Assembly (NCBI RefSeq): GCF_001429185.1
Contig: NZ_LMIW01000012.1
Coordinates: 606 to 64,605, forward strand
Reading direction: 5' to 3'
DNA from: Terrabacter sp. Root85
Lineage (GTDB): Bacteria; Actinomycetota; Actinomycetes; Actinomycetales; Dermatophilaceae
Length of the DNA: 64,000 nt
Of the stretch, positions 1-64,000 are shown piece by piece; the first letter of the stretch is position 1; every line of letters starts with the position of its first letter. The notes under the pieces are model-generated. The model did no database searches. It saw only the letters and a list, made by a program, of their open reading frames with translations, and was not told the DNA's origin. The translations under genes and the position numbers were made by a program.

Positions 1-450
1 GACAGGGACCGCGGCGGTTACCGCCCCTCGGGCGGCGGCAGCAGCGACCGTGGTGGCTACCGTTCCGATGACCGTCGCTCCAGCGGCGGCAGCGATCGCG
101 GCGGTTACCGTCCCTCGGGCGGCGGCAGCAGCGACCGTGGCGGCTACCGCTCGGACGACCGTCGTTCCAGCGGCGGCAGCAATGACCGTGGTGGCTACCG
201 CTCCGATGACCGTCGCTCCGGCGGCGGCAGTGACCGCGGCGGTTACCGCCCCTCGAGCAGTGGCAGCAGCGACCGTGGCGGCTACCGCTCGGACGACCGT
301 CGCTCCGGCGGTAACAATGACCGTGGCGGTTACCGCTCGGACGACCGTCGATCCGGCGGTAACAATGACCGTGGCGGTTACCGCTCGGACGACCGTCGCT
401 CCGGCGGCGGCAGCGACCGTGGTCCCCGACGTTTCGACGACCGCCCCCGA
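1..450 (+). repeat. In-frame RGG-type coding repeats
   Basis: About nine imperfect tandem units encode DRGGYR followed by either a PSGGGS-like or an SDDRRSSGGS-like segment, with unit lengths near 36-51 bases. The units differ at third codon positions (ggt/ggc, cgt/cgc, tcg/tcc) while the peptide is kept, which indicates selection on the protein and not recent slippage alone. The array extends beyond the left edge. Confidence 0.85.
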
Positions 451-1377
451 GGGGGATCGGGTCGTCCCCAGGACGACGACCGTCGCGGTGGCGCTCGGCT
501 GACCCCGAAGTCCCCGAGGAAGCCCGAGCCCGCCATCCGCGAGGGTGTCACGGGCCACGAGGTGGACCGGGGCGTCAAGAACCAGCTGCGCACGCTCTCC
601 AAGGATAACGCCGAGGGCGTCGCCCAGCACCTCGTCATGGTGGCCGAGCTGCTGGACGTCGAGCCCGAGGCAGCCCTGGCCCACGCGGAGACCGCCGTGC
701 GCCGCGCCGGACGCGTCCCGGCGGCCCGTGAGTCCCTTGGTCTCGTTGCGTACCGCCTCGGCGACTGGGCGCGGGCGCTGGGGGAGTTCCGCACGGTACG
801 CCGGCTTTCGGGTTCGAGTCACCTGCTGCCGCTCATGGTGGACTGCGAGCGTGCACTCGGACGCCACGACAAGGCGCTCGAGCTCGCCCAGTCCGACGAG
901 GCTGCCAACCTGGCGATCGACGACCGTGTCGAGCTGGCGATCGTGGTGTCCGGGATCCGCCGTGACCTCGGTCAGCTCGATGCCGCCGTCGCCGGTCTGA
1001 GCGACCTGGTCAAGCGGATCAACCCGAACCGCCCGTCGGCGGCGCGGCTCTTCTATGCCTACGCGGACGCGAAGCTTGCCGCCGGCGACCTCGAGGTCGC
1101 ACGTGACTGGTTCGCCCGGGCGGCGGATGCCGACCACGAGCTGACCACCGATGCGGCGGAGCGGCTCGAGGAGCTCGACGGTGTCGACGTCACCGATCTG
1201 CTCGGCGACGAGGACGAGGACAGCCCCGAGTTCTACGACGTCGACGCGGACGACGACGACTCCGACGACCAGGACGACGACGAGCAAGCTGACGACGAGG
1301 ACCACGACGACGCGGACGACGACGCGGACGACGACGCGGACGACGACGCCCACGCCGTCGGTGACGACGAGCGCTGA
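1..1377 (+). CDS. TPR-like protein with RGG-type repeat domain and acidic tail (5' partial)
   Basis: The frame is open from the first base, so the N-terminus lies outside the window. About 459 residues are visible in three parts. The first ~160 residues are a repetitive, basic, disordered-looking region with nine DRGGYR units, alternating short (DRGGYRPSGGGS) and longer (DRGGYRSDDRRSSGGS) spacings. Roughly residues 188-390 look like TPR-type helical hairpins (AHAETAVRRAG, AREALG-like segments, LFYAYADAKLAAGDLEVARDWF). The last ~50 residues are almost all Asp/Glu. Position upstream of the HAD, TlyA and NAD kinase genes matches the TPR protein Rv1691 of M. tuberculosis. RGG-like repeats in other proteins often bind RNA; that role here is inference. 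A GTG at 562 could start a shorter TPR-only product, but the repeats are in the same uninterrupted frame. A perfect terminator follows. Confidence 0.85.
   Translation, partial: DRDRGGYRPSGGGSSDRGGYRSDDRRSSGGSDRGGYRPSGGGSSDRGGYRSDDRRSSGGSNDRGGYRSDDRRSGGGSDRGGYRPSSSGSSDRGGYRSDDRRSGGNNDRGGYRSDDRRSGGNNDRGGYRSDDRRSGGGSDRGPRRFDDRPRGGSGRPQDDDRRGGARLTPKSPRKPEPAIREGVTGHEVDRGVKNQLRTLSKDNAEGVAQHLVMVAELLDVEPEAALAHAETAVRRAGRVPAARESLGLVAYRLGDWARALGEFRTVRRLSGSSHLLPLMVDCERALGRHDKALELAQSDEAANLAIDDRVELAIVVSGIRRDLGQLDAAVAGLSDLVKRINPNRPSAARLFYAYADAKLAAGDLEVARDWFARAADADHELTTDAAERLEELDGVDVTDLLGDEDEDSPEFYDVDADDDDSDDQDDDEQADDEDHDDADDDADDDADDDAHAVGDDER
1306..1350 (+). repeat. 12-bp tandem repeat in acidic tail
   Basis: Three near-identical copies of a gacgacgcggac unit encode the (DDDA)n part of the acidic C-terminus. 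Copy number could vary by slippage without shifting the frame. Confidence 0.7.
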
Positions 1378-1389
1378 GTACCCCACCCG

Positions 1390-1422
1390 GAACGGGCCCG
1401 ACCTCCTCGGTCGGGCCCGTTC
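1390..1422 (+). terminator. Intrinsic-type terminator hairpin
   Basis: A perfect 14-bp stem (1390-1403 with 1409-1422, beginning GAACGGGCCCGACC) encloses a 5-base loop just after the TPR gene stop. There is no long T tract, only a short tctgcgtt, as is common in high-GC actinobacteria. Confidence 0.85.
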
Positions 1423-1462
1423 TGCGTTCCGGACCGACGGGTCTCGCTGACGGCTCCCGACG

Positions 1463-1468
1463 TAGGGT
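1463..1468 (+). promoter_or_regulatory. Candidate -10 box for HAD gene
   Basis: TAGGGT fits the actinobacterial TANNNT -10 pattern. It lies downstream of the terminator and 17 bases before the ATG at 1486, with an AGGAGG ribosome site at 1476-1481 between. No convincing -35 was found. Confidence 0.4.
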
Positions 1469-1485
1469 CTGGCCCAGGAGGACGC

Positions 1486-2547
1486 ATGGACACGGAAACA
1501 TCGACGCAACCCCTGGTCGCGGGCTACGACGGGGTGGTGTGCGACCTCGACGGTGTCGTCTACCGCGGAGCGGATGCCGTCCCGGGTGCGCCGAAAGCGC
1601 TGCAGGACATCGTGGCTCGGGGGATCCGAGTCGTCTACGCGACGAACAACGCCTCCCGCGTCCCGACCGAGGTGGCCACCCAGATCGCCGGCCTCGGTGC
1701 TCCCGCGACGGCATCCGACGTCGTGTCGAGCGCTCAGGCAGGGGCCGCCCGGCTCGCCACCGACCTCCCACCGGGAGCCGCCGTCCTCGCGCTGGGTGGG
1801 GAGGGCGTGGTCGAGGCGCTGCGAGACGCAGGCCTCGTCCCCGTGGCCGCCGCCCGTGACCATGCCCGCTCCGGACCAGACGAGGTCGCGGCCGTGCTAC
1901 AGGGCTTCGGCAAGGAGCTGCGCGTACGCGACTTCGAGACGGCGGCCCGTCTCCTCTCCTCCGGCCTGCCGTGGGTCGCGACGAACGACGACGCGACGCT
2001 GCCGCTGCCGTGGGGGCAGTCCCCGGGCAACGGCGCCTACATCGAGCTGCTCGTCGCCGTGCTCGGGCGACGTCCAGACGTCGTCGGGAAGCCGCACCCG
2101 CCGCTCTACGGGCTCGCCCTCGAGCGCCTCGGCACCGTCGCTGCCAGGACGCTCGCAGTCGGCGACCGGATCGGCACCGACATCGTCGGCGCCGAGGCCA
2201 CCGGCCTCGACTCGGCGTGGGTCCTCACAGGAGTCGACCGACCCTCCGACGTCGTGGCGAGCGAGTCGTCGCCCACCTACGTCATCGCCTCCCTCGCCGA
2301 GCTCCTGATGCCGTATGCCGCCCCGGTGGCCGACGCCGGCGGCTGGCGCTGCGGCGCCGCCCGGGTGGCCCTCGACGGCGAGGACCTCGTCATCGAGCGG
2401 GGGAGCGCGGGCCCCATCGAGGTGGTGCGAGCGGGCCTGGCGGCCCTGCTGACGTCGCGCGACGAGGGAGTGCCTTCCGCGCACCTGCGTCGGGCGGCGG
2501 CGACGCTCGACCGCCTGCTCGACGACTCACCGACCTCGACCCGGTAG
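1486..2547 (+). CDS. HAD-IIA family phosphatase (NagD/phosphoglycolate phosphatase-like)
   Basis: 353-residue cytoplasmic phosphatase of the HAD superfamily, subclass IIA. Visible motifs in order are I, DLDG with D20 and D22; II, YATNNAS; III, the Lys in GKPHPP; and IV, VGDRIGTDIVGA. The capped subclass IIA includes NagD and phosphoglycolate or 4-nitrophenyl phosphatases; the substrate cannot be told from sequence. About 70 residues after motif IV form an extra C-terminal segment beyond the usual ~260-280-residue family length. The ATG at 1486 has a strong AGGAGG site. The position matches Rv1692. Its TAG stop overlaps a TANNNT hexamer before the next gene. Confidence 0.9.
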   Translation: MDTETSTQPLVAGYDGVVCDLDGVVYRGADAVPGAPKALQDIVARGIRVVYATNNASRVPTEVATQIAGLGAPATASDVVSSAQAGAARLATDLPPGAAVLALGGEGVVEALRDAGLVPVAAARDHARSGPDEVAAVLQGFGKELRVRDFETAARLLSSGLPWVATNDDATLPLPWGQSPGNGAYIELLVAVLGRRPDVVGKPHPPLYGLALERLGTVAARTLAVGDRIGTDIVGAEATGLDSAWVLTGVDRPSDVVASESSPTYVIASLAELLMPYAAPVADAGGWRCGAARVALDGEDLVIERGSAGPIEVVRAGLAALLTSRDEGVPSAHLRRAAATLDRLLDDSPTSTR

Positions 2548-2550
2548 CGT
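2545..2550 (+). promoter_or_regulatory. Candidate -10 box overlapping the HAD stop codon
   Basis: TAGCGT begins with the TAG stop of the HAD gene and would start transcription near 2557, giving a ~33-base leader with a GGAGG site before the ATG at 2590. Confidence 0.4.
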
Positions 2551-2589
2551 GACCGCAGGCGAACCAACCACTCGGCACGGAGGCAGCAC

Positions 2590-3030
2590 ATGTTCGGCGA
2601 CAGCGACCCTCGACGCGACGATCTCGGGTCCGGCGAACCGCTCGAGGTCGCGGAGGAGCTCGACCCGATGGACTCGGACGTCGACGCGAGCGACGACGCC
2701 GTCGACGAGTGGGACGACTCAGACGACCAGTCCGACGACGTCAGCTATGCGGACGTGTCGGGAGACGACCTCGAGGACCTCACCGATGAGGACGGCGAGG
2801 ACGACGAGCGCCGGACCGACGACGACACCGCGACGGCCGAGGTGCCCTACGCCCCGCTGGACGCGACGCCAGACGTGCCCACCCCGCCCCTGACGGGTGA
2901 CCAGGCGGTCGACGAGGCGATGATGCGTCTGGCCGAGTCGCAGGCCGGGTCGTTCGCCGAGCGCATCGAGTCCGGCGAGCACGCCCACCGGAGCCTGCAG
3001 AGCCGCCTCGGCGGTCTGGGTGGCGCGTGA
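2590..3030 (+). CDS. Acidic hypothetical protein (Rv1693-like position)
   Basis: 146 residues. Residues ~20-90 are a very acidic, low-complexity stretch rich in Asp, Glu and Ser. The last ~45 residues (from TGDQAVDEAMMRLAES to the end) look like an amphipathic helix and resemble the short conserved helix encoded between the HAD and tlyA genes in other actinobacteria. No catalytic motif, signal peptide or membrane segment is visible. A GGAGG site precedes the ATG, and the stop overlaps the tlyA start (GTGA), so the two are probably translationally coupled. Function is unknown; the acidic region may be disordered. Confidence 0.75.
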   Translation: MFGDSDPRRDDLGSGEPLEVAEELDPMDSDVDASDDAVDEWDDSDDQSDDVSYADVSGDDLEDLTDEDGEDDERRTDDDTATAEVPYAPLDATPDVPTPPLTGDQAVDEAMMRLAESQAGSFAERIESGEHAHRSLQSRLGGLGGA

Positions 3031-3827
3031 CGCGACGTCTCGACGTCGAGCTCGTCGCCCGCGGCCTGGCGCGATCGCGCACCCAGGCCCGTGAGCTCGT
3101 CACCGCCGGCGTGGTGCTCGTCGACGGTCGCCCGGCCGGCAAGCCCGCCCGGCCCGTCGACGACTCGTCGGCCATCGAGCTGACGCGTGAGCCCGACCGC
3201 TGGGTGGGGCGCGCGGCGGTCAAGCTGCTCCACGCCCTCGACACGTGGCCGGTCCCTGTCGACGGCAGACGGTGCCTCGACGTCGGGGCGAGCACGGGTG
3301 GGTTCACCCAGGTGCTCCTCGAGCGCGGTGCCACCCACGTGACGGCCCTCGACGTCGGGCACGACCAGCTCGTCGTGTCGATCGGCGCCGACCCGCGGGT
3401 GCGGGACCTGCCGGGCACCAACATCCGTGACGTCGACGCCGAGGCGCTCGGCGGCCGCTTCGACCTCGTCGTGTCCGACCTCAGCTTCATCTCGCTCGCC
3501 ATCGCCCTGCCCGCCATGCGACCTCTCGTCACCGACGACGGCGACGTCGTCGTCCTCGTCAAACCGCAGTTCGAGGTGGGGCGCGAGCGGCTCAGCCGCA
3601 CAGGAGTCGTCACCTCGCCGCACGAGCGCCGTCGGGTGCTGCGTGACGTGGCCCAGGTCGCGACCGACCTCCACCTGCACCTGCACGCTGCGACGGCCAG
3701 CCCCATCGCGGGGGGCGACGGCAACCGGGAGTTCCTCTTCTGGCTCGCCCCGAGACCCGTGCCGGGCGCCTCGGTGACGGCGGTGGATGACATGCTGGAG
3801 GCCGTCGACCTGGAAGGAGTCCCGTGA
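3027..3827 (+). CDS. tlyA: TlyA-type 16S/23S rRNA (cytidine-2'-O)-methyltransferase
   Basis: 266 residues. The N-terminal ~60 residues form an S4 RNA-binding domain (MTRRLDVELVARGLARS start). An FtsJ-like methyltransferase domain follows, with SAM motif CLDVGASTGGFTQVLLERG around residue 85, SDLSFIS, VKPQFEVG and NREFLFW carrying the expected K-D-K-E tetrad. Family members use SAM to methylate 2'-OH of cytidines in 16S and 23S rRNA, and loss gives capreomycin resistance in mycobacteria. The GTG start overlaps the previous stop, and the gene's own stop overlaps the NAD kinase start. The C-terminus is full length. Confidence 0.96.
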   Translation: MTRRLDVELVARGLARSRTQARELVTAGVVLVDGRPAGKPARPVDDSSAIELTREPDRWVGRAAVKLLHALDTWPVPVDGRRCLDVGASTGGFTQVLLERGATHVTALDVGHDQLVVSIGADPRVRDLPGTNIRDVDAEALGGRFDLVVSDLSFISLAIALPAMRPLVTDDGDVVVLVKPQFEVGRERLSRTGVVTSPHERRRVLRDVAQVATDLHLHLHAATASPIAGGDGNREFLFWLAPRPVPGASVTAVDDMLEAVDLEGVP

Positions 3828-4771
3828 CGCGCCGCATCCTGCTCGTGGCCCACCCGAGGCGCCCCGAGGCGCTGACGGTCGCCAAGGGCGTCGTGCAACG
3901 CCTCACCCACCTCGGCATCGACGTGTCCCTCCAGGCCGACGAGGCCGAGGCCCTCGACCTCAAGGACAGCTCGCGCGTGCACATCGCGTCCGCCGAGGAG
4001 CAGGTCGCGGAGGGGTGCGACCTCGTCGTGGTGCTCGGCGGCGACGGGACCATCCTGCGCGGCGCCGAGTTCGCCCGCAGCGTCGACGTGCCGCTCCTCG
4101 GGGTCAACCTCGGCCACGTGGGCTTTCTCGCGGAGGCCGAGCGCGACGACCTCGACGCCACGGTCGAGCACATCGCGAGCAACGACTACGCCGTCGAGGA
4201 GCGCATGACGCTCCACGTCGACGCGAAGCTGCACGGCGACCTCATCGCGAGCAGCTGGGCCCTCAACGAGGTCAGCGTCGAGAAGGCCGCCCGCGAGCGG
4301 ATGCTCGAGGTCACCGTCGAGGTCGACGGTCGACCGCTGTCGAGCTGGGGCTGCGACGGCGTCATCGTCTCCACGCCGACGGGGTCGACGGCATACGCCT
4401 TCTCGGCCGGCGGGCCGGTCGTCTGGCCGCAGGTCGAGGCCTTGCTCCTCGTCCCCAGTGCGGCCCACGCGCTCTTCGCCCGGCCGCTGGTGCTGGGCCC
4501 CGACACCCACCTGGCCGTCGAGATCAAGGCGGCCACCGAGGGCGCAGGAGTCATGTGGTGCGACGGCCGGCGTCACGTCGACCTCCCTCCGGGAGCCCGC
4601 ATCGAGGTGCGCCGTGGGCTGCGCCCGCTCCGTCTCGCCCGGCTGACGAGCGCACCGTTCACCGACCGTCTCGTCGCGAAGTTCGACCTCTCGGTCGCCG
4701 GGTGGCGCGGCAACGGCGACACCGCCTCGCCCGTGGACGACGTCGACGGCGGTGAGGGTGCCCGGCCCTAA
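3824..4771 (+). CDS. nadK: NAD kinase
   Basis: 315 residues. Phosphorylates NAD to NADP in the cytoplasm. The family GGDGT motif is at residues 72-76 (VVVLGGDGTILRGAEF), followed by GHVGFLAE, the LNEVSVEK segment and TPTGSTAYAFSAGGP. Length is normal. The GTG start at 3824 overlaps the tlyA stop (GTGA), so translation is coupled. It ends in TAA, unusual here, and that TAA forms the first bases of the recN promoter hexamer. Matches M. tuberculosis ppnK in order. Confidence 0.96.
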   Translation: MTRRILLVAHPRRPEALTVAKGVVQRLTHLGIDVSLQADEAEALDLKDSSRVHIASAEEQVAEGCDLVVVLGGDGTILRGAEFARSVDVPLLGVNLGHVGFLAEAERDDLDATVEHIASNDYAVEERMTLHVDAKLHGDLIASSWALNEVSVEKAARERMLEVTVEVDGRPLSSWGCDGVIVSTPTGSTAYAFSAGGPVVWPQVEALLLVPSAAHALFARPLVLGPDTHLAVEIKAATEGAGVMWCDGRRHVDLPPGARIEVRRGLRPLRLARLTSAPFTDRLVAKFDLSVAGWRGNGDTASPVDDVDGGEGARP

Positions 4772-4774
4772 GGT
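4769..4774 (+). promoter_or_regulatory. Leaderless-type -10 box for recN
   Basis: TAAGGT is separated by 6 bases from the recN GTG at 4781, the geometry of actinobacterial leaderless transcripts. Its first three bases are the NAD kinase stop codon. recN therefore can be transcribed independently, which fits a DNA-damage gene, but no LexA-type box was recognised. Confidence 0.5.
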
Positions 4775-4780
4775 GGACCC

Positions 4781-6574
4781 GTGTTCAGCCAGATGAGGAT
4801 CCGGGGCGTCGGTGTCATCGACGACGCCGTCCTCGACCTGAGCCCCGGGCTCAACGTGCTCACCGGTGAGACCGGCGCCGGCAAGACCATGGTCGTGTCG
4901 GGGCTCGGCCTGCTGCTGGGCGAGCGCGCCGACTCCGGCCTCGTGCGCACCGGCTCGGCCTCGGCGCTCGTCGAGGGTGTCGTGCAGCTGCCCCTCGACC
5001 ACCCGGCCCTCGTCCGGGCCGACGAGGCGGGCGCCGACCACGAGGACGGCGAGCTCGTCATCGCCCGCACCATCGCCGCGGCCGGCCGGTCGCGCGCCCA
5101 CGTCGGCGGTCGCACGGCGCCGGTCTCCGTGCTCGCCGAGCTCGGCCAGATGCTCGTGGCCGTGCACGGGCAGGCCGACCAGTGGCGGCTCAAGCAGGGC
5201 GATGCCCACCGCGTCGTGCTCGACGACTTCGGGGGTCCCGAACTCACGGCACTCCGCGACCGCGTCGGCGAGCTCTACGACCGCTGGCGTGCGTCGGCCC
5301 GCGAGCACGAGCGCCTCGTCTCGGAGGCGCGCGAGCGCGCCCGCGAGATCGACTCGCTCACCGCCTCGCTCGAGGAGATCGAGGTCGTCGACCCCCAGCC
5401 GGGCGAGGACGCGGCGCTGCGTGCCGAGGACGAGCGCCTCGCGCACGCCGACACGCTCCGCCTGGCCGCAGCCCAGGCACTCGCAGATCTCAGCGGCGAC
5501 GAGTATGCCGCCGAGCCGGCTCCGAACGTCCGTGACCTCATCGGGTCGGCGCGGGGTGCGCTCGGCCCGGCCACGGCGCACGACCAGGCCCTCGCCGGGC
5601 TCGACGAGCGCCTTCACGAGGTGGGCACGCTCGTGACCGACCTGTCGGCCGACCTCACGGCATACCTCCAGGACGTCGATCTCGACCCCGAGCGGCTCGG
5701 CTACGTGCAGGAGCGGCGGGCCGCCCTCGGGGTCCTCACGCGCAAGTACGGCGAGACCGTCGACGAGGTGCTCGAGTGGTCGGGCCGCGGGGCCGCTCGC
5801 CTCGACGAGCTCGTGACCGCCGACGACCGCGTCGAGCGACTCGGCGTCGAGGTGGCCGAGCTCGAGTCGTCCGTCGTCGCGGCCGCCCTCTCGCTGTCCG
5901 AGGCTCGCCGGGCCGCCGGTGACGACTTCGGCACCCGCGTCTCGGAGGAGCTCTCGCACCTGGCCATGGGCAAGGCCGTCGTCCACGTCGAGCTGCGCCG
6001 ACGCACCGACCCCGAGGGTGTGGCCCTGCCCGACGGCGACCGCGTGCGGCTGGCCCGACACGGCATCGACGACGTCGAGATCCTGCTCGCGGCCAACCCC
6101 GGAGCCACGCCGCGCAGCGTCGCGCGGGCCGCCTCGGGCGGTGAGCTCTCCCGCGTCATGCTCGCGCTCGAGGTCGTCGGCTCACGCAACGCCTCGGGCG
6201 AGGCGGCGAGCGGACCACCCACGTTCGTCTTCGACGAGGTCGACGCCGGTGTCGGCGGGCGGGCGGCCCTCGACGTGGGTGCCCGGCTGGCTGCCCTCGC
6301 CGAGCACGCCCAGGTCATCGTCGTCACCCACCTCGCCCAGGTCGCAGCGTTCGCCGACCGCCACCTCGTCGTGCACAAGGCCGACGACGGCCGCATCACC
6401 TCGAGCAGCGTCAGCGTCGTCGACGGTGACGCCCGGCTGCGGGAGCTGTCGCGGATGATGGGCGGCGACCCCGACTCCGAGGCCGGGCTGGCCCACGCCG
6501 GCGACCTGCTCGAGCAGACGAGCGGTGCCCGCGTCGGCACGCGGCCGGCCGCCCGCAGCGGCTCACGCGTCTGA
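4781..6574 (+). CDS. recN: DNA repair protein RecN
   Basis: 597 residues. SMC-like ATPase acting in recombinational repair of double-strand breaks. The Walker A segment LTGETGAGKT is near residue 28, a long charged coiled coil spans the middle, the ABC-type signature ASGGELSRVMLALE is near residue 450, and Walker B FVFDEVDAGVGG follows with VTHLAQVAAFAD. The first codons MRIRGVGVIDDAVL match the usual RecN opening, supporting the GTG at 4781. No Shine-Dalgarno site is apparent, and a TAAGGT hexamer 6 bases upstream suggests a leaderless mRNA. Confidence 0.96.
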   Translation: MFSQMRIRGVGVIDDAVLDLSPGLNVLTGETGAGKTMVVSGLGLLLGERADSGLVRTGSASALVEGVVQLPLDHPALVRADEAGADHEDGELVIARTIAAAGRSRAHVGGRTAPVSVLAELGQMLVAVHGQADQWRLKQGDAHRVVLDDFGGPELTALRDRVGELYDRWRASAREHERLVSEARERAREIDSLTASLEEIEVVDPQPGEDAALRAEDERLAHADTLRLAAAQALADLSGDEYAAEPAPNVRDLIGSARGALGPATAHDQALAGLDERLHEVGTLVTDLSADLTAYLQDVDLDPERLGYVQERRAALGVLTRKYGETVDEVLEWSGRGAARLDELVTADDRVERLGVEVAELESSVVAAALSLSEARRAAGDDFGTRVSEELSHLAMGKAVVHVELRRRTDPEGVALPDGDRVRLARHGIDDVEILLAANPGATPRSVARAASGGELSRVMLALEVVGSRNASGEAASGPPTFVFDEVDAGVGGRAALDVGARLAALAEHAQVIVVTHLAQVAAFADRHLVVHKADDGRITSSSVSVVDGDARLRELSRMMGGDPDSEAGLAHAGDLLEQTSGARVGTRPAARSGSRV

Positions 6575-6718
6575 GTCCCGTCCGCGGCACCGTCCTGCGG
6601 TCCGCGCAGCCGTTGGACCTCGTTCCCGAAGGCCGTCCCGAGTGTCGTCCCGAGCCGTGCGCCACGGCCCGGACCGATGGGGTCGCCGACCCACCGACGT
6701 GGCACGATTGAGGCCATC

Positions 6719-7900
6719 ATGGCCCTCTCCATCCGACGTCGCTCGCGCGCCCGGGACACCGGTCCCGGCGTGGTCGGCACCGCGCGCGTCGACCGGCGCA
6801 CCAAGGCGCTGACGAAGCGGCTGCAGCCGGGCGACATCGCCGTCATCGACCACGCGGACCTCGACAAGGTGAGCGCGGACGCCCTCGTCACCGTGCGCCC
6901 CGCCGCCGTGGTCAACGCGAGCGCCTCGATCAGCGGTCGTTACCCGAACCTCGGACCCCAGATCCTCGTCGAGGCCGGCATCCCCGTGCTCGACGCCGCC
7001 GGCCCGGAGGTCATGGCGCTCACGGACGGGCAGACGCTACGCCTCGACGGTGCCGACCTGTGGTCGGGTGAGACCCGTGTCGCGACGGGCACGTTGCTCG
7101 ACGTCGAGGCGGTCCAGGCCCAGATGCACGAGGCGCGGGCCGGGCTCGCCGTGCAGATCGAGGCTTTCGCGACGAACACGATGGAGTACATCCGCAAGGA
7201 GCGCGACCTCCTCCTCGACGGCATAGGCGTGCCCCCCATCACCACCCAGCTCGACGGCCGGCACTGCCTCATCGTCGTGCGCGGCTACCACTACCGCGAG
7301 GACCTCGAGACCCTGCGGCCCTACATCCGTGAGTACCGCCCGATCCTCATCGGGGTCGACGGCGGCGCCGACGCCATCCTCGAGTCCGGCCACCAGCCCG
7401 ACCTCATCGTCGGCGACATGGACTCCGTCTCGGACAAGGCGCTGCGCTGCGGCGCCGAGATCGTCGTGCACGCCTACCGCGACGGGCGTGCCCCCGGCCT
7501 CGCACGGGTCGAGGCTCTAGGGATCACGCCGGTCGTCTTCCCCGCTGCGGGCACGAGCGAGGACGTCGCGATGCTCCTCGCCGACGACTCCGGTGCCGAG
7601 CTCATCGTCGCCGTCGGTACCCACGTCACCCTCGTCGAGTTCCTCGACAAGGGTCGCGACGGGCAGGCGTCGACGTTCCTCACGCGCCTGCGCGTCGGCA
7701 GCAAGCTCGTCGACGCCAAGGGCGTGAGCCAGCTCTACCGCGCCCGCATCCCGGGCCGGCTGCTCGTGACGATGCTGCTCGCGGGCGTGCTCGCCTTCTT
7801 CGCAGCCCTCGCGTCGACACCGGCCGGGCAGGCGTGGCTGCAGGTCCTCGCCGCCCGCTGGGACGACCTCTGGACCGCCATCGTTGGGATCTTCACGTGA
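6719..7900 (+). CDS. steA: SteA-like cytokinesis protein (thiamin pyrophosphokinase-like fold)
   Basis: 393 residues from ATG 6719, preferred over an in-frame ATG at 6677 because GAGG lies 5 bases upstream and homologous proteins open near here. Contains VVNASASISGRYPNLGPQIL, LDGIGVPPI and a GVDGGADAILESGHQPDLIVGDMDS segment typical of a thiamin pyrophosphokinase-like domain. It ends with one membrane helix (roughly residues 350-370) and a short tail. It corresponds to Rv1697 and corynebacterial SteA, which works with SteB to control septal peptidoglycan hydrolysis through RipA; that role is transferred from homologues. Its stop overlaps the steB GTG. Confidence 0.88.
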   Translation: MALSIRRRSRARDTGPGVVGTARVDRRTKALTKRLQPGDIAVIDHADLDKVSADALVTVRPAAVVNASASISGRYPNLGPQILVEAGIPVLDAAGPEVMALTDGQTLRLDGADLWSGETRVATGTLLDVEAVQAQMHEARAGLAVQIEAFATNTMEYIRKERDLLLDGIGVPPITTQLDGRHCLIVVRGYHYREDLETLRPYIREYRPILIGVDGGADAILESGHQPDLIVGDMDSVSDKALRCGAEIVVHAYRDGRAPGLARVEALGITPVVFPAAGTSEDVAMLLADDSGAELIVAVGTHVTLVEFLDKGRDGQASTFLTRLRVGSKLVDAKGVSQLYRARIPGRLLVTMLLAGVLAFFAALASTPAGQAWLQVLAARWDDLWTAIVGIFT

Positions 7901-8841
7901 TCGACTTCCGCTACCACCTCGTCTCGATCATCTCGGTGTTCCTCGCCCTCGCGGTGGGCATCGTGCTCGGGGCCGGCCCTCTGCAGGCCAACCTCGGCAA
8001 CCAGCTGAGCGACCAGGTCTCCGCGCTGCGCACCGAGAAGCAGGCCCTCAACGACAAGCTGACGACGAGCGAGAAGCTCGTCGACGCGTCCGACGAGTAC
8101 GCGACCGCCGTGCAGCCACGGGTCGTCAAGAGCCGACTGTCCGGTCACCGCGCGGTCGTCGTCGTGCTGCCCTCCGCCGACGGCACGATGACCACGAACC
8201 TCGAGGGTGTCGTGACCCAGAGCGGCGCCGGCCTCACGGGCACGGTGACGCTGAGCCCCGACTGGTTCGACCCCAGCCAGGCCTCCGACCGAGCACAGGC
8301 GGCCAAGGAAGCCGCGTCGGCCCTCGGGGTCGGGTCGACCGCGACGGGCGACGAGCTGCTCGTGCAGGTGCTCACCGACCTCGTCGTGTCGACGAGCGAC
8401 ACCGGCACCTCGGCCCAGCGCACCGCCGCGCTCAAGGTGCTCGTCGACGCCAACCTCGTCGACAGCTCGGTGGCCGACCTCGCGCCTGCCGACCTCGCGG
8501 TCGTCGTGTCCGCGGACTATGCCGGCACCGAGTCCGTCGTCGAGTCCCGCTCCGACGCCATCCGCGCGCTGGTGACCTCCTTCGCCGGCTCGACCCGGTC
8601 GACCGTCGTCGCCAGCGGCGAGACGGTTGCAGCGGCGGGCCAGCCCGTGACCTCCAACGCCGTCCAGGCCGTGCGTGAGAAGTCCGAGACGGCCGGGATC
8701 GTCTCCACCGTCGACCACGCCCGGGCCGGTGACGGACCTGCCACGGTGGTCCTCGCCGTCGAGGACGCCCTCGACGAGCGGGTCGGACACTACGGCGTCG
8801 CGGCCGGCGCCACCGCCACCGTCCCGCGGGTGCTTCCGTGA
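7897..8841 (+). CDS. steB: SteB/MctB family membrane-anchored protein
   Basis: 314 residues from GTG 7897, which overlaps the SteA stop as GTGA. Opens with MIDFRYHLVSIISVFLALAV, the family's characteristic N-terminal membrane helix with short cytoplasmic start, then a coiled-coil stretch (~residues 40-75) and an extracytoplasmic Ala/Ser/Thr-rich domain. Homologues are described as the copper protein MctB (Rv1698) and as SteB, partner of SteA in cell separation. Adjacent steA supports the SteB role. An in-frame codon at 7834 would extend into SteA and is not credible. Confidence 0.88.
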   Translation: MIDFRYHLVSIISVFLALAVGIVLGAGPLQANLGNQLSDQVSALRTEKQALNDKLTTSEKLVDASDEYATAVQPRVVKSRLSGHRAVVVVLPSADGTMTTNLEGVVTQSGAGLTGTVTLSPDWFDPSQASDRAQAAKEAASALGVGSTATGDELLVQVLTDLVVSTSDTGTSAQRTAALKVLVDANLVDSSVADLAPADLAVVVSADYAGTESVVESRSDAIRALVTSFAGSTRSTVVASGETVAAAGQPVTSNAVQAVREKSETAGIVSTVDHARAGDGPATVVLAVEDALDERVGHYGVAAGATATVPRVLP

Positions 8842-9713
8842 GGTCGAGCCGCCGCGCGGACTCGACCGCCGCCGCGTCACTGGCTGCCCTGCTCGGTTCG
8901 GCGGCGGCCTCGTGGGCGGTCCTGCGTCTCGGCCGAGCGGCGCCCCCTGACCTCCGCCAGCCCTGGGAGCGCACCAACCACGCCGGCGACCCGGTCACCC
9001 TGCTCGAGGGGCCGGCCTGGGTCGGCGGCGCCGTGGCAGGCGCTGTTGCCGGTGCCGCTGCAGCGGCAGTCGCCTCGCGCCTGACCGAGGGAGCGAGCCG
9101 CAGGTCGATGAGCTCCGGCGTCGTCGCCGTCGCCGCAGGTGCCCTCGGGGCGCTCGACGACCTCGCCGGAGGCGCGTCCGACAAGGGTCTCAAGGGCCAC
9201 CTCGGTGCGCTGGCACGGGGCGAGGTCACGACGGGCGCGGTCAAGATCGTGGGTCTCGGCGTCACCGGGCTGGTCGGCGCGGCGCTCTCCGACGCGAGCC
9301 GTCCCTCCCGTCCCGGACTGCTGGCCACCCTCGTCGGCGGGGCCGTGGTCGCCGGTGCCGCCAACGCCGTCAACCTCTTCGACCTGCGCCCCGGACGGGC
9401 GCTCAAGGTCACGGTGGTCGCAGGTCTCCCGCTCGTGGGAGGGGTGCCCGCGGCCGCCGCCGTCGGGTCCTCGCTCGGTGTCGTCCGGGACGACCTCCGC
9501 GCCACCGCCATGCTCGGCGACACGGGTGCCAACGCCGCCGGGGCGCTCGTCGGTCTCGCGCTCGTCGAGCGCACCGGGCTCGTGGGCCGGGTCGTCGCCC
9601 TGACGGGCCTCGCGGCTTTGACGCTCGCCTCGGAGCGCGTCAGCTTCACCCGGGTCATCGAGGCCCACCCCGCCCTGCGCCGGCTCGACGAGTGGGGCCG
9701 GGCCCCCCGATGA
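8838..9713 (+). CDS. Divergent WecA/MraY-like (GT4) membrane protein
   Basis: 291 residues, several hydrophobic Ala/Gly/Val-rich segments. It keeps pieces of the polyprenyl-phosphate HexNAc-1-phosphate transferase motifs: D107-D108 in GALDDLAGG, K119 in DKGLKGHLG, NAVNLFD ending at D182 followed by LRPGRA where MraY has GLDGLA, and GDTG at 227-230. The third Asp of DDxxD, the second Asp of DGLDG and the His-rich loop are absent. It may be a divergent transferase using another nucleotide sugar or a non-catalytic relative. It overlaps both neighbours (GTGA, ATGA) and sits before a MurJ-type flippase, suggesting a shared envelope role. Confidence 0.65.
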   Translation: MRSSRRADSTAAASLAALLGSAAASWAVLRLGRAAPPDLRQPWERTNHAGDPVTLLEGPAWVGGAVAGAVAGAAAAAVASRLTEGASRRSMSSGVVAVAAGALGALDDLAGGASDKGLKGHLGALARGEVTTGAVKIVGLGVTGLVGAALSDASRPSRPGLLATLVGGAVVAGAANAVNLFDLRPGRALKVTVVAGLPLVGGVPAAAAVGSSLGVVRDDLRATAMLGDTGANAAGALVGLALVERTGLVGRVVALTGLAALTLASERVSFTRVIEAHPALRRLDEWGRAPR

Positions 9714-11503
9714 CCGACCGGAGCGCAGGGGGTGGGCCCGTCTCACGGCGCGGGCTGTTCGCCGCCGCAGGCACCATCGCGGTGATCACGCTCGTCGCCC
9801 GGGTCGTCGGCTTCGGACGATGGTTCGTCTTCTCCCACTCCGTCGGTGCGACCTGCGTCGGGAGCGTCTACCAGTCGGTCAACGCGGTCCCCAACGTGCT
9901 CTTCGAGATCGCGGCCGGGGGAGTGCTCGCGGCGGTCGCCGTGCCTCTCGTGGCAGGCGCACTGGCCCGCGGCGACCGGATCGAGGCCGACCACACGGCC
10001 TCCGCGCTGCTGACGTGGGTGCTCGTCGTGCTCGTGCCGCTGGGCCTGGTCGTGGCCCTTGCCGCGGAGCCGATCGCGCGGGGCCTGCTCGGAGCCGGCG
10101 ACACCTGTCCCGGCGGGGTGGGCCTCGGCGCCGACCTGCTGCGGGTCTTCGCGATCCAGATCCCGCTCTACGGCGTCGGCATCGTGCTCGGCGGTGTGCT
10201 CCAGTCTCACCACCGGTTCGTCGCGGCCGCGATCGCCCCGCTCATGTCGAGCCTCGTCGTCATCGCGACCTACGCGGCCTACGCCGCCGTCGCCACCGAC
10301 CCGGCCGCCCCGATCGCGCAGGTCCCCGCGGGCGCGACCACGATCCTGGCCGTGGGCACGACCCTCGGGGTCGTCGCGCTGTCGCTGCCGCTCCTCGTTC
10401 CGGTGCGTCGCGCCGGGGTCCACCTCACGGTGACGACACACTTCCCGCACGGCGTCGCCGCCCGCGTCCGGCGGCTCGCGGTCGCCGGGCTCCTCGCCGT
10501 CGCCGGACAGCAGCTGGCGACGCTCGTCTTCATCCGCCTCGCCAACGACCGCGGCGGCCCCGGGACGCTCAACGTGTACACCTACGTCCAGGCCGTCTCC
10601 CTGCTCCCGTATGCCGTCCTCGCCGTCCCGCTCGCCACCGCGGCCTTCCCGACGCTGGCGGGGAGCGCGCAAGCCGGCGGGCCCGAGCCGGACGCGGGAG
10701 CAGCAGCGCCGGCCCCCGCGCCGGCCTCCGCGCCGGGGTCCGCGGCCGTGGACGTGCTGCGGCGGACGTGGCTCGCCACCCTCCTGGCCGGTCTGCTGGC
10801 CGGGGGTCTGCTCGTGGCCGTCGCCCGACCGGTCGGCGCCTTCTTCGCCCTGCTCGACGCCGGGCGAGCGGACGGCAACGGGGCCGTGGCCCTGTCCGCC
10901 ATCCCCGACGCCCTCGTGCTCGTGGCCCCGGGCATCGTCGGCCTCTGCGCAATCGGGCTGCTGACCCGGGCCTCCTACGTGCGAGGCCGTGCCCGGGTCG
11001 CGGGCGCCATGGTCGCCGTCGCGTGGCTCGCGACGACCGTCGTCCCGCTCGTGGCCCTCGGAGACGCGGCCGGACCCGCGACGACCGTGCGCGCTCTCAC
11101 CCTCGGCACCAGCGTCGGGCTCGTGGCCGGGGCCGTCGCGCTCACGGTCCTCGTCGCGCGGAGCTGGGGCCGCGCGGCCCTGACCGTACCGGCGCGCCCC
11201 GTGGCAGCCGGATTGCTCGGCGCCGCGTCAGCCGCGATCCTCGGCTGGTGGCTCGGCGGCCTCTGGACCGCGGACGGACTCCTCGTCGCCGCCGCGCAGG
11301 GCGTCGCCGTGGCGCTCGCGGCCACCGTGACCCTCGTCGTCGTCGTGCTCCTCGTCGACCGCTCGGTCGTCGCCCGGCTGCGGCGGCCGTCACCGACCGC
11401 CGCGACCTCGCCGACGTCCATGACCGCCCCTTCGTCCGCGCCGATGTCCGCCCCTGCCGGCGAGCAGGACCCGCACCCGGCCGCGCCTCCGGAGACGCGA
11501 TGA
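9710..11503 (+). CDS. MurJ/MviN-family lipid flippase
   Basis: 597 residues with about 13-14 hydrophobic segments. The opening GTIAVITLVARVVGFGRWFVFSHSVG and NAVPNVLFEIAAGGVLAAVAVPLV are hallmarks of the MviN/MurJ branch of MOP exporters, which move lipid-linked sugars such as lipid II across the membrane. A Pro/Ala-rich insert (about residues 325-345) sits in a loop and a ~40-residue Ser/Thr/Pro tail follows the last helix. The ATG at 9710 overlaps the previous stop. Actinobacteria usually carry another MurJ near the origin, so this may be a second flippase for a different glycan, possibly the product of the preceding gene. Confidence 0.85.
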   Translation: MTDRSAGGGPVSRRGLFAAAGTIAVITLVARVVGFGRWFVFSHSVGATCVGSVYQSVNAVPNVLFEIAAGGVLAAVAVPLVAGALARGDRIEADHTASALLTWVLVVLVPLGLVVALAAEPIARGLLGAGDTCPGGVGLGADLLRVFAIQIPLYGVGIVLGGVLQSHHRFVAAAIAPLMSSLVVIATYAAYAAVATDPAAPIAQVPAGATTILAVGTTLGVVALSLPLLVPVRRAGVHLTVTTHFPHGVAARVRRLAVAGLLAVAGQQLATLVFIRLANDRGGPGTLNVYTYVQAVSLLPYAVLAVPLATAAFPTLAGSAQAGGPEPDAGAAAPAPAPASAPGSAAVDVLRRTWLATLLAGLLAGGLLVAVARPVGAFFALLDAGRADGNGAVALSAIPDALVLVAPGIVGLCAIGLLTRASYVRGRARVAGAMVAVAWLATTVVPLVALGDAAGPATTVRALTLGTSVGLVAGAVALTVLVARSWGRAALTVPARPVAAGLLGAASAAILGWWLGGLWTADGLLVAAAQGVAVALAATVTLVVVVLLVDRSVVARLRRPSPTAATSPTSMTAPSSAPMSAPAGEQDPHPAAPPETR

Positions 11504-12645
11504 GGGTGCTCATGGTGCTCGGACACGCGGCCGGTGGCGTGGGTGCGCACGTCGACGCCCTCCTCACGGGACTTCGTGGGCAGGGGCACGACGTTCAGGT
11601 CGTGACGGCGGAGTCGACGGCCCGGGCCTTCGACTGGGCCGACGCCCACCGGCTCTGGCCGGTCCACGGCGGGGTACGTGCACCCCGTGGTCTCGTGGAC
11701 TGGCACCGCATCATGCGCCTGGCGGGCACGGTCGACGTCGTCCACGCGCACGGCCACCAGGCCGCCGTCGTCGCTGCCGTGGCCGTCGCCCGCGCGCGGC
11801 CACGCCCGCGGCTCGTGGTCTCTCTCCACAACGACCTCCCGCCGGTCCAGGGCTCCCCCGTCGCGCGCGCCGCGGCGTCCGCCGCCCGGCGGCTGGTCGC
11901 GTGGTCCCTGCACCGAGCCGACCTCGTGACGGGCGCGAGCGAAGACCTCGTCGAGCTCGCAGACGCCCTCGGTGCCCGGCGCACCGAGCTCGCCCTCGTG
12001 CCCTCCGCCGCGGTCGCCGACCTGCTGGAGCGTCCTGCCGCCCTCGAGCCGACCGAACGCGCCGCCCTGCTGGCCGGAGCCGGCCTGCCGACCGACCGCC
12101 CCGTCGTGCTCACGGTCTCGCGCATCGCGCCCCAGAAGGACCTCCCGACCCTCCTCGCGGCCGCGCGGCGCTCCGACGCCGCCGCCACGTGGGTCGTCGT
12201 CGGCGACGGCGACGATCGGCTCCGTGCCCGTCTCGAGGAGGAGGCGGACGGCATACGGCAGGGGGAGGACGCGAGGGCAAAGGTCCGGTTCGTGGGGGCG
12301 CGCACCGATGTGTCGGAGTGGCTGCGGGCGGCGGACGTATTCGTCCTCACGAGCCGCTGGGAGGCCCGGGCGCTCGTCGTGCAGGAGGCGATGGCGGCTG
12401 GGCTCCCGGTCGTCGTGACCCGTACGGGCGGTCTGCCCGACCTCGTCGGGGACGCGGGTTCTCTTGTCCCCGTGGGGGACCCGGCCGTCGTAGCAGCCGA
12501 GGTGGACCGCCTGCTCACCGACGCCGACGCCAGGCTCCGGGAGGGTGACGCGGGACGAGCCCGGGCGGCCGGATGGCCCACTCCTGACGACGAGACGCGC
12601 CGGTGGGTGGAACGCTACGTCACGGAGACCCGCGGAGTGACGTAG
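11500..12645 (+). CDS. Glycosyltransferase, GT-B fold (family 4-like)
   Basis: 381 residues from ATG 11500, overlapping the flippase stop (ATGA). N-terminal Rossmann domain opens [18 protein letters not shown]; the C-terminal half carries [53 protein letters not shown] and the [16 protein letters not shown] nucleotide-sugar loop of retaining GT4 enzymes. No signal peptide or membrane helix, so it acts on the cytoplasmic face. Tight coupling to the WecA/MraY-like protein and flippase suggests extension of a lipid-linked sugar; the donor and acceptor are unknown. Ends in TAG, overlapping the pyrG promoter hexamer. Confidence 0.87.
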
Positions 12646-12648
12646 ACT
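12643..12648 (+). promoter_or_regulatory. Leaderless-type -10 box for pyrG
   Basis: TAGACT starts with the glycosyltransferase stop and lies 8 bases before the GTG at 12657. There is no ribosome site between, so pyrG mRNA is probably leaderless. Confidence 0.5.
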
Positions 12649-12656
12649 CAAAGCCC

Positions 12657-14429
<1,773 letters not shown>

Positions 14430-14436
14430 GACGCGG

Positions 14437-15114
14437 GTGAGCCTGGACGCGCCGCGGGGCACCGCAGCCGACCTCGTCGAGGAGTGGACCGCCGAGCCGG
14501 TGGTCGAGACGACGACCCCGTTCGAGGGGATCATCTTCGACGTCGTGCGCGAGCGCGTCGACCTCGGCGCCGGGGGTGTCGTGACACGTGACTTCGTCAC
14601 GCACCCCGGCGCCGTCGCCGTGCTCGCCCTGCGTGAGCTCGAGCGTGCCCCGCACGTGCTGCTCATCCGGCAGTACCGCCACGCGAGCGGTGGCCACGTG
14701 TGGGAGCTGCCCGCCGGCCTGCTCGACGTCGACGGCGAGCCGCCGTGGGAGGCCGCCGCGCGTGAGCTCGCCGAGGAGGTCGACCTGACGGCCGACGAGT
14801 GGCACGTCCTCGCCGACGACGTCACGTCTCCCGGAGCCTTCCCGGAGACGGTGCGGATCTTCCTCGCGCGCGGCCTCCACGAGGTCGCCGCCGCCGACGC
14901 CCACCAACGCACTGCGGAGGAGCTCGGGATCCGGCCCCTCTGGGTGTCCCTCGACGATGCCGTCGACGCAGCGCTCGACGGACGCATCAGCAACTCGGCG
15001 ACGCTCGTCGGCCTGCTCTCCGCCGGACTGTCGCGCGGGCGTGGGTGGTCCACGCTGCGGCCGCACGACGCGCCGTGGCCCGCCCGCGAGGCCCAACGCG
15101 CCCAGCGCTCGTGA
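14437..15114 (+). CDS. NUDIX hydrolase, ADP-ribose pyrophosphatase type
   Basis: 225 residues from GTG 14437, eight bases after the pyrG stop. The Nudix box is visible as ELPAGLLDVDGEPPWEAAAR plus ELAEEVDL, and a preceding VLLIRQYRHASGGHVWELPAG segment is typical of ADP-ribose pyrophosphatases. Hydrolyses nucleoside-diphosphate-linked compounds in the cytoplasm; the exact substrate is inferred from Rv1700-type homologues in the same position after pyrG. The stop overlaps the next gene's GTG. Confidence 0.9.
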   Translation: MSLDAPRGTAADLVEEWTAEPVVETTTPFEGIIFDVVRERVDLGAGGVVTRDFVTHPGAVAVLALRELERAPHVLLIRQYRHASGGHVWELPAGLLDVDGEPPWEAAARELAEEVDLTADEWHVLADDVTSPGAFPETVRIFLARGLHEVAAADAHQRTAEELGIRPLWVSLDDAVDAALDGRISNSATLVGLLSAGLSRGRGWSTLRPHDAPWPAREAQRAQRS

Positions 15115-15536
15115 GCGGGGCCTTCGGTACAGGCGTCTCGGGGCCGTGCCCCTGTGGGGGCGGCCCGGAAGACCTGGCGTATGCCGCGTGCTGCGGCCCG
15201 CTCCACGCGGGCGACCGCCCGGCCGGGACCGCAGGCGAGCTGATGCGCTCGCGCTACGCGGCGTTCGCCGTGGGGGACGAGGCGTACCTCCTGCGCACCT
15301 GGCACCCACGGACGCGCCCCGCGCGGGTGGGACTCGACCCGGACACACGGTGGACGGGCCTGACGGTGCTGCGCACGGAGCGCGGCGGGCTCGGTGACGA
15401 CGACGGCGTCGTCGAGTTCGTGGCCCACTGGACGGAACCGTCAGCGGGCGCCACGCGTCGGGGCGAGCTGCACGAGGTGAGCCGCTTCGCCCGCCGGGGC
15501 GGCCGCTGGCTCTACGTCGACGGCGAGCACGGGTGA
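15111..15536 (+). CDS. YchJ/UPF0225 family protein with SEC-C-like Cys motif
   Basis: 141 residues from GTG 15111, overlapping the NUDIX stop (GTGA). The N-terminus has a CPCG motif and a CCGPLHAG motif about 15 residues later, a likely zinc site like the SEC-C motif, then LMRSRYAAFAVGDEAYLLRTW, which is highly typical of the YchJ/UPF0225 family. Function of the family is unknown. Its last 96 bases overlap the 3' end of the convergent DMT transporter gene. Confidence 0.85.
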   Translation: MSGAFGTGVSGPCPCGGGPEDLAYAACCGPLHAGDRPAGTAGELMRSRYAAFAVGDEAYLLRTWHPRTRPARVGLDPDTRWTGLTVLRTERGGLGDDDGVVEFVAHWTEPSAGATRRGELHEVSRFARRGGRWLYVDGEHG

Positions 15537-16442
15537 CGCGTCGGCAGGGACGGCCGGAGCGGGCGCCGTCACGCCGCCGCGGGGGCGGATCACCGCTACG
15601 CCGACACCGGCCAGCAGCGCGAGCCCCCCGGCCAGCTCGAGGGCGTTGGGTCGCTCGTGGAACGCGACCGCGGCCGCGACCATCCCGAAGACCGGGACGA
15701 GCATCGCGAACGGCGTCACCTTCGCCACGGGGTGGCGGCTGAGCAGGGTGTTCCAGATCCCGTAGCCGACGAGCGACGAGAGGTAGGCCGTGTAGGCGGT
15801 CGAGGCCACGGCCTGCCACTGGAGGTGGTGCAGCGCCGCCCCGATGGCCGTCGGCCCTTCGAAGAGGAACGAGAGGGCGAGGGCGGGCAGCGGCACGACG
15901 AGCCCCGACCAGACCGTGACCCCGAGCCCGGCGCCCGGACCCGTGAGGGCCCCCGCCCGGCGGGTCAGCACGTTGCCGACCGCCCACGACACGGCGGCCA
16001 GGACGAGCACGACGAGAGGGAGCAGCGGCGCCGACAGCCCGCGTCCGACCGCGATCGTCAGCAGCCCCGCCCCGCCCAGGGCGACGCCGAGGCGCTGCGC
16101 CGTGGACGGGCGCTCGCGCAGCCAGACCGCCGCGATGACGACGGTGAGCAGCACCTGCGCCTGGAGCACGAGCGAGGCGAGACCCGGCGGCATGCCGAGG
16201 TGCAGCGCGAGGTACATGAGGGCGAACTGGCCGAGGCTCGTGAAGAGCCCGATGAGGGCGAGGTCGCGCCAGGGGAGTCCCGGGCGCCGGACGAGGAAGA
16301 CCGCGGGGACGCAGACGACGACGAAGCGCACCGCGAGAAAGAGGAACGGCGGCACCGAGTCGATGCCGGTGCGGATGGCGACGAAGTTCGTGCCCCAGAT
16401 CAGGGCGACCAGGACGGCGAGGGCGGTGTCACGGCGGCGCAT
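15441..16442 (-). CDS. EamA/DMT superfamily transporter
   Basis: 333 residues from ATG at 16442 on the minus strand; a longer in-frame start at 16466 adds eight non-conserved residues. Ten hydrophobic segments in two EamA repeats are visible, opening DTALAVLVALIWGTNFVAIRTG, with the second repeat starting at LLPLVVLVLAAVSWAVGNVL. Such proteins export small metabolites, often amino acids or purine derivatives. Divergence from a LysR regulator suggests an ArgP/LysE-like export pair, but the substrate is unknown. The hydrophilic ~45-residue C-terminal tail is encoded where the gene overlaps the YchJ-like gene. Confidence 0.85.
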   Translation of the reverse strand: MRRRDTALAVLVALIWGTNFVAIRTGIDSVPPFLFLAVRFVVVCVPAVFLVRRPGLPWRDLALIGLFTSLGQFALMYLALHLGMPPGLASLVLQAQVLLTVVIAAVWLRERPSTAQRLGVALGGAGLLTIAVGRGLSAPLLPLVVLVLAAVSWAVGNVLTRRAGALTGPGAGLGVTVWSGLVVPLPALALSFLFEGPTAIGAALHHLQWQAVASTAYTAYLSSLVGYGIWNTLLSRHPVAKVTPFAMLVPVFGMVAAAVAFHERPNALELAGGLALLAGVGVAVIRPRGGVTAPAPAVPADASPVLAVDVEPAAAPAGEAAHLVQLAPTRGAR

Positions 16443-16515
16443 GTGCCCATCGTGGCGACCGCACACCGTTCACGTCCATCAAACTGTCGTGGCCATGACT
16501 GTGTAGCATCACTGC
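16443..16515. promoter_or_regulatory. Divergent promoter region, DMT transporter / LysR
   Basis: 73 bases separate the divergent starts. On the plus strand TAGCAT (16504-16509) sits 6 bases before the LysR ATG. On the minus strand CACGAT (16449-16454) sits 6 bases before the transporter ATG. Both are leaderless-like. A LysR site would be expected here, but no clear T-N11-A palindrome was identified. Confidence 0.45.
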
Positions 16516-17439
16516 ATGATCGATCCCGTCGCGCTGCGCTCGCTCGTCGCCGTCGAGGCGCACGGCTCCGTCGGCGCCGCCGCTGCCGCGCTCGACTACA
16601 CCCCGAGCGCGGTGTCCCAGCAGATCAAGCGCCTCGAGACCCAGACGGGGGTGCAGCTGCTCGAGCGGCAGGGGCGCGGTGTCCTGCTCACGGAGGCCGG
16701 TCGCACGCTCTCCGACGCTGCGCGGTCCCTGCTCGCGGACATGGAGCGACTCGAGTCCCGGCTCCACAGGGACAGCGGAGAGACGGTCGGGACGGTGCGC
16801 CTCGCGACGTTCGCCACGGCGTACCGGGGGGTCGTCGTGGGCGCTATCGGCCGCCTGCGATCGACCGCGCCGGACGTCGTCCTGCGTCCCGACGAGATCG
16901 ACCCCTGGGACGCCGTCGACGCGGTCGCGGCCGGCACCCACGACCTCGCCCTCGTGCACAACTGGGAGCCGCTGCCGCTCGCCATCCCCGACCACCTCGA
17001 GGTGCGCGACCTCGGCCGGGACCGCGCGGACGTCCTCGTCCACGAGAGCCACCCGCTCGCCGCCCGGCGCAGCATCGGCGTGCGGGACGTGCTCGACGAG
17101 CACTGGGCCAGCGTCGCGCCCGGCTCCATCTGCCACCAGTGGCTCCAGAAGATGTATGCCGACGTGGGTCGGTCCCCTCGGATCGCGCACGTGGCGCTCG
17201 AGTTCGCCACGCACGTCGCCCTCGTCGCGGCGGGGGAGGCCATCGCCCTCGTGCCACGCCTCGGCCGGGGACCGCTCCCCGTGGGCGTCGTCGCTGTCCC
17301 CATCGTCGACCCGATCTCCGAGCGCACCGTGAGCCTCGTCTGGCGGAGCACCATGACGGCAAGCCCCGCGCTGGCCGTAGCCGTGGACTGCCTTGCCGCA
17401 GAAGCCTCCCGGGACCTCCGGCCCCTTTCGGGAGACTGA
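16516..17439 (+). CDS. LysR-family transcriptional regulator
   Basis: 307 residues. The N-terminal winged HTH reads GSVGAAAAALDYTPSAVSQQ then IKRLETQTGVQLLERQGRG, and a periplasmic-binding-like effector domain follows from about residue 90. The opening IDPVALRSLVAVEAHGSV is typical of LysR proteins. It is divergent from the DMT transporter and probably controls it, sensing a small metabolite. A TAGCAT hexamer 6 bases before the ATG and the lack of a ribosome site suggest a leaderless mRNA. It converges on tetR with 22 bases between the genes. Confidence 0.92.
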   Translation: MIDPVALRSLVAVEAHGSVGAAAAALDYTPSAVSQQIKRLETQTGVQLLERQGRGVLLTEAGRTLSDAARSLLADMERLESRLHRDSGETVGTVRLATFATAYRGVVVGAIGRLRSTAPDVVLRPDEIDPWDAVDAVAAGTHDLALVHNWEPLPLAIPDHLEVRDLGRDRADVLVHESHPLAARRSIGVRDVLDEHWASVAPGSICHQWLQKMYADVGRSPRIAHVALEFATHVALVAAGEAIALVPRLGRGPLPVGVVAVPIVDPISERTVSLVWRSTMTASPALAVAVDCLAAEASRDLRPLSGD

Positions 17440-17461
17440 CCGGGGGTGCCTACGCGACGCG

Positions 17462-18202
17462 TCAGCCGGCGGCCTGGAGCCGCAGCCCGGCGAGGATGAG
17501 GTCGAGACCGGCCCGGAACTGCTCGGCGTCGTCGTGTCCGGCGAACTCGTCGACGACGTGGTGGATGAAGGGGAACTCGTCCGCGTCGAGGGCGCGCCAC
17601 TGGGCGGCGTAGCGGGCGAGGTACGCGTCACGGTCGACCTCGCCGGAGAGCACCGCCTCGGGTGGCTGCTGACCCATGTCGGCCGCCGTGCCGACGACGA
17701 AGCCGACGACCGCCGAGACCGCGTGGAAGCTCTCGCGCGGAGTGAGCTCCAGCCGCATGACCTGCTGTCCCAGCCGTTCGTAGAGGCGCAGGCCGTTGGG
17801 CTGAACGCCCGTGTCGCGCATGAAGAAGGCACCGAGCCAGGGCCGCTCGACGATCGCGTCGAAGAGGGCCAGGGCGATGGTTCGGAGGTCGTCGACGGGG
17901 TCGCCGGCCCCGACGTCCTCGATGGCGGCGAGCACGTCGGCCAGGACGTGGTCCGCCGCTCGGTCGAGCAGCTCGTCCTTGCTCGAGACGTACCAGTAGA
18001 TGCTCGCGGCGCCACCGCCGAGACGGGCCGCGAGGGCACGGAACGTCAGGGCCTGCTCGCCACTCGTGTCGAGCAGGGCGACGGCCTCCGTGAGGACGGC
18101 CTCGAGCGAGTGCGAGGCCCGCCGGCGGCCCCGTGCGGGCCGCTCACGCACGGCCCGAGCCTCGCGGGAGGGCCGAGCAACGTGCTGTCGCTGAGGGCTC
18201 AT
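17462..18202 (-). CDS. TetR-family repressor
   Basis: 246 residues. A basic ~30-residue N-terminal extension precedes the HTH, read as ALTFRALAARLGGGAASIYW followed by YVSSKDELLDRAADHVL. The C-terminal ligand domain resembles the TetR_C tetracycline-repressor class. It is divergent from an MFS drug pump and the intervening region holds a nested perfect palindrome, so it most likely represses the pump and itself, releasing on binding a drug-like ligand. The ATG lies 11 bases after a TGGGAT hexamer; the sequence around the start (atgtgcccatc, plus strand) is shared with the DMT transporter start at 16441. Confidence 0.9.
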   Translation of the reverse strand: MSPQRQHVARPSREARAVRERPARGRRRASHSLEAVLTEAVALLDTSGEQALTFRALAARLGGGAASIYWYVSSKDELLDRAADHVLADVLAAIEDVGAGDPVDDLRTIALALFDAIVERPWLGAFFMRDTGVQPNGLRLYERLGQQVMRLELTPRESFHAVSAVVGFVVGTAADMGQQPPEAVLSGEVDRDAYLARYAAQWRALDADEFPFIHHVVDEFAGHDDAEQFRAGLDLILAGLRLQAAG

Positions 18203-18242
18203 GTGCCCATCCCATCACACGATCCCCGGGCGGACTTGCGTT

Positions 18243-18299
18243 CATCGAACACCGTTCTATAACATCGAACCACGTTCGATAGTCGAACGGTGTTCGATG
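18243..18299. promoter_or_regulatory. Nested palindromic operator between tetR and MFS pump
   Basis: Outer arms 18243-18257 (CATCGAACACCGTTC) and 18285-18299 are perfect 15-base inverted repeats. Between them lies a second perfect palindrome, ATCGAACCACGTTCGAT at 18264-18280, with almost the same centre. The half-site ATCGAAC recurs in each. A possible -10, TATAAC (18258-18263), lies inside. This is a strong candidate for cooperative TetR binding that blocks the pump promoter. Confidence 0.75.
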
Positions 18300-18314
18300 A
18301 GAGGAGACGGCACA

Positions 18315-19808
18315 TTGACCACGACGCCGACCCGTACCTATCCGTCGCTCCGCGCGGCGTGGATCCCGATGCTCGCGCTCTGTCTCGCCTTCTTCGTCGA
18401 GATGGTCGACAACACCCTCCTGACGATCGCGCTGCCGACGATCGGCCGCGACCTCGGGAGCGGCACCACCGCTCTCCAGTGGGTCACCGGGGCCTACTCG
18501 CTGACGTTCGGGGGACTGCTGCTCACCGCCGGCTCGGCGGCGGACCGGCTCGGCCGCCGCAGGGTGCTCCTCTGGGGGCTCGCCGGCTTCGGGATCATCA
18601 GCCTCGCCGTGGCCGCCGTGACGACGACGGGCGAGCTCATCGCCCTGCGCGCCGCCCTCGGGGTCGCGGCGGCAGCGATGGCGCCGATCACCAACTCGCT
18701 CGTCTTCCGTCTCTTCGACGACCAGGCCCTGCGGATGCGGGCCATGACCGTCATGATCGTCGTCGGGATGTCGGGCTTCGTCCTCGGTCCGCTGCTCGGG
18801 GGCACGGCCCTCGCCCACGTCGGCTGGGAGTGGCTCCTGCTCGTCAACGCCCCCATCGCGCTCGTGGCCTGGGTCGGCGTCCGGCTGGGGGTGCCGGCAG
18901 ACCGGCCCGAGGACCTCACCACCGACCGGCTGGACCTGCCCGGTGCCCTGCTGAGCATCGCGGCCATCGGGCTCGGCTGCTACGCCCTGACCAGTGGCGT
19001 CGAGCACGGATGGACGTCGGCGACCACGCTCTCGGCCGTCGTCGGCTCCGCGCTCGCGCTCGTCGGGTTCGTCCGCCACGAACGGCGTGCCGCGTCCCCG
19101 ATGCTCGACCTGACGCTCTTCTCGTCAGGGACCGTGCGCGGGGCCACGCTGGCGCAGGCCGGCACCTCGATCGCCATGGCCGGCGTCATGTTCGGCCTCA
19201 TCCTGCACTTCCAGTACGCGTGGGGATGGAGCCCCGTGCGTGCCGGGCTCGCCAACCTCCCGCTCATCATGACGATGGTCCTCGCGACACCGCTTTCGGA
19301 GTGGCTCGCCCGCCGCTTCGGCCACCGGCTCGCGTGCCTCGTCGGAGCGGGCCTGCTCGTCGTCGCGCTCATCGGGATGGCCTGGGGTGTCGACCGCGGC
19401 TACCCGACCATCGCCGTCGCGATGGTCGTCATGACCCTCGGCCTCCGCACGGTCATGACGATCTGCGCGGTGGCCCTCGTCGAGGCGATGCCCGCCAACC
19501 GCACGTCGATCGGCACGGCGCTCAACGACACGGCCCAGGAGGTCGGCACGAGCGTCGGCACCGCCGTCGTGGGCACCCTCGTCGCCGTGCTCGTGACGAC
19601 CACACTGCCCGCCGGCACGTGGAGTCCTGAGCTCGTGTCGTCCTTCTTCCACGGTGAGCGGGTGACGTATGCCGTGCTCGCCGTCATCGTCGGGGTCGTG
19701 ACCACGTGGGGCGCCCTCACCCTCACCGACTCACGCAGCGTCGAGGAGCACGACGTGCCGGACGCCCCGGCTGACGCGGTGGGCGCGGGAGCGCGACCGA
19801 CCGCGTAG
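18315..19808 (+). CDS. MFS multidrug transporter, DHA2 (EmrB/QacA) type
   Basis: 497 residues from TTG 18315, chosen because GAGGAG (18301-18306) lies 8 bases upstream; an ATG at 18297 is inside the operator and lacks a ribosome site. About 14 hydrophobic segments are visible. FVEMVDNTLLTIALPTIGRD, LQWVTGAYSLTFGGLLLTAG and DRLGRRRVLLWGL are DHA2 family motifs. These pumps export toxic cations or drugs using the proton gradient. Divergent tetR and the operator imply substrate-induced expression. The convergent 3' neighbour is an acyltransferase. Confidence 0.9.
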   Translation: MTTTPTRTYPSLRAAWIPMLALCLAFFVEMVDNTLLTIALPTIGRDLGSGTTALQWVTGAYSLTFGGLLLTAGSAADRLGRRRVLLWGLAGFGIISLAVAAVTTTGELIALRAALGVAAAAMAPITNSLVFRLFDDQALRMRAMTVMIVVGMSGFVLGPLLGGTALAHVGWEWLLLVNAPIALVAWVGVRLGVPADRPEDLTTDRLDLPGALLSIAAIGLGCYALTSGVEHGWTSATTLSAVVGSALALVGFVRHERRAASPMLDLTLFSSGTVRGATLAQAGTSIAMAGVMFGLILHFQYAWGWSPVRAGLANLPLIMTMVLATPLSEWLARRFGHRLACLVGAGLLVVALIGMAWGVDRGYPTIAVAMVVMTLGLRTVMTICAVALVEAMPANRTSIGTALNDTAQEVGTSVGTAVVGTLVAVLVTTTLPAGTWSPELVSSFFHGERVTYAVLAVIVGVVTTWGALTLTDSRSVEEHDVPDAPADAVGAGARPTA

Positions 19809-19867
19809 ACCGCGTAGACCGAGGAGACCGCGCCGCGGGCGTCGCGGCCACGATCGGCCGGACCGCC

Positions 19868-20956
19868 CTACGTCGTGGGCGTGGCGCGCGGAGCGGCCTG
19901 CGGGTCGCGGGCGTCGGCGAACTCCTGCTGGCGGCGTGACGGCTGGTCGAGGCGGAGGCGTCCGCGCAGGCGACCCACGGGCCGCTCGACGAGCACCCAC
20001 GACAGCCACGAGACGAGCACGGCGGCCGCGATGAGCAGCAGGTTGCGGGGTGTCGTGTGCTCACCGAGGAGCCGGCTGTTGATGAACGTCTGGTGCCAGA
20101 GGTAGAGCGCGTAGCTGATGGTGCCGAAGAAGACCATGACGCGGGAGCCCACGACGCGCGAGTGGCCCGACACGGCGGCATACACGAGCCACACCCCGAC
20201 GACGGCGTAGACGGCGCCGAGAGGTCGGAAGAGCGGGTGGTCCACCTCGAGCCCGTGCCCGGGGAAGGCCGAGACGGCGACCATGACGACGAAGGGGACG
20301 AGCGGGCTCGTGGCCGGCAGCTCCCAGCCACGGGACCGTACGGCGGCCAGTGAAAAGGCGAGCGCCACGCCGAGCAGCAGGGCGAACGCGTTCGTCTCGG
20401 TCGAGATGTCGAGGCGGATCGCGCTCCCTACCGTCCAGACGGAGTAGAAGGTCGCGAGCGCCGCGAGGCTGAGGACGACGGCGAGCGCTCGGCTGCGAAG
20501 CCACGTCATGAGGACGATGAAGATCGCCGGCCAAACGACGTAGAACTGCTCCTCGACCGAGAGCGACCAGAGGTGGTTGAGCACCCCGAGGTCCGTGCCG
20601 GCGATGCGCACCCAGTTGCCGACGTAGAAGAGCGATGCGAGGGCCGCCGTCGGGTAGGTCGAGAGCCGGTCGTCGCCGGTCGCCCAGAGCAGCAGGGGAG
20701 CGAGCAGGAGCAGGAGGATGAGGGCGGGCAGGAGGCGTAGGGCGCGCCGTCCCCAGAAGCGCCACAGGCTGACCGACCCCCAGCGGTCCCACTCCCGGAT
20801 GAGCAGGCTCGTGATGAGGTAGCCCGACAGGACGAAGAAGAGCGTCACCCCGGACAGCCCACCCCAGCGCGCCGGCAGCCCGGAGTGGGCGGCGACGACG
20901 AGGAGGATCGCGAGACCTCGGACGCCGTCGAGGTCGCGGTTGCGGGAGTGCTGCAC
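19868..20956 (-). CDS. Acyltransferase 3 (OafA/YrhL-like) membrane protein
   Basis: 362 residues from GTG at 20956, chosen because TAGGCT lies 7 bases upstream (leaderless geometry) and [20 protein letters not shown] is the usual family opening; a 26-residue upstream extension is Pro-rich and unlikely. Ten or so hydrophobic segments, the family motif [16 protein letters not shown], and [14 protein letters not shown] are visible. The family moves O-acyl groups onto sugars of cell-surface glycans or secondary metabolites. Target unknown. It stands alone, divergent from aspS. Confidence 0.88.
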
Positions 20957-20963
20957 GGCGAAG

Positions 20964-20969
20964 AGCCTA
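20964..20969 (-). promoter_or_regulatory. Leaderless-type -10 box for acyltransferase
   Basis: TAGGCT on the minus strand is followed by 7 bases and the GTG at 20956. Confidence 0.5.
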
Positions 20970-20982
20970 GGCGCAGGCGGTC

Positions 20983-20988
20983 TAGGAT
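20983..20988 (+). promoter_or_regulatory. Candidate -10 box for aspS
   Basis: TAGGAT would start transcription near 20995, giving a leader of about 113 bases before the aspS GTG. No clear -35 element. Confidence 0.45.
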
Positions 20989-20996
20989 TGGTCCTC

Positions 20997-21027
20997 GGTG
21001 CCCACGGCCGACCAGCGGCCGGGCACC
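20997..21027 (+). promoter_or_regulatory. Strong 5' leader hairpin of aspS mRNA
   Basis: GGTGCCC (20997-21003) pairs with GGGCACC (21021-21027), and GGCCG (21006-21010) pairs with CGGCC (21016-21020), leaving a 5-base loop and a 2-base bulge. It would sit at the very 5' end of the predicted transcript. No T-box features (specifier loop, TGGN) were recognised; it may stabilise the mRNA or control translation. Confidence 0.45.
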
Positions 21028-21107
21028 TGCGCACGACACTCGCTCACCACCTCGCTCAGCCCCGGCGGCCCTCGTGCCGCGGGAACCACGTCCCGGAAGG
21101 ACCCTCC

Positions 21108-22937
21108 GTGCTCCGCACTCACGAGGCCGGCACTCTCCGCGCCGACCACGCAGGCCAGACCGTCACCCTCACCGGTTGGGTGGCGCGGCGTCGAGACCAC
21201 GGCGGGGTCGCCTTCCTCGACCTGCGCGACGCCTCGGGCGTGGCCCAGGTCGTCGCGCGTGACGAGGTGCTCGCCCAGGGCGGTGCCCACGACGTCCGCA
21301 ACGAGTTCTGCGTCAAGGTCACCGGTGAGGTGCGCGAGCGTCCGGAGGGCAACTCCAACCCCGACCTGCCCACCGGCGACATCGAGGTCATCGTCAGCGA
21401 GCTCGAGGTGCTCAACCCGGCCGCCCCGCTGCCGTTCCAGATCGACGAGCGCGTCACCGTCGGCGAGGAGGCACGCCTCAAGCACCGATACCTCGACCTG
21501 CGCCGCCCCGGCGCGAGCTCGGCCGGCGCTGCGATCCGCCTGCGCTCCAAGGTCAACGCTGCCGCCCGCGCCGTGCTCGGGGCCCGCGACTTCGTCGAGA
21601 TCGAGACGCCGACGCTGACCCGCTCCACGCCCGAGGGTGCCCGTGACTTCCTCGTGCCGGCGCGTCTCGCGCCAGGGTCGTGGTACGCCCTGCCGCAGAG
21701 CCCCCAGCTGTTCAAGCAGCTGCTCATGGTGGCCGGCATGGAGCGCTACTACCAGATCGCCCGCTGCTACCGGGACGAGGACTTCCGCGCCGACCGCCAG
21801 CCGGAGTTCACCCAGCTCGACATCGAGATGAGCTTCGTCGAGCAGGACGACATCATCGAGCTGGGCGAGTCGATCGTGCAGGCGCTCTGGCGCCTCATCG
21901 GCGTCGAGCTCGACGCCCCGTTCCAGCGGATGACCTACGCCGACGCCATGGCCCGCTACGGCTCCGACAAGCCCGACCTGCGCTTCGGCAACGAGCTCGT
22001 CGAGTGCACCGGCTACTTCGCCGACACGACCTTCCGCGTCTTCCAGGCCGACTACGTCGGTGCGGTCGTCATGCCCGGTGGCGCGAGCCAGCCGCGCAAG
22101 CAGCTCGACGCCTGGCAGGAGTGGGCCAAGCAGCGCGGCGCCCGTGGCCTCGCCTACGTCCTCGTCCAGGAGGACGGCGAGCTCGGCGGCCCGGTTGCGA
22201 AGAACCTCACGGACGCCGAGCGTGCCGGCCTCGCCGAGCACGTCGGCGCCATGCCCGGCGACTGCATCTTCTTCGCCGCGGGTGCGGCGAAGCCGTCGCG
22301 GGCGCTGCTCGGGGCGGCCCGTCTCGAGATCGGCCGTCGCTGCGAGCTCATCGACGAGGAGGCGTGGAGCTTCCTCTGGGTCGTCGACGCCCCGCTCTTC
22401 GAGCCGGCCGCCGACGCCGTCGCCTCGGGCGACGTCGCCGTCGGTGCCGGTGCGTGGACGGCCGTCCACCACGCCTTCACCTCGCCCAAGCCCGAGTTCC
22501 TCGACACCTTCGACACCGACCCGGGTCCGGCGCTCGCCTACGCCTACGACATCGTCTGCAACGGCAACGAGATCGGTGGCGGCTCGATCCGTATCCACAG
22601 CCGCGACGTGCAGGAGCGCGTCTTCTCGGTCATGGGCCTGTCGGAGGAGGACGCCCAGGAGAAGTTCGGCTTCCTCCTCGAGGCCTTCGCCTTCGGTGCC
22701 CCGCCGCACGGCGGCATCGCCTTCGGCTGGGACCGCATCGTCTCGCTGCTCGCGCACACCGACTCGATCCGCGACGTCATCGCCTTCCCGAAGTCCGGTG
22801 GCGGCTACGACCCGCTGACCGCGGCGCCGGCCCCGATCACGCCCGCCCAGCGCAAGGAGGCCGGCGTGGACGCGAAGCCCGCGGCCTCAGCACCGGCCGC
22901 GCAGGGTGCCCCCGAGGTCGAGCCGAAGCAGGGCTGA
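21108..22937 (+). CDS. aspS: Aspartyl-tRNA synthetase
   Basis: 609 residues from GTG 21108, with GGAAGGA (21094-21100) upstream; the protein opens [20 protein letters not shown] as bacterial AspRS do. N-terminal OB-fold anticodon domain, class II catalytic core ([40 protein letters not shown]), GAD insertion domain, and motif 3 in [15 protein letters not shown] ~35-residue Ala/Pro-rich C-terminal tail is extra. Charges tRNA-Asp; whether it also charges tRNA-Asn cannot be decided here. A strong terminator follows. Confidence 0.96.
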
Positions 22938-22956
22938 CCTCCGGCAGGAGCCGACC

Positions 22957-22996
22957 GTGGAGGGTCGTCGTCGCGAGAGCGAGGACGACCCTCCAC
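22957..22996 (+). terminator. Terminator hairpin after aspS
   Basis: A perfect 13-bp stem, GTGGAGGGTCGTC (22957-22969) with 22984-22996, encloses a 14-base loop. No T tract follows. Confidence 0.85.
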
Positions 22997-23048
22997 GCGT
23001 ATGCCGTCACCTGCCGTGCGCTTTGCCCATCCTTGACTCGGGCCGTCC

Positions 23049-23054
23049 TACGGT
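23049..23054 (+). promoter_or_regulatory. Leaderless-type -10 box, PNGase A-like gene
   Basis: TACGGT is followed by 7 bases and the ATG at 23062. No ribosome site is present. Confidence 0.45.
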
Positions 23055-23061
23055 CGAAGGC

Positions 23062-24771
23062 ATGCGATCACCACGTCGACGTCCGGTCACCGCGGTCCTC
23101 CTGGGTGCGGTCCTCGCCATGACCGGAGCCAGTTCCGCGTCGGGCCTGTCCGCCGCCGTGCCCGCGCCGAGTCCCTCGGGAGTGCCCGCGGCCACCCCGC
23201 CACAGGAGTTCGGCACCGACTGGGACGACCCGCGCACACCGGAGCCGAGCGTCCCGGTACCCGCCACGCACCACTGCACCGTTCGCGTCGTCGACGACGC
23301 GTTCGACGACTTCGACGTCCACGCCAGGGCCTACACGCCGCCGGCCGGCTGCGCAGGTCCGTGGTCGAAGGTCGTCATGCGGCTCGAGGGGTCGGTGGCC
23401 GGGCGACAGTTCGACCGCATCGGCTACGTCGACGTCGGGGGAGTGCGGATGCTGACCCTCTCGACGCCCGAGCCGAGCGTCGACGGGATCCATTGGCACG
23501 TCGAGAAGGACGTCACGGACCTCGCTCCGCTGCTGGCGGACCCGCAGCAGGTGCAGGCCTTCATCGGCAACGTCGTCGACGGCACCTACACCGGGGTCAT
23601 CCACGTGACGGTCGACCTCGACTTCTACACGACCGGGCGTGGAGCGCCTGCGGCCAGGACGTCCGATGCCGTCCTTCCCCTCACCGACACCTCCCGCGAC
23701 GGCAGCGACCTCGTCGGGTCCCTCATGGTGCCGCGCAACTCGACCCGGCTGCTCGCCGACGTCTTCGCGACCGGGTCCGGCGGTGGCTGTGAGGAGTTCT
23801 GGGACACGAGCGCCCGTGCGAGCACGGGCTACTCGTGCCCGGACGGTCTGCCCTACCGCGAGGTCGACGTGCACATCGACGGGCAGCTCGCAGGCATCGC
23901 GGCGCCCTACCCCGTCGTCTACACGGGCGGCTGGAGCAACCCGTTCCTCTGGTACACCATCCCCTCGCCCAAGGCGTTCGACATCCCGCCGCTCGGCTAC
24001 GACCTCACGCCCTACCTCGCGAGGCTCAACGACGGGCAGCCCCACGACGTCCGCATCTCCGTCGTGGGTCTTCCGGCAGGCCAGGGCGGCTGGACTCTCG
24101 CGCCCCGCTTCCGCATCTGGCGCGACGCGGCCCGCAACGTGGTGTCGGGAACGACCGGGACGGCATACGCAAGCGACCCCGCCGTCGACAGCAGCGTGTC
24201 GGGGGCGGGGGACCGGGCGGGCCACGTCGATCTCGACGCGCGACGTGAGCTCCGCGTCACGGGAACGCTGTCCACCTCACGCGGACCGGTCACGACGACG
24301 GTCACGCGCAGTCTCTCCAACACGTCAAGGCACTCGTGGACCGACGACGAGGCCGACGACACCTTGACGGCTTCGTGGACCGACACCCAGGTCGTCGCGA
24401 CCGGGCACGGACGGGGAGCTCCGACCCTCGAGCGCACCGAGCAGCGCTGGGACAAGGACGGTGTCCTCGGTTTCCACCCGCGCAGCGACGTCGCCGGCGC
24501 GTACGACGTCACGGGCGATCTCGCCATCACGTGGTCGCGTGACGAGTCCCTGACTCGCGGCGGAGCGCACCTGTCGAGCCGGTCGGAGACCTCGTCCTAC
24601 GAGGGGCAGGCGAGCTGGATCTACGGGGTGCCGCGTGACCAGCGGCACGCGACCGCGGACACCCGTGCCCGGGCCACCCTCAGCGAGAAGGTCATCGGCC
24701 GGCCGGCGACCTCCTGGGAGCACCGGCTGCGCGCCGTCAACGGCACGTTCGTGACGGATGCCGTCGGCTGA
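23062..24771 (+). CDS. Secreted PNGase A-like protein
   Basis: 569 residues. The N-terminal ~30 residues are a Sec-type signal peptide (basic RSPRRR, hydrophobic AVLLGAVLAM, Ala/Ser-rich cleavage region). The mature protein carries segments typical of peptide-N4-(N-acetyl-beta-glucosaminyl)asparagine amidase A: CTVRVVDDAFDDFD, WSKVVMRLEGSVAGRQFDRI, VGGVRMLTLSTPEPS, HWHVEKDVTDLAPLL and GNVVDGTYTGVIHVTV. Family enzymes release N-glycans from glycopeptides of plants and fungi. Secretion would fit scavenging of external glycoproteins or an envelope role. It stands as a single gene between the aspS terminator and an AraC gene, with a possible leaderless promoter. Activity on N-glycans is inferred only. 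Confidence 0.8.
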   Translation: MRSPRRRPVTAVLLGAVLAMTGASSASGLSAAVPAPSPSGVPAATPPQEFGTDWDDPRTPEPSVPVPATHHCTVRVVDDAFDDFDVHARAYTPPAGCAGPWSKVVMRLEGSVAGRQFDRIGYVDVGGVRMLTLSTPEPSVDGIHWHVEKDVTDLAPLLADPQQVQAFIGNVVDGTYTGVIHVTVDLDFYTTGRGAPAARTSDAVLPLTDTSRDGSDLVGSLMVPRNSTRLLADVFATGSGGGCEEFWDTSARASTGYSCPDGLPYREVDVHIDGQLAGIAAPYPVVYTGGWSNPFLWYTIPSPKAFDIPPLGYDLTPYLARLNDGQPHDVRISVVGLPAGQGGWTLAPRFRIWRDAARNVVSGTTGTAYASDPAVDSSVSGAGDRAGHVDLDARRELRVTGTLSTSRGPVTTTVTRSLSNTSRHSWTDDEADDTLTASWTDTQVVATGHGRGAPTLERTEQRWDKDGVLGFHPRSDVAGAYDVTGDLAITWSRDESLTRGGAHLSSRSETSSYEGQASWIYGVPRDQRHATADTRARATLSEKVIGRPATSWEHRLRAVNGTFVTDAVG

Positions 24772-24783
24772 GGCTCGGAGGGC

Positions 24784-24789
24784 GACAAT
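24784..24789 (+). promoter_or_regulatory. Leaderless-type -10 box for AraC gene
   Basis: GACAAT, one base from TANNNT consensus, lies 6 bases before the GTG at 24796. Confidence 0.35.
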
Positions 24790-24795
24790 GAGAGG

Positions 24796-25260
24796 GTGAC
24801 CACGATGGAGCGACGCGCCCCCGACGACGTGCTGGTCCACCTGCGCCGCGCTCGCGACCACGCCGACCGGCACTACGCGGAGCCCCTCGATCTCGACGCG
24901 CTCGCGGCCGAAGCGAGGCTGTCGAAGTACCACTTCCTCCGGCTCTTCCGCGCGACGTACGGCGTGACGCCGGCCGGCTACGTCTCGCGCCGCCGCATCG
25001 AACGCGCCCAGGACCTGCTGCGTGCCACGAACCTCACCGTCACCGAGGTGTGCCACGCCGTCGGCTTCTCGAGCCTCGGCTCGTTCAGCAGCCGGTTCCG
25101 CACGGTCGTGGGGCAGAGCCCCAGCGAGTACCAGGCGAGGTACGCCACGACCGGGGCGCCGCACATCCCGGGCTGCGTCCTGTTCATGTGGGGCCTGGTG
25201 GAGAGCGCGCCCGCAGGCTCCGCAACCCAGGAGAAGCCCGAGGCGGCGGACCCGTCCTAG
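24796..25260 (+). CDS. AraC-family regulator, HTH-only
   Basis: 154 residues from GTG 24796. It consists of a double-HTH AraC domain without an N-terminal sensor: LAAEARLSKYHFLRLFRATY, GVTPAGYVSRRRIERAQDLL and CHAVGFSSLGSFSSRFRTVV are diagnostic. A short Ala/Pro-rich tail follows. The gene directly precedes a VOC-family protein, a common pairing in actinobacteria, so it may act with or control that gene; the lack of a ligand domain leaves its signal unknown. Its TAG stop overlaps the next promoter hexamer. Confidence 0.9.
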   Translation: MTTMERRAPDDVLVHLRRARDHADRHYAEPLDLDALAAEARLSKYHFLRLFRATYGVTPAGYVSRRRIERAQDLLRATNLTVTEVCHAVGFSSLGSFSSRFRTVVGQSPSEYQARYATTGAPHIPGCVLFMWGLVESAPAGSATQEKPEAADPS

Positions 25261-25263
25261 CGT
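25258..25263 (+). promoter_or_regulatory. Leaderless-type -10 box for VOC gene
   Basis: TAGCGT starts with the AraC stop codon and lies 6 bases before the ATG at 25270. Confidence 0.5.
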
Positions 25264-25269
25264 GGTCAC

Positions 25270-25704
25270 ATGATCACCAACATCTCCATCGTCAGTGTCT
25301 TCGTGAAGGACATCGACGAGTCCAAGCGCTTCTACGTCGACGTCCTCGGGTTCGAGGACAAGGACGACATCACCCTCGGCGACGGCTACCGCTGGTGCAC
25401 GGTCGTGCACCCGAGCCAGCCGGAGCTGCAGGTCAGCCTCGCCATCCCCGGCCCGCCCTTCCCGGACGAGCTCGTCACCGCGATGAAGCGAGCGCAGGAC
25501 GCCGGCGGGCTCAACGGTCTCGGCCTCACGGTCGACGACTGCGAGCAGACGTATGCCGACCTGTCGGCCAAGGGCGTCGAGTTCCTCCAGCCCCCGTCGG
25601 CCCGTCCGTACGGGACCGAGGCGGTGTGCCGCGACAACTCGGGCAACTGGGTCGTGCTCGTGGAGCCCGCCGACCGGACCGTCACCGCGGCCGACTTCGC
25701 CTGA
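25270..25704 (+). CDS. VOC superfamily (glyoxalase/bleomycin resistance-like) protein
   Basis: 144 residues forming two beta-alpha-beta-beta-beta modules. It opens MITNISIVSVFVKDIDESKR and contains FYVDVLGFEDKDD in the first module and VCRDNSGNWVVLVEP in the second, ending as glyoxalase-like proteins do. The family includes metal-dependent isomerases and dioxygenases as well as antibiotic-binding proteins; the substrate is not predictable. Coupled in position to the AraC-like regulator but with its own possible leaderless promoter. Converges on the GNAT gene. Confidence 0.88.
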   Translation: MITNISIVSVFVKDIDESKRFYVDVLGFEDKDDITLGDGYRWCTVVHPSQPELQVSLAIPGPPFPDELVTAMKRAQDAGGLNGLGLTVDDCEQTYADLSAKGVEFLQPPSARPYGTEAVCRDNSGNWVVLVEPADRTVTAADFA

Positions 25705-25733
25705 CGGCGCAGCGCGGTGCGCCGCCCGGTCAG
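25701..25733. terminator. Bidirectional terminator candidate
   Basis: CTGAC/GTCAG arms (25701-25705, 25729-25733) flank an inner GGCGCA/TGCGCC stem (25706-25711, 25718-25723) with a 6-base loop and a one-sided bulge. It spans the two convergent stop codons of the VOC and GNAT genes. Confidence 0.5.
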
Positions 25734-26494
25734 CGGTCGATGACGACCGGGCGGCTCGACCAGGCGCACAGCCGGTCGTAGCCGAGCGACAGGTAGAGCC
25801 CTCGAGCGACGGTGTTGTGGGAGTACATCCCGAGGGTGCAGACGCCGGTCTCGGCGACGGCCAGGCGGGTCACGGCGCCGACGATCGTGCGGCCCAGCCC
25901 CTGTCCCCGCAGGCGGGTGTCGACGGCGACGGACGACAGGTGCGGCGCGCCGGCCCGGGTGGTGCCCCAGGCGGCCACCGCGCAGAGGGAGCCGTCGAGG
26001 TCCTCCACGGCGAACCACCGCTCGCCGGAGCCGGGCTCGGTGTCGGCGGTGGGGGACTGGGCCTCGAGGAAGGCCCGGAGCTCGTCGGCGCGCGCGACGT
26101 CGTCGATGACGACCACCCTTTCGTGCGAGGGGTGCTCGTCGGGAGCGGTGGTCGTGTGGAACCACTCCCAGTCGCCGCCGTCCATGACGCGGTAGCGCTC
26201 CCGGAGGTGCGGCTCGAGGTGCTGCGGCACGCTGATGGAGAAGGCGCGACGGTCGGGCGAGACGGTCGCCGCGATCTCCGGCAGGTGGTCGAGGAGCGCC
26301 GTCACGCCGTCGTCTCCGCCGAGGACGTTGACGGTGCGCCGCACGGTCTTGCGGGTGCGCTGGAAGGCGACGGCGTCGGTCGCGGCCCACCACGTCGCGG
26401 CGAGCTCGTCCGTCACCTCCCACCGCACGAAGGGATGGCCGCCGGTCGCGTCCAGCAGGCCGTCGAGTCCGTGCGCCGCGACGACGGTGGTCAC
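25730..26494 (-). CDS. GNAT-family N-acetyltransferase
   Basis: 254 residues from GTG at 26494, which overlaps the MMPL stop as GTGA. The N-terminal half shows no known domain; the C-terminal half is a GNAT fold with the acetyl-CoA loop VDTRLRGQGLGRTIVGAVTR and the NTVARGLYLSLGYD end. Such enzymes acetylate amines on small molecules or proteins. Translational coupling with an MMPL exporter suggests a linked function, perhaps tailoring or detoxifying an exported compound, which is inference. Confidence 0.85.
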   Translation of the reverse strand: MTTVVAAHGLDGLLDATGGHPFVRWEVTDELAATWWAATDAVAFQRTRKTVRRTVNVLGGDDGVTALLDHLPEIAATVSPDRRAFSISVPQHLEPHLRERYRVMDGGDWEWFHTTTAPDEHPSHERVVVIDDVARADELRAFLEAQSPTADTEPGSGERWFAVEDLDGSLCAVAAWGTTRAGAPHLSSVAVDTRLRGQGLGRTIVGAVTRLAVAETGVCTLGMYSHNTVARGLYLSLGYDRLCAWSSRPVVIDR

Positions 26495-28686
26495 TCCGTG
26501 ATCCCGAAACGGTCGTGGAGGCGACGCATCGGTGCAGGCGCCCACCAGTTCCACCGGCCGAGCACCGTCATCGTCGCGGGCACGAGCAGCATCCGCACGA
26601 GGGTCGCGTCGATGACGACGGCCGCGACGAGAGCCACCCCCATCTCCTTGATGATGAGGATGTCGCCGGCGACGAAACCGCCGAAGACGATGACGATGAG
26701 CAGGGCGGCCGACGTGATGATGCGGCCGGTGCGCTGGAGGCCCAGCGACACGGCCCGGTCGTTGCCGGCGCCGTGCCGGTGGAACTCGACGATCCGCGAG
26801 AGCAGGAACACCTCGTAGTCCATGGACAGGCCGAACCCGAACGCGAGGACGAGGAAGGGGACCATCGACTCGAGGGCTCCCACGGAGGTGAAGCCGAGCA
26901 GCCCCTCGAGGTGGCCCTCCTGGAAGATCCACACGACGACGCCGAGGGCGGCACCGAGCGAGATGACGTTGAGCAGCAACGCCTTGACCGGCAGCACGAC
27001 GGACCCGGTCATGAGGAAGAGCAGGACGAAGGTGCCGAGCACGACGAGCGCGACGGCATACGGGGCGCGGGCCGACATCGAGTCGAGGAAGTCGATCTGT
27101 CCGGCGGCCTGGCCCGTCGTCAGCGTCTCGAAGGGGGCGCTCGTCGCGCGGATCGTCGTCACGAGGTCCTGCGCCTCGTCGGAGGTGGGCCGCCCGGCGA
27201 CGCGGATGTCGACGCGCTGGTCGCCGCTGCCGAGCGGACGGACGACGAGACCCTCGACGCCCGGACGCGAGCGGAACTGCTGGGACCATGCCGTGACGGC
27301 GGCGGTGTCGGCCGTGCGGGCCACGACGGTGACCTCCGGGGCGGAAAGGGCCGGGTAGTCGCGGTCGAGCTGCTCGAAGAAGACCCGCTGGGGAGCGTCC
27401 TTGGGGAGCAGCTCGGTCCCGGACGACGTCAGCTTCATCGACAGGGTGGGCAGGGCCAGCGTCACGAGCACCACGACGACACCGAGGATGACGGCAACGG
27501 GGCGCCGTTGCACGCCGACAGCCAGGCGAGAGAAGAGGCCGACGTCGGACGGCTTCTCGACAGCCTTGCGGGACAGCCGTTTTGCGCCCACCACGCACAG
27601 TGCCGGCACGAGCGTGATGGCCACGACCATCGCGACGAGCACGACGCTGACCCCGGCCACGCCGATGGCGCGCATGATCGACGCCTCGAAGATGAGCAGG
27701 CCGGCGAGGGCGATGGCGACGGTCAGTCCGGAGAAGAGGACGGTGCGGCCCGCGGTCGCCACCGTGCGCTCGGCCGCGTGGGCGATCTCCGCGCGCGTCG
27801 GCACGTCGTGCTCCCGGTGTGCGAGCTCCTCGCGGAAGCGGCTGACGGTGAGCAGGCCGTAGTCGATGGACAGCCCGAGCCCGAGCAGGGTGACGATGTT
27901 GACGACGGTCGCGTCGAGCTCGACGACGTGCGAGAAGCCGAAGAGCGACAGCAGCGCACCACCGATCGAGACGACGGCCCCGACGATGGGCATGCCTGCG
28001 GCGACGAAGCCGCCGAAGACGAAGAACATGACGACGAAGGTGAGCGGCAGGGCGATGCCTTCGCCCCGCAGCAGGTCCCGCTCGACGGTCGTCGTGATGG
28101 CCTCGATGACCTTGCTCGTGCTGCCGACGGAGCCCTGGGCGTGCATGGCCGTGGCGACACCGAGCAGTCGGGCCTCCGCCTGGGTCTCGGCCGCGTCCTG
28201 TGCCGCCTTGTCGAGACCCGGCGCGAAGTCGACGACGGTGACGAAGCCGCCCGCGGTCGGCGTGCCGCCCTTGAGCAGGGGAGCCACCGACGGGTCGGTG
28301 ACGCCGCCCGGCGCGAGCAGCGGCGACCGCACGCTCTTGACCCCGGGGACCTGCGCGACCTCGCGCGTCGCCGCCGTCCCGGCCGCGACCGTCGCGGCGT
28401 CAGCGAGGTCGGCACCGGTCACCTGCATCGTCAGCGTCTCGAGCGCCGGCTGGCTCTCGGCGATGACCTCCTGGGCGCGCGACGACTCGGACTCGACGGT
28501 CGGCGCACCCGAGTGCAGGCGCTCGAAGAGCGACTCGCCGGTGACCCCACCGACCGCGACGGCGAAGCACGTGATCGCGACGACGGCCCAGGCGACGATC
28601 CACGTGCGCGGGTGGCGGGCGATGAGTGCACCGAGGCGAGCCAGACGGGTGCGCGGCGCCGGGCCCGCCGCTGAGGGGTTCTGCAC
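26491..28686 (-). CDS. MMPL-family RND-type membrane transporter
   Basis: 731 residues from GTG at 28686. About 12 hydrophobic segments in two halves, each with the proton-relay motif: GLGLSIDYGLLTVSRFREE in the first and GFGLSMDYEVFLLSRIVEF in the second. Two large extracytoplasmic loops follow helices 1 and 7. Mycobacterial relatives export lipids, siderophores or cell-wall precursors; shorter actinobacterial ones also confer drug resistance. The gene is the first of a two-gene unit with the GNAT gene and is divergent from rarA with only 17 bases between the starts. Confidence 0.9.
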   Translation of the reverse strand: MQNPSAAGPAPRTRLARLGALIARHPRTWIVAWAVVAITCFAVAVGGVTGESLFERLHSGAPTVESESSRAQEVIAESQPALETLTMQVTGADLADAATVAAGTAATREVAQVPGVKSVRSPLLAPGGVTDPSVAPLLKGGTPTAGGFVTVVDFAPGLDKAAQDAAETQAEARLLGVATAMHAQGSVGSTSKVIEAITTTVERDLLRGEGIALPLTFVVMFFVFGGFVAAGMPIVGAVVSIGGALLSLFGFSHVVELDATVVNIVTLLGLGLSIDYGLLTVSRFREELAHREHDVPTRAEIAHAAERTVATAGRTVLFSGLTVAIALAGLLIFEASIMRAIGVAGVSVVLVAMVVAITLVPALCVVGAKRLSRKAVEKPSDVGLFSRLAVGVQRRPVAVILGVVVVLVTLALPTLSMKLTSSGTELLPKDAPQRVFFEQLDRDYPALSAPEVTVVARTADTAAVTAWSQQFRSRPGVEGLVVRPLGSGDQRVDIRVAGRPTSDEAQDLVTTIRATSAPFETLTTGQAAGQIDFLDSMSARAPYAVALVVLGTFVLLFLMTGSVVLPVKALLLNVISLGAALGVVVWIFQEGHLEGLLGFTSVGALESMVPFLVLAFGFGLSMDYEVFLLSRIVEFHRHGAGNDRAVSLGLQRTGRIITSAALLIVIVFGGFVAGDILIIKEMGVALVAAVVIDATLVRMLLVPATMTVLGRWNWWAPAPMRRLHDRFGITE

Positions 28687-28691
28687 GCGGA

Positions 28692-28697
28692 TAGCCT
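28692..28697 (+). promoter_or_regulatory. Leaderless-type -10 box for rarA
   Basis: TAGCCT lies 6 bases before the GTG at 28704. Confidence 0.45.
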
Positions 28698-28703
28698 TCC
28701 ACA

Positions 28704-30107
28704 GTGATGTCGAACAGCACGGAGGACCTCTTCGGTGCGGCCTCCGCCGCCGAGCGCGGCGAGCAGCCCGCGTCGGCAGGGGTCGCCCCGCTCGCCGTCC
28801 GGATGCGGCCCCGCACCCTCGACGAGGTCCGGGGCCAGGCCAAGGTGCTGCGCCCCGGCAGCCCGCTCCGCCGGCTCATCGAGGGCTCCGGCGGGGCCGC
28901 CGGACCGCTGTCCGCGATCCTCTGGGGGCCGCCCGGGACGGGCAAGACGACGCTCGCCCACCTCGTCGCCACCGCGGCGGAGCGCCGCTTCGTCGAGCTC
29001 TCGGCCGTCACGGCCGGCGTCAAGGACGTCCGTTCGGTCATGGAGTCGGCCGTGCGCGAGCGCGATCTCTACGCCCGCCAGACGGTGCTCTTCCTCGACG
29101 AGATCCACCGCTTCACCAAGGCCCAGCAGGATGCGCTCCTGCCCGGCGTGGAGAACCGGACCGTCATCCTCGTGGCCGCCACGACCGAGAACCCGTCGTT
29201 CAGCATCATCGCTCCGCTGCTGTCGCGGTCGGTGCTCGTCACGCTCGAGTCGCTCTCCGACGAGGAGATCGCCGAGCTCCTCGCCGCTGCGCTCACCGAC
29301 GAGCGGGGATTCGACGGTGCGCACACCATGGCCGCCGACGCCACCGAGCACCTCGTGCGGATCGCCGGCGGCGACGCCCGTCGCGCGCTGACCTCTCTCG
29401 AGGCCGCCGCGGGTGTGGCGCTCGACGCGCAGCCGGCCGGTCGCACGTGCGACGACCCCGTCCAGATCACTCTTGCCCACGTCGAGCAGGCCGTCGCCCA
29501 GGCAGCCGTCCGCTACGACCGCGCCGGCGACCAGCACTACGACGTCGCGAGCGCCCTCATCAAGTCGATGCGCGGCAGCGACGTCGACGCTGCCCTGCAC
29601 TACCTGGCGCGGATGCTCGAAGCGGGGGAGGACCCCCGCTTCATCGCCCGCCGCATCGTCATCTCCGCGAGCGAGGACGTCGGCATGGGGGACCCGACCG
29701 CCCTGCAGACCGCCGTGGCCGCGATGCACGCGGTGGCGCAGATCGGCATGCCGGAGGCGCGGATCATCCTCGCCCAGGCGGTCGTGCACAACGCCATGGC
29801 ACCCAAGTCCAACGCGGCATACGTCGGCATCAACGAGGCGATCGCCGACGTACGCGCGGGGCGCGGCGGCGTCGTCCCCGCGCACCTGCGGGGGAGCGGG
29901 TACGCCGGGGCCGAGCGCCTCGGCCACGGGAAGGGCTACGTCTACGCCCACGACGAGCCCGACGGGGTCGCCGCGCAGCAGTACCTCCCGGACGACCTCC
30001 ACGACACCGTCAGCTACTACCGCCCCACGGACCGTGGGTTCGAGGAGCGCCTCCGGGCGCGCTGGGAATGGCTCTCGGGACGTCTGGGGCGCACGCGCGG
30101 AGAGTGA
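28704..30107 (+). CDS. rarA: Replication-associated recombination protein A (RarA/MgsA)
   Basis: 467 residues; the start is GTG 28704 or the adjoining in-frame ATG 28707. AAA+ ATPase acting at stalled replication forks. Walker A is [20 protein letters not shown], Walker B and following are [20 protein letters not shown], and [20 protein letters not shown] contains the arginine region. The MgsA C-terminal domain ([36 protein letters not shown]) is intact. Length is normal. In many actinobacteria rarA lies shortly upstream of alaS; here an ABC operon separates them. Confidence 0.95.
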
Positions 30108-30229
30108 GCGGCGGACGTGTCAGCCGGTGCGTGGTCGGGGATTGTTTCGGGCCCGCCGCGCGTGGACGGACATTGTGTCGCGGGACGCGGTACTCGGTAA
30201 CGATTTGTCATCCATGCACGTCTCGATGC

Positions 30230-30258
30230 TTGGACAGCGCGAAACTGTGTGGCAGGCT
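30230..30258 (+). promoter_or_regulatory. Promoter of the peptide ABC operon
   Basis: TTGGAC (30230-30235) and CAGGCT (30253-30258) are separated by 17 bases and lie in the most AT-rich stretch of the 261-base gap after rarA. Predicted start near 30265 gives a ~100-base leader. No operator or riboswitch was recognised in it. Confidence 0.45.
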
Positions 30259-30368
30259 CACGTCGTCCCGGCGGGGGTGGCATCCGGATCAACTGGTGCG
30301 CTCCCGAGGGCGGCTCGGGTGACGAATCCCCGGGTCGGATGTGATCCCACAAGGATGGAGACAACGCG

Positions 30369-31409
30369 TTGAACGCAATGCCGGAGCCCTCAGCAGCAAC
30401 GCTGATCGAGGAATCCGAGGAGACGTCTTCGACGACCGCCCCTGAGCACCAGGAGGTCCGCACCGGACGTTCTCCCGGCCAGGTGGCCTGGGCCCGGCTC
30501 AAGCGGGACAAGGTCGCGATCATCTGCTTCGCCATCATCCTGTTCTTCCTGCTCGTGGCGATCTTCGCCCCGTTCCTCGTCTCGCTCGAGGCGGTCGACC
30601 CCATCACCGGCGCGAAGGCCGACCCGAGCACCGTGCACACCGAGCTCGTCGACTTCAACGGTCTGCCGACCGTCGGGGCCAGCTCGGCCCACTGGCTCGG
30701 GGTCGAGCCGCGCCTCGGCCGCGACCTCTTCGCCCGCTGGGCCTACGGCGCCCGCCCCTCGCTCATCATCGGCTTCGTCGCGGCCTTCGCGTCGACCGTC
30801 GTCGGCGTGGCGCTCGGCCTCATCGGCGGCTACCTCGGTGGCGCCTCGGACAAGGTCATCTCCTGGGTCATCGACTTCTTCCTGTCGCTGCCGATCCTGC
30901 TCCTCGTCCTGGCGATCATCCCGATCATGCAGAAGCGCATCGCCGCCGGCGGTGACCTGACCCCCGAGGAGACCTCGACGATCCGCTTCTGGGTCCTCAT
31001 CGTCATCCTCGTGGTGTTCGGGTGGATGGGTCTGGCCCGACTCGTGCGTGGAGAGGTCAAGAGCCTGCGCGAGCGGGAGTTCGTCCAGGCCGCCCGAGCC
31101 ATCGGCGTGCCGACCCGCTCGATCCTCTTCCGGGAGATCCTGCCCAACCTCGTCGGCCCGATCATCGTGTCGGCCTCGATCGCCGTGCCGGCCTACATCA
31201 CCTACGAGGCGACGCTGAGCTACCTCGGTGCCGGTCTCGTCGAGCCCACCGCGTCGTGGGGTCGCACCATCGCCGACGCGCAGAACCTCTTCGCCACGTA
31301 CCCCCTGTGGCTCTGGCCGTCGGTCATCGGCCTGTCGCTCCTCGTCCTCGCCCTGAGCCTGCTCGGCGACTCGATCCGCGACGCGTTCGACCCCACCAGC
31401 CGCCGCTGA
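30369..31409 (+). CDS. Peptide ABC transporter permease (DppC/OppC-type)
   Basis: 346 residues from TTG 30369, with GGAG eight bases upstream; ATG 30378 is an alternative. A hydrophilic ~50-residue start is followed by the first helix (IICFAIILFFLLVAIFAPFL), a periplasmic loop typical of the OppC family, then five more helices and the EAA loop (REREFVQAARAIGVPTRSIL). The ETLSYLG-like segment is YEATLSYLGAGLVEP. It forms the channel with the DppB-type permease encoded downstream. First gene of the operon, an unusual place for this subunit. Confidence 0.93.
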   Translation: MNAMPEPSAATLIEESEETSSTTAPEHQEVRTGRSPGQVAWARLKRDKVAIICFAIILFFLLVAIFAPFLVSLEAVDPITGAKADPSTVHTELVDFNGLPTVGASSAHWLGVEPRLGRDLFARWAYGARPSLIIGFVAAFASTVVGVALGLIGGYLGGASDKVISWVIDFFLSLPILLLVLAIIPIMQKRIAAGGDLTPEETSTIRFWVLIVILVVFGWMGLARLVRGEVKSLREREFVQAARAIGVPTRSILFREILPNLVGPIIVSASIAVPAYITYEATLSYLGAGLVEPTASWGRTIADAQNLFATYPLWLWPSVIGLSLLVLALSLLGDSIRDAFDPTSRR

Positions 31410-31479
31410 CCCCACCGGGTCACGGTCATCAGATGTTCTCGGCAAAACGCCGGGACAAGCACAAAGGGAGCAAACAACA

Positions 31480-33255
31480 ATGCGCTGGACCAAAGTCCTG
31501 ACCGTGGGAGCCGCGGCTTCCCTCGGCTTCGTCGCGGCCTGCGGCGCACCTGCCGCCAACAACGGCGGTGCCGGTGGCACCAACGGCACGGGCGGCAAGG
31601 TCGACACCGCCGGTGCCGCCCTCGACCCCAACGCCAAGGGCCCGGCCCCGGAGGTCCCCGGTGCGAAGAAGGGCGGCATCCTCACGGTGCCCTACGCCTC
31701 GACGCCCGCCAACATGGACCCGAGCGACCAGTTCTTCCAGGACACGGCCGTCATCTTCTCGCTCACGCACCGCGCCCTGACGACCTACGTCAGCCGTGAC
31801 GGCAAGCAGGTCCTCGTTCCGGACCTCGCGACCGACCTCGGCAAGGCGTCCGAAGACGGCCTGACGTGGACGTTCACGCTCAAGGACGGCGTCAAGTTCG
31901 AGGACGGCACGCCGGTCAAGGCCGCCGACATCGTCTTCGCCGCGAAGCGCTCGTTCGACCCCGACCTCGCGGCGAACGGCCCGACGTACCAGCGCGAGTT
32001 CTTCAAGGGTGGCGCCGACTACCAGGGCCCGTACAAGGGCGACAAGAACTGGAAGGGTGTCGAGGCCCCCGACGACAAGACCGTCGTCTTCCACCTCGAG
32101 AAGCGCTTCGAGACGCTGCCCTACTTCGTCTCCTTCAACCAGTTCACGCCGATCCCCGAGGCGAAGGACAAGAAGGCCGACTACCAGCTGCACCCGCTCG
32201 CCACCGGTCCGTACATGTTCGACAAGTACACCCCGGGCACCGAGCTGGTCCTCAAGCGCAACCCCAACTGGGACCCCGCCACGGACCCGGCGCGTCACAA
32301 CTACCCCGACGGCTTCCACTTCAAGTGGGGCGTCGACACCATCAAGACGCAGACGGCCATCCTCGCCTCCAACGGTGACGACGCCACGAGCCTCAACTGG
32401 GACCCGATCGACTCCTCGCTCATCCCGCAGATCGAGGGCGACAAGAAGGCCCAGTTCGAGGAGGGCCCCTCCTCGTGCGTGCTCATGGTCAACATGGACG
32501 CCCGCAAGATCCCGCTCGAGATCCGCAAGGCCATCGCCGTGGCGTGGCCCTTCGACTCGATCCACAAGGCCGGCGGTGAGACCACGCACTCGTTCTCGCC
32601 CGCCAGCACGATCATCCCGCCGCAGATCCCCGGCCACCTCGACTACACGGCCGAGGTTGTCCCGGGCGTCAAGATGAACGGCCAGGGCGACGGCAACCCG
32701 ACGATGGCCAAGGACATGCTTGCCAAGGCCGGCTACGGCCCCGACAAGCCGTTCGAGCTCATCTACTACTACACGAACGACGACGACATCGCCCAGAAGG
32801 TCAACCAGGTCCGCAAGCAGAAGCTCGAGGCCGCCGGCTTCAAGGTTCAGGACATCGGTGTCCCCGGAGCCGAGCGTCGCAAGATCGTCAGCGACCCCAA
32901 GGGCAAGTACAACATGCTCCAGTCGCCGCGTGGATGGTGCTTCGACTGGCCGTCCGCCGACTCGATCATCCCGCCCACCTTCGGCACGATCGCCCTCTCG
33001 GGTGGTAGCACGACGTTCGGCAACTTCTCCGACGCCAAGATCGACGCCGAGATCAAGCGCATCCAGGCCCTCTCCATCACGGAGCAGGGTCCGGAGTGGG
33101 GCAAGATGGACAAGTGGCTGACGGAGAACTACCTCCTGGCCATCCCGGACAACAACGACAAGGGCAACTCGGTCTTCGGCACGAAGGTCAAGAACGTCCA
33201 CAACAACCCGAACAAGGGTATGCCGGACCTCACCGACGTGTGGCTCGACCAGTAA
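31480..33255 (+). CDS. Peptide ABC transporter substrate-binding lipoprotein (family 5)
   Basis: 591 residues. Lipoprotein signal peptide with the lipobox VAAC ending at C21, then a Gly/Asn-rich linker. The mature domain is a family 5 solute-binding protein: PSDQFFQDTAVIFSLTHRAL, LTWTFTLKDGVKFEDGTPVK and TGPYMFDKYTPGTELVLKRN are typical. It captures oligopeptides or similar solutes outside the membrane. AGGGAG lies ahead of the ATG. Codon use is strongly biased to AAG, AAC, GAC and CTC, consistent with high expression. It ends with TAA and is followed by a very strong hairpin. Confidence 0.94.
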   Translation: MRWTKVLTVGAAASLGFVAACGAPAANNGGAGGTNGTGGKVDTAGAALDPNAKGPAPEVPGAKKGGILTVPYASTPANMDPSDQFFQDTAVIFSLTHRALTTYVSRDGKQVLVPDLATDLGKASEDGLTWTFTLKDGVKFEDGTPVKAADIVFAAKRSFDPDLAANGPTYQREFFKGGADYQGPYKGDKNWKGVEAPDDKTVVFHLEKRFETLPYFVSFNQFTPIPEAKDKKADYQLHPLATGPYMFDKYTPGTELVLKRNPNWDPATDPARHNYPDGFHFKWGVDTIKTQTAILASNGDDATSLNWDPIDSSLIPQIEGDKKAQFEEGPSSCVLMVNMDARKIPLEIRKAIAVAWPFDSIHKAGGETTHSFSPASTIIPPQIPGHLDYTAEVVPGVKMNGQGDGNPTMAKDMLAKAGYGPDKPFELIYYYTNDDDIAQKVNQVRKQKLEAAGFKVQDIGVPGAERRKIVSDPKGKYNMLQSPRGWCFDWPSADSIIPPTFGTIALSGGSTTFGNFSDAKIDAEIKRIQALSITEQGPEWGKMDKWLTENYLLAIPDNNDKGNSVFGTKVKNVHNNPNKGMPDLTDVWLDQ

Positions 33256-33305
33256 GTCGTCAGTGACAGCGCCCCTCCGGGGGAGCAAGATCTGAACTGA
33301 CAGCC

Positions 33306-33340
33306 GTGGTGGGGGTCCGGGTTTCCCGGGCCCCCACCAC
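33306..33340 (+). terminator. Intercistronic attenuating hairpin in ABC operon
   Basis: GTGGTGGGGG (33306-33315) pairs with 33331-33340, and CCGGG (33317-33321) with CCCGG (33325-33329), separated by a T-G wobble; the loop is ttt. It is followed by a purine-rich ribosome site for the permease gene. Such hairpins after binding-protein genes commonly protect the upstream mRNA and reduce downstream expression. Confidence 0.8.
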
Positions 33341-33369
33341 CGGCGCCCACCTCGTTTGGAAGGCAAAAC

Positions 33370-34356
33370 GTGCTCACGTACATCCTCAGGCGGTTGGCTC
33401 TCGCCCTGAGCGTCATCATGGCCACCCTGGTCTCGGCGTTCCTGCTGTTCTTCGCGGGCCCCGCCGACCCGGCCCAGGCCATGTGCCCCGAGACCAAGTG
33501 CAACCCCGCACGGCTCGAGGCCATCACCAAGAGCATCGGGCTGGACAAGCCCCTCATCGAGCAGTTCCTCACGTACTTCAAGGGACTCTTCGTCGGCCGC
33601 GACTTCGTCTACGCCGGTGACACCGTCCACTGCGGTGCTCCCTGCCTCGGCTTCTCCTTCGTGACGCGTCGTTCCGTCAACGAGGAGCTCTTCACCCGCT
33701 TCCCGAACACCGTCGTGCTGGCCCTGATGGCCGCCGTCGTGTTCGTGACCGTGGGCGTGACGCTCGGCATCATCGCGGCGGTCCGCCGCGGTTCCGCGAC
33801 CGACCGCGGGCTCGTCGGCGCCTCCCAGGTGCTCGGCTCGATCCCGTACTACGTCCTCGCGCTCCTCGTCGCGCTCTACCCGGTCATCCTGTGGAACGTC
33901 CTTCCGCAGTACTCCTCGATATCCGCAGGAGTCGGCCCGTACTTCATGGGCATGCTGGCTCCGGCGTTGATCCTCGGGCTCGTCACGGCGTCGTCGTACG
34001 TCCGCTACACCCGCAACTCGATGATCGAGACGCTCTCGATGGACTACATCCGTACGGCACGGTCCAAGGGCATCCACGAGCGCACGGTCCTGTTCAAGCA
34101 CGGCTTCCGCGCCGCGATGAGCCCGATCGCCACGATCCTGGGTCTCGACATCGCCGCGCTGCTGACCGGCACGCTCATCACCGAGCAGATCTTCGGTGTC
34201 GACGGCATCGGCCGTCGCGGCCTCGCGGCCCTCAGGTCCTTCGACCTGCCCGTCATCATGGGCACCGTGCTCATCGGAGCCGTCGTCGTCGTGGTCATGA
34301 ACCTCGTCGTCGACATCGCGTACTCCTTCATCGACCCGCGAGTGAGGCTTTCGTGA
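33370..34356 (+). CDS. Peptide ABC transporter permease (DppB/OppB-type)
   Basis: 328 residues from GTG 33370, with TTGGAAGG upstream. The opening LTYILRRLALALSVIMATLV is the standard OppB N-terminal helix; a long extracytoplasmic loop (residues ~30-110) carries CPETKC and HCGAPC, whose four cysteines could form disulphides. Five further helices and the EAA loop (YIRTARSKGIHERTVLFKHG) follow. Partner of the DppC-type permease. Its stop overlaps the ATPase GTG (GTGA). Confidence 0.93.
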   Translation: MLTYILRRLALALSVIMATLVSAFLLFFAGPADPAQAMCPETKCNPARLEAITKSIGLDKPLIEQFLTYFKGLFVGRDFVYAGDTVHCGAPCLGFSFVTRRSVNEELFTRFPNTVVLALMAAVVFVTVGVTLGIIAAVRRGSATDRGLVGASQVLGSIPYYVLALLVALYPVILWNVLPQYSSISAGVGPYFMGMLAPALILGLVTASSYVRYTRNSMIETLSMDYIRTARSKGIHERTVLFKHGFRAAMSPIATILGLDIAALLTGTLITEQIFGVDGIGRRGLAALRSFDLPVIMGTVLIGAVVVVVMNLVVDIAYSFIDPRVRLS

Positions 34357-35419
34357 CCGCGACCGTCAACACCATCTCGACCCAGACCACAGAAGCCCGC
34401 AACGCCGGCGACGTCGTCCTCGACGTCAACGACCTCTCGGTGGCCTTCCCCACCGAGGAGGGCGTGGTCAAGGCCGTCTCCAACCTGACCTACCAGGCCC
34501 GCCTGGGCCGCACGCTCGCCATCGTCGGCGAGTCCGGCTCCGGCAAGTCGGTCAGCAGCATGGCGGTGCTCGGCCTGCACAACCCCAAGCGCACCCAGAT
34601 CACCGGCAGCATCAAGCTCGACGGCCTCGAGCTCGTCGGTGCACCGGACTCGACCTTCCAGAAGATCCGCAGCACCAAGGCCGCAATGGTCTTCCAGGAC
34701 CCGCAGAGCTCGCTCCACCCGTTCCACAAGGTGGGCCGACAGATTGCCGAGGCCTACCAGGCCCACAACAAGGTGAGCAAGCAGGTGGCCCTCAAGCGTG
34801 CCGTCGAGATGCTCGACCTCGTCGGCATCCCGAACCCGCAGCGGCGCGCCAACTCCTACCCGCACGAGTTCTCGGGCGGCATGCGCCAGCGCGCGATGAT
34901 CGCGCTCGGACTCGTCAACAACCCGAAGCTGCTCATCGCCGACGAGCCCACGACGGCTCTCGACGTCACGGTGCAGGCGCAGATCCTCGACCTCGTCAAC
35001 GACCTCCAGAAGGAGTTCGGCTCGGCGGTCATCCTCATCACGCACGACCTCGCGGTCGTCGCCGAGACGGCCGACGACATCCTCGTGATGTATGCCGGTC
35101 GCGGCGTCGAGAAGGGCAGTGCCAAGGAGGTGCTGGCCCAGCCGTCGCACCCCTACACCTACGGCCTGCTCCAGTCGCTGCCCTCGCACTCCGAGGACCT
35201 CGAGGAGCTCAAGGCGATCAAGGGCACGCCGCCCAGCCTGCTCAACCTGCCGTCGGGCTGCTCGTTCCACCCGCGCTGCGAGTTCAAGACGCAGGTCGAG
35301 GGCGACACCTGCTGGACCCAGCTGCCCGAGTGGCGCCCGACGCCGGGCCTGTCCAACCGTGAGATCCGCTGCCACCTGGCCGACCCCGTGGCCACGCTGC
35401 AGCACGACGAGGGAGTCCG

Positions 35420-35423
<4 letters not shown>
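34353..35423 (+). CDS. Peptide ABC transporter ATPase (DppD/OppD-type)
   Basis: 356 residues from GTG 34353, overlapping the permease stop. Walker [16 protein letters not shown]-loop [12 protein letters not shown], signature [15 protein letters not shown], Walker [15 protein letters not shown] and the switch His in [12 protein letters not shown] are intact. The C-terminal oligopeptide/dipeptide extension contains the CSFHPRCEF and CWTQLP cysteines, which in relatives can carry an iron-sulfur cluster. Pairs with the DppF-type ATPase that overlaps its stop (ATGA). Confidence 0.94.
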
Positions 35424-36472
<1,049 letters not shown>

Positions 36473-36510
36473 GCACGGAGTGAGCGCCGAGGGCGCGACG
36501 CAGCACGACG

Positions 36511-36557
36511 TGTGCCGCTGGGCCGGCTCCCGCACGGGGGGTCGGCCCAGCGGCATA
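36511..36557 (+). terminator. Terminator of the peptide ABC operon
   Basis: A 15-bp stem (36511-36525 with 36543-36557, one G-T pair), core CCGCTGGGCCG, encloses a 17-base loop. The 3' arm contains the repeated octamer CGGCATAC. Confidence 0.8.
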
Positions 36558-36644
36558 CCCGGGCAAAGGTGGTGGGACGAGTCTCACGCGGTCCGTTAGG
36601 GTTGAACCACCTCGGCGCGAGCGTGCGCCGACGACCGAAGGACG

Positions 36645-36737
36645 ATGACCGTGGCCCACAAGGGACCCAGGCCGACCCGGAGCGGTGGCCTGCAGCCGGC
36701 GAGGCGAGCTCCCCGGGGGTCAGCCGCGCCCGAGTGA
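36645..36737 (+). CDS. Possible upstream leader peptide of alaS
   Basis: A 30-residue frame from ATG 36645, with GAAGGA a few bases upstream, opening [15 protein letters not shown] and ending with GSAAPE. It is Arg/Pro/Ala-rich with no recognisable domain. Its TGA stop falls in the loop of the hairpin 36716-36754, a layout that would let ribosomes influence the fold. It may equally be chance in GC-rich DNA. Confidence 0.25.
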
Positions 36738-36754
36738 GGCGCCTCGCTGACCCC
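36716..36754 (+). promoter_or_regulatory. alaS leader hairpin
   Basis: GGGGTCAGC (36716-36724) pairs perfectly with GCTGACCCC (36746-36754). The 21-base loop contains a self-complementary GAGGCGCCTC, so alternative folds exist. It lies about 70 bases before the alaS start. Confidence 0.5.
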
Positions 36755-36823
36755 GCCCCGCCCGCCCGTCCGCACGCGCGACGGGCTCCCGCAGACCACA
36801 CCCGTCGACCCCAAGGACTCATC

Positions 36824-39496
36824 ATGGAAACCGCTGAGATCAGGCGTCGTTGGCTCTCGTACTTCGGCAGCCGCGGCCACACCGTCGTGCCGAGCGCCCC
36901 GCTCGTGCACGAGGACCCGAACCTGCTGTTCGTCAACGCCGGCATGGTCCCCTTCAAGCCATACTTCCTCGGTCAGGAGACCCCGCAGTTCTCGCGCGCC
37001 ACGAGCGTGCAGAAGTGCGTGCGGACCCTCGACATCGAGGAGGTCGGCAAGACCACCCGGCACGGCACGTTCTTCCAGATGAACGGCAACTTCAGCTTCG
37101 GCGACTACTTCAAGGAAGGCGCCATCGAGCTGGCGTGGGAGCTCATCACCCGCAGCCAGGCCGAGGGTGGCCTCGGGTTCGAGGAGAAGGACCTCTACGC
37201 GTCCGTCTACCACGAGGACGACGAGGCGATCGCGCTCTGGAAGAAGATCGCGGGCCTCTCCGACGACCGCATCGTGCGCCTCGGGCGCAAGGACAACTAC
37301 TGGAACATGGGCGTCGCCGGTCCTGGCGGCCCGTGCTCCGAGATCCTGCTCGACCGCGGCCGCGAGTTCGGCGCCGACGGCGACTGGGAGGCGGGCGACC
37401 GCTACCTCGAGTTCTGGAACCTCGTGTTCATGCAGTACGAGCTCGAGAACGTCCGGTCGAAGGAGGACTTCGACATCGCGGGCGAGCTGCCCAAGCGCAA
37501 CATCGACACCGGCATGGGGCTAGAGCGCGTCGCGTTCCTGCTCCAGGGCGTCGACAACATCTACGAGACCGACGAGGTCTTCCCGGTCATCGCCGCCGCG
37601 GAGGACCTCACGGGCCGTCGCTACGGCGCCGACCACGAGGACGACGTGCGCTTCCGCGTCGTCGCCGACCACGTGCGCAGCTCGCTCATGCTCATCGGTG
37701 ACGGCGTCACACCCGGCAACGAGGGCCGCGGCTACGTCCTGCGCCGACTGTTGCGCCGTGCGGTCCGCTCGATGCGCCTGCTCGGCGTCGACGCGCCGAC
37801 CCTCGAGCAGCTGCTGCCGGTCAGCATGGATCGGATGAAGGCCTCCTACCCGGAGCTCGAGACCGACTTCCACCGGATCAGCCAGGTCGCGTACGCCGAG
37901 GAGGACGCCTTCCGGCGCACCCTGAGCTCGGGCACGACGATCCTCGACACGGCGGTGGCGCGGGCCAAGTCGTCCGGTGCGACGACCCTCGGCGGGGCTG
38001 AGGCGTTCGCGCTGCACGACACCTACGGCTTCCCGATCGACCTGACGCTCGAGATGGCCGCGGAGCAGGGGCTGCAGGTCGACGAGCCCGGCTTCCGCCG
38101 GCTCATGGGCGAGCAGCGCGACCGGGCCAAGGCCGATGCGCGGGCGAAGAAGTCGGCGCACGGTGACACGAGCGTCTACCGGCAGCTGTCCGACACCCTC
38201 GGGCGTGACGTCGAGTTCACCGGCTACGACCAGACGCTGACCGACACCCGCATCCGGGGGCTGATCCGCGACGGCGCCGTCGTCGACCGGGTCGGTCCCG
38301 GCGACGAGATCGAGGTCGTGCTCGACCGTACGCCGCTCTACGCGGAGTCCGGTGGTCAGCAGGCCGACCACGGGCACATCCGCCTCGCGAACGGTGCCCT
38401 CATCGAGGTCACCGACGTCCAGCGACCCATCACCGGCCTCGTCGTGCACCGCGCGACGGTGCTCGAGGGCGAGGCCGGCCTGGGCGAGGACGCCGAGGCC
38501 GAGGTGGACGTCGTGCGCCGCCGGTCGATCTCGCGCGCCCACACGGCGACCCACATGGTGCACCAGGCCCTGCGCGACGAGCTCGGTGACACGGCGACGC
38601 AGGCCGGGTCCGAGAACTCCCCGGGCCGCCTGCGTTTCGACTTCAAGTCGCTCCAGGCCCCCCCGGCCGCGGCGATGGGTGAGATCGAGGCGCGGATCAA
38701 CGCCGTGCTGCTCGACGACCTGCCCGTCACGGCGGACGTCATGAACATCGACGCGGCGAAGAAGCTCGGCGCCATGGCGCTCTTCGGCGAGAAGTACGGC
38801 GAACGGGTCCGGGTCGTCTCGATCGGCGAGTGGTCGCGTGAGCTGTGTGTCGGCACGCACACGCCTCGCGTCGGCCAGATCGGTGTCGTCAAGCTGCTCG
38901 GCGAGAGCTCGATCGGTTCCGGCGTGCGACGCGTCGAGGCGCTCGTGGGTGCCGACGCGTACTCCCACCTGGCCCGCGAGGCCACGATCGTCAGCCAGCT
39001 GACCGACACGCTCGGGGTCCGCCGGGACGAGCTCCCCGACCGCATCGCGACGATCCTCGGACGGCTGCGCGACGCCGAGAAGGAGATCGCCGCCGTGCGC
39101 CAGAGCCAGGTGCTCGGGGCTGCGTCCGGTCTCGTCCAGTCGGCTCGCGACATCGCCGGCGTGACGTTCGTCAGCCACGACGCGGGTGACGGGGTCACCG
39201 GCGACGACCTGCGCAAGCTCGTCACCGACGTGCGGGGCCGCCTCGGCAACGACCGGCCGGTGCTCGTGTCGATGGCCTCCGTGGCGAACGGTCGTCCCGT
39301 CGTCATCGTCGCGACGAACGAGCGCGCCCGGGAGGCCGGGCTCAAGGCCGGGGCCTTCGTCAAGTCGGCCGCTCAGGCGCTCGGCGGCGGTGGCGGCGGC
39401 AAGGACGACCTGGCCCAGGGCGGAGGCACCGACGCGACCCGTGTCTCGGTGGCTCTCGGCACCGTCGAGGACCAGCTCCGAAACCGGAGCGCGTGA
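36824..39496 (+). CDS. alaS: Alanyl-tRNA synthetase
   Basis: 890 residues from ATG 36824, opening [20 protein letters not shown] as AlaRS proteins do; a longer frame to 36512 runs through the leader. Class II core with [18 protein letters not shown] and [20 protein letters not shown], the editing-domain zinc site HTATHMVH plus CVGTH, and the C-terminal DHHA1-type domain ([15 protein letters not shown]). Charges tRNA-Ala and hydrolyses mischarged Ser/Gly. Followed within two bases by ruvX. Confidence 0.97.
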
Positions 39497-39497
39497 C

Positions 39498-40004
39498 TTG
39501 ACCGACCCCCGCACCCGTCCCGGGGCACGCGTCGGCGTCGACGTGGGCAATGCCCGCGTCGGCGTCGCCGCGTCGGACGCCTCGGGAGTGCTCGCCCACC
39601 CGGTGCGCACGCTGCCCCGCGACGTCGCGTCCGACAGCGACGTCGAGGCCATCGTCGCCCTGACTCGGGAGCTGGAGGCGATCGAGGTCGTCGTCGGCCT
39701 GCCGCGGCTGCTGTCGGGCGACGAGGGCGAGGCCGCCCGCATCGCGCGCGACTATGCCGGTCGGCTCGCGGCCCGTCTGGGTACGGTGGGGGTGCGGATG
39801 GTCGATGAACGCTTGACCACCGTGGACGCGCACCGCAGACTACGCGACAGCGGCGTCCCGGGTCGGGGGCAACGGGCCGTCGTCGACCAGGCCGCTGCGG
39901 TGCTCATCCTGCAGTCGGCCCTCGACACCGAAGCGCTGTCGGGCAGGCCGCCCGGAGAGACCGTCACCCCGGGGGGCAAACGGAAGAAGGAACGTCGCCG
40001 ATGA
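39498..40004 (+). CDS. ruvX: Putative Holliday junction resolvase / pre-16S rRNA nuclease RuvX (YqgF)
   Basis: 168 residues from TTG 39498, directly after the alaS stop. RNase H-like fold with GVDVGNARVGVAASD, VVVGLPRLLSGDEGEAA and VDERLTTVDAHRRLR. Family members act in 16S rRNA 5' maturation or Holliday junction processing. A basic ~25-residue tail (ending GGKRKKERRR) may help bind nucleic acid. The stop overlaps the mltG ATG. The alaS-ruvX-mltG-aroE order is conserved in mycobacteria. Confidence 0.92.
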   Translation: MTDPRTRPGARVGVDVGNARVGVAASDASGVLAHPVRTLPRDVASDSDVEAIVALTRELEAIEVVVGLPRLLSGDEGEAARIARDYAGRLAARLGTVGVRMVDERLTTVDAHRRLRDSGVPGRGQRAVVDQAAAVLILQSALDTEALSGRPPGETVTPGGKRKKERRR

Positions 40005-41224
40005 AGGACCATCTCGAGACATCCATCTTCGGCGACCACGAGGAGACCGTCGAGCACGTCGAGGAGACGCACGCCGCGCCCCCGATGAGCCGACGCGAGA
40101 TGCGCGAGCAGGAGCTCGCCGCTCGCAAGCGCAGCAGCCGTCGCGGCGGCAAGGGCGGCTCCTCCGGTGCGCCGAAGGGAAGGCCGTCCGTCTTCCGGCG
40201 ACTCGTCGTCATCGTGCTCGCCCTCGCCGTCATCGGTGGCGGCGTGGCCGTCGCCTACAAGGCGCTCAAGCCCGTCGTCGAGGGCTTCCTCGAGTCCAAC
40301 GACTACCCGGGGCCAGGCACGGGCGAGATCCGCGTGACCGTCGACCAGGGTGCGGGCGGCAGCGCGATCGCCAAGACCCTCGCCGAGCAGGACGTCGTCA
40401 AGTCGAGCAAGGCCTTCATCGAGGCCGCCAACAACGACCCGAAGAGCGCAGGCATCCAGCCGGGCGTCTACGAGATGAAGAAGCAGATGAAGGCGTCCGA
40501 CGCCCTCTCGATCCTCGTCGACCCGAAGAACCGCCTCGTCACCCGCGTCACCATCCCCGAGGGGCTCTGGGCGACCGAGATCTACGCCAAGCTCTCCGCG
40601 TCGTCGGGCATCCCGGTGGCGCAGTACACCGCCGCGGCCAAGAAGGTCGACGAGCTCGGACTGCCGCCGTCGGCCAAGGGCAACCTCGAGGGTTACCTCT
40701 TCCCGGCGAGCTACGAGTTCGGCCCGACGGCCACGGCGCTCGACCAGCTCAAGCAGATGGTCGCCGAGTCGACGAAGCGTCTGGACGCACTCGGCATCAC
40801 ACCCGACCGGATGGAGCGTGTCGTCACGGTCGCGAGCCTCGTCGAGGGTGAGGCCCAGCTCGACTCCGACCGCCCCAAGGTCGCCCGAGTCGTCGAGAAC
40901 CGTCTCGCGGCCAAGATGTCGCTCGGTTTCGACTCGACGGTCAACTACATCTTCAAGAAGCGCGGCGTGCCGACGCAGGAGATGCTCGACAGCAACAACC
41001 CCTACAACACGCGCCGGTTCACGGGCCTGCCTCCCGGCCCGATCTCCAACCCCGGCGAGAGCGCCCTCGAGGCAGCCGCCAGCCCGGTGGCCGGACCGTG
41101 GCTCTACTTCGTGACGGTCAACCTCGACACCGGCGAGACGAAGTTCGCCGCGACGTACGAGGAGCACCAGCGCAACGTGGCCCAGTTCCAGAAGTGGTGC
41201 ACCGACAACAAGGGCAAGTGCTGA
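40001..41224 (+). CDS. mltG: Endolytic murein transglycosylase MltG
   Basis: 407 residues. A charged cytoplasmic ~65-residue N-terminus, one membrane helix (about 66-88, VFRRLVVIVLALAVIGGGVA), a LysM-like region and the YceG catalytic domain. The catalytic Glu is in VASLVEGEAQ, and LGFDSTVNYIF, RRFTGLPPGPISNPG and WLYFVTVN are family motifs. It cuts nascent peptidoglycan and sets glycan length at the membrane. Two Cys at the extreme C-terminus ([10 protein letters not shown]) could pair. Start overlaps the ruvX stop (ATGA); aroE begins inside its last codons. Confidence 0.94.
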   Translation: MKDHLETSIFGDHEETVEHVEETHAAPPMSRREMREQELAARKRSSRRGGKGGSSGAPKGRPSVFRRLVVIVLALAVIGGGVAVAYKALKPVVEGFLESNDYPGPGTGEIRVTVDQGAGGSAIAKTLAEQDVVKSSKAFIEAANNDPKSAGIQPGVYEMKKQMKASDALSILVDPKNRLVTRVTIPEGLWATEIYAKLSASSGIPVAQYTAAAKKVDELGLPPSAKGNLEGYLFPASYEFGPTATALDQLKQMVAESTKRLDALGITPDRMERVVTVASLVEGEAQLDSDRPKVARVVENRLAAKMSLGFDSTVNYIFKKRGVPTQEMLDSNNPYNTRRFTGLPPGPISNPGESALEAAASPVAGPWLYFVTVNLDTGETKFAATYEEHQRNVAQFQKWCTDNKGKC

Positions 41225-42078
41225 GCGAGGGGCGCGGCGTCGCCCGACACTGTGCGGTGTGGGGCAGCCCGATCGGGCACTCGCTCTCGCCCGTGCTGCA
41301 CCGGGCGGCGTATGCGGCCCTGGCCCTGCACCACTGGTCCTACGAGCGGCGCGAGGTCGACGAGGCCAGCTTCGCCGACGCCTTCGCGGGGCTCGACGAG
41401 ACCTGGGTCGGCCTGTCGCTGACGATGCCGCTCAAGGAGGTCGCGCTGCGCGCTGCGACGACGGTGACGCGGGTCGCGGCGGTCACGGGTGCCGCCAACA
41501 CCCTCGTGCGCGACGCAGACGACTCGTCCGGTTGGACGGCGCACAACACCGACGTCCACGGCCTCACGACGGCGCTGCGCCTCGCCGGGTGCACCGACCC
41601 CACGAGCCTGCTGGTCATCGGGTCGGGCGCCACCGCCCGCTCGGCGATCGCGACGCTGGCACCCGGCGGGCGCGTCGTCCTCATGGTCCGGCACCGGGTC
41701 CGCCCCGAGACGCTGGCACAGGCCGAGGCCGCCGGACTGACCGTCGAGACCGTCGGACTGGGGGAGTGGGCCGCAGGGGCCGAGGTCGACGCCGTCGTCA
41801 GCACCGTCCCACCTGCGTCGGTGCCCGACCTCGACGGCTTCCCCGTCGCGACCCACCGAGACCACCGCCCCGTCGTCCTCGACGCCGTCTACGGCTCGGG
41901 CGAGACGCGCCTCCAGCGCACAGCCCGTGAGCGTGGCTGGAGCGTCGCCGAGGGCACCGACATGCTCCTGCACCAGGCCACCGAGCAGGTGCGCCTCATG
42001 ACGGGTCACGACGCACCGCTCGGCGCCATGGCGGACGCCCTCCGGGTGGCGCTGCGCGATCGGCGTGACGAGCCGTGA
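41218..42078 (+). CDS. aroE: Shikimate dehydrogenase
   Basis: 286 residues from GTG 41218, overlapping mltG by seven bases; upstream in-frame sequence is mltG out of frame. Reduces 3-dehydroshikimate to shikimate. Shikimate-binding motifs [24 protein letters not shown] with its Lys, GAANTLV and HNTDVHG are present; the nucleotide loop [16 protein letters not shown] deviates slightly from the GAGGAS type, as in many actinobacterial AroE-like proteins. Stop overlaps the prepilin peptidase gene (GTGA). Confidence 0.92.
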
Positions 42079-42788
42079 TCCCACCGATGACGTGGGCCGA
42101 GGCCCCCGGTGCGCCGTGGTGGTTCGTCCTGGCGCTCGCCGTCGCCGGTGCGCTCGTCGGAGTGGTGCTCCGTCGCCGCGTCGCGACGGGTGGCTACCGG
42201 CTCGACGACGAGACGGGGCCGCTGCCGCGGGTGCCCTCGGTGGTCGTCCCCGTCGCGCTCGCCCTGCTCTGGGGGCTGCTCGGCTGGCGTTTCGGTCCGC
42301 TGTCGGACTGGGCGCTGACGCCGGCCTACCTCGCGTTCGCCTTCGTCGCGGTCGCCCTCGCCTGGATCGACGCCGACGTGCACCGCCTCCCGCGCGGACT
42401 GACGCGGCCGGCATACCCCCTGCTCGTCGCCCAGCTCGCGCTGGCGTCCCTCGCCTCGGGCGACTGGGAGGCGCTGCGGCGGGCGGCGATCGCCGGTGCC
42501 GTCCTCTGGACGATCTACTTCGTCCTCGCCCTCGTGGCCGCGCTGCTCGGCAGCGGCTTCGGCTACGGCGACGTGACGCTCGCCGGGCTCGTCGGTCTCG
42601 CGACGGGCTACGTGAGCGTGTCGACGACCCTGGTCGCGTCGTACGCCGCGTTCATCCTCGCGGGGGTCTACGGGCTCGTGCGGCTCGTCCTCCGGCGCGG
42701 CACCCGCAAGGACGACATCGCCTTCGGCCCGTGGATGCTGCTCGGCCTGCTCATCTCGCTCCTCGTCCAGGTGCGCCCGCTCGTCTGA
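42075..42788 (+). CDS. A24-family prepilin peptidase-like membrane protein
   Basis: 237 residues from GTG 42075. Six to eight hydrophobic segments. The two aspartates of the GxGD-type aspartyl protease family are visible in [12 protein letters not shown] and [11 protein letters not shown]. It lacks the N-terminal cysteine methyltransferase domain of full PilD proteins. Such peptidases cut type IV pilin-like signal peptides at the membrane. No pilin, ATPase or secretin gene is in the window, so its substrates would be encoded elsewhere. Rv2551c occupies the same place in M. tuberculosis. Confidence 0.88.
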
Positions 42789-42880
42789 CCGACCCGAACC
42801 CGACGGAGCCGGCCCCGGCCCGCGGTCCCGCGGAGCGGGCGGGTCGGGGGCGACGACGGACCCCGTGGGAGGATCGGGTC

Positions 42881-44101
42881 ATGTTGCGTTGGTTGACGGC
42901 CGGTGAGTCGCACGGTCCCGCACTCGTCGCCATGATCGAGGGGCTCCCCGCCGGCGTCGAGGTCGGCGCGAAGGACCTGCAGGACGCCCTGTCCCGCCGC
43001 CGACTCGGCTACGGCCGCGGCGCGCGGATGAAGTTCGAGCAGGACGAGGTCGAGTTCCTCGGCGGGCTGCGCCACGGCCTGACGCTCGGTTCGCCGATCG
43101 CGGTGCGCATCGGCAACAGCGAGTGGCCCAAGTGGACGACCGTGATGAGCCCCGAGGCCGTCAGCGACGAGGCGTTCGCCGCCTCCGACGACGTCAACGC
43201 CGAGAAGGAGGTCGCGCGCAACAAGCCGCTGACCCGCCCGCGGCCGGGTCATGCCGATCTCGTCGGCATGCAGAAGTACGGCCACGAGGACGCCCGCCCC
43301 GTGCTCGAGCGCGCGTCGGCCCGTGAGACGGCGGCCCGGGTCGCCCTCGGTGAGATCGCCGCTCGGTTCCTCGAGCAGTCCTACGGCATCCGCCTCGTCT
43401 CACACACCGTCTCGATCGGGACGGCGGGTGTGCCCGCAGGCGCGGCCCTGCCGACGCCCGACGACGTCGAGCGTCTCGACGCCGACCCGGTGCGCGCCTT
43501 CGACCCGTCGGGGTCCGCGGCCATGGTCGCGGAGGTCGACGCGGCGAGGAAGGACGGCGACACCCTCGGCGGCGTCGTCGAGGTGCTCGCCTACGGCGTG
43601 CCGCCGGGCCTCGGCTCGCACGTCCACTGGGACCGAAAGCTCGACGGGCAGCTCGCCCAGGCCCTCATGAGCATCCAGGCGATCAAGGGCGTCGAGGTCG
43701 GCGACGGTTTCGAGACGGCCCGCCGTCGTGGCTCCGAGGCGCACGACGAGATGGAGATGGTCGACGGCGTCATCACCCGTCGCACCGGCCGCGCCGGTGG
43801 CACCGAGGGTGGCATGTCGACCGGTCAGGTGCTCCGCGTCCGCGCCGCGATGAAGCCGATCAGCACGGTGCCCCGCGCCCTGTCGACGGTCGACGTCGCG
43901 ACGGGCGAGGCCGCGACCGCCATCCACCAGCGTTCCGACGTGTGCGCCGTGCCCGCAGCGGGCGTCGTCGCCGAGGCGATGGTCGCGCTCGTGCTCGCGC
44001 AGTCCTGCCTCGAGAAGTTCGGGGGCGACTCGGTGGCCGAGACGTCACGCAACCACACGGCATACCTCGACGGCATCCGGGAGGGGCTGCGCACATGGTG
44101 A
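42881..44101 (+). CDS. aroC: Chorismate synthase
   Basis: 406 residues from ATG 42881 with GGAGGA upstream. Makes chorismate from 5-enolpyruvylshikimate 3-phosphate using reduced FMN. Family signatures [39 protein letters not shown] and [17 protein letters not shown] are all present, as is the C-terminal [13 protein letters not shown]. The 92-base gap from the previous gene shows no clear terminator. Its stop lies inside the aroK start region. Confidence 0.97.
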
Positions 44102-44625
44102 ACGACCACGTGACCCGACCGGTCGCCGTCGTCGTCGGGCCTCCCGGCGCCGGCAAGACCACGGTCGGCCAGGCCCTCGCGGCGCGGCTCGGCGTGCCGT
44201 TCCACGACGTCGACGCGGCCATCGAGGCCGCGCAGGGACGCTCGATCTCCGACATCTTCGTCGACGACGGCGAGTCGGTCTTCCGCGACCTCGAGCGTGC
44301 CGAGGTGGCGCGTGCCCTCGCGGAGGAGCCTGGCGTCCTCTCGCTCGGTGGGGGAGCCGTCATGGACCCGCTCACCGAGGTGGCCCTCGCCGGCCACGCC
44401 GTCGTCTTCCTCGACGTCGCCATCGCCGACGCGAGCAAGCGGATCGGCTTCGACCGCTCGCGCCCGCTGCTGTCGGTCAACCCCCGCGCATCGTGGGTGC
44501 GGATGATGAACGACCGTCGCCCCACCTACGAGCGCGTCGCGACCGTGCGCGTCGACACCGCGGGACGCACGCCCGAGGAGGTCGTCGACGTCGTCGTCGC
44601 CGAGCTCGAGGCGGCCCGCGCGTGA
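44095..44625 (+). CDS. aroK: Shikimate kinase
   Basis: 176 residues from ATG 44095, overlapping aroC by seven bases; GTG 44110 is an alternative. Phosphorylates shikimate. P-loop GPPGAGKTT at 15-23, the shikimate-site [27 protein letters not shown] and [11 protein letters not shown], and lid region RPLLSV are in order. Stop overlaps the aroB start (GTGA). Confidence 0.95.
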
Positions 44626-45749
44626 GCGGTGCGGCCGAGCCGACGACGATCCCCGTCGGCGACGACTACGACGTCGTCATCGGGTCCGGCGTCCTCGACC
44701 GGGTCGGTGACCTGCTCGGCGACGACGTCGAGCGCGTCCTCGTCGTCCACCCCCCGACGCTGCCGGAGCTGACCTCGCGTCTCACCGCGGCCCTCGAGAG
44801 CCAGGGGTATGCCGTCCACGTCGCCGAGGTGCCCGACGCGGAGGCCGCCAAGACGGCCGAGGTCGCGGCAGCCCTCTGGGCCCAGCTGGGCCGGGCGGGC
44901 TTCACCCGCACCGACGCCGTCGTGGGAGTGGGGGGCGGCACGGTGACCGACCTCGCCGGCTTCGTCGCGGCGTCGTGGCTGCGCGGCGTGCGCGTCGTCC
45001 AGGTGCCGACGACCCTGCTCGGAATGGTCGATGCAGCCGTGGGCGGCAAGACCGGCATCAACACCGCCGAGGGCAAGAACCTCGTCGGTGCCTTCCACCC
45101 CCCGGCCGGGGTGCTCTGCGACGTCGACGTCCTCTCGAGCCTGCCCGAGGCCGACCTCGCCGCGGGACTGGCCGAGGTCGTCAAGTGCGGCTTCATCGCC
45201 GATCCGGTCATCCTCGACCTCGTGGAGATGGCCGTCGCCGACGACGCGGAGCAGGCGCGCAGCGCCGCCAACCCGCACCTGCGTGAGCTCATCGAGCGCG
45301 CCGTCCGGGTCAAGGCCGAGGTCGTCGCCGCGGACCTGCGCGAGAGCTCGCTGCGCGAGATCCTCAACTACGGCCACACCTTCGGCCACGCCATCGAGCA
45401 GGTGGAGCACTACTCGTGGCGGCACGGCGAGGCAGTCGGAGTCGGCATGGTCTACGTCGCCGAGCTCGCCCGCCTCACCGGTCACCTGACCGGTCCCGAG
45501 GGCGACGCGCTCGTCGCTCGACACCGCTCGGTCCTCAGGTCGCTCGGCCTCCCGACGACGTATGCCGCGGGGCGCTGGGACGAGCTGCTCACCGCGATGC
45601 GACGCGACAAGAAGTCCCGGGGCTCGACTCTGCGTTTCGTCGTGCTCGACGGGTTGGGCCGGCCGAACCGTCTGGCCGGGCCTGACGACGCGCTGCTCCA
45701 GGCGGCCTACGGCCTCGTGTCGCGGCGCCCCGACGCGAGGGCTCACTAG
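44622..45749 (+). CDS. aroB: 3-Dehydroquinate synthase
   Basis: 375 residues from GTG 44622. NAD-binding GVGGGTVTDLAGFVAASWLR and PTTLLGMVDAAVGGKTGIN, and zinc ligands in LAEVVKCGFI and NYGHTFGHAIE, mark a complete enzyme converting DAHP to 3-dehydroquinate. It ends in TAG, and this stop begins the next promoter hexamer. Confidence 0.96.
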   Translation: MSGAAEPTTIPVGDDYDVVIGSGVLDRVGDLLGDDVERVLVVHPPTLPELTSRLTAALESQGYAVHVAEVPDAEAAKTAEVAAALWAQLGRAGFTRTDAVVGVGGGTVTDLAGFVAASWLRGVRVVQVPTTLLGMVDAAVGGKTGINTAEGKNLVGAFHPPAGVLCDVDVLSSLPEADLAAGLAEVVKCGFIADPVILDLVEMAVADDAEQARSAANPHLRELIERAVRVKAEVVAADLRESSLREILNYGHTFGHAIEQVEHYSWRHGEAVGVGMVYVAELARLTGHLTGPEGDALVARHRSVLRSLGLPTTYAAGRWDELLTAMRRDKKSRGSTLRFVVLDGLGRPNRLAGPDDALLQAAYGLVSRRPDARAH

Positions 45750-45752
45750 ACT
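45747..45752 (+). promoter_or_regulatory. Leaderless-type -10 box for aroQ
   Basis: TAGACT begins with the aroB stop codon and lies 7 bases before the ATG at 45760; the hexamer is identical to that before pyrG. Confidence 0.5.
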
Positions 45753-45759
45753 CACGGCC

Positions 45760-46197
45760 ATGACGGCACCCACGGTCTTCGTCCTGTCGGGCCCCAACCT
45801 GAACCGTCTCGGCAGCCGCGAGCCGGAGGTCTACGGCTCCGACACGCTCGACGACGTCCACGCCGCGGTGCAGCGCGAGGCGCGCGAGCTCGGGCTCGTC
45901 GCCGACTGCCGCCAGACCAACCACGAGGGCGAGCTCATCGACTGGCTGCACGAGGCCGTCGACGTCGGCGCCGACGTCGTGCTCAACCCGGGCGCCTTCA
46001 CCCACTACTCGTATGCCGTCCGCGACGCGTGTGCCATCGTGACGACGAGCGGTCGCAGCCTCGTCGAGGTGCACCTGAGCAACCCGGCCGCGCGCGAGGA
46101 GTTCCGGCACACGTCCGTCGTCGCGGGCGTCGCGACCGGCACCGTCGCCGGCTTCGGCCTGCAGTCCTACCTGCTGGCGCTGCGCGCCCTCGTCTGA
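45760..46197 (+). CDS. aroQ: 3-Dehydroquinate dehydratase, type II
   Basis: 145 residues. Opens TVFVLSGPNLNRLGSREPEV then YG, with the catalytic Tyr; NPGAFTHYSYAVRDA, and the EVHLSNPAAREEFRHTSVV end with the catalytic His pair, are typical of the small dodecameric enzymes. Dehydrates 3-dehydroquinate, completing the aroB-aroQ-aroE segment. Last gene of the shikimate cluster. Confidence 0.95.
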   Translation: MTAPTVFVLSGPNLNRLGSREPEVYGSDTLDDVHAAVQREARELGLVADCRQTNHEGELIDWLHEAVDVGADVVLNPGAFTHYSYAVRDACAIVTTSGRSLVEVHLSNPAAREEFRHTSVVAGVATGTVAGFGLQSYLLALRALV

Positions 46198-46204
46198 CGC
46201 CACG

Positions 46205-46234
46205 GACGGGCGCCCCGTCACGATGTGGTGACGG
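46205..46234 (+). terminator. Terminator region after aroQ with two exclusive hairpins
   Basis: GACGGG (46205-46210) pairs with CCCGTC (46214-46219); alternatively CCGTCA (46215-46220) pairs with TGACGG (46229-46234). Both cannot form at once. Likely the end of the aro operon. Confidence 0.45.
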
Positions 46235-46272
46235 AGCCCGACGCTGGCGGTCCGGCTCGACTCCGGACGTCG

Positions 46273-46278
46273 TACGTT
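46273..46278 (+). promoter_or_regulatory. Leaderless-type -10 box, lipoprotein gene
   Basis: TACGTT lies 6 bases before the GTG at 46285. Confidence 0.4.
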
Positions 46279-46284
46279 GCTGTC

Positions 46285-46812
46285 GTGACCCTCGCAGGGC
46301 GGCTTGCAGCCGGCGGCGCGGTGCTCGTCGCCGCGGGCGCGCTGTCGGGATGCGTGCAGCCGGTCCGGCATCCGCCAGCGGCCCCGGCAGCGACCACCGT
46401 CGCGGTGCCCGGCTGCCCGCCGGTGGTGGTCACGCCGGTGCAGCGCGCGATCGTCGACTTCACCGACTTCGTCGTGCACGACGGCGTCACCTACAGCTCG
46501 CGCCCTGATCGGCCGCAGGCGCTCGCACCCGCCCAGCTCGGACCGGAGGTCTTCCGGGTCTCGTGCACCTACTCGAGTCTCAACGAGCACACCCAGTCCG
46601 AGCTGCCGGAGGCCACGGAGCACTCGGCCGGCTTCATCCCGGCCCGGTCACCGGTGTTCGAGCTCAAGGGATGGTCGGCGGCCTGTCGCCTCGCCGCCCA
46701 GCACGACGGCAGGTGGTACGTCTACCTCGCCACGGTTGACACGCCCGACGCCTCCAGGGTCGAGGAGTGTGCGCTCGACCCCGGCCGGTGGACCCAGGAC
46801 GAGCGTTCGTGA
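46285..46812 (+). CDS. Putative lipoprotein, unknown function
   Basis: 175 residues from GTG 46285, which gives a normal lipoprotein signal peptide: hydrophobic LAAGGAVLVAAGA and lipobox LSGC ending at C23. A longer frame to 46225 would put ~20 residues before the signal. The mature ~150 residues contain four further cysteines and YSSRPDRPQALAPAQLGPEV, with no recognised domain. A TACGTT hexamer upstream suggests its own leaderless promoter. Membrane-anchored on the outer face. Confidence 0.7.
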   Translation: MTLAGRLAAGGAVLVAAGALSGCVQPVRHPPAAPAATTVAVPGCPPVVVTPVQRAIVDFTDFVVHDGVTYSSRPDRPQALAPAQLGPEVFRVSCTYSSLNEHTQSELPEATEHSAGFIPARSPVFELKGWSAACRLAAQHDGRWYVYLATVDTPDASRVEECALDPGRWTQDERS

Positions 46813-46950
46813 TGCCTGGGACCGAGGGCGCCCCTCGATGACAGCCCCTCTCACAGCGGCCGCACAGACGGCGCAACGGCTCAGCACGGACGCGACTCCC
46901 AGAGTCTTCTCAGGAGGGACCACCGGGTCCCGCGACGAAAGGGTCGGCCC

Positions 46951-47883
46951 ATGGCACCGCGTACTCCCTCGGCTCCTCCGCACGAGTGGCTCGACGAGCA
47001 CGGCCACGAGATCGAGGACCACGACCGGGGTCTCGTCTACGACCTCCAGACGCTCGTCGACCGGCGTCGTGCCCTGACCCTCTTCGGTGGTCTCGGGGTC
47101 GCCGGCGCGCTCGCGGCGTGCAGCACCGGGACGCCGTCCGCGGCCTCGACCGGATCGGCGACGAGCAGCTCGACGAGTGCGAGCACGTCCTCGGCGTCCA
47201 CGACGAGTGCCGCAGCCGGGACGTCTACGGCCACCTCCGGCGACACGGCCGACCCCGACCTCGTCGAGGCGCCGGACGAGACCGCGGGTCCCTACCCGGG
47301 CGACGGCTCCAACGGCCAGAACGTCCTCGACGACTCGGGCATCGTGCGCCGCGACATCCGCAGCAGCTTCGGCTCGTCGGCGACGACGGCCCAGGGAGTG
47401 CCCCTCACGGTCAAGCTGACGGTGAAGGATCTCGCGACGAGCTCGGCGCTCGTCGGCGCCGCCGTCTACGTCTGGCACTGCGACCGCGACGGCAACTACT
47501 CGATGTACAGCCAGGCCGCGGCCGACGAGAACTACCTGCGCGGCGTGCAGGCCACCGACGAGTCGGGCACGGCGACCTTCACGTCGATCTTCCCGGCCTG
47601 CTACGCGGGGCGCTGGCCGCACATCCACTTCGAGGTCTACTCGAAGGTGAGCGACGCGACGTCGAGCGGCCCCATCGTCAAGACGTCACAGATCGCCCTG
47701 CCCCAGGCCACCTGCGAGGCGGTCTATTCCACGACCGGCTACGAGCAGAGCGTCGGCAACCTCTCACAGGTCAGTCTCCAGCGCGACAACGTCTTCGGTG
47801 ACGACGGTGGCATCCACCAGCTCGCGACGATGTCGGGCAGCGCGTCGTCCGGCTACACCGCGGCGCTGACGATCGGCGTCTGA
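46951..47883 (+). CDS. Secreted intradiol dioxygenase-like lipoprotein (Tat-type signal)
   Basis: 310 residues. A ~36-residue hydrophilic N-terminus precedes R38-R39-R40, hydrophobic ALTLFGGLGVAGA and lipobox LAAC ending at C57, suggesting Tat export and lipidation. A Ser/Thr-rich linker (~60-95) follows. The core resembles the beta-sandwich of intradiol ring-cleavage dioxygenases: DETAGPYPGDG, GAAVYVWHCDRDGNYSMYS, LRGVQATDESGTATFTSIFP and GRWPHIHFEVYSKVSD, the last carrying the two His iron ligands. Family members cleave catechols, but secreted versions are poorly understood. AAAGGG precedes the ATG. Neighbours give no aromatic catabolic pathway. Confidence 0.8.
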   Translation: MAPRTPSAPPHEWLDEHGHEIEDHDRGLVYDLQTLVDRRRALTLFGGLGVAGALAACSTGTPSAASTGSATSSSTSASTSSASTTSAAAGTSTATSGDTADPDLVEAPDETAGPYPGDGSNGQNVLDDSGIVRRDIRSSFGSSATTAQGVPLTVKLTVKDLATSSALVGAAVYVWHCDRDGNYSMYSQAAADENYLRGVQATDESGTATFTSIFPACYAGRWPHIHFEVYSKVSDATSSGPIVKTSQIALPQATCEAVYSTTGYEQSVGNLSQVSLQRDNVFGDDGGIHQLATMSGSASSGYTAALTIGV

Positions 47884-47919
47884 CCGCGATCAGACCGGCA
47901 CGAGTGGGAGCCTGATGCC

Positions 47920-48213
47920 ATGAGTGACAACGAGGTGCTCGTCGTCAGTGCGATGGCGATCAACGTGACGATCCCGGAGCCGCTGCGCTGGAACGACTCC
48001 CGCCGGGGTCGGGAGTTCCGGCTCGACACCCTCAACGTCCGGATGCTCCCTGACGGCCACCTCGCGGCCAAGGCGTACGGCCGACCCGTCGAGGGCGGGC
48101 GCGGGGCCTACGTGTCGTTCACCGTGCCGGACCGCCCCGAGCTCGCTGCACTCGTCGCGGCCGCCGCGGACCGGGCGGCTGAGAGGTGGGCGGCCCACCA
48201 GGGGCTCGGCTGA
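47920..48213 (+). CDS. Small hypothetical protein
   Basis: 97 residues from ATG 47920 with GGGAG nine bases upstream. No signal peptide or membrane segment. It has a beta-rich-looking N-terminal half (VLVVSAMAINVTIPEPLRWN) and an Ala-rich helical end. Not recognised. A 6-bp hairpin (47878-47895) overlaps the stop of the preceding dioxygenase-like gene. It converges on the HelD-like gene with 7 bases between. Confidence 0.6.
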   Translation: MSDNEVLVVSAMAINVTIPEPLRWNDSRRGREFRLDTLNVRMLPDGHLAAKAYGRPVEGGRGAYVSFTVPDRPELAALVAAAADRAAERWAAHQGLG

Positions 48214-48220
48214 GCCCGCG

Positions 48221-50257
48221 TCAGGCAGCGCCGAGCGCCTCGGGGAGCGGCTCGGCGTGCACGATCGTCAGCTCCGAGACCGCTCGGGTCAGCACGACGT
48301 AGAGGCGCCGCAGTCCGGTGCGCTCGTCGGGCTCGGCCGCGGCGATCGCGGCCGGCTCGACGACGACGGTGCGGTCGAACTCCAGACCCTTGGCGACGCT
48401 GGCCGGCACGACCTCGACCTGGTGGTCCTCATCGTCGCCGTGGTCGCGGTCGAGCCGGCCGTGGGAGACACTGGCAGCCGCGAGGGCGGCCGAGACCCGG
48501 TCGACGTCGGTGTCCGGCGCGATGACGCCGACCGAGCCGGCAGCGCTCGCAGCGCGTTCGACCGCCCGCACGACCTCGACGTCGAGCTCGCCCGCCGCTG
48601 CGGGTCGGATCTCGAGCCGTCCGGGGTTGTCGCGCACCGACACCGGTGCGCCGAGGCCCGGCGCCATGACGGGCAGCAGGCGCGCGGCGTACTCGATGAC
48701 GACGGCCGGGACCCGGAAGCCGCGGTCGAGCACGACGAGGTCGTGGTCCTCCTTGCCGAGGTGACGCATGGCCTCGTCCCAGGACGCGGTCGCCCACGGC
48801 GTCGTGCCCTGGGCGATGTCGCCGAGGACGGTGACCGAGCCCGTCGAGCACCGCCGACCGACGGCGCGCAGCTGCATGGGGGAGAGGTCCTGCGCCTCGT
48901 CGAGCACGACGTGGCCGAGGCTCGGAAGGCGACGCAGCAGGTCGTCGAGCTCGTCGAGCAGCGCCATGTCGGCCCGCGACCAGCGGGCGGCGCCCTTGGT
49001 GCGGGCCGGCTTGTCCCACATCAGCATCGACTGCTCCGCGTCGGTCAGGTCGTCGCCGGCAGCGGCCCGCAGCGCGTCGGCGTCGGACCACAACCGGTGC
49101 AGCACCCCCTGCGGGTCGAGCGCGGGCCAGACGGACGAGACGTACGTCTTGACGGCGGCCGACCTGGCGACGGCGTCCTGCACGCGGTCGTCGGGCGCCT
49201 CGCCGGCGCGCTCCATCTCGAGCAGGACGTGGTGCGCGAGCCGCTGGGGGAGGAGGTCGCGTGCGGCGGAGTAGCGCACGCCGCGGGCGGCCAGCTCGTC
49301 GAGGATGTCGGCCACCTCGGAGGCCGGCACGCGCCACTTGCGCACACCGCGCGGTACGACGACCGCCTCCGTGGGGCGCACGATGCTCGACCAGACGGCC
49401 CGGCGCAGCACCGACGCGAGGCGCGGGTCGCCCTTGAGGGCGGCGACGTCGGCCGTCTCCTCGGCGCGCACCCGGCCGTGGTCGAGCAGGCTCTCGATCG
49501 TCGCGTGGCCGACTCGCACCTCGCCGAGCGACGGCAGGACGGCGCCGATGTGGTCGAGGAAGGCGCGGTTGGGGCCGACGACGAGCACACCGGAGCGGTC
49601 CAGGCGGTCGCGGAAGGAGTAGAGCAGCCACGCAGCACGGTGCAGCCCGACGGCCGTCTTGCCCGTGCCCGGCGCACCCTGCACGCAGACACTCACGGCC
49701 ACGTCGCTGCGGACGATCTCGTCCTGCTCCGGCTGGATCGTCGAGACGATGTCGCGCATCGGACCGGTGCGGGGGCGCTCGATCTCGGCCGCGAGGAGCG
49801 AGCCTGCCGGCGAGCCGGACTGATCGGGCTCGCGCAGGTGCTCGTCCTCGAGGGCGGTGAGGCGACCCCTGTCGACGCCGAACCGACGCCGCAGCACGAC
49901 GTCCATCGGCTCGAGCGGCGACGCCCGGTAGAACGCGGTCGAGATCGGGGCGCGCCAGTCGACGACGACGGGGTCGCCCGCCTCGTCGGAGACGTGCCGT
50001 CGGCCGATGTGGAACTGCTCCGCCGGCCCGTCCGTGGGGTCGAGGTCGATCCGGCCGAAGAAGAGGGTCGTGCGCGGGTCGTCCTGCAGCGACGCGATGC
50101 GTCGGGCCAGCACCCAGCCGAGGACCTCGCCCGAGATCGCATCGCTCGCCTTCGACGCGTCGAGCGACTCCGCAAGCCGGCGCATCCGGGCCAGCTGCTC
50201 CCGCGCGTCGTCGAGGTAGGCCTGCTCCCGGGCGAGTTCGGAGTCGAGCGACGTCAC
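48221..50257 (-). CDS. HelD/HelR-like superfamily 1 helicase
   Basis: 678 residues from GTG at 50257. The N-terminal coiled coil (LAREQAYLDDAREQLARMRR) is the secondary-channel arm found in HelD proteins; an SF1 ATPase follows, with FHIGRRHVSDEAGDPVVVDW, Walker A VQGAPGTGKTAVGLHRAAW, Walker B LGHVVLDEAQDLSPMQL and a UvrD-like C-terminal domain (YVVLTRAVSELTIVHAE). HelD proteins bind and recycle RNA polymerase; actinobacterial HelR can displace rifamycins. No inverted repeat like the rifamycin-associated element was found in the upstream 274 bases, so a rifamycin response is not supported. Confidence 0.88.
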   Translation of the reverse strand: MTSLDSELAREQAYLDDAREQLARMRRLAESLDASKASDAISGEVLGWVLARRIASLQDDPRTTLFFGRIDLDPTDGPAEQFHIGRRHVSDEAGDPVVVDWRAPISTAFYRASPLEPMDVVLRRRFGVDRGRLTALEDEHLREPDQSGSPAGSLLAAEIERPRTGPMRDIVSTIQPEQDEIVRSDVAVSVCVQGAPGTGKTAVGLHRAAWLLYSFRDRLDRSGVLVVGPNRAFLDHIGAVLPSLGEVRVGHATIESLLDHGRVRAEETADVAALKGDPRLASVLRRAVWSSIVRPTEAVVVPRGVRKWRVPASEVADILDELAARGVRYSAARDLLPQRLAHHVLLEMERAGEAPDDRVQDAVARSAAVKTYVSSVWPALDPQGVLHRLWSDADALRAAAGDDLTDAEQSMLMWDKPARTKGAARWSRADMALLDELDDLLRRLPSLGHVVLDEAQDLSPMQLRAVGRRCSTGSVTVLGDIAQGTTPWATASWDEAMRHLGKEDHDLVVLDRGFRVPAVVIEYAARLLPVMAPGLGAPVSVRDNPGRLEIRPAAAGELDVEVVRAVERAASAAGSVGVIAPDTDVDRVSAALAAASVSHGRLDRDHGDDEDHQVEVVPASVAKGLEFDRTVVVEPAAIAAAEPDERTGLRRLYVVLTRAVSELTIVHAEPLPEALGAA

Positions 50258-50429
50258 GCGCAGCAGCCTTCCGTGCAGGGCAGCACGCCGAGAAGGTGCA
50301 GACTCACCGGGACCTCGAGGCGGTGGGCGGCGACCTGCTCGGTGCGTTGCGGGCGGGGGAACGGGTCAGCGTACACCGGCGAGGACGGCGACGGGTGTGC
50401 GCGATTCCGCGATCGGGTGGCGTCCCGGC

Positions 50430-50435
50430 TAGACT
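50430..50435 (+). promoter_or_regulatory. Candidate -10 box for efp-nusB
   Basis: TAGACT would start transcription near 50442, leaving a ~90-base leader that contains the octamer CGGCATAC just before the ribosome site. No clear -35. Confidence 0.4.
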
Positions 50436-50531
50436 CGTGCGGCAACTCCCCAAGACAGTGAACGCCCGGCGATCCGGCGTGCCCAGAGGCGCGCGCCCCG
50501 ACCGGCCGGCATACGAAAGTGGTTTGTGACG

Positions 50532-51095
50532 ATGGCTTCGACCAACGACCTGAAGAACGGCATGGTGCTCAACATCGAGGGACAGCTCTGGTCCGTCGTC
50601 GAGTTCCAGCACGTGAAGCCCGGCAAGGGCCCTGCGTTCGTGCGCACCAAGCTCAAGGCCGTCCTCTCGGGCAAGGTCGTCGACAAGACGTTCAACGCCG
50701 GTACCAAGGTCGAGACGAGCAACGTCGACAAGCGGACGATGCAGTACCTCTACAAGGACGGCACCGACTTCGTCTTCATGGACACCGACACCTACGACCA
50801 GCTCAACGTGTCGGAGACCGTCGTGGGCGACGCCGCCAACTACCTCCTCGAGAACCAGAACGCGCTCGTCGCCACCAACGAGGGCCTGCCGCTCTACGTC
50901 GAGCTGCCCGCGTCGGTCGTCCTCGAGATCACGCACACCGAGCCGGGCCTGCAGGGCGACCGCTCGACCGGCGGCACCAAGCCGGCCACCCTCGAGACCG
51001 GCGCCCAGATCAACGTGCCGCTCTTCCTCGAGTCCGGCACCCGCGTCAAGGTCGACACCCGCGACGGGTCGTACCTCGGCCGAGTCAACGACTGA
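50532..51095 (+). CDS. efp: Translation elongation factor P
   Basis: 187 residues from ATG 50532, giving the usual [20 protein letters not shown] start; GTG 50526 would add two residues. EF-P relieves ribosome stalling at polyproline. The tip loop reads [12 protein letters not shown], with Lys at the position usually modified or functional in actinobacterial EF-P. The three-domain length is normal, ending [17 protein letters not shown]. Directly upstream of nusB, as in M. tuberculosis; the pepQ gene usually before efp is absent. Confidence 0.97.
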
Positions 51096-51111
51096 GCGGA
51101 CGCGAATTCCC

Positions 51112-51525
51112 TTGGCAGCACGCAGCAAGGCCCGTACCCGGGCGCTCGACATCCTCTTCGAGGCGGACCAGCGCGGCCTCAACGCCGAGACGCTCCTCGA
51201 CGAGCGCCTCGGCGACCGCGAGTCGCGGGCCGCGAACAACCCGTACACCGCGGACCTCGTGCGCGGCGTCGTCGGGCGCTGGAACGACATCAACGCCGCG
51301 CTGACCGACTACAGCCAGGGCTGGACCCTCGACCGGATGCCTGCCGTCGACCGCACGATCCTGCGCCTCGGCGCGTGGGAGGTCCTCTGGAACGACGAGA
51401 TCCCCGACGGCGTGGCGATCTCCGAGGCCGTGGCGCTCGCCACCGACCTCTCGACGGACGAGTCGCCGGCCTTCGTCAACGGACTGCTCGCGCGCATCGC
51501 CGAGGTCAAGGCCACCATCGTCTGA
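51112..51525 (+). CDS. nusB: Transcription antitermination factor NusB
   Basis: 137 residues from TTG 51112, the only credible start before the conserved ARSKARTRALDILFEADQRG. The helical bundle motifs LDRMPAVDRTILRLGAWEVL and EAVALATDLSTDESPAFVNG are typical. NusB binds boxA RNA with S10 for rRNA antitermination. The ribosome site is weak, so it may depend on coupling to efp 16 bases upstream. A long perfect terminator follows. Confidence 0.93.
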   Translation: MAARSKARTRALDILFEADQRGLNAETLLDERLGDRESRAANNPYTADLVRGVVGRWNDINAALTDYSQGWTLDRMPAVDRTILRLGAWEVLWNDEIPDGVAISEAVALATDLSTDESPAFVNGLLARIAEVKATIV

Positions 51526-51549
51526 CGCAGCGGCGCACGCACCTGCGAT

Positions 51550-51585
51550 CGAAGGGCACCCACCGCGGCCGGTGGGTGCCCTTCG
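51550..51585. terminator. Bidirectional terminator after nusB
   Basis: A perfect 15-bp stem, CGAAGGGCACCCACC (51550-51564) with 51571-51585, encloses a 6-base loop. It lies between the convergent nusB and winged-helix genes. Confidence 0.88.
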
Positions 51586-51623
51586 CCGTCGCTGCCCCGT
51601 CGGTCGGGGTCGGTCAGGGTCGG

Positions 51624-52727
51624 TCAGGTGGTCGTCACGACCGGCTCGAGCGAGCGCCCGAGGACCTCGCCCAACCGCACGGCCTCCTCGTCGAGCGAGG
51701 TCCTCGGGGGCCATCCGTCACCGGCGGCCCACGCGACCCGCAGCTCTCCGCGGACGACCGACCACGTGCCGCACACGACCCCGCCGCGCAGGACGACGTC
51801 GGCTCCCCGCGTCACCGCGGGGCGCAACACCGGGGGCACGACATGCGCGTCCTTCGTGCCTGCGCCCATGACCCACGGGTCGTGGCCGGGGAGCAGCCGC
51901 ACGGCGTCCGTCGGCTGGGCCGCGCGCAGGCTGTCGGCGTCCTCCGCGAGCACATACGCTGTCCCGCCCGCGACCTCGACGGGCTCGAGGTGCTCGCGCA
52001 GGTCCGCCAGCCAGCCGTCGATCCGCCGGCGTCCGGCGCTGAGGCCGTCGCCGAGCCAGTAGTGGACGTGCTCGGGCGTCGCGGGGCCGTACGCGTGGAG
52101 GTAGGCGCGGACGGCGTGCGGGCCCGCCGCAGCGAGGTCCCACACGCCCGCCCACCGGGGGTTGGCTTCGAGCCCCTGGAACGTCGCCCGTCCGTCGCGT
52201 GGCGGCCCGAACCCCATGTCGCCCTGCCACGTCAGTGCCTTGCTGAGGGTGACGGCTCCCTCGTCGAAGACGGGGCGTAGGTGGCGGTAGGCGGAGCACC
52301 GGGTCACGGCCGAGCCGAGCTCGGCGACGGTGAGCGGCCCGTCGGCGAGGGCCTCGCGCACGGCAGCGCGGAACCCCGGCCAGTCCTTCGGGCCGAGCCG
52401 GTAGTACTCCTGCCAGCTCTTCCGCTCCCACTGACGGCCGGCCGCGCGCAGCGCGAGGTAGGCGCCGCCGTCCTCCGGGGTGAGGTAGTGGGTGCCCCCG
52501 CGGAACGCGTACACCTTGACGAGGCGACCGTCGACGAGCGCCCGGGCCACCTCGTCGGGGCGTGACCGAGCGCGCCGGAGGCGCACGGTGAGCTCGGCGA
52601 GCCGCTCCTCCTTGGCCGGGACGGCCCCGAGCCGCCGCACGACCTCGGCGACCGACCCTCCGCCCACGGGATCGAGGAGCTGTTGCTGCAGCCGCCAGGA
52701 GAGGGCCCCGGCCCAGGTGATCGACAC
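51624..52727 (-). CDS. Winged-helix DNA-binding protein, HTH_42/AlkZ-like
   Basis: 367 residues from GTG at 52727. Family features are the opening WAGALSWRLQQQLLD, VYAFRGGTHYLTPEDGGAYL, DEGAVTLSKALTWQGDMGFG and a C-terminal region ending LPGHDPWVMGAGT then the barrel-like VLRGGVVCGTWSV. The family groups with AlkZ/YcaQ DNA glycosylases; I cannot confirm the catalytic glutamines, so glycosylase activity is only possible. A TAGCCT hexamer 6 bases upstream suggests a leaderless mRNA. Divergent from the pyr operon. Confidence 0.8.
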   Translation of the reverse strand: MSITWAGALSWRLQQQLLDPVGGGSVAEVVRRLGAVPAKEERLAELTVRLRRARSRPDEVARALVDGRLVKVYAFRGGTHYLTPEDGGAYLALRAAGRQWERKSWQEYYRLGPKDWPGFRAAVREALADGPLTVAELGSAVTRCSAYRHLRPVFDEGAVTLSKALTWQGDMGFGPPRDGRATFQGLEANPRWAGVWDLAAAGPHAVRAYLHAYGPATPEHVHYWLGDGLSAGRRRIDGWLADLREHLEPVEVAGGTAYVLAEDADSLRAAQPTDAVRLLPGHDPWVMGAGTKDAHVVPPVLRPAVTRGADVVLRGGVVCGTWSVVRGELRVAWAAGDGWPPRTSLDEEAVRLGEVLGRSLEPVVTTT

Positions 52728-52733
52728 CCTCGG

Positions 52734-52739
52734 AGGCTA
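52734..52739 (-). promoter_or_regulatory. Leaderless-type -10 box, winged-helix gene
   Basis: TAGCCT on the minus strand is followed by 6 bases and the GTG at 52727. Confidence 0.5.
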
Positions 52740-52848
52740 GCTGCGGTGGCGGACGATCGGGGTCCGGGTCACGGACGGACCCGTCGTTGCGACCGTTCGG
52801 GACGTTCTCACGGTGTGGCGCGGTGTCGGGGCGTCGTGAGCCGGACGT

Positions 52849-52854
52849 TACACT
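52849..52854 (+). promoter_or_regulatory. Candidate -10 box of the pyr operon
   Basis: TACACT would start transcription near 52861, placing the whole PyrR-type leader structure at the 5' end of the mRNA. Confidence 0.5.
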
Positions 52855-52864
52855 CGGCGCCGTA

Positions 52865-54508
<1,644 letters not shown>

Positions 54509-54512
<4 letters not shown>

Positions 54513-55846
54513 CCCGCCTCGTGATCCGCGGCGCCCGGCTGCTCGGTGCCGACCAGGCCGACCTGCTCGTCGAGGACGGCGTCATCACCGAGGTCGGCTC
54601 GGTCTCGGTGCCCTCGGACGCCGAGGTGCTCGACGCCGACGGCCTCGTCGCACTTCCCGGCCTCGTCGACCTGCACGTGCACCTGCGCGAGCCGGGCCGC
54701 GAGGATGCCGAGACGATCGCCACCGGCTCGGCGGCCGCTGCCGCCGGCGGCTTCACCGCCGTCTTCGCCATGGCCAACACGAGCCCCGTCACCGACACCG
54801 CCGAGGCCGCCGAACGCGTGCTCGACCTCGGGCGCGCGTGCGGGCTCACCGAGGTGGTCCCCGTCGGCGCCGTGACCAAGGGCCTCGAGGGCGCCGAGCT
54901 CGCCGAGCTCGGTCTCATGGCCCGCTCGCGGGCGAAGGTGCGTGTCTTCAGCGACGACGGCCACTGCGTGCACGACGCGCGGATCATGCGCCGGGCACTC
55001 GAGTACATCAAGCCCTTCGGCGGCGTCGTCAGCCAGCACGCGCAGGACCCGCGCCTCGCGGGCCGCGAGGCCTGCTGCCACGAGGGCGAGGTCTCCGGTC
55101 GGCTCGGCCTGCCCGGTTGGCCCGGCATCGCCGAGGAGTCGATCGTCGCGCGTGACGTCATGCTGGCCCGACACACCGGATCCCGCATCCACGTCGCGCA
55201 CGTCTCGACCGCCGGGACCGTCGAGGTCATCCGCTGGGCGAAGGCGCAGGGCATCGACGTCACCGCCGAGGTCACGCCCCACCACCTCGTGCTGACGACC
55301 GACCTCCTGCTCGGCTACGACCCCGTCTACAAGGTCAACCCCCCGCTGCGCCCGACCGAGGACGTCGAGGCCCTGCGCGCGGCCCTGGCCGACGGCACCA
55401 TCGACGCGGTCGCCACCGACCACGCCCCCCACGCTCTTCACGACAAGGAGCACGCCTTCGTCGACGCGGCCTTCGGGATGCTCGGCCTCGAGACGGCCCT
55501 CTCGGTCGTCAGCGACGTCATGGTGCGAACCGGCCTGCTCGACTGGGCCGACGTGGCACGGGTCATGTCGACCGCGCCGGCCCGGATCGGCGGGCTCGCC
55601 CACCAGGGAAGGGAGCTCGCCGTCGGCAGCCCCGCCCACATCACCCTCGTCGACCCCGACCGCGAGGTCACGGTCGACGCCGCCGCGAGCCGCAGCCGCT
55701 CGCGCAACAACCCGTGGCACGGGCGCACCCTGCACGGAGCCGTCCTCGCGACGGTCCACGCGGGGCGCGTCACCCACGACGTCCGCAACGGCGCGGGCAC
55801 CCGACGAGAACTGACGAACGCGACGACCTCGGGAGCAGACCTGTGA
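54509..55846 (+). CDS. pyrC: Dihydroorotase
   Basis: 445 residues, class I type. The metal site [56 protein letters not shown] and [10 protein letters not shown] are present, as is the C-terminal HLHG-type amidohydrolase barrel end. Closes carbamoyl aspartate to dihydroorotate using zinc. The GTGA overlap with carA is direct; the extra membrane-protein gene found here in M. tuberculosis is absent. Confidence 0.96.
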
Positions 55847-57129
55847 CCACCCAGACCCCCCTGACCGTGCCCACCCGTGACGGGTGGCCCACACGCAGCC
55901 GCGTGGCGGCGACCCTCGTGCTCGAGGACGGCCGCACCTTCCACGGGTCGTCCTACGGTGCACTGGGCCAGACCGTCGGCGAGGCCGTCTTCTCCACCGG
56001 CATGACGGGCTACCAGGAGACGCTGACCGACCCGAGCTACCACCGGCAGGTCATCGTCATGACCTCGCCGCACGTCGGCAACACGGGCGTCAACACCGAG
56101 GACGACGAGAGCAGCCGCATCTGGGTCGCCGGCTACGTCGTGCGCGACCCCGCCATCCGGGCGTCGAACTGGCGCGCCACGCGCGACCTCGAGGACGAGC
56201 TCGTCGACCAGGGCGTCGTCGGCATCTGCGACATCGACACGCGCGCCCTGACCCGCCACCTGCGCGAGCGCGGGGCGATGCGGGTCGGCATCTTCAGCGG
56301 TGACGCCGCCGAGCGCCCCGAGGCCGAGCTGCTCGAGGCGGTTCGCACGAGCCCGCAGATGGCCGGGGCCGCGCTCGCCGCCGAGGTCACCACCTCCGAG
56401 CCGTATGCCGTCCCGGCCGTCGGCGACAAGAGGTTCACCGTCGCGGCCGTCGACCTCGGCATCAAGGCGATGACCCCGGCGCTCATGGCCCAGCGCGGCA
56501 TCGAGGTGCACGTGCTGCCGGCCACCGCGACGATCGACGACGTCCTGGCGGTGGGGGAGTCCGGCCCCGACGGCGTCTTCTTCTCCAACGGTCCCGGAGA
56601 CCCTGCCACCGCCGAGCGCGAGGTCGCGCTGCTGCGTGAGGTGCTCGACCGCGGCATCCCGTTCTTCGGCATCTGCTTCGGCAACCAGCTGCTCGGTCGC
56701 GCCCTCGGCTTCGGCACGTACAAGCTGAAGTACGGCCACCGCGGCATCAACCAGCCGGTCATGGACCGCACGACCGGGAAGGTCGAGGTGACCGCTCACA
56801 ACCACGGCTTCGCCGTGGACGCACCCCTCGACGAGGACAGCGACACGGCATACGGCCGCGTCCGTGTCTCGCACGTGTGCCTCAACGACGACGTCGTCGA
56901 GGGGCTCGAGTGTCTCGACCGTCCCGCGTACTCCGTGCAGTACCACCCCGAGGCCGCGGCCGGCCCGCACGACGCCGCCTACCTCTTCGACCGCTTCGTG
57001 GAGCTCATGGAACACGGTCCGGCGCGCGTCGCGCCTGGACTGACGAGCGAAGCGAGCGAAGCGAGCCAGCCGAGGAGGGAAGGCGTGACGACACCAAGCG
57101 CCGGACCCGCGACCGGAGGGAGCAAATAA
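55843..57129 (+). CDS. carA: Carbamoyl-phosphate synthase small chain (with C-terminal tail)
   Basis: 428 residues from GTG 55843. N-terminal domain opens [20 protein letters not shown]; the class I amidotransferase domain has [13 protein letters not shown], the nucleophile in [16 protein letters not shown] and the [12 protein letters not shown] pair. It supplies ammonia from glutamine to CarB. After FDRFVELM about 35 extra residues, including a SEASEAS stretch coded by a 9-bp repeat, replace the usual end. Stop TAA is one base before the carB ATG. Confidence 0.95.
57045..57066 (+). repeat. 9-bp tandem repeat in the carA 3' tail
   Basis: GAGCGAAGC occurs twice followed by GAGC. It encodes the SEASEAS part of the non-conserved CarA tail. 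Confidence 0.7.
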
Positions 57130-57130
57130 C

Positions 57131-60501
<3,371 letters not shown>

Positions 60502-60505
<4 letters not shown>

Positions 60506-61392
60506 GCGAGCGCCAGCTGCGCGCCCGGGTGACGCAGGAGGTCGCGGAGGTCATCGCGACCCGGCGGGTCGGCGCGTACCAGCACCTCACCCTCGTCGCC
60601 CCCGGCGTCGCCGAGCTGGCCCGCCCGGGTCAGTTCGTCGCGCTCGCCGTCGGCGGCGAGACGTCCGGCACCCTGTTGCGCCGGTCCTTCTCGATCCACA
60701 AGGTCAGCCCGAGCGGCACCTACGGCGGCACGGTCGAGATCGTCGTCTCGGCCGTCGGCACCGGCACCCGGTGGATCGTCGACCGCGCGCCGCACGACAC
60801 GATCGACGTCGTCGGCCCGCTCGGCAAGGCGTTCCCGCTGCCGACCGACCCCGTGGCCTGCGTCCTCGTCGGCGGCGGCTACGGCAGCGCACCGCTCTTC
60901 TGGCTCGCGGCCGAGCTGCGCGAGCGCGGCTGCCACGTCGAGATGGTCCTGGGTGCTGCGAGCGAGGACCGTCTCTTCGGCGTCGTCGAGGCCCGGCGCA
61001 GCTGCGACGGCGTCACGGTGACGACCGACGACGGCTCGGCCGGTCAGCAGGGCTGGGTCAGCGACCCGCTGCCCGAGATCATCGAGCGCACGAAGGCGGG
61101 TGTCGTCTACGGCTGCGGCCCGATGGGGATGCTCGAGTCGATCACCCGGGTCGCCCAGGCGCACGACGCCGTCGCACAGGTCGCCGTCGAGGAGTCCATG
61201 GCCTGTGGTGTCGGCGTCTGCATGACGTGCGTCATGCCGGTCGTCGGCTCCGACGGACGCACCCGGATGGTGCGCTCGTGCGTCGAGGGGCCCGTCTTCC
61301 GCGGCGACCGCGTCCGCTGGGACGCCTTCGACGGAGGCCATGCCCGCGTCCCCGACGATGCCGTCGGCGCCCCGAAGGTGGGTGGCCACTGA
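60502..61392 (+). CDS. pyrK: Dihydroorotate dehydrogenase electron transfer subunit PyrK
   Basis: 296 residues. Ferredoxin reductase-like FAD domain with [12 protein letters not shown]-binding [15 protein letters not shown] and YGCGPMGML, and a C-terminal [2Fe-2S] site: cysteines in CGVGVCMTC and in RSCVEGPVF. It passes electrons from dihydroorotate to NAD with the class 1B PyrD next to it. M. tuberculosis lacks this subunit and uses a quinone-linked class 2 enzyme. Overlaps carB by ATGA and pyrD by one base. Confidence 0.93.
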
Positions 61393-62342
61393 TGGTGGAC
61401 CTCTCCGTCGACCTCGGGGGCGGCCACCGGCTGCCCAACCCGCTCATGACCGCCTCGGGCTGCGCGGCCAACGGCAGGGAGCTGCACCGCTTCTTCGACG
61501 TCGCCGACCTCGGCGCCTTCGTCACCAAGTCCGTCATGGCCGACCCGCGGTCCGGCCGTGGCACCCCCCGCATGGCCGAGACGCCATCGGGGATGCTCAA
61601 CTCGATCGGCCTGCAGGGCCCGGGCATCGAGGCGTTCGTCGACGAGGACCTGCCATGGCTCCAGTCCGTCGGCGCGCGCGTGCTGCCCTCGATCGCCGGC
61701 AGCTCGAGCACCGAGTACGCCCACGTCGCAGCCACGCTGCGCGCCAGCCGGGCCTTCGACGCCGTCATCGGCGTCGAGGTGAACATCTCGTGTCCCAACG
61801 TCGCCAACCGCGGCCTCGTCTTCGCCTGCGACCCGCTCGCCTCGGCCAAGGTCATCGCCCTGGTGCGCGAGCAGCTCCCGCGCGACATCCCGGTGTTCGC
61901 CAAGCTGAGCCCGGACGTCACCGACATCACCGCCATCGCGGCCGCCTGCGTCAAGGCCGGCGCCGACGGCCTGACGATGATCAACACCCTGCTCGGCATG
62001 GTCATCGACACCGACCGGATGCGTCCGCAGCTCGGCGGGGTCACCGGCGGCCTGTCGGGACCCGGCATCCGACCGGTCGCGGTGCGGGCCATCTGGCAGG
62101 TGCGTCAGGCGATGTTCGAGGGCCGCATCCCCACCGTGCCGATCATCGGCGTCGGGGGCGTGCGTACCGGCCGTGACGCCCTCGAGCTCGTCGCCGCCGG
62201 CGCGAGCGCGATCCAGGTCGGCACCGCCGTCTTCAACGACCCGTCGGCGCCGGTCCGTGTCCTGCGCGAGCTCTGCGAGCTGCTCGACGCCAAGGGCTTC
62301 GAGCGCTTCACCGACGCCGTCGCCGTGGCCCACGGCCGCTGA
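61392..62342 (+). CDS. pyrD: Dihydroorotate dehydrogenase, class 1B catalytic subunit
   Basis: 316 residues from ATG 61392, in a TGATG junction with pyrK. NPLMTASGCAANGRELHRFF, PRMAETPSGMLNSIGLQGPG, VEVNISCPNVANRG with the class 1 Cys base, AKLSPDVTDI, TMINTLLGM and VGGVRTGRDALELVAAGASA are in order. Oxidises dihydroorotate to orotate using FMN. The adjacent PyrK supports NAD as final acceptor. Confidence 0.95.
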   Translation: MVDLSVDLGGGHRLPNPLMTASGCAANGRELHRFFDVADLGAFVTKSVMADPRSGRGTPRMAETPSGMLNSIGLQGPGIEAFVDEDLPWLQSVGARVLPSIAGSSSTEYAHVAATLRASRAFDAVIGVEVNISCPNVANRGLVFACDPLASAKVIALVREQLPRDIPVFAKLSPDVTDITAIAAACVKAGADGLTMINTLLGMVIDTDRMRPQLGGVTGGLSGPGIRPVAVRAIWQVRQAMFEGRIPTVPIIGVGGVRTGRDALELVAAGASAIQVGTAVFNDPSAPVRVLRELCELLDAKGFERFTDAVAVAHGR

Positions 62343-62372
62343 GCCACCCGACCCGTGAACGGAGACCGAACG

Positions 62373-63218
62373 ATGACCCAGGCCTTCGGAGCCCGCCTCC
62401 AGGACGCCATGGCGACCCACGGCCCGCTCTGTGTGGGCATCGACCCCCATCGAGCGCTCGTGGAGTCGTGGGGCCTGTCCTACGACGTCGCCGGCCTCGA
62501 GCGCTTCGCCCTGACCTGCGTCGAGGCGTTCGCCGGCCGGGTCGCCGCAGTCAAGCCGCAGTCCGCCTTCTTCGAGGTCTTCGGCAGTCGGGGCCTGGCC
62601 GTGCTCGAGCGCGTGCTGACCGACCTGAGCGAGGCCGGGACGCTGACGATCCTCGACGCGAAGCGCGGCGACATCGGCTCGACCATGGGTGCCTACGCCG
62701 AGGCCTACCTGGGCCCGGACGCCGTCGCCCCTCCGGACGCGCTCACCGTGAGCCCGTACCTCGGCTACGAGTCGCTCCGCCCCGCGATCGACCTCGCCGA
62801 GCAGACGGGGCGCGGGCTCTTCGTCCTCGCACTGACGTCGAACCCCGAAGGCGCGACCGTCCAGCACGCGGTGCGCGACGGCCGGTCCGTCGCTGCGTCC
62901 GTCGTCGAGGGCGCTGCGGGTGACAACGCCGCGGCGCGAGGCCGCGGCGAGCTGGGCAGCATCGGACTCGTCATCGGTGCCACGGTCGGCAGTGCCGTGC
63001 ACGACCTCGGGCTCGACCTCGTGAGTGCCGCGACGCCGGTGCTCGCCCCGGGCTTCGGTGCCCAGGGCGGCACGATCGAGTCGCTCGCCACGACCTTCGG
63101 TGCGGCCCGTGGCCAGGTGCTCGCGTCGTCGAGCCGCGAGATCCTCGGTGCCGGCCCCGAGCCGAGCCGGCTCGTGTCCCGGACGGCGCAGGTCGCGGAG
63201 ACGCTGAGAGCGCACTGA
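62373..63218 (+). CDS. pyrF: Orotidine-5'-phosphate decarboxylase, type 2
   Basis: 281 residues from ATG 62373 (GGAG eight bases before); GTG 62355 is an alternative. LCVGIDPHRALVESWGL, KPQSAFFEVFG, TLTILDAKRGDIGSTMGAYA with the catalytic Lys-Asp set, and FVLALTSNPEG mark the longer actinobacterial type. Makes UMP, the last step of the operon. Ends before lipoprotein genes instead of the mihF-gmk pair often found next; those may lie beyond the window. Confidence 0.95.
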   Translation: MTQAFGARLQDAMATHGPLCVGIDPHRALVESWGLSYDVAGLERFALTCVEAFAGRVAAVKPQSAFFEVFGSRGLAVLERVLTDLSEAGTLTILDAKRGDIGSTMGAYAEAYLGPDAVAPPDALTVSPYLGYESLRPAIDLAEQTGRGLFVLALTSNPEGATVQHAVRDGRSVAASVVEGAAGDNAAARGRGELGSIGLVIGATVGSAVHDLGLDLVSAATPVLAPGFGAQGGTIESLATTFGAARGQVLASSSREILGAGPEPSRLVSRTAQVAETLRAH

Positions 63219-63267
63219 CGCTCCCACCCGTGTCACAGGAAGTTCCCAGCCGGGTATGCGTTGTGGC

Positions 63268-63738
63268 ATGACGCACACTCGACGCGCACGCCGACTGCTC
63301 GCCACCGTCGCCCTCACCGCGACGATCCCGCTCGCCACCGCGTGCGGCTCCAGCACCCAGCCGTCCTCGACAGCCGGCAGCACCGCGTCGGCGTCCTCGT
63401 CGGCGTCCTCGTCGGCGTCGAGCACCACGACGAGCGCCTCGGCAGCGGCCGACTCCGCCTACTGCGCGGCGCTCGAGTCCGGGCAGAAGGAGCTCGAGTC
63501 GATGTCGTCGAAGATCAGCGACAAGGCCGCTCTGGAGCAGGGCAAGGTGGTGCTCCAGAAGATCGAGGCCGCCGCGCCGGACGAGGTCAAGCAGGCCTGG
63601 GGCGACCTCATCGCCTTCGTCGACGCGGCGGCGTCGGGCGACAAGGGCGCCGTCTCCGCGGCGACCGCGAAGATGGATGCCTCGAGCACGAAGATCGAGG
63701 CGCACGCCAAGGCGACCTGCAACCTCGACATCTCCTGA
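63268..63738 (+). CDS. Small putative lipoprotein, unknown function
   Basis: 156 residues from ATG 63268; ATG 63256 would add four. Signal peptide RRLLATVALTATIPLATAC with C26 as likely lipidation site, then a Ser/Ala/Thr linker coded by a 12-bp repeat, and a ~95-residue helical domain starting YCAALESGQKELESM and ending ATCNLDI. Two Cys (one near each end of the domain) may pair. The start YCxAL is shared with the next gene, so they look like tandem paralogues. Function unknown. Confidence 0.75.
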   Translation: MTHTRRARRLLATVALTATIPLATACGSSTQPSSTAGSTASASSSASSSASSTTTSASAAADSAYCAALESGQKELESMSSKISDKAALEQGKVVLQKIEAAAPDEVKQAWGDLIAFVDAAASGDKGAVSAATAKMDASSTKIEAHAKATCNLDIS

Positions 63739-63745
63739 CCATCGG

Positions 63746-63770
63746 ACCCGGGCAGCGCGCTGCCTCGGGT
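63746..63770 (+). terminator. Terminator candidate between the lipoprotein genes
   Basis: ACCCG/CGGGT outer arms (63746-63750, 63766-63770) flank GGCAG/CTGCC (63751-63755, 63760-63764) with a 4-base loop and one bulged T. Confidence 0.55.
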
Positions 63771-63799
63771 AGTCGCAGGACGTCGCCGACGACACGGCA

Positions 63800-63805
63800 T
63801 ACGGT
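63800..63805 (+). promoter_or_regulatory. Leaderless-type -10 box for last gene
   Basis: TACGGT lies 6 bases before the ATG at 63812 and overlaps a copy of the octamer CGGCATAC (63795-63802). Confidence 0.5.
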
Positions 63806-63811
63806 GTGGTG

Positions 63812-64000
63812 ATGCGAACGACCGCCCTGCGCAAGAGCCCTTCGGTGGCCCTCGCGCTGCTCCTCACGGCGACCTCGGTCGCGGCCTGCTCGTCGGGGTC
63901 GACCGGTTCCTACTGCGACGCCCTGACGGCCGCCGAGGCGGACTGGAAGGATGCGGGCGCGACCCTCAAGGACCCTGCCTCGGCGGCGCGTTTCGTCGCC
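63812..64000 (+). CDS. Small putative lipoprotein (3' partial), paralogue of preceding gene
   Basis: 63 residues visible before the right edge. Signal peptide LRKSPSVALALLLTATS and lipobox VAAC ending at C26, then a short Ser/Gly linker and YCDALTAAEADWKDAG, resembling the YCAALESGQKEL start of the previous mature domain. The rest is outside the window. Probably a duplicated family member with its own leaderless promoter. Confidence 0.7.
   Translation, partial: MRTTALRKSPSVALALLLTATSVAACSSGSTGSYCDALTAAEADWKDAGATLKDPASAARFVA

Follow-up and report, generated by a model that had tools for sequence, protein, structure and literature searches.

GTATGCCG, an over-represented octamer of a Terrabacter-type actinobacterium, is a candidate DNA uptake sequence

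What keeps one octamer, GTATGCCG, so frequent in the 64-kb stretch of Terrabacter DNA analyzed here as a whole (the window)? An exact search finds 28 copies between positions 2313 and 63802, 15 on the plus strand and 13 on the minus strand. The first-pass annotation of this DNA had counted 27 (14 and 13); the over-representation that it noticed stands, and the number is corrected. It had also estimated about two copies from base composition. The excess is indeed strong, and the expectation is lower: 100 dinucleotide-preserving shuffles of the window contained on average 0.80 copies, with a maximum of four, and the frequency is far from the second-order Markov expectation of 0.75. Under a maximal-order Markov model, built from the sub-words of GTATGCCG itself, the octamer is outside the 15 best octamers of the window. 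Since 28 of the 32 TATGCC hexamers in the window are part of GTATGCCG, this model predicts the octamer from itself.

According to a home-made gene caller, 23 of these copies lie within genes and five between them, at 15179..15186 and 22999..23006 on the plus strand and at 36551..36558, 50507..50514, and 63795..63802 on the minus strand; four of the five had been proposed as intergenic before, and the copy at 15179 is added by the gene caller. Thirteen genic copies are in the sense Tyr-Ala frame, on the plus strand at 2313..2320, 5503..5510, 10609..10616, 17154..17161, 19667..19674, 25551..25558, 35090..35097, 44807..44814, 45560..45567, 46011..46018, and 56403..56410, and in minus-strand genes at 20176..20183 and 27054..27061. 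Seven copies on the minus strand are antisense in phase 1 (4389..4396, 5658..5665, 24161..24168, 29815..29822, 42409..42416, 44058..44065, and 56846..56853). The rarer frames are sense phase 1, at 33218..33225 and 58638..58645 on the plus strand, the latter read as Arg-Met-Pro, and antisense phase 2, at 12249..12256 on the minus strand. The word is spread over several frames, of which one is dominant; it is, as had been claimed, more than a Tyr-Ala codon pair, and its enrichment is not confined to one codon frame. The partial conservation of the flanks also holds, with C at -1 in 18 of the 28 copies, T at +8 in 14, and C at +9 in 16, the frequent context being C-GTATGCCG-T-C/G.

The suspected genome-wide signal is borne out. 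The genome of 4.865 Mb contains 2,300 copies, approximately one per 2.1 kb, versus 237 for the reversed-word control. In a 464-kb sample, 210 copies were found with 6.5 expected, and GTATGCCG has the top z-score among octamers with at least ten copies. The copies are spaced more evenly than a Poisson process would place them (variance 2.72 versus mean 4.55 per 10 kb; lower-tail P 0.022), and a 10.2-kb inserted element contains none, with 4.8 expected from the genome mean. Most single-mismatch forms do not exceed background, the exception being GGATGCCG (100 versus 47).

Intergenic regions hold 68 of the 210 sampled copies, while 1.3 are expected, an approximately 50-fold excess. Per kb, gaps between convergent genes hold 3.16 copies, tandem gaps 1.56, and divergent gaps 0.44. 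Ten inverted (->-<-) pairs spaced by no more than 60 bp were counted, with 1.55 expected (P about 5e-6), and one pair in the opposite order. All ten inverted pairs are intergenic, none is in a divergent gap, and seven are at most 26 bp from a stop codon; lying 3' of genes, the pairs fold into hairpins. No T-run is evident at these ten pairs. The hairpins are terminator-like in their arrangement, and a terminator role is at most putative. The 136 genic copies of the sample occupy several frames and the antisense strand, 78 of them being in the Tyr-Ala frame. Among the codons sampled, GTATGCCG contains 97 of 219 TAT and 12 of 25 ATA codons; TAT makes up 6.8% of Tyr codons and ATA 0.4% of Ile codons, so the word uses rare codons.

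The distribution of GTATGCCG is that of a clade trait, limited to one family among the genomes searched. Densities above 200 copies per Mb were observed in all nine genomes of the same genus, in 28 of 51 other genomes of the family, and in none of 38 from other families. Among 15 named genomes, only Terrabacter tumescens is rich in the word, the other 14 being below about 52 per Mb. The window copies at 50507, 56403, and 58638 are kept in T. tumescens, and the one at 56846 has a one-base difference there. Conservation in sister species, proposed earlier as a check, is clear: in seven of them, 55 of 64 site comparisons are unchanged, with 29.3 expected from all octamers. In more distant word-bearing genera (G047, G029, G058, and G023), eight of 17 aligned sites are kept, and approximately 3.4 are expected.

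Several genera of the family without GTATGCCG carry another word: GGATGCCG, CGAAGGGG or, less surely, GTACGMCG. Whole-genome counts gave 3,949 copies of GGATGCCG in G034 and 3,816 in G024, and 1,954 copies of GTATGACG in G035 and 1,557 in G011; in some genomes GTATGACG is found alongside GTATGCCG. The word CGAAGGGG, known, like the weaker GTACGMCG, from genome samples (101 versus 14 in 120 kb of G045), is quite unlike GTATGCCG and is the word of two sister genera within this family. The intergenic excess is shared by GGATGCCG in G034 (51 versus 2.1) and CGAAGGGG in G045 (39 versus 2.2). Inverted pairs of GGATGCCG number nine, with 2.13 expected; an excess of such pairs is not clear in G045 (3 versus 1.47) or G048 (2 versus 1.42). 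At one aligned site, G034 and G024 both have GGATGCCG where the Terrabacter genome (G000) has GTATGCCG. GGATGCCG is also abundant in a second family, probably Microbacteriaceae. In the outgroup G060, GGACGCCG was scored. Words scored after pooling homologous comEC regions, AAGTACTT for example, were discarded because they stem from the genes in common. In G009, 120 kb contain no clear word; TGGCCGAG and CTGCGCGA seemed enriched there and are codon words, with three intergenic copies versus 1.6 and none versus 1.2, that is, no intergenic enrichment.

The com genes, another check proposed at the outset, are present: the Terrabacter genome encodes ComEC, ComEA (identified by reading the sequence), and DprA, as well as three Tad clusters, whose ATPases are its only strong T2SSE matches. 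No PilT above the cut-off was found in the genus, and a PilT-type pilus was rejected as the uptake machine on this ground. Elsewhere in the family, G033 alone has PilT above the cut-off; G013 gives partial strong matches, and G054 has a related ATPase. The transformation genes do not discriminate: ComEC, ComEA, and the Tad ATPases extend to genera in which no word was detected, and all three types of Tad ATPase are present in G009. Counts of T2SSF proteins gave no clean separation of word-bearing from other genera. The TadC protein of cluster C is absent in two of 28 GTATGCCG-rich and in seven of 23 other genera (P 0.061 by Fisher's test, with no correction for kinship). This is a trend only, and cluster C TadC was dropped as a word-linked gene, since it is missing from the word-bearing G025 and G055; in the Terrabacter genome itself, tadC of this cluster is interrupted by an element. 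A search for receptor candidates by the net charge of small pilin-like proteins gave nothing clear.

Among explanations other than DNA uptake, the one that survives best, improbable as it is, has the word kept by a methylase, as the shadow of restriction avoidance, or by a mismatch-repair bias. Origins of this kind have been suggested for HIP1, the palindromic and very frequent octamer of cyanobacteria. Like HIP1, GTATGCCG is a clade-wide and very frequent octamer, and its clade specificity, very high copy number, and exactness would fit such an origin. Unlike HIP1, it is not a palindrome, as is seen directly when GTATGCCG is set against CGGCATAC, and it forms inverted pairs; a repair bias does not account for the preference for convergent gaps or for the paired hairpins.

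About as improbable is a recombination hot-spot octamer of the Chi type, regulating a RecBCD-, AdnAB- or AddAB-like nuclease in double-strand break repair, although GTATGCCG is octameric, non-palindromic, abundant, and mostly genic. Chi is strand-skewed with replication, whereas the genome-wide split of GTATGCCG is 1,168 to 1,132 and the two strands stay about even throughout ten 40-kb bins of C1, the comparison resting on totals and bins in an assembly of 15 contigs. Nor would such a site be expected to show the intergenic excess and the inverted hairpin pairs, or to give way in two sister genera to a word as dissimilar as CGAAGGGG. We consider very unlikely a word for chromosome segregation or architecture, such as KOPS, AIMS or a nucleoid-protein site. 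The even spacing along the chromosome agrees with it, but KOPS- and AIMS-type words carry a strand bias running from origin to terminus, GTATGCCG has no such bias overall or per bin, and intergenic hairpins and genus-level dialects find no reason in this role.

A by-product of intrinsic terminators or a small spreading repeat (REP or MITE) has still less to commend it. It draws on the ten intergenic hairpins, most of them close to stop codons, and on a weak GGC at +11 to +13 common to the intergenic copies; yet only about 20 of 261 sampled copies belong to inverted pairs, and the genic majority lies in several frames. The flanks of coding copies beyond -1, +8, and +9 show weak, mostly three-base-periodic preferences; a MITE or REP origin was rejected on this weak conservation and is largely refuted by the coding copies. 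Finally, a codon-pair or amino-acid (Tyr-Ala) artefact, to which the dominant frame of the coding copies would point, is refuted by the intergenic copies, the other frames and the antisense strand, the use of rare TAT and ATA codons, and the G009 codon words that lack an intergenic excess.

We thus regard GTATGCCG as a candidate DNA uptake sequence (DUS) of this Terrabacter-type actinobacterium, with a probability of roughly three in four judged from sequence comparison. Of the signal types raised in the first-pass annotation, the uptake-like word is favoured because of the intergenic inverted hairpin pairs, the words of similar habit in related genera, and the presence of ComEA, ComEC, DprA, and Tad; recombination and segregation sites of the Chi or KOPS type are disfavoured because strand skew is lacking. 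Abundance, equal strands, intergenic excess with inverted pairs, dialects, and transformation genes are features of known DUS and uptake signal sequences (USS) and are all observed here. Another DUS feature is a type IVa pilus whose minor pilin recognizes the sequence (ComP in Neisseria); judged by PilT, which stays below the cut-off in the genus, and by the T2SSE ATPases, of which only the Tad ones are strong, this feature is missing here, and a different receptor would be needed. The scarcity of most single-mismatch forms speaks against a DUS, as mutated uptake words might be expected to abound.

If GTATGCCG is an uptake sequence, it would be bound on free DNA by a receptor at the cell surface that belongs to the natural-transformation machinery, and a pilus would retract; ComEA and ComEC would pass one strand into the cell, and DprA and RecA would recombine the incoming strand. 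Word-bearing DNA would enter best, and the words would spread and be repaired back by transformation. Such molecular drive would explain the exactness, even spacing, and conservation of GTATGCCG, and a genome would acquire a new dialect once its receptor changed specificity. More speculatively, the uptake pilus could be the Tad/Flp pilus, proposed because the only strong pilus-type ATPases of this genome are Tad ones and because Micrococcus luteus transforms with Tad genes.

With somewhat less assurance than for the uptake function, we favour a wider proposal: that a self-DNA uptake word arose again in Actinomycetota, where Intrasporangiaceae would use at least four dialects and the second family, probably Microbacteriaceae, a related word. 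The words would be read by ComEA or a subunit of the Tad/Flp pilus rather than by a type IVa pilin, and kept by transformation-driven spread. If true, self-preference in transformation would have evolved independently in a Gram-positive phylum without a type IVa pilus, and the dialects would provide a natural series of receptor-word pairs for finding the receptor. Many environmental actinobacteria would then be predicted to be naturally transformable, the right word helping DNA to enter, and word-free stretches would mark foreign DNA across these genomes.

Labels for self-DNA uptake are best known from Neisseria and Haemophilus. The DUS of Neisseriaceae, GCCGTCTGAA, is unrelated to GTATGCCG in sequence. 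Passages of PMC3630211 describe 943 to 5,918 copies per genome, dialects that set taxa apart by one or two bases, the coexistence of two dialects in a single genome, five members of the family that lack an obvious DUS, and inverted pairs associated with terminators. In copy number, dialects, co-occurring words, wordless members, and inverted pairs, GTATGCCG resembles this system, whose receptor is ComP, as far as those passages portray it; the differences are the actinobacterial host, the lack of PilT above the cut-off in the genus, and the putative function of GTATGCCG. The USS of Pasteurellaceae also differs from GTATGCCG in sequence. In the portion of PMC12616744 that treats it, it is present as hundreds or thousands of motifs, often as inverted repeats acting as terminators, with variants within the family; GTATGCCG belongs to another phylum and its single-mismatch forms are mostly not enriched.

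Among the literature matches listed for the bare octamer, all were unrelated by title, with subscription journals and preprints outside the coverage, and PMC8467076 does not mention an uptake sequence, DUS or USS. The main text of the M. luteus paper (PMC4322843) likewise does not mention an uptake sequence, an uptake signal, a DUS, sequence specificity or homologous DNA. Sections of the same paper report that competence depends on each of two tad loci and that the genome, besides homologues of ComEA and ComEC, has Tad loci as its only type IV pilus genes. The Flp/Tad transformation of M. luteus is found in the same NCBI order and with the same parts, ComEA, ComEC, and Tad, as are present in the Terrabacter genome.

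The octamer GTATGCCG occurs 28 times in the window by exact search (15 copies on the plus strand and 13 on the minus strand), not 27 times as counted in the first-pass annotation, and the claimed over-representation on both strands is borne out: 100 shuffles of the window, whose GC content is 71.9%, give a mean of 0.80 and a maximum of 4 copies. The genome-wide count which that annotation proposed yields 2,300 copies in the 4.865-Mb assembly (15 contigs) versus 237 for the control word read backwards; GTATGCCGTC is found 713 times versus 25. In a sample made up of the window and 400 kb of contig C1, GTATGCCG (210 copies versus 6.5 expected under a second-order Markov model) has the top z-score among octamers with at least ten copies. 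Its single-mismatch neighbours in this sample are mostly at or below background, with the exception of GGATGCCG (100 versus 47, twice the background). GTAGTAGT/ACTACTAC is also over-represented (14 versus 0.3; C1 1-400000 plus the window). No strand skew is seen, the genome-wide copies being divided 1,168/1,132 and roughly balanced within each of ten 40-kb bins, and the spacing along C1 is more even than random (variance 2.72, mean 4.55 per 10 kb; lower-tail P 0.022).

A home-made gene caller places 136 of the 210 copies in genes, 68 in intergenic DNA, and 6 at edges; intergenic DNA forms 10.6% of the sample, and its composition predicts 1.3 copies. The genic copies comprise 78 sense Tyr-Ala readings and 38 antisense ones in phase 1, the remaining 20 using other frames; with 58 of 136 outside sense Tyr-Ala, the word is indeed more than a Tyr-Ala codon pair, as had been claimed. 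Among sampled genes, 97 of 219 TAT and 12 of 25 ATA codons lie inside GTATGCCG. Copy density is 3.16/kb in convergent, 1.56/kb in tandem, and 0.44/kb in divergent gaps, and the 63 intergenic copies on C1 include 38 that lie at most 60 bp from a stop codon and 18 at most 60 bp from a start. A sample of 584 kb contains 10 inward-facing inverted pairs with members no more than 60 bp apart (1.55 expected), compared with a single outward case. All ten lie between genes, never in a divergent gap, and seven have a stop codon no more than 26 bp away; six are exactly 22 bp apart and eight 18-22 bp, with folding energies from -18.5 to -43.9 kcal/mol. Since no T-run is evident after these ten hairpins, a role as putative terminators is only plausible.

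The host genus belongs to Intrasporangiaceae (Micrococcales) in the NCBI taxonomy, and its GTDB family is Dermatophilaceae. A protein of the window that we read as carB is 96% identical to that of Terrabacter tumescens across 1,099 residues. Between the window and T. tumescens, three of four aligned sites are unchanged, and alignments of a 20-kb comEC region to seven sister species keep 55 of 64 (29.3 expected, averaged over all octamers of the same alignments). By such averages, 8 of 17 sites are unchanged in four more distant word-bearing genera (about 3.4 expected), and 1 of 21 in three close GTATGCCG-poor genera, G036, G034, and G024 (about 4.4 expected); at one aligned site, G034 and G024 both carry GGATGCCG. 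In a census of one genome per species, with genome sizes rounded, more than 200 copies/Mb were found in all nine genomes of the genus and in 28 of the 51 other genomes of the family, but in none of the 38 that represent 19 other families of the order. The control word is high too in G023 (1,142 versus 453). Among 15 named genomes, enrichment of GTATGCCG was seen in T. tumescens only. Word-rich and word-poor genera are interleaved in a LeuS+ComEC tree (G052 with G009, G047 with G036, G043 with G053), which has 60 rows, excludes G002, G037, G041, and G042, carries no support values, and is unreliable in its deep part, since two genomes of the outgroup are placed within the family.

Other words, sought without prior assumption in 120-kb samples and comEC regions of at most 20 kb, share the habits of GTATGCCG to differing degrees. 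The 120-kb samples gave GGATGCCG in G034 (127 versus 13), CGAAGGGG in G045 (101 versus 14), GTACGCCG in G048 (108 versus 23), and no clear word in G009, whose codon words have no intergenic excess. The small comEC samples provide leads: GGATGCCG in G024, GTATGACG in G035 and G011 (the latter with GTATGCCG as well), GAATGCCG alongside GTATGCCG in G020, GTATGCGG in G028, GTACGCCG in G056, and CGAAGGGG in G046; for roughly a dozen other poor genera, the search yielded no word. The sister genera G045 and G046 (L202, L203, L252-L256) thus share CGAAGGGG, quite unlike GTATGCCG. Whole-genome counts bear out two of these words: GGATGCCG numbers 3,949 in G034, 3,816 in G024, and 2,195 in G052 (with 1,217 GTATGCCG), and GTATGACG 1,954 in G035, 1,557 in G011, and 834 in G012, all three also GTATGCCG-rich. 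The intergenic excess is strong for CGAAGGGG in G045 (39 versus 2.2) and amounts to 51 versus 2.1 for GGATGCCG in G034, which has nine inverted pairs (2.13 expected). For two words of G048, intergenic counts are 12 versus 2.5 and 17 versus 2.0, and inverted pairs show no clear excess there (2 versus 1.42; 2 versus 0.83), as in G045 (3 versus 1.47); the G048 dialect is thus the weakest. TATCGAGA/GTATCGAGA, strongly over-represented in the G048 sample (L247-L251; 17 versus 0.9), is perhaps a small repeat.

GKATGCCG was counted in 296 genomes drawn from across the class. In family f19, 12 of 13 genomes have more than 400/Mb, and by our reading none of 277 genomes outside families f1 and f19 is above about 270/Mb. 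One f19 genome, G095, has 4,491 GGATGCCG, its top octamer in a 40-kb sample (49 versus 5.9; 6 of 49 intergenic where intergenic DNA is 8%; one hairpin pair). As a named Microbacterium region (Microbacteriaceae) is enriched (15 versus 3.1), f19 is probably Microbacteriaceae.

Maintenance of GTATGCCG by a candidate methylase would explain neither hairpins nor dialects. Each of the terminator-only, HIP1-like, KOPS, Chi-type, and codon readings fails one or more tests of this analysis. We propose as most likely that a putative receptor on the competence machine binds GTATGCCG, that transformation would then spread and repair it, and, one step further, that the pilus involved may be Tad.

The Terrabacter genome possesses ComEC, DprA, three Tad clusters, and, directly upstream of ComEC, a ComEA-like protein with a transmembrane segment and a helix-hairpin-helix end, as judged from its sequence. 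Only the three Tad ATPases stand out as strong T2SSE matches in this genome, and no PilT was above cut-off in the genus. PilT/PilB-like matches far above the Tad ATPases were seen in the family only in G033, G013, and G054, so type IVa pili appear to be an uncommon addition there. Micrococcus luteus is of the same order as Terrabacter. The cited part of PMC4322843 states that M. luteus competence needs both of two tad loci and that actinobacterial tad genes are accompanied by ComEA/ComEC homologues. ComEC occurs in 92 of 98 genomes and T2SSE ATPases in all 15 tested, so their presence does not predict who has a word. Shortened ComEA in G022 (L182) and no ComEA found beside comEC in G057 (L214), both genomes without GTATGCCG, would fit loss of competence.

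TadC of cluster C is absent from 2 of 28 word-rich genera and from 7 of the 23 others (Fisher P 0.061, uncorrected for kinship and completeness). In Terrabacter this tadC is split near residue 263 of 325 by an element of ~10.2 kb (C13 about 100133-110297; L259 from 12134, into L277), which encodes a 529-aa protein resembling a serine recombinase and contains no GTATGCCG (about 4.8 expected at the genome mean). In G034 the same gene is cut near residue 265 (C1 about 2423740-2429796; L261, L279); of TadG, only a C-terminal piece could be located, some 6 kb away, and GGATGCCG, the word of that genus, is absent from the intervening DNA. Breakage at the same point in both genomes suggests that a probable competence gene contains a recurrent attachment site.

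Among the matches listed, no paper was seen to describe an uptake word from Actinobacteria, and first-report status is limited to the open-access literature searched. In the cited part of a 2025 paper (PMC12040237), ComP-dependent uptake in Neisseria is called an outlier, Haemophilus aside. As far as the cited portions of the two sources describe them, the habits seen for GTATGCCG are shared by the DNA uptake sequence of Neisseriaceae, in abundance, hairpins, and dialects (PMC3630211), and by the uptake signal sequence of Pasteurellaceae (PMC12616744).
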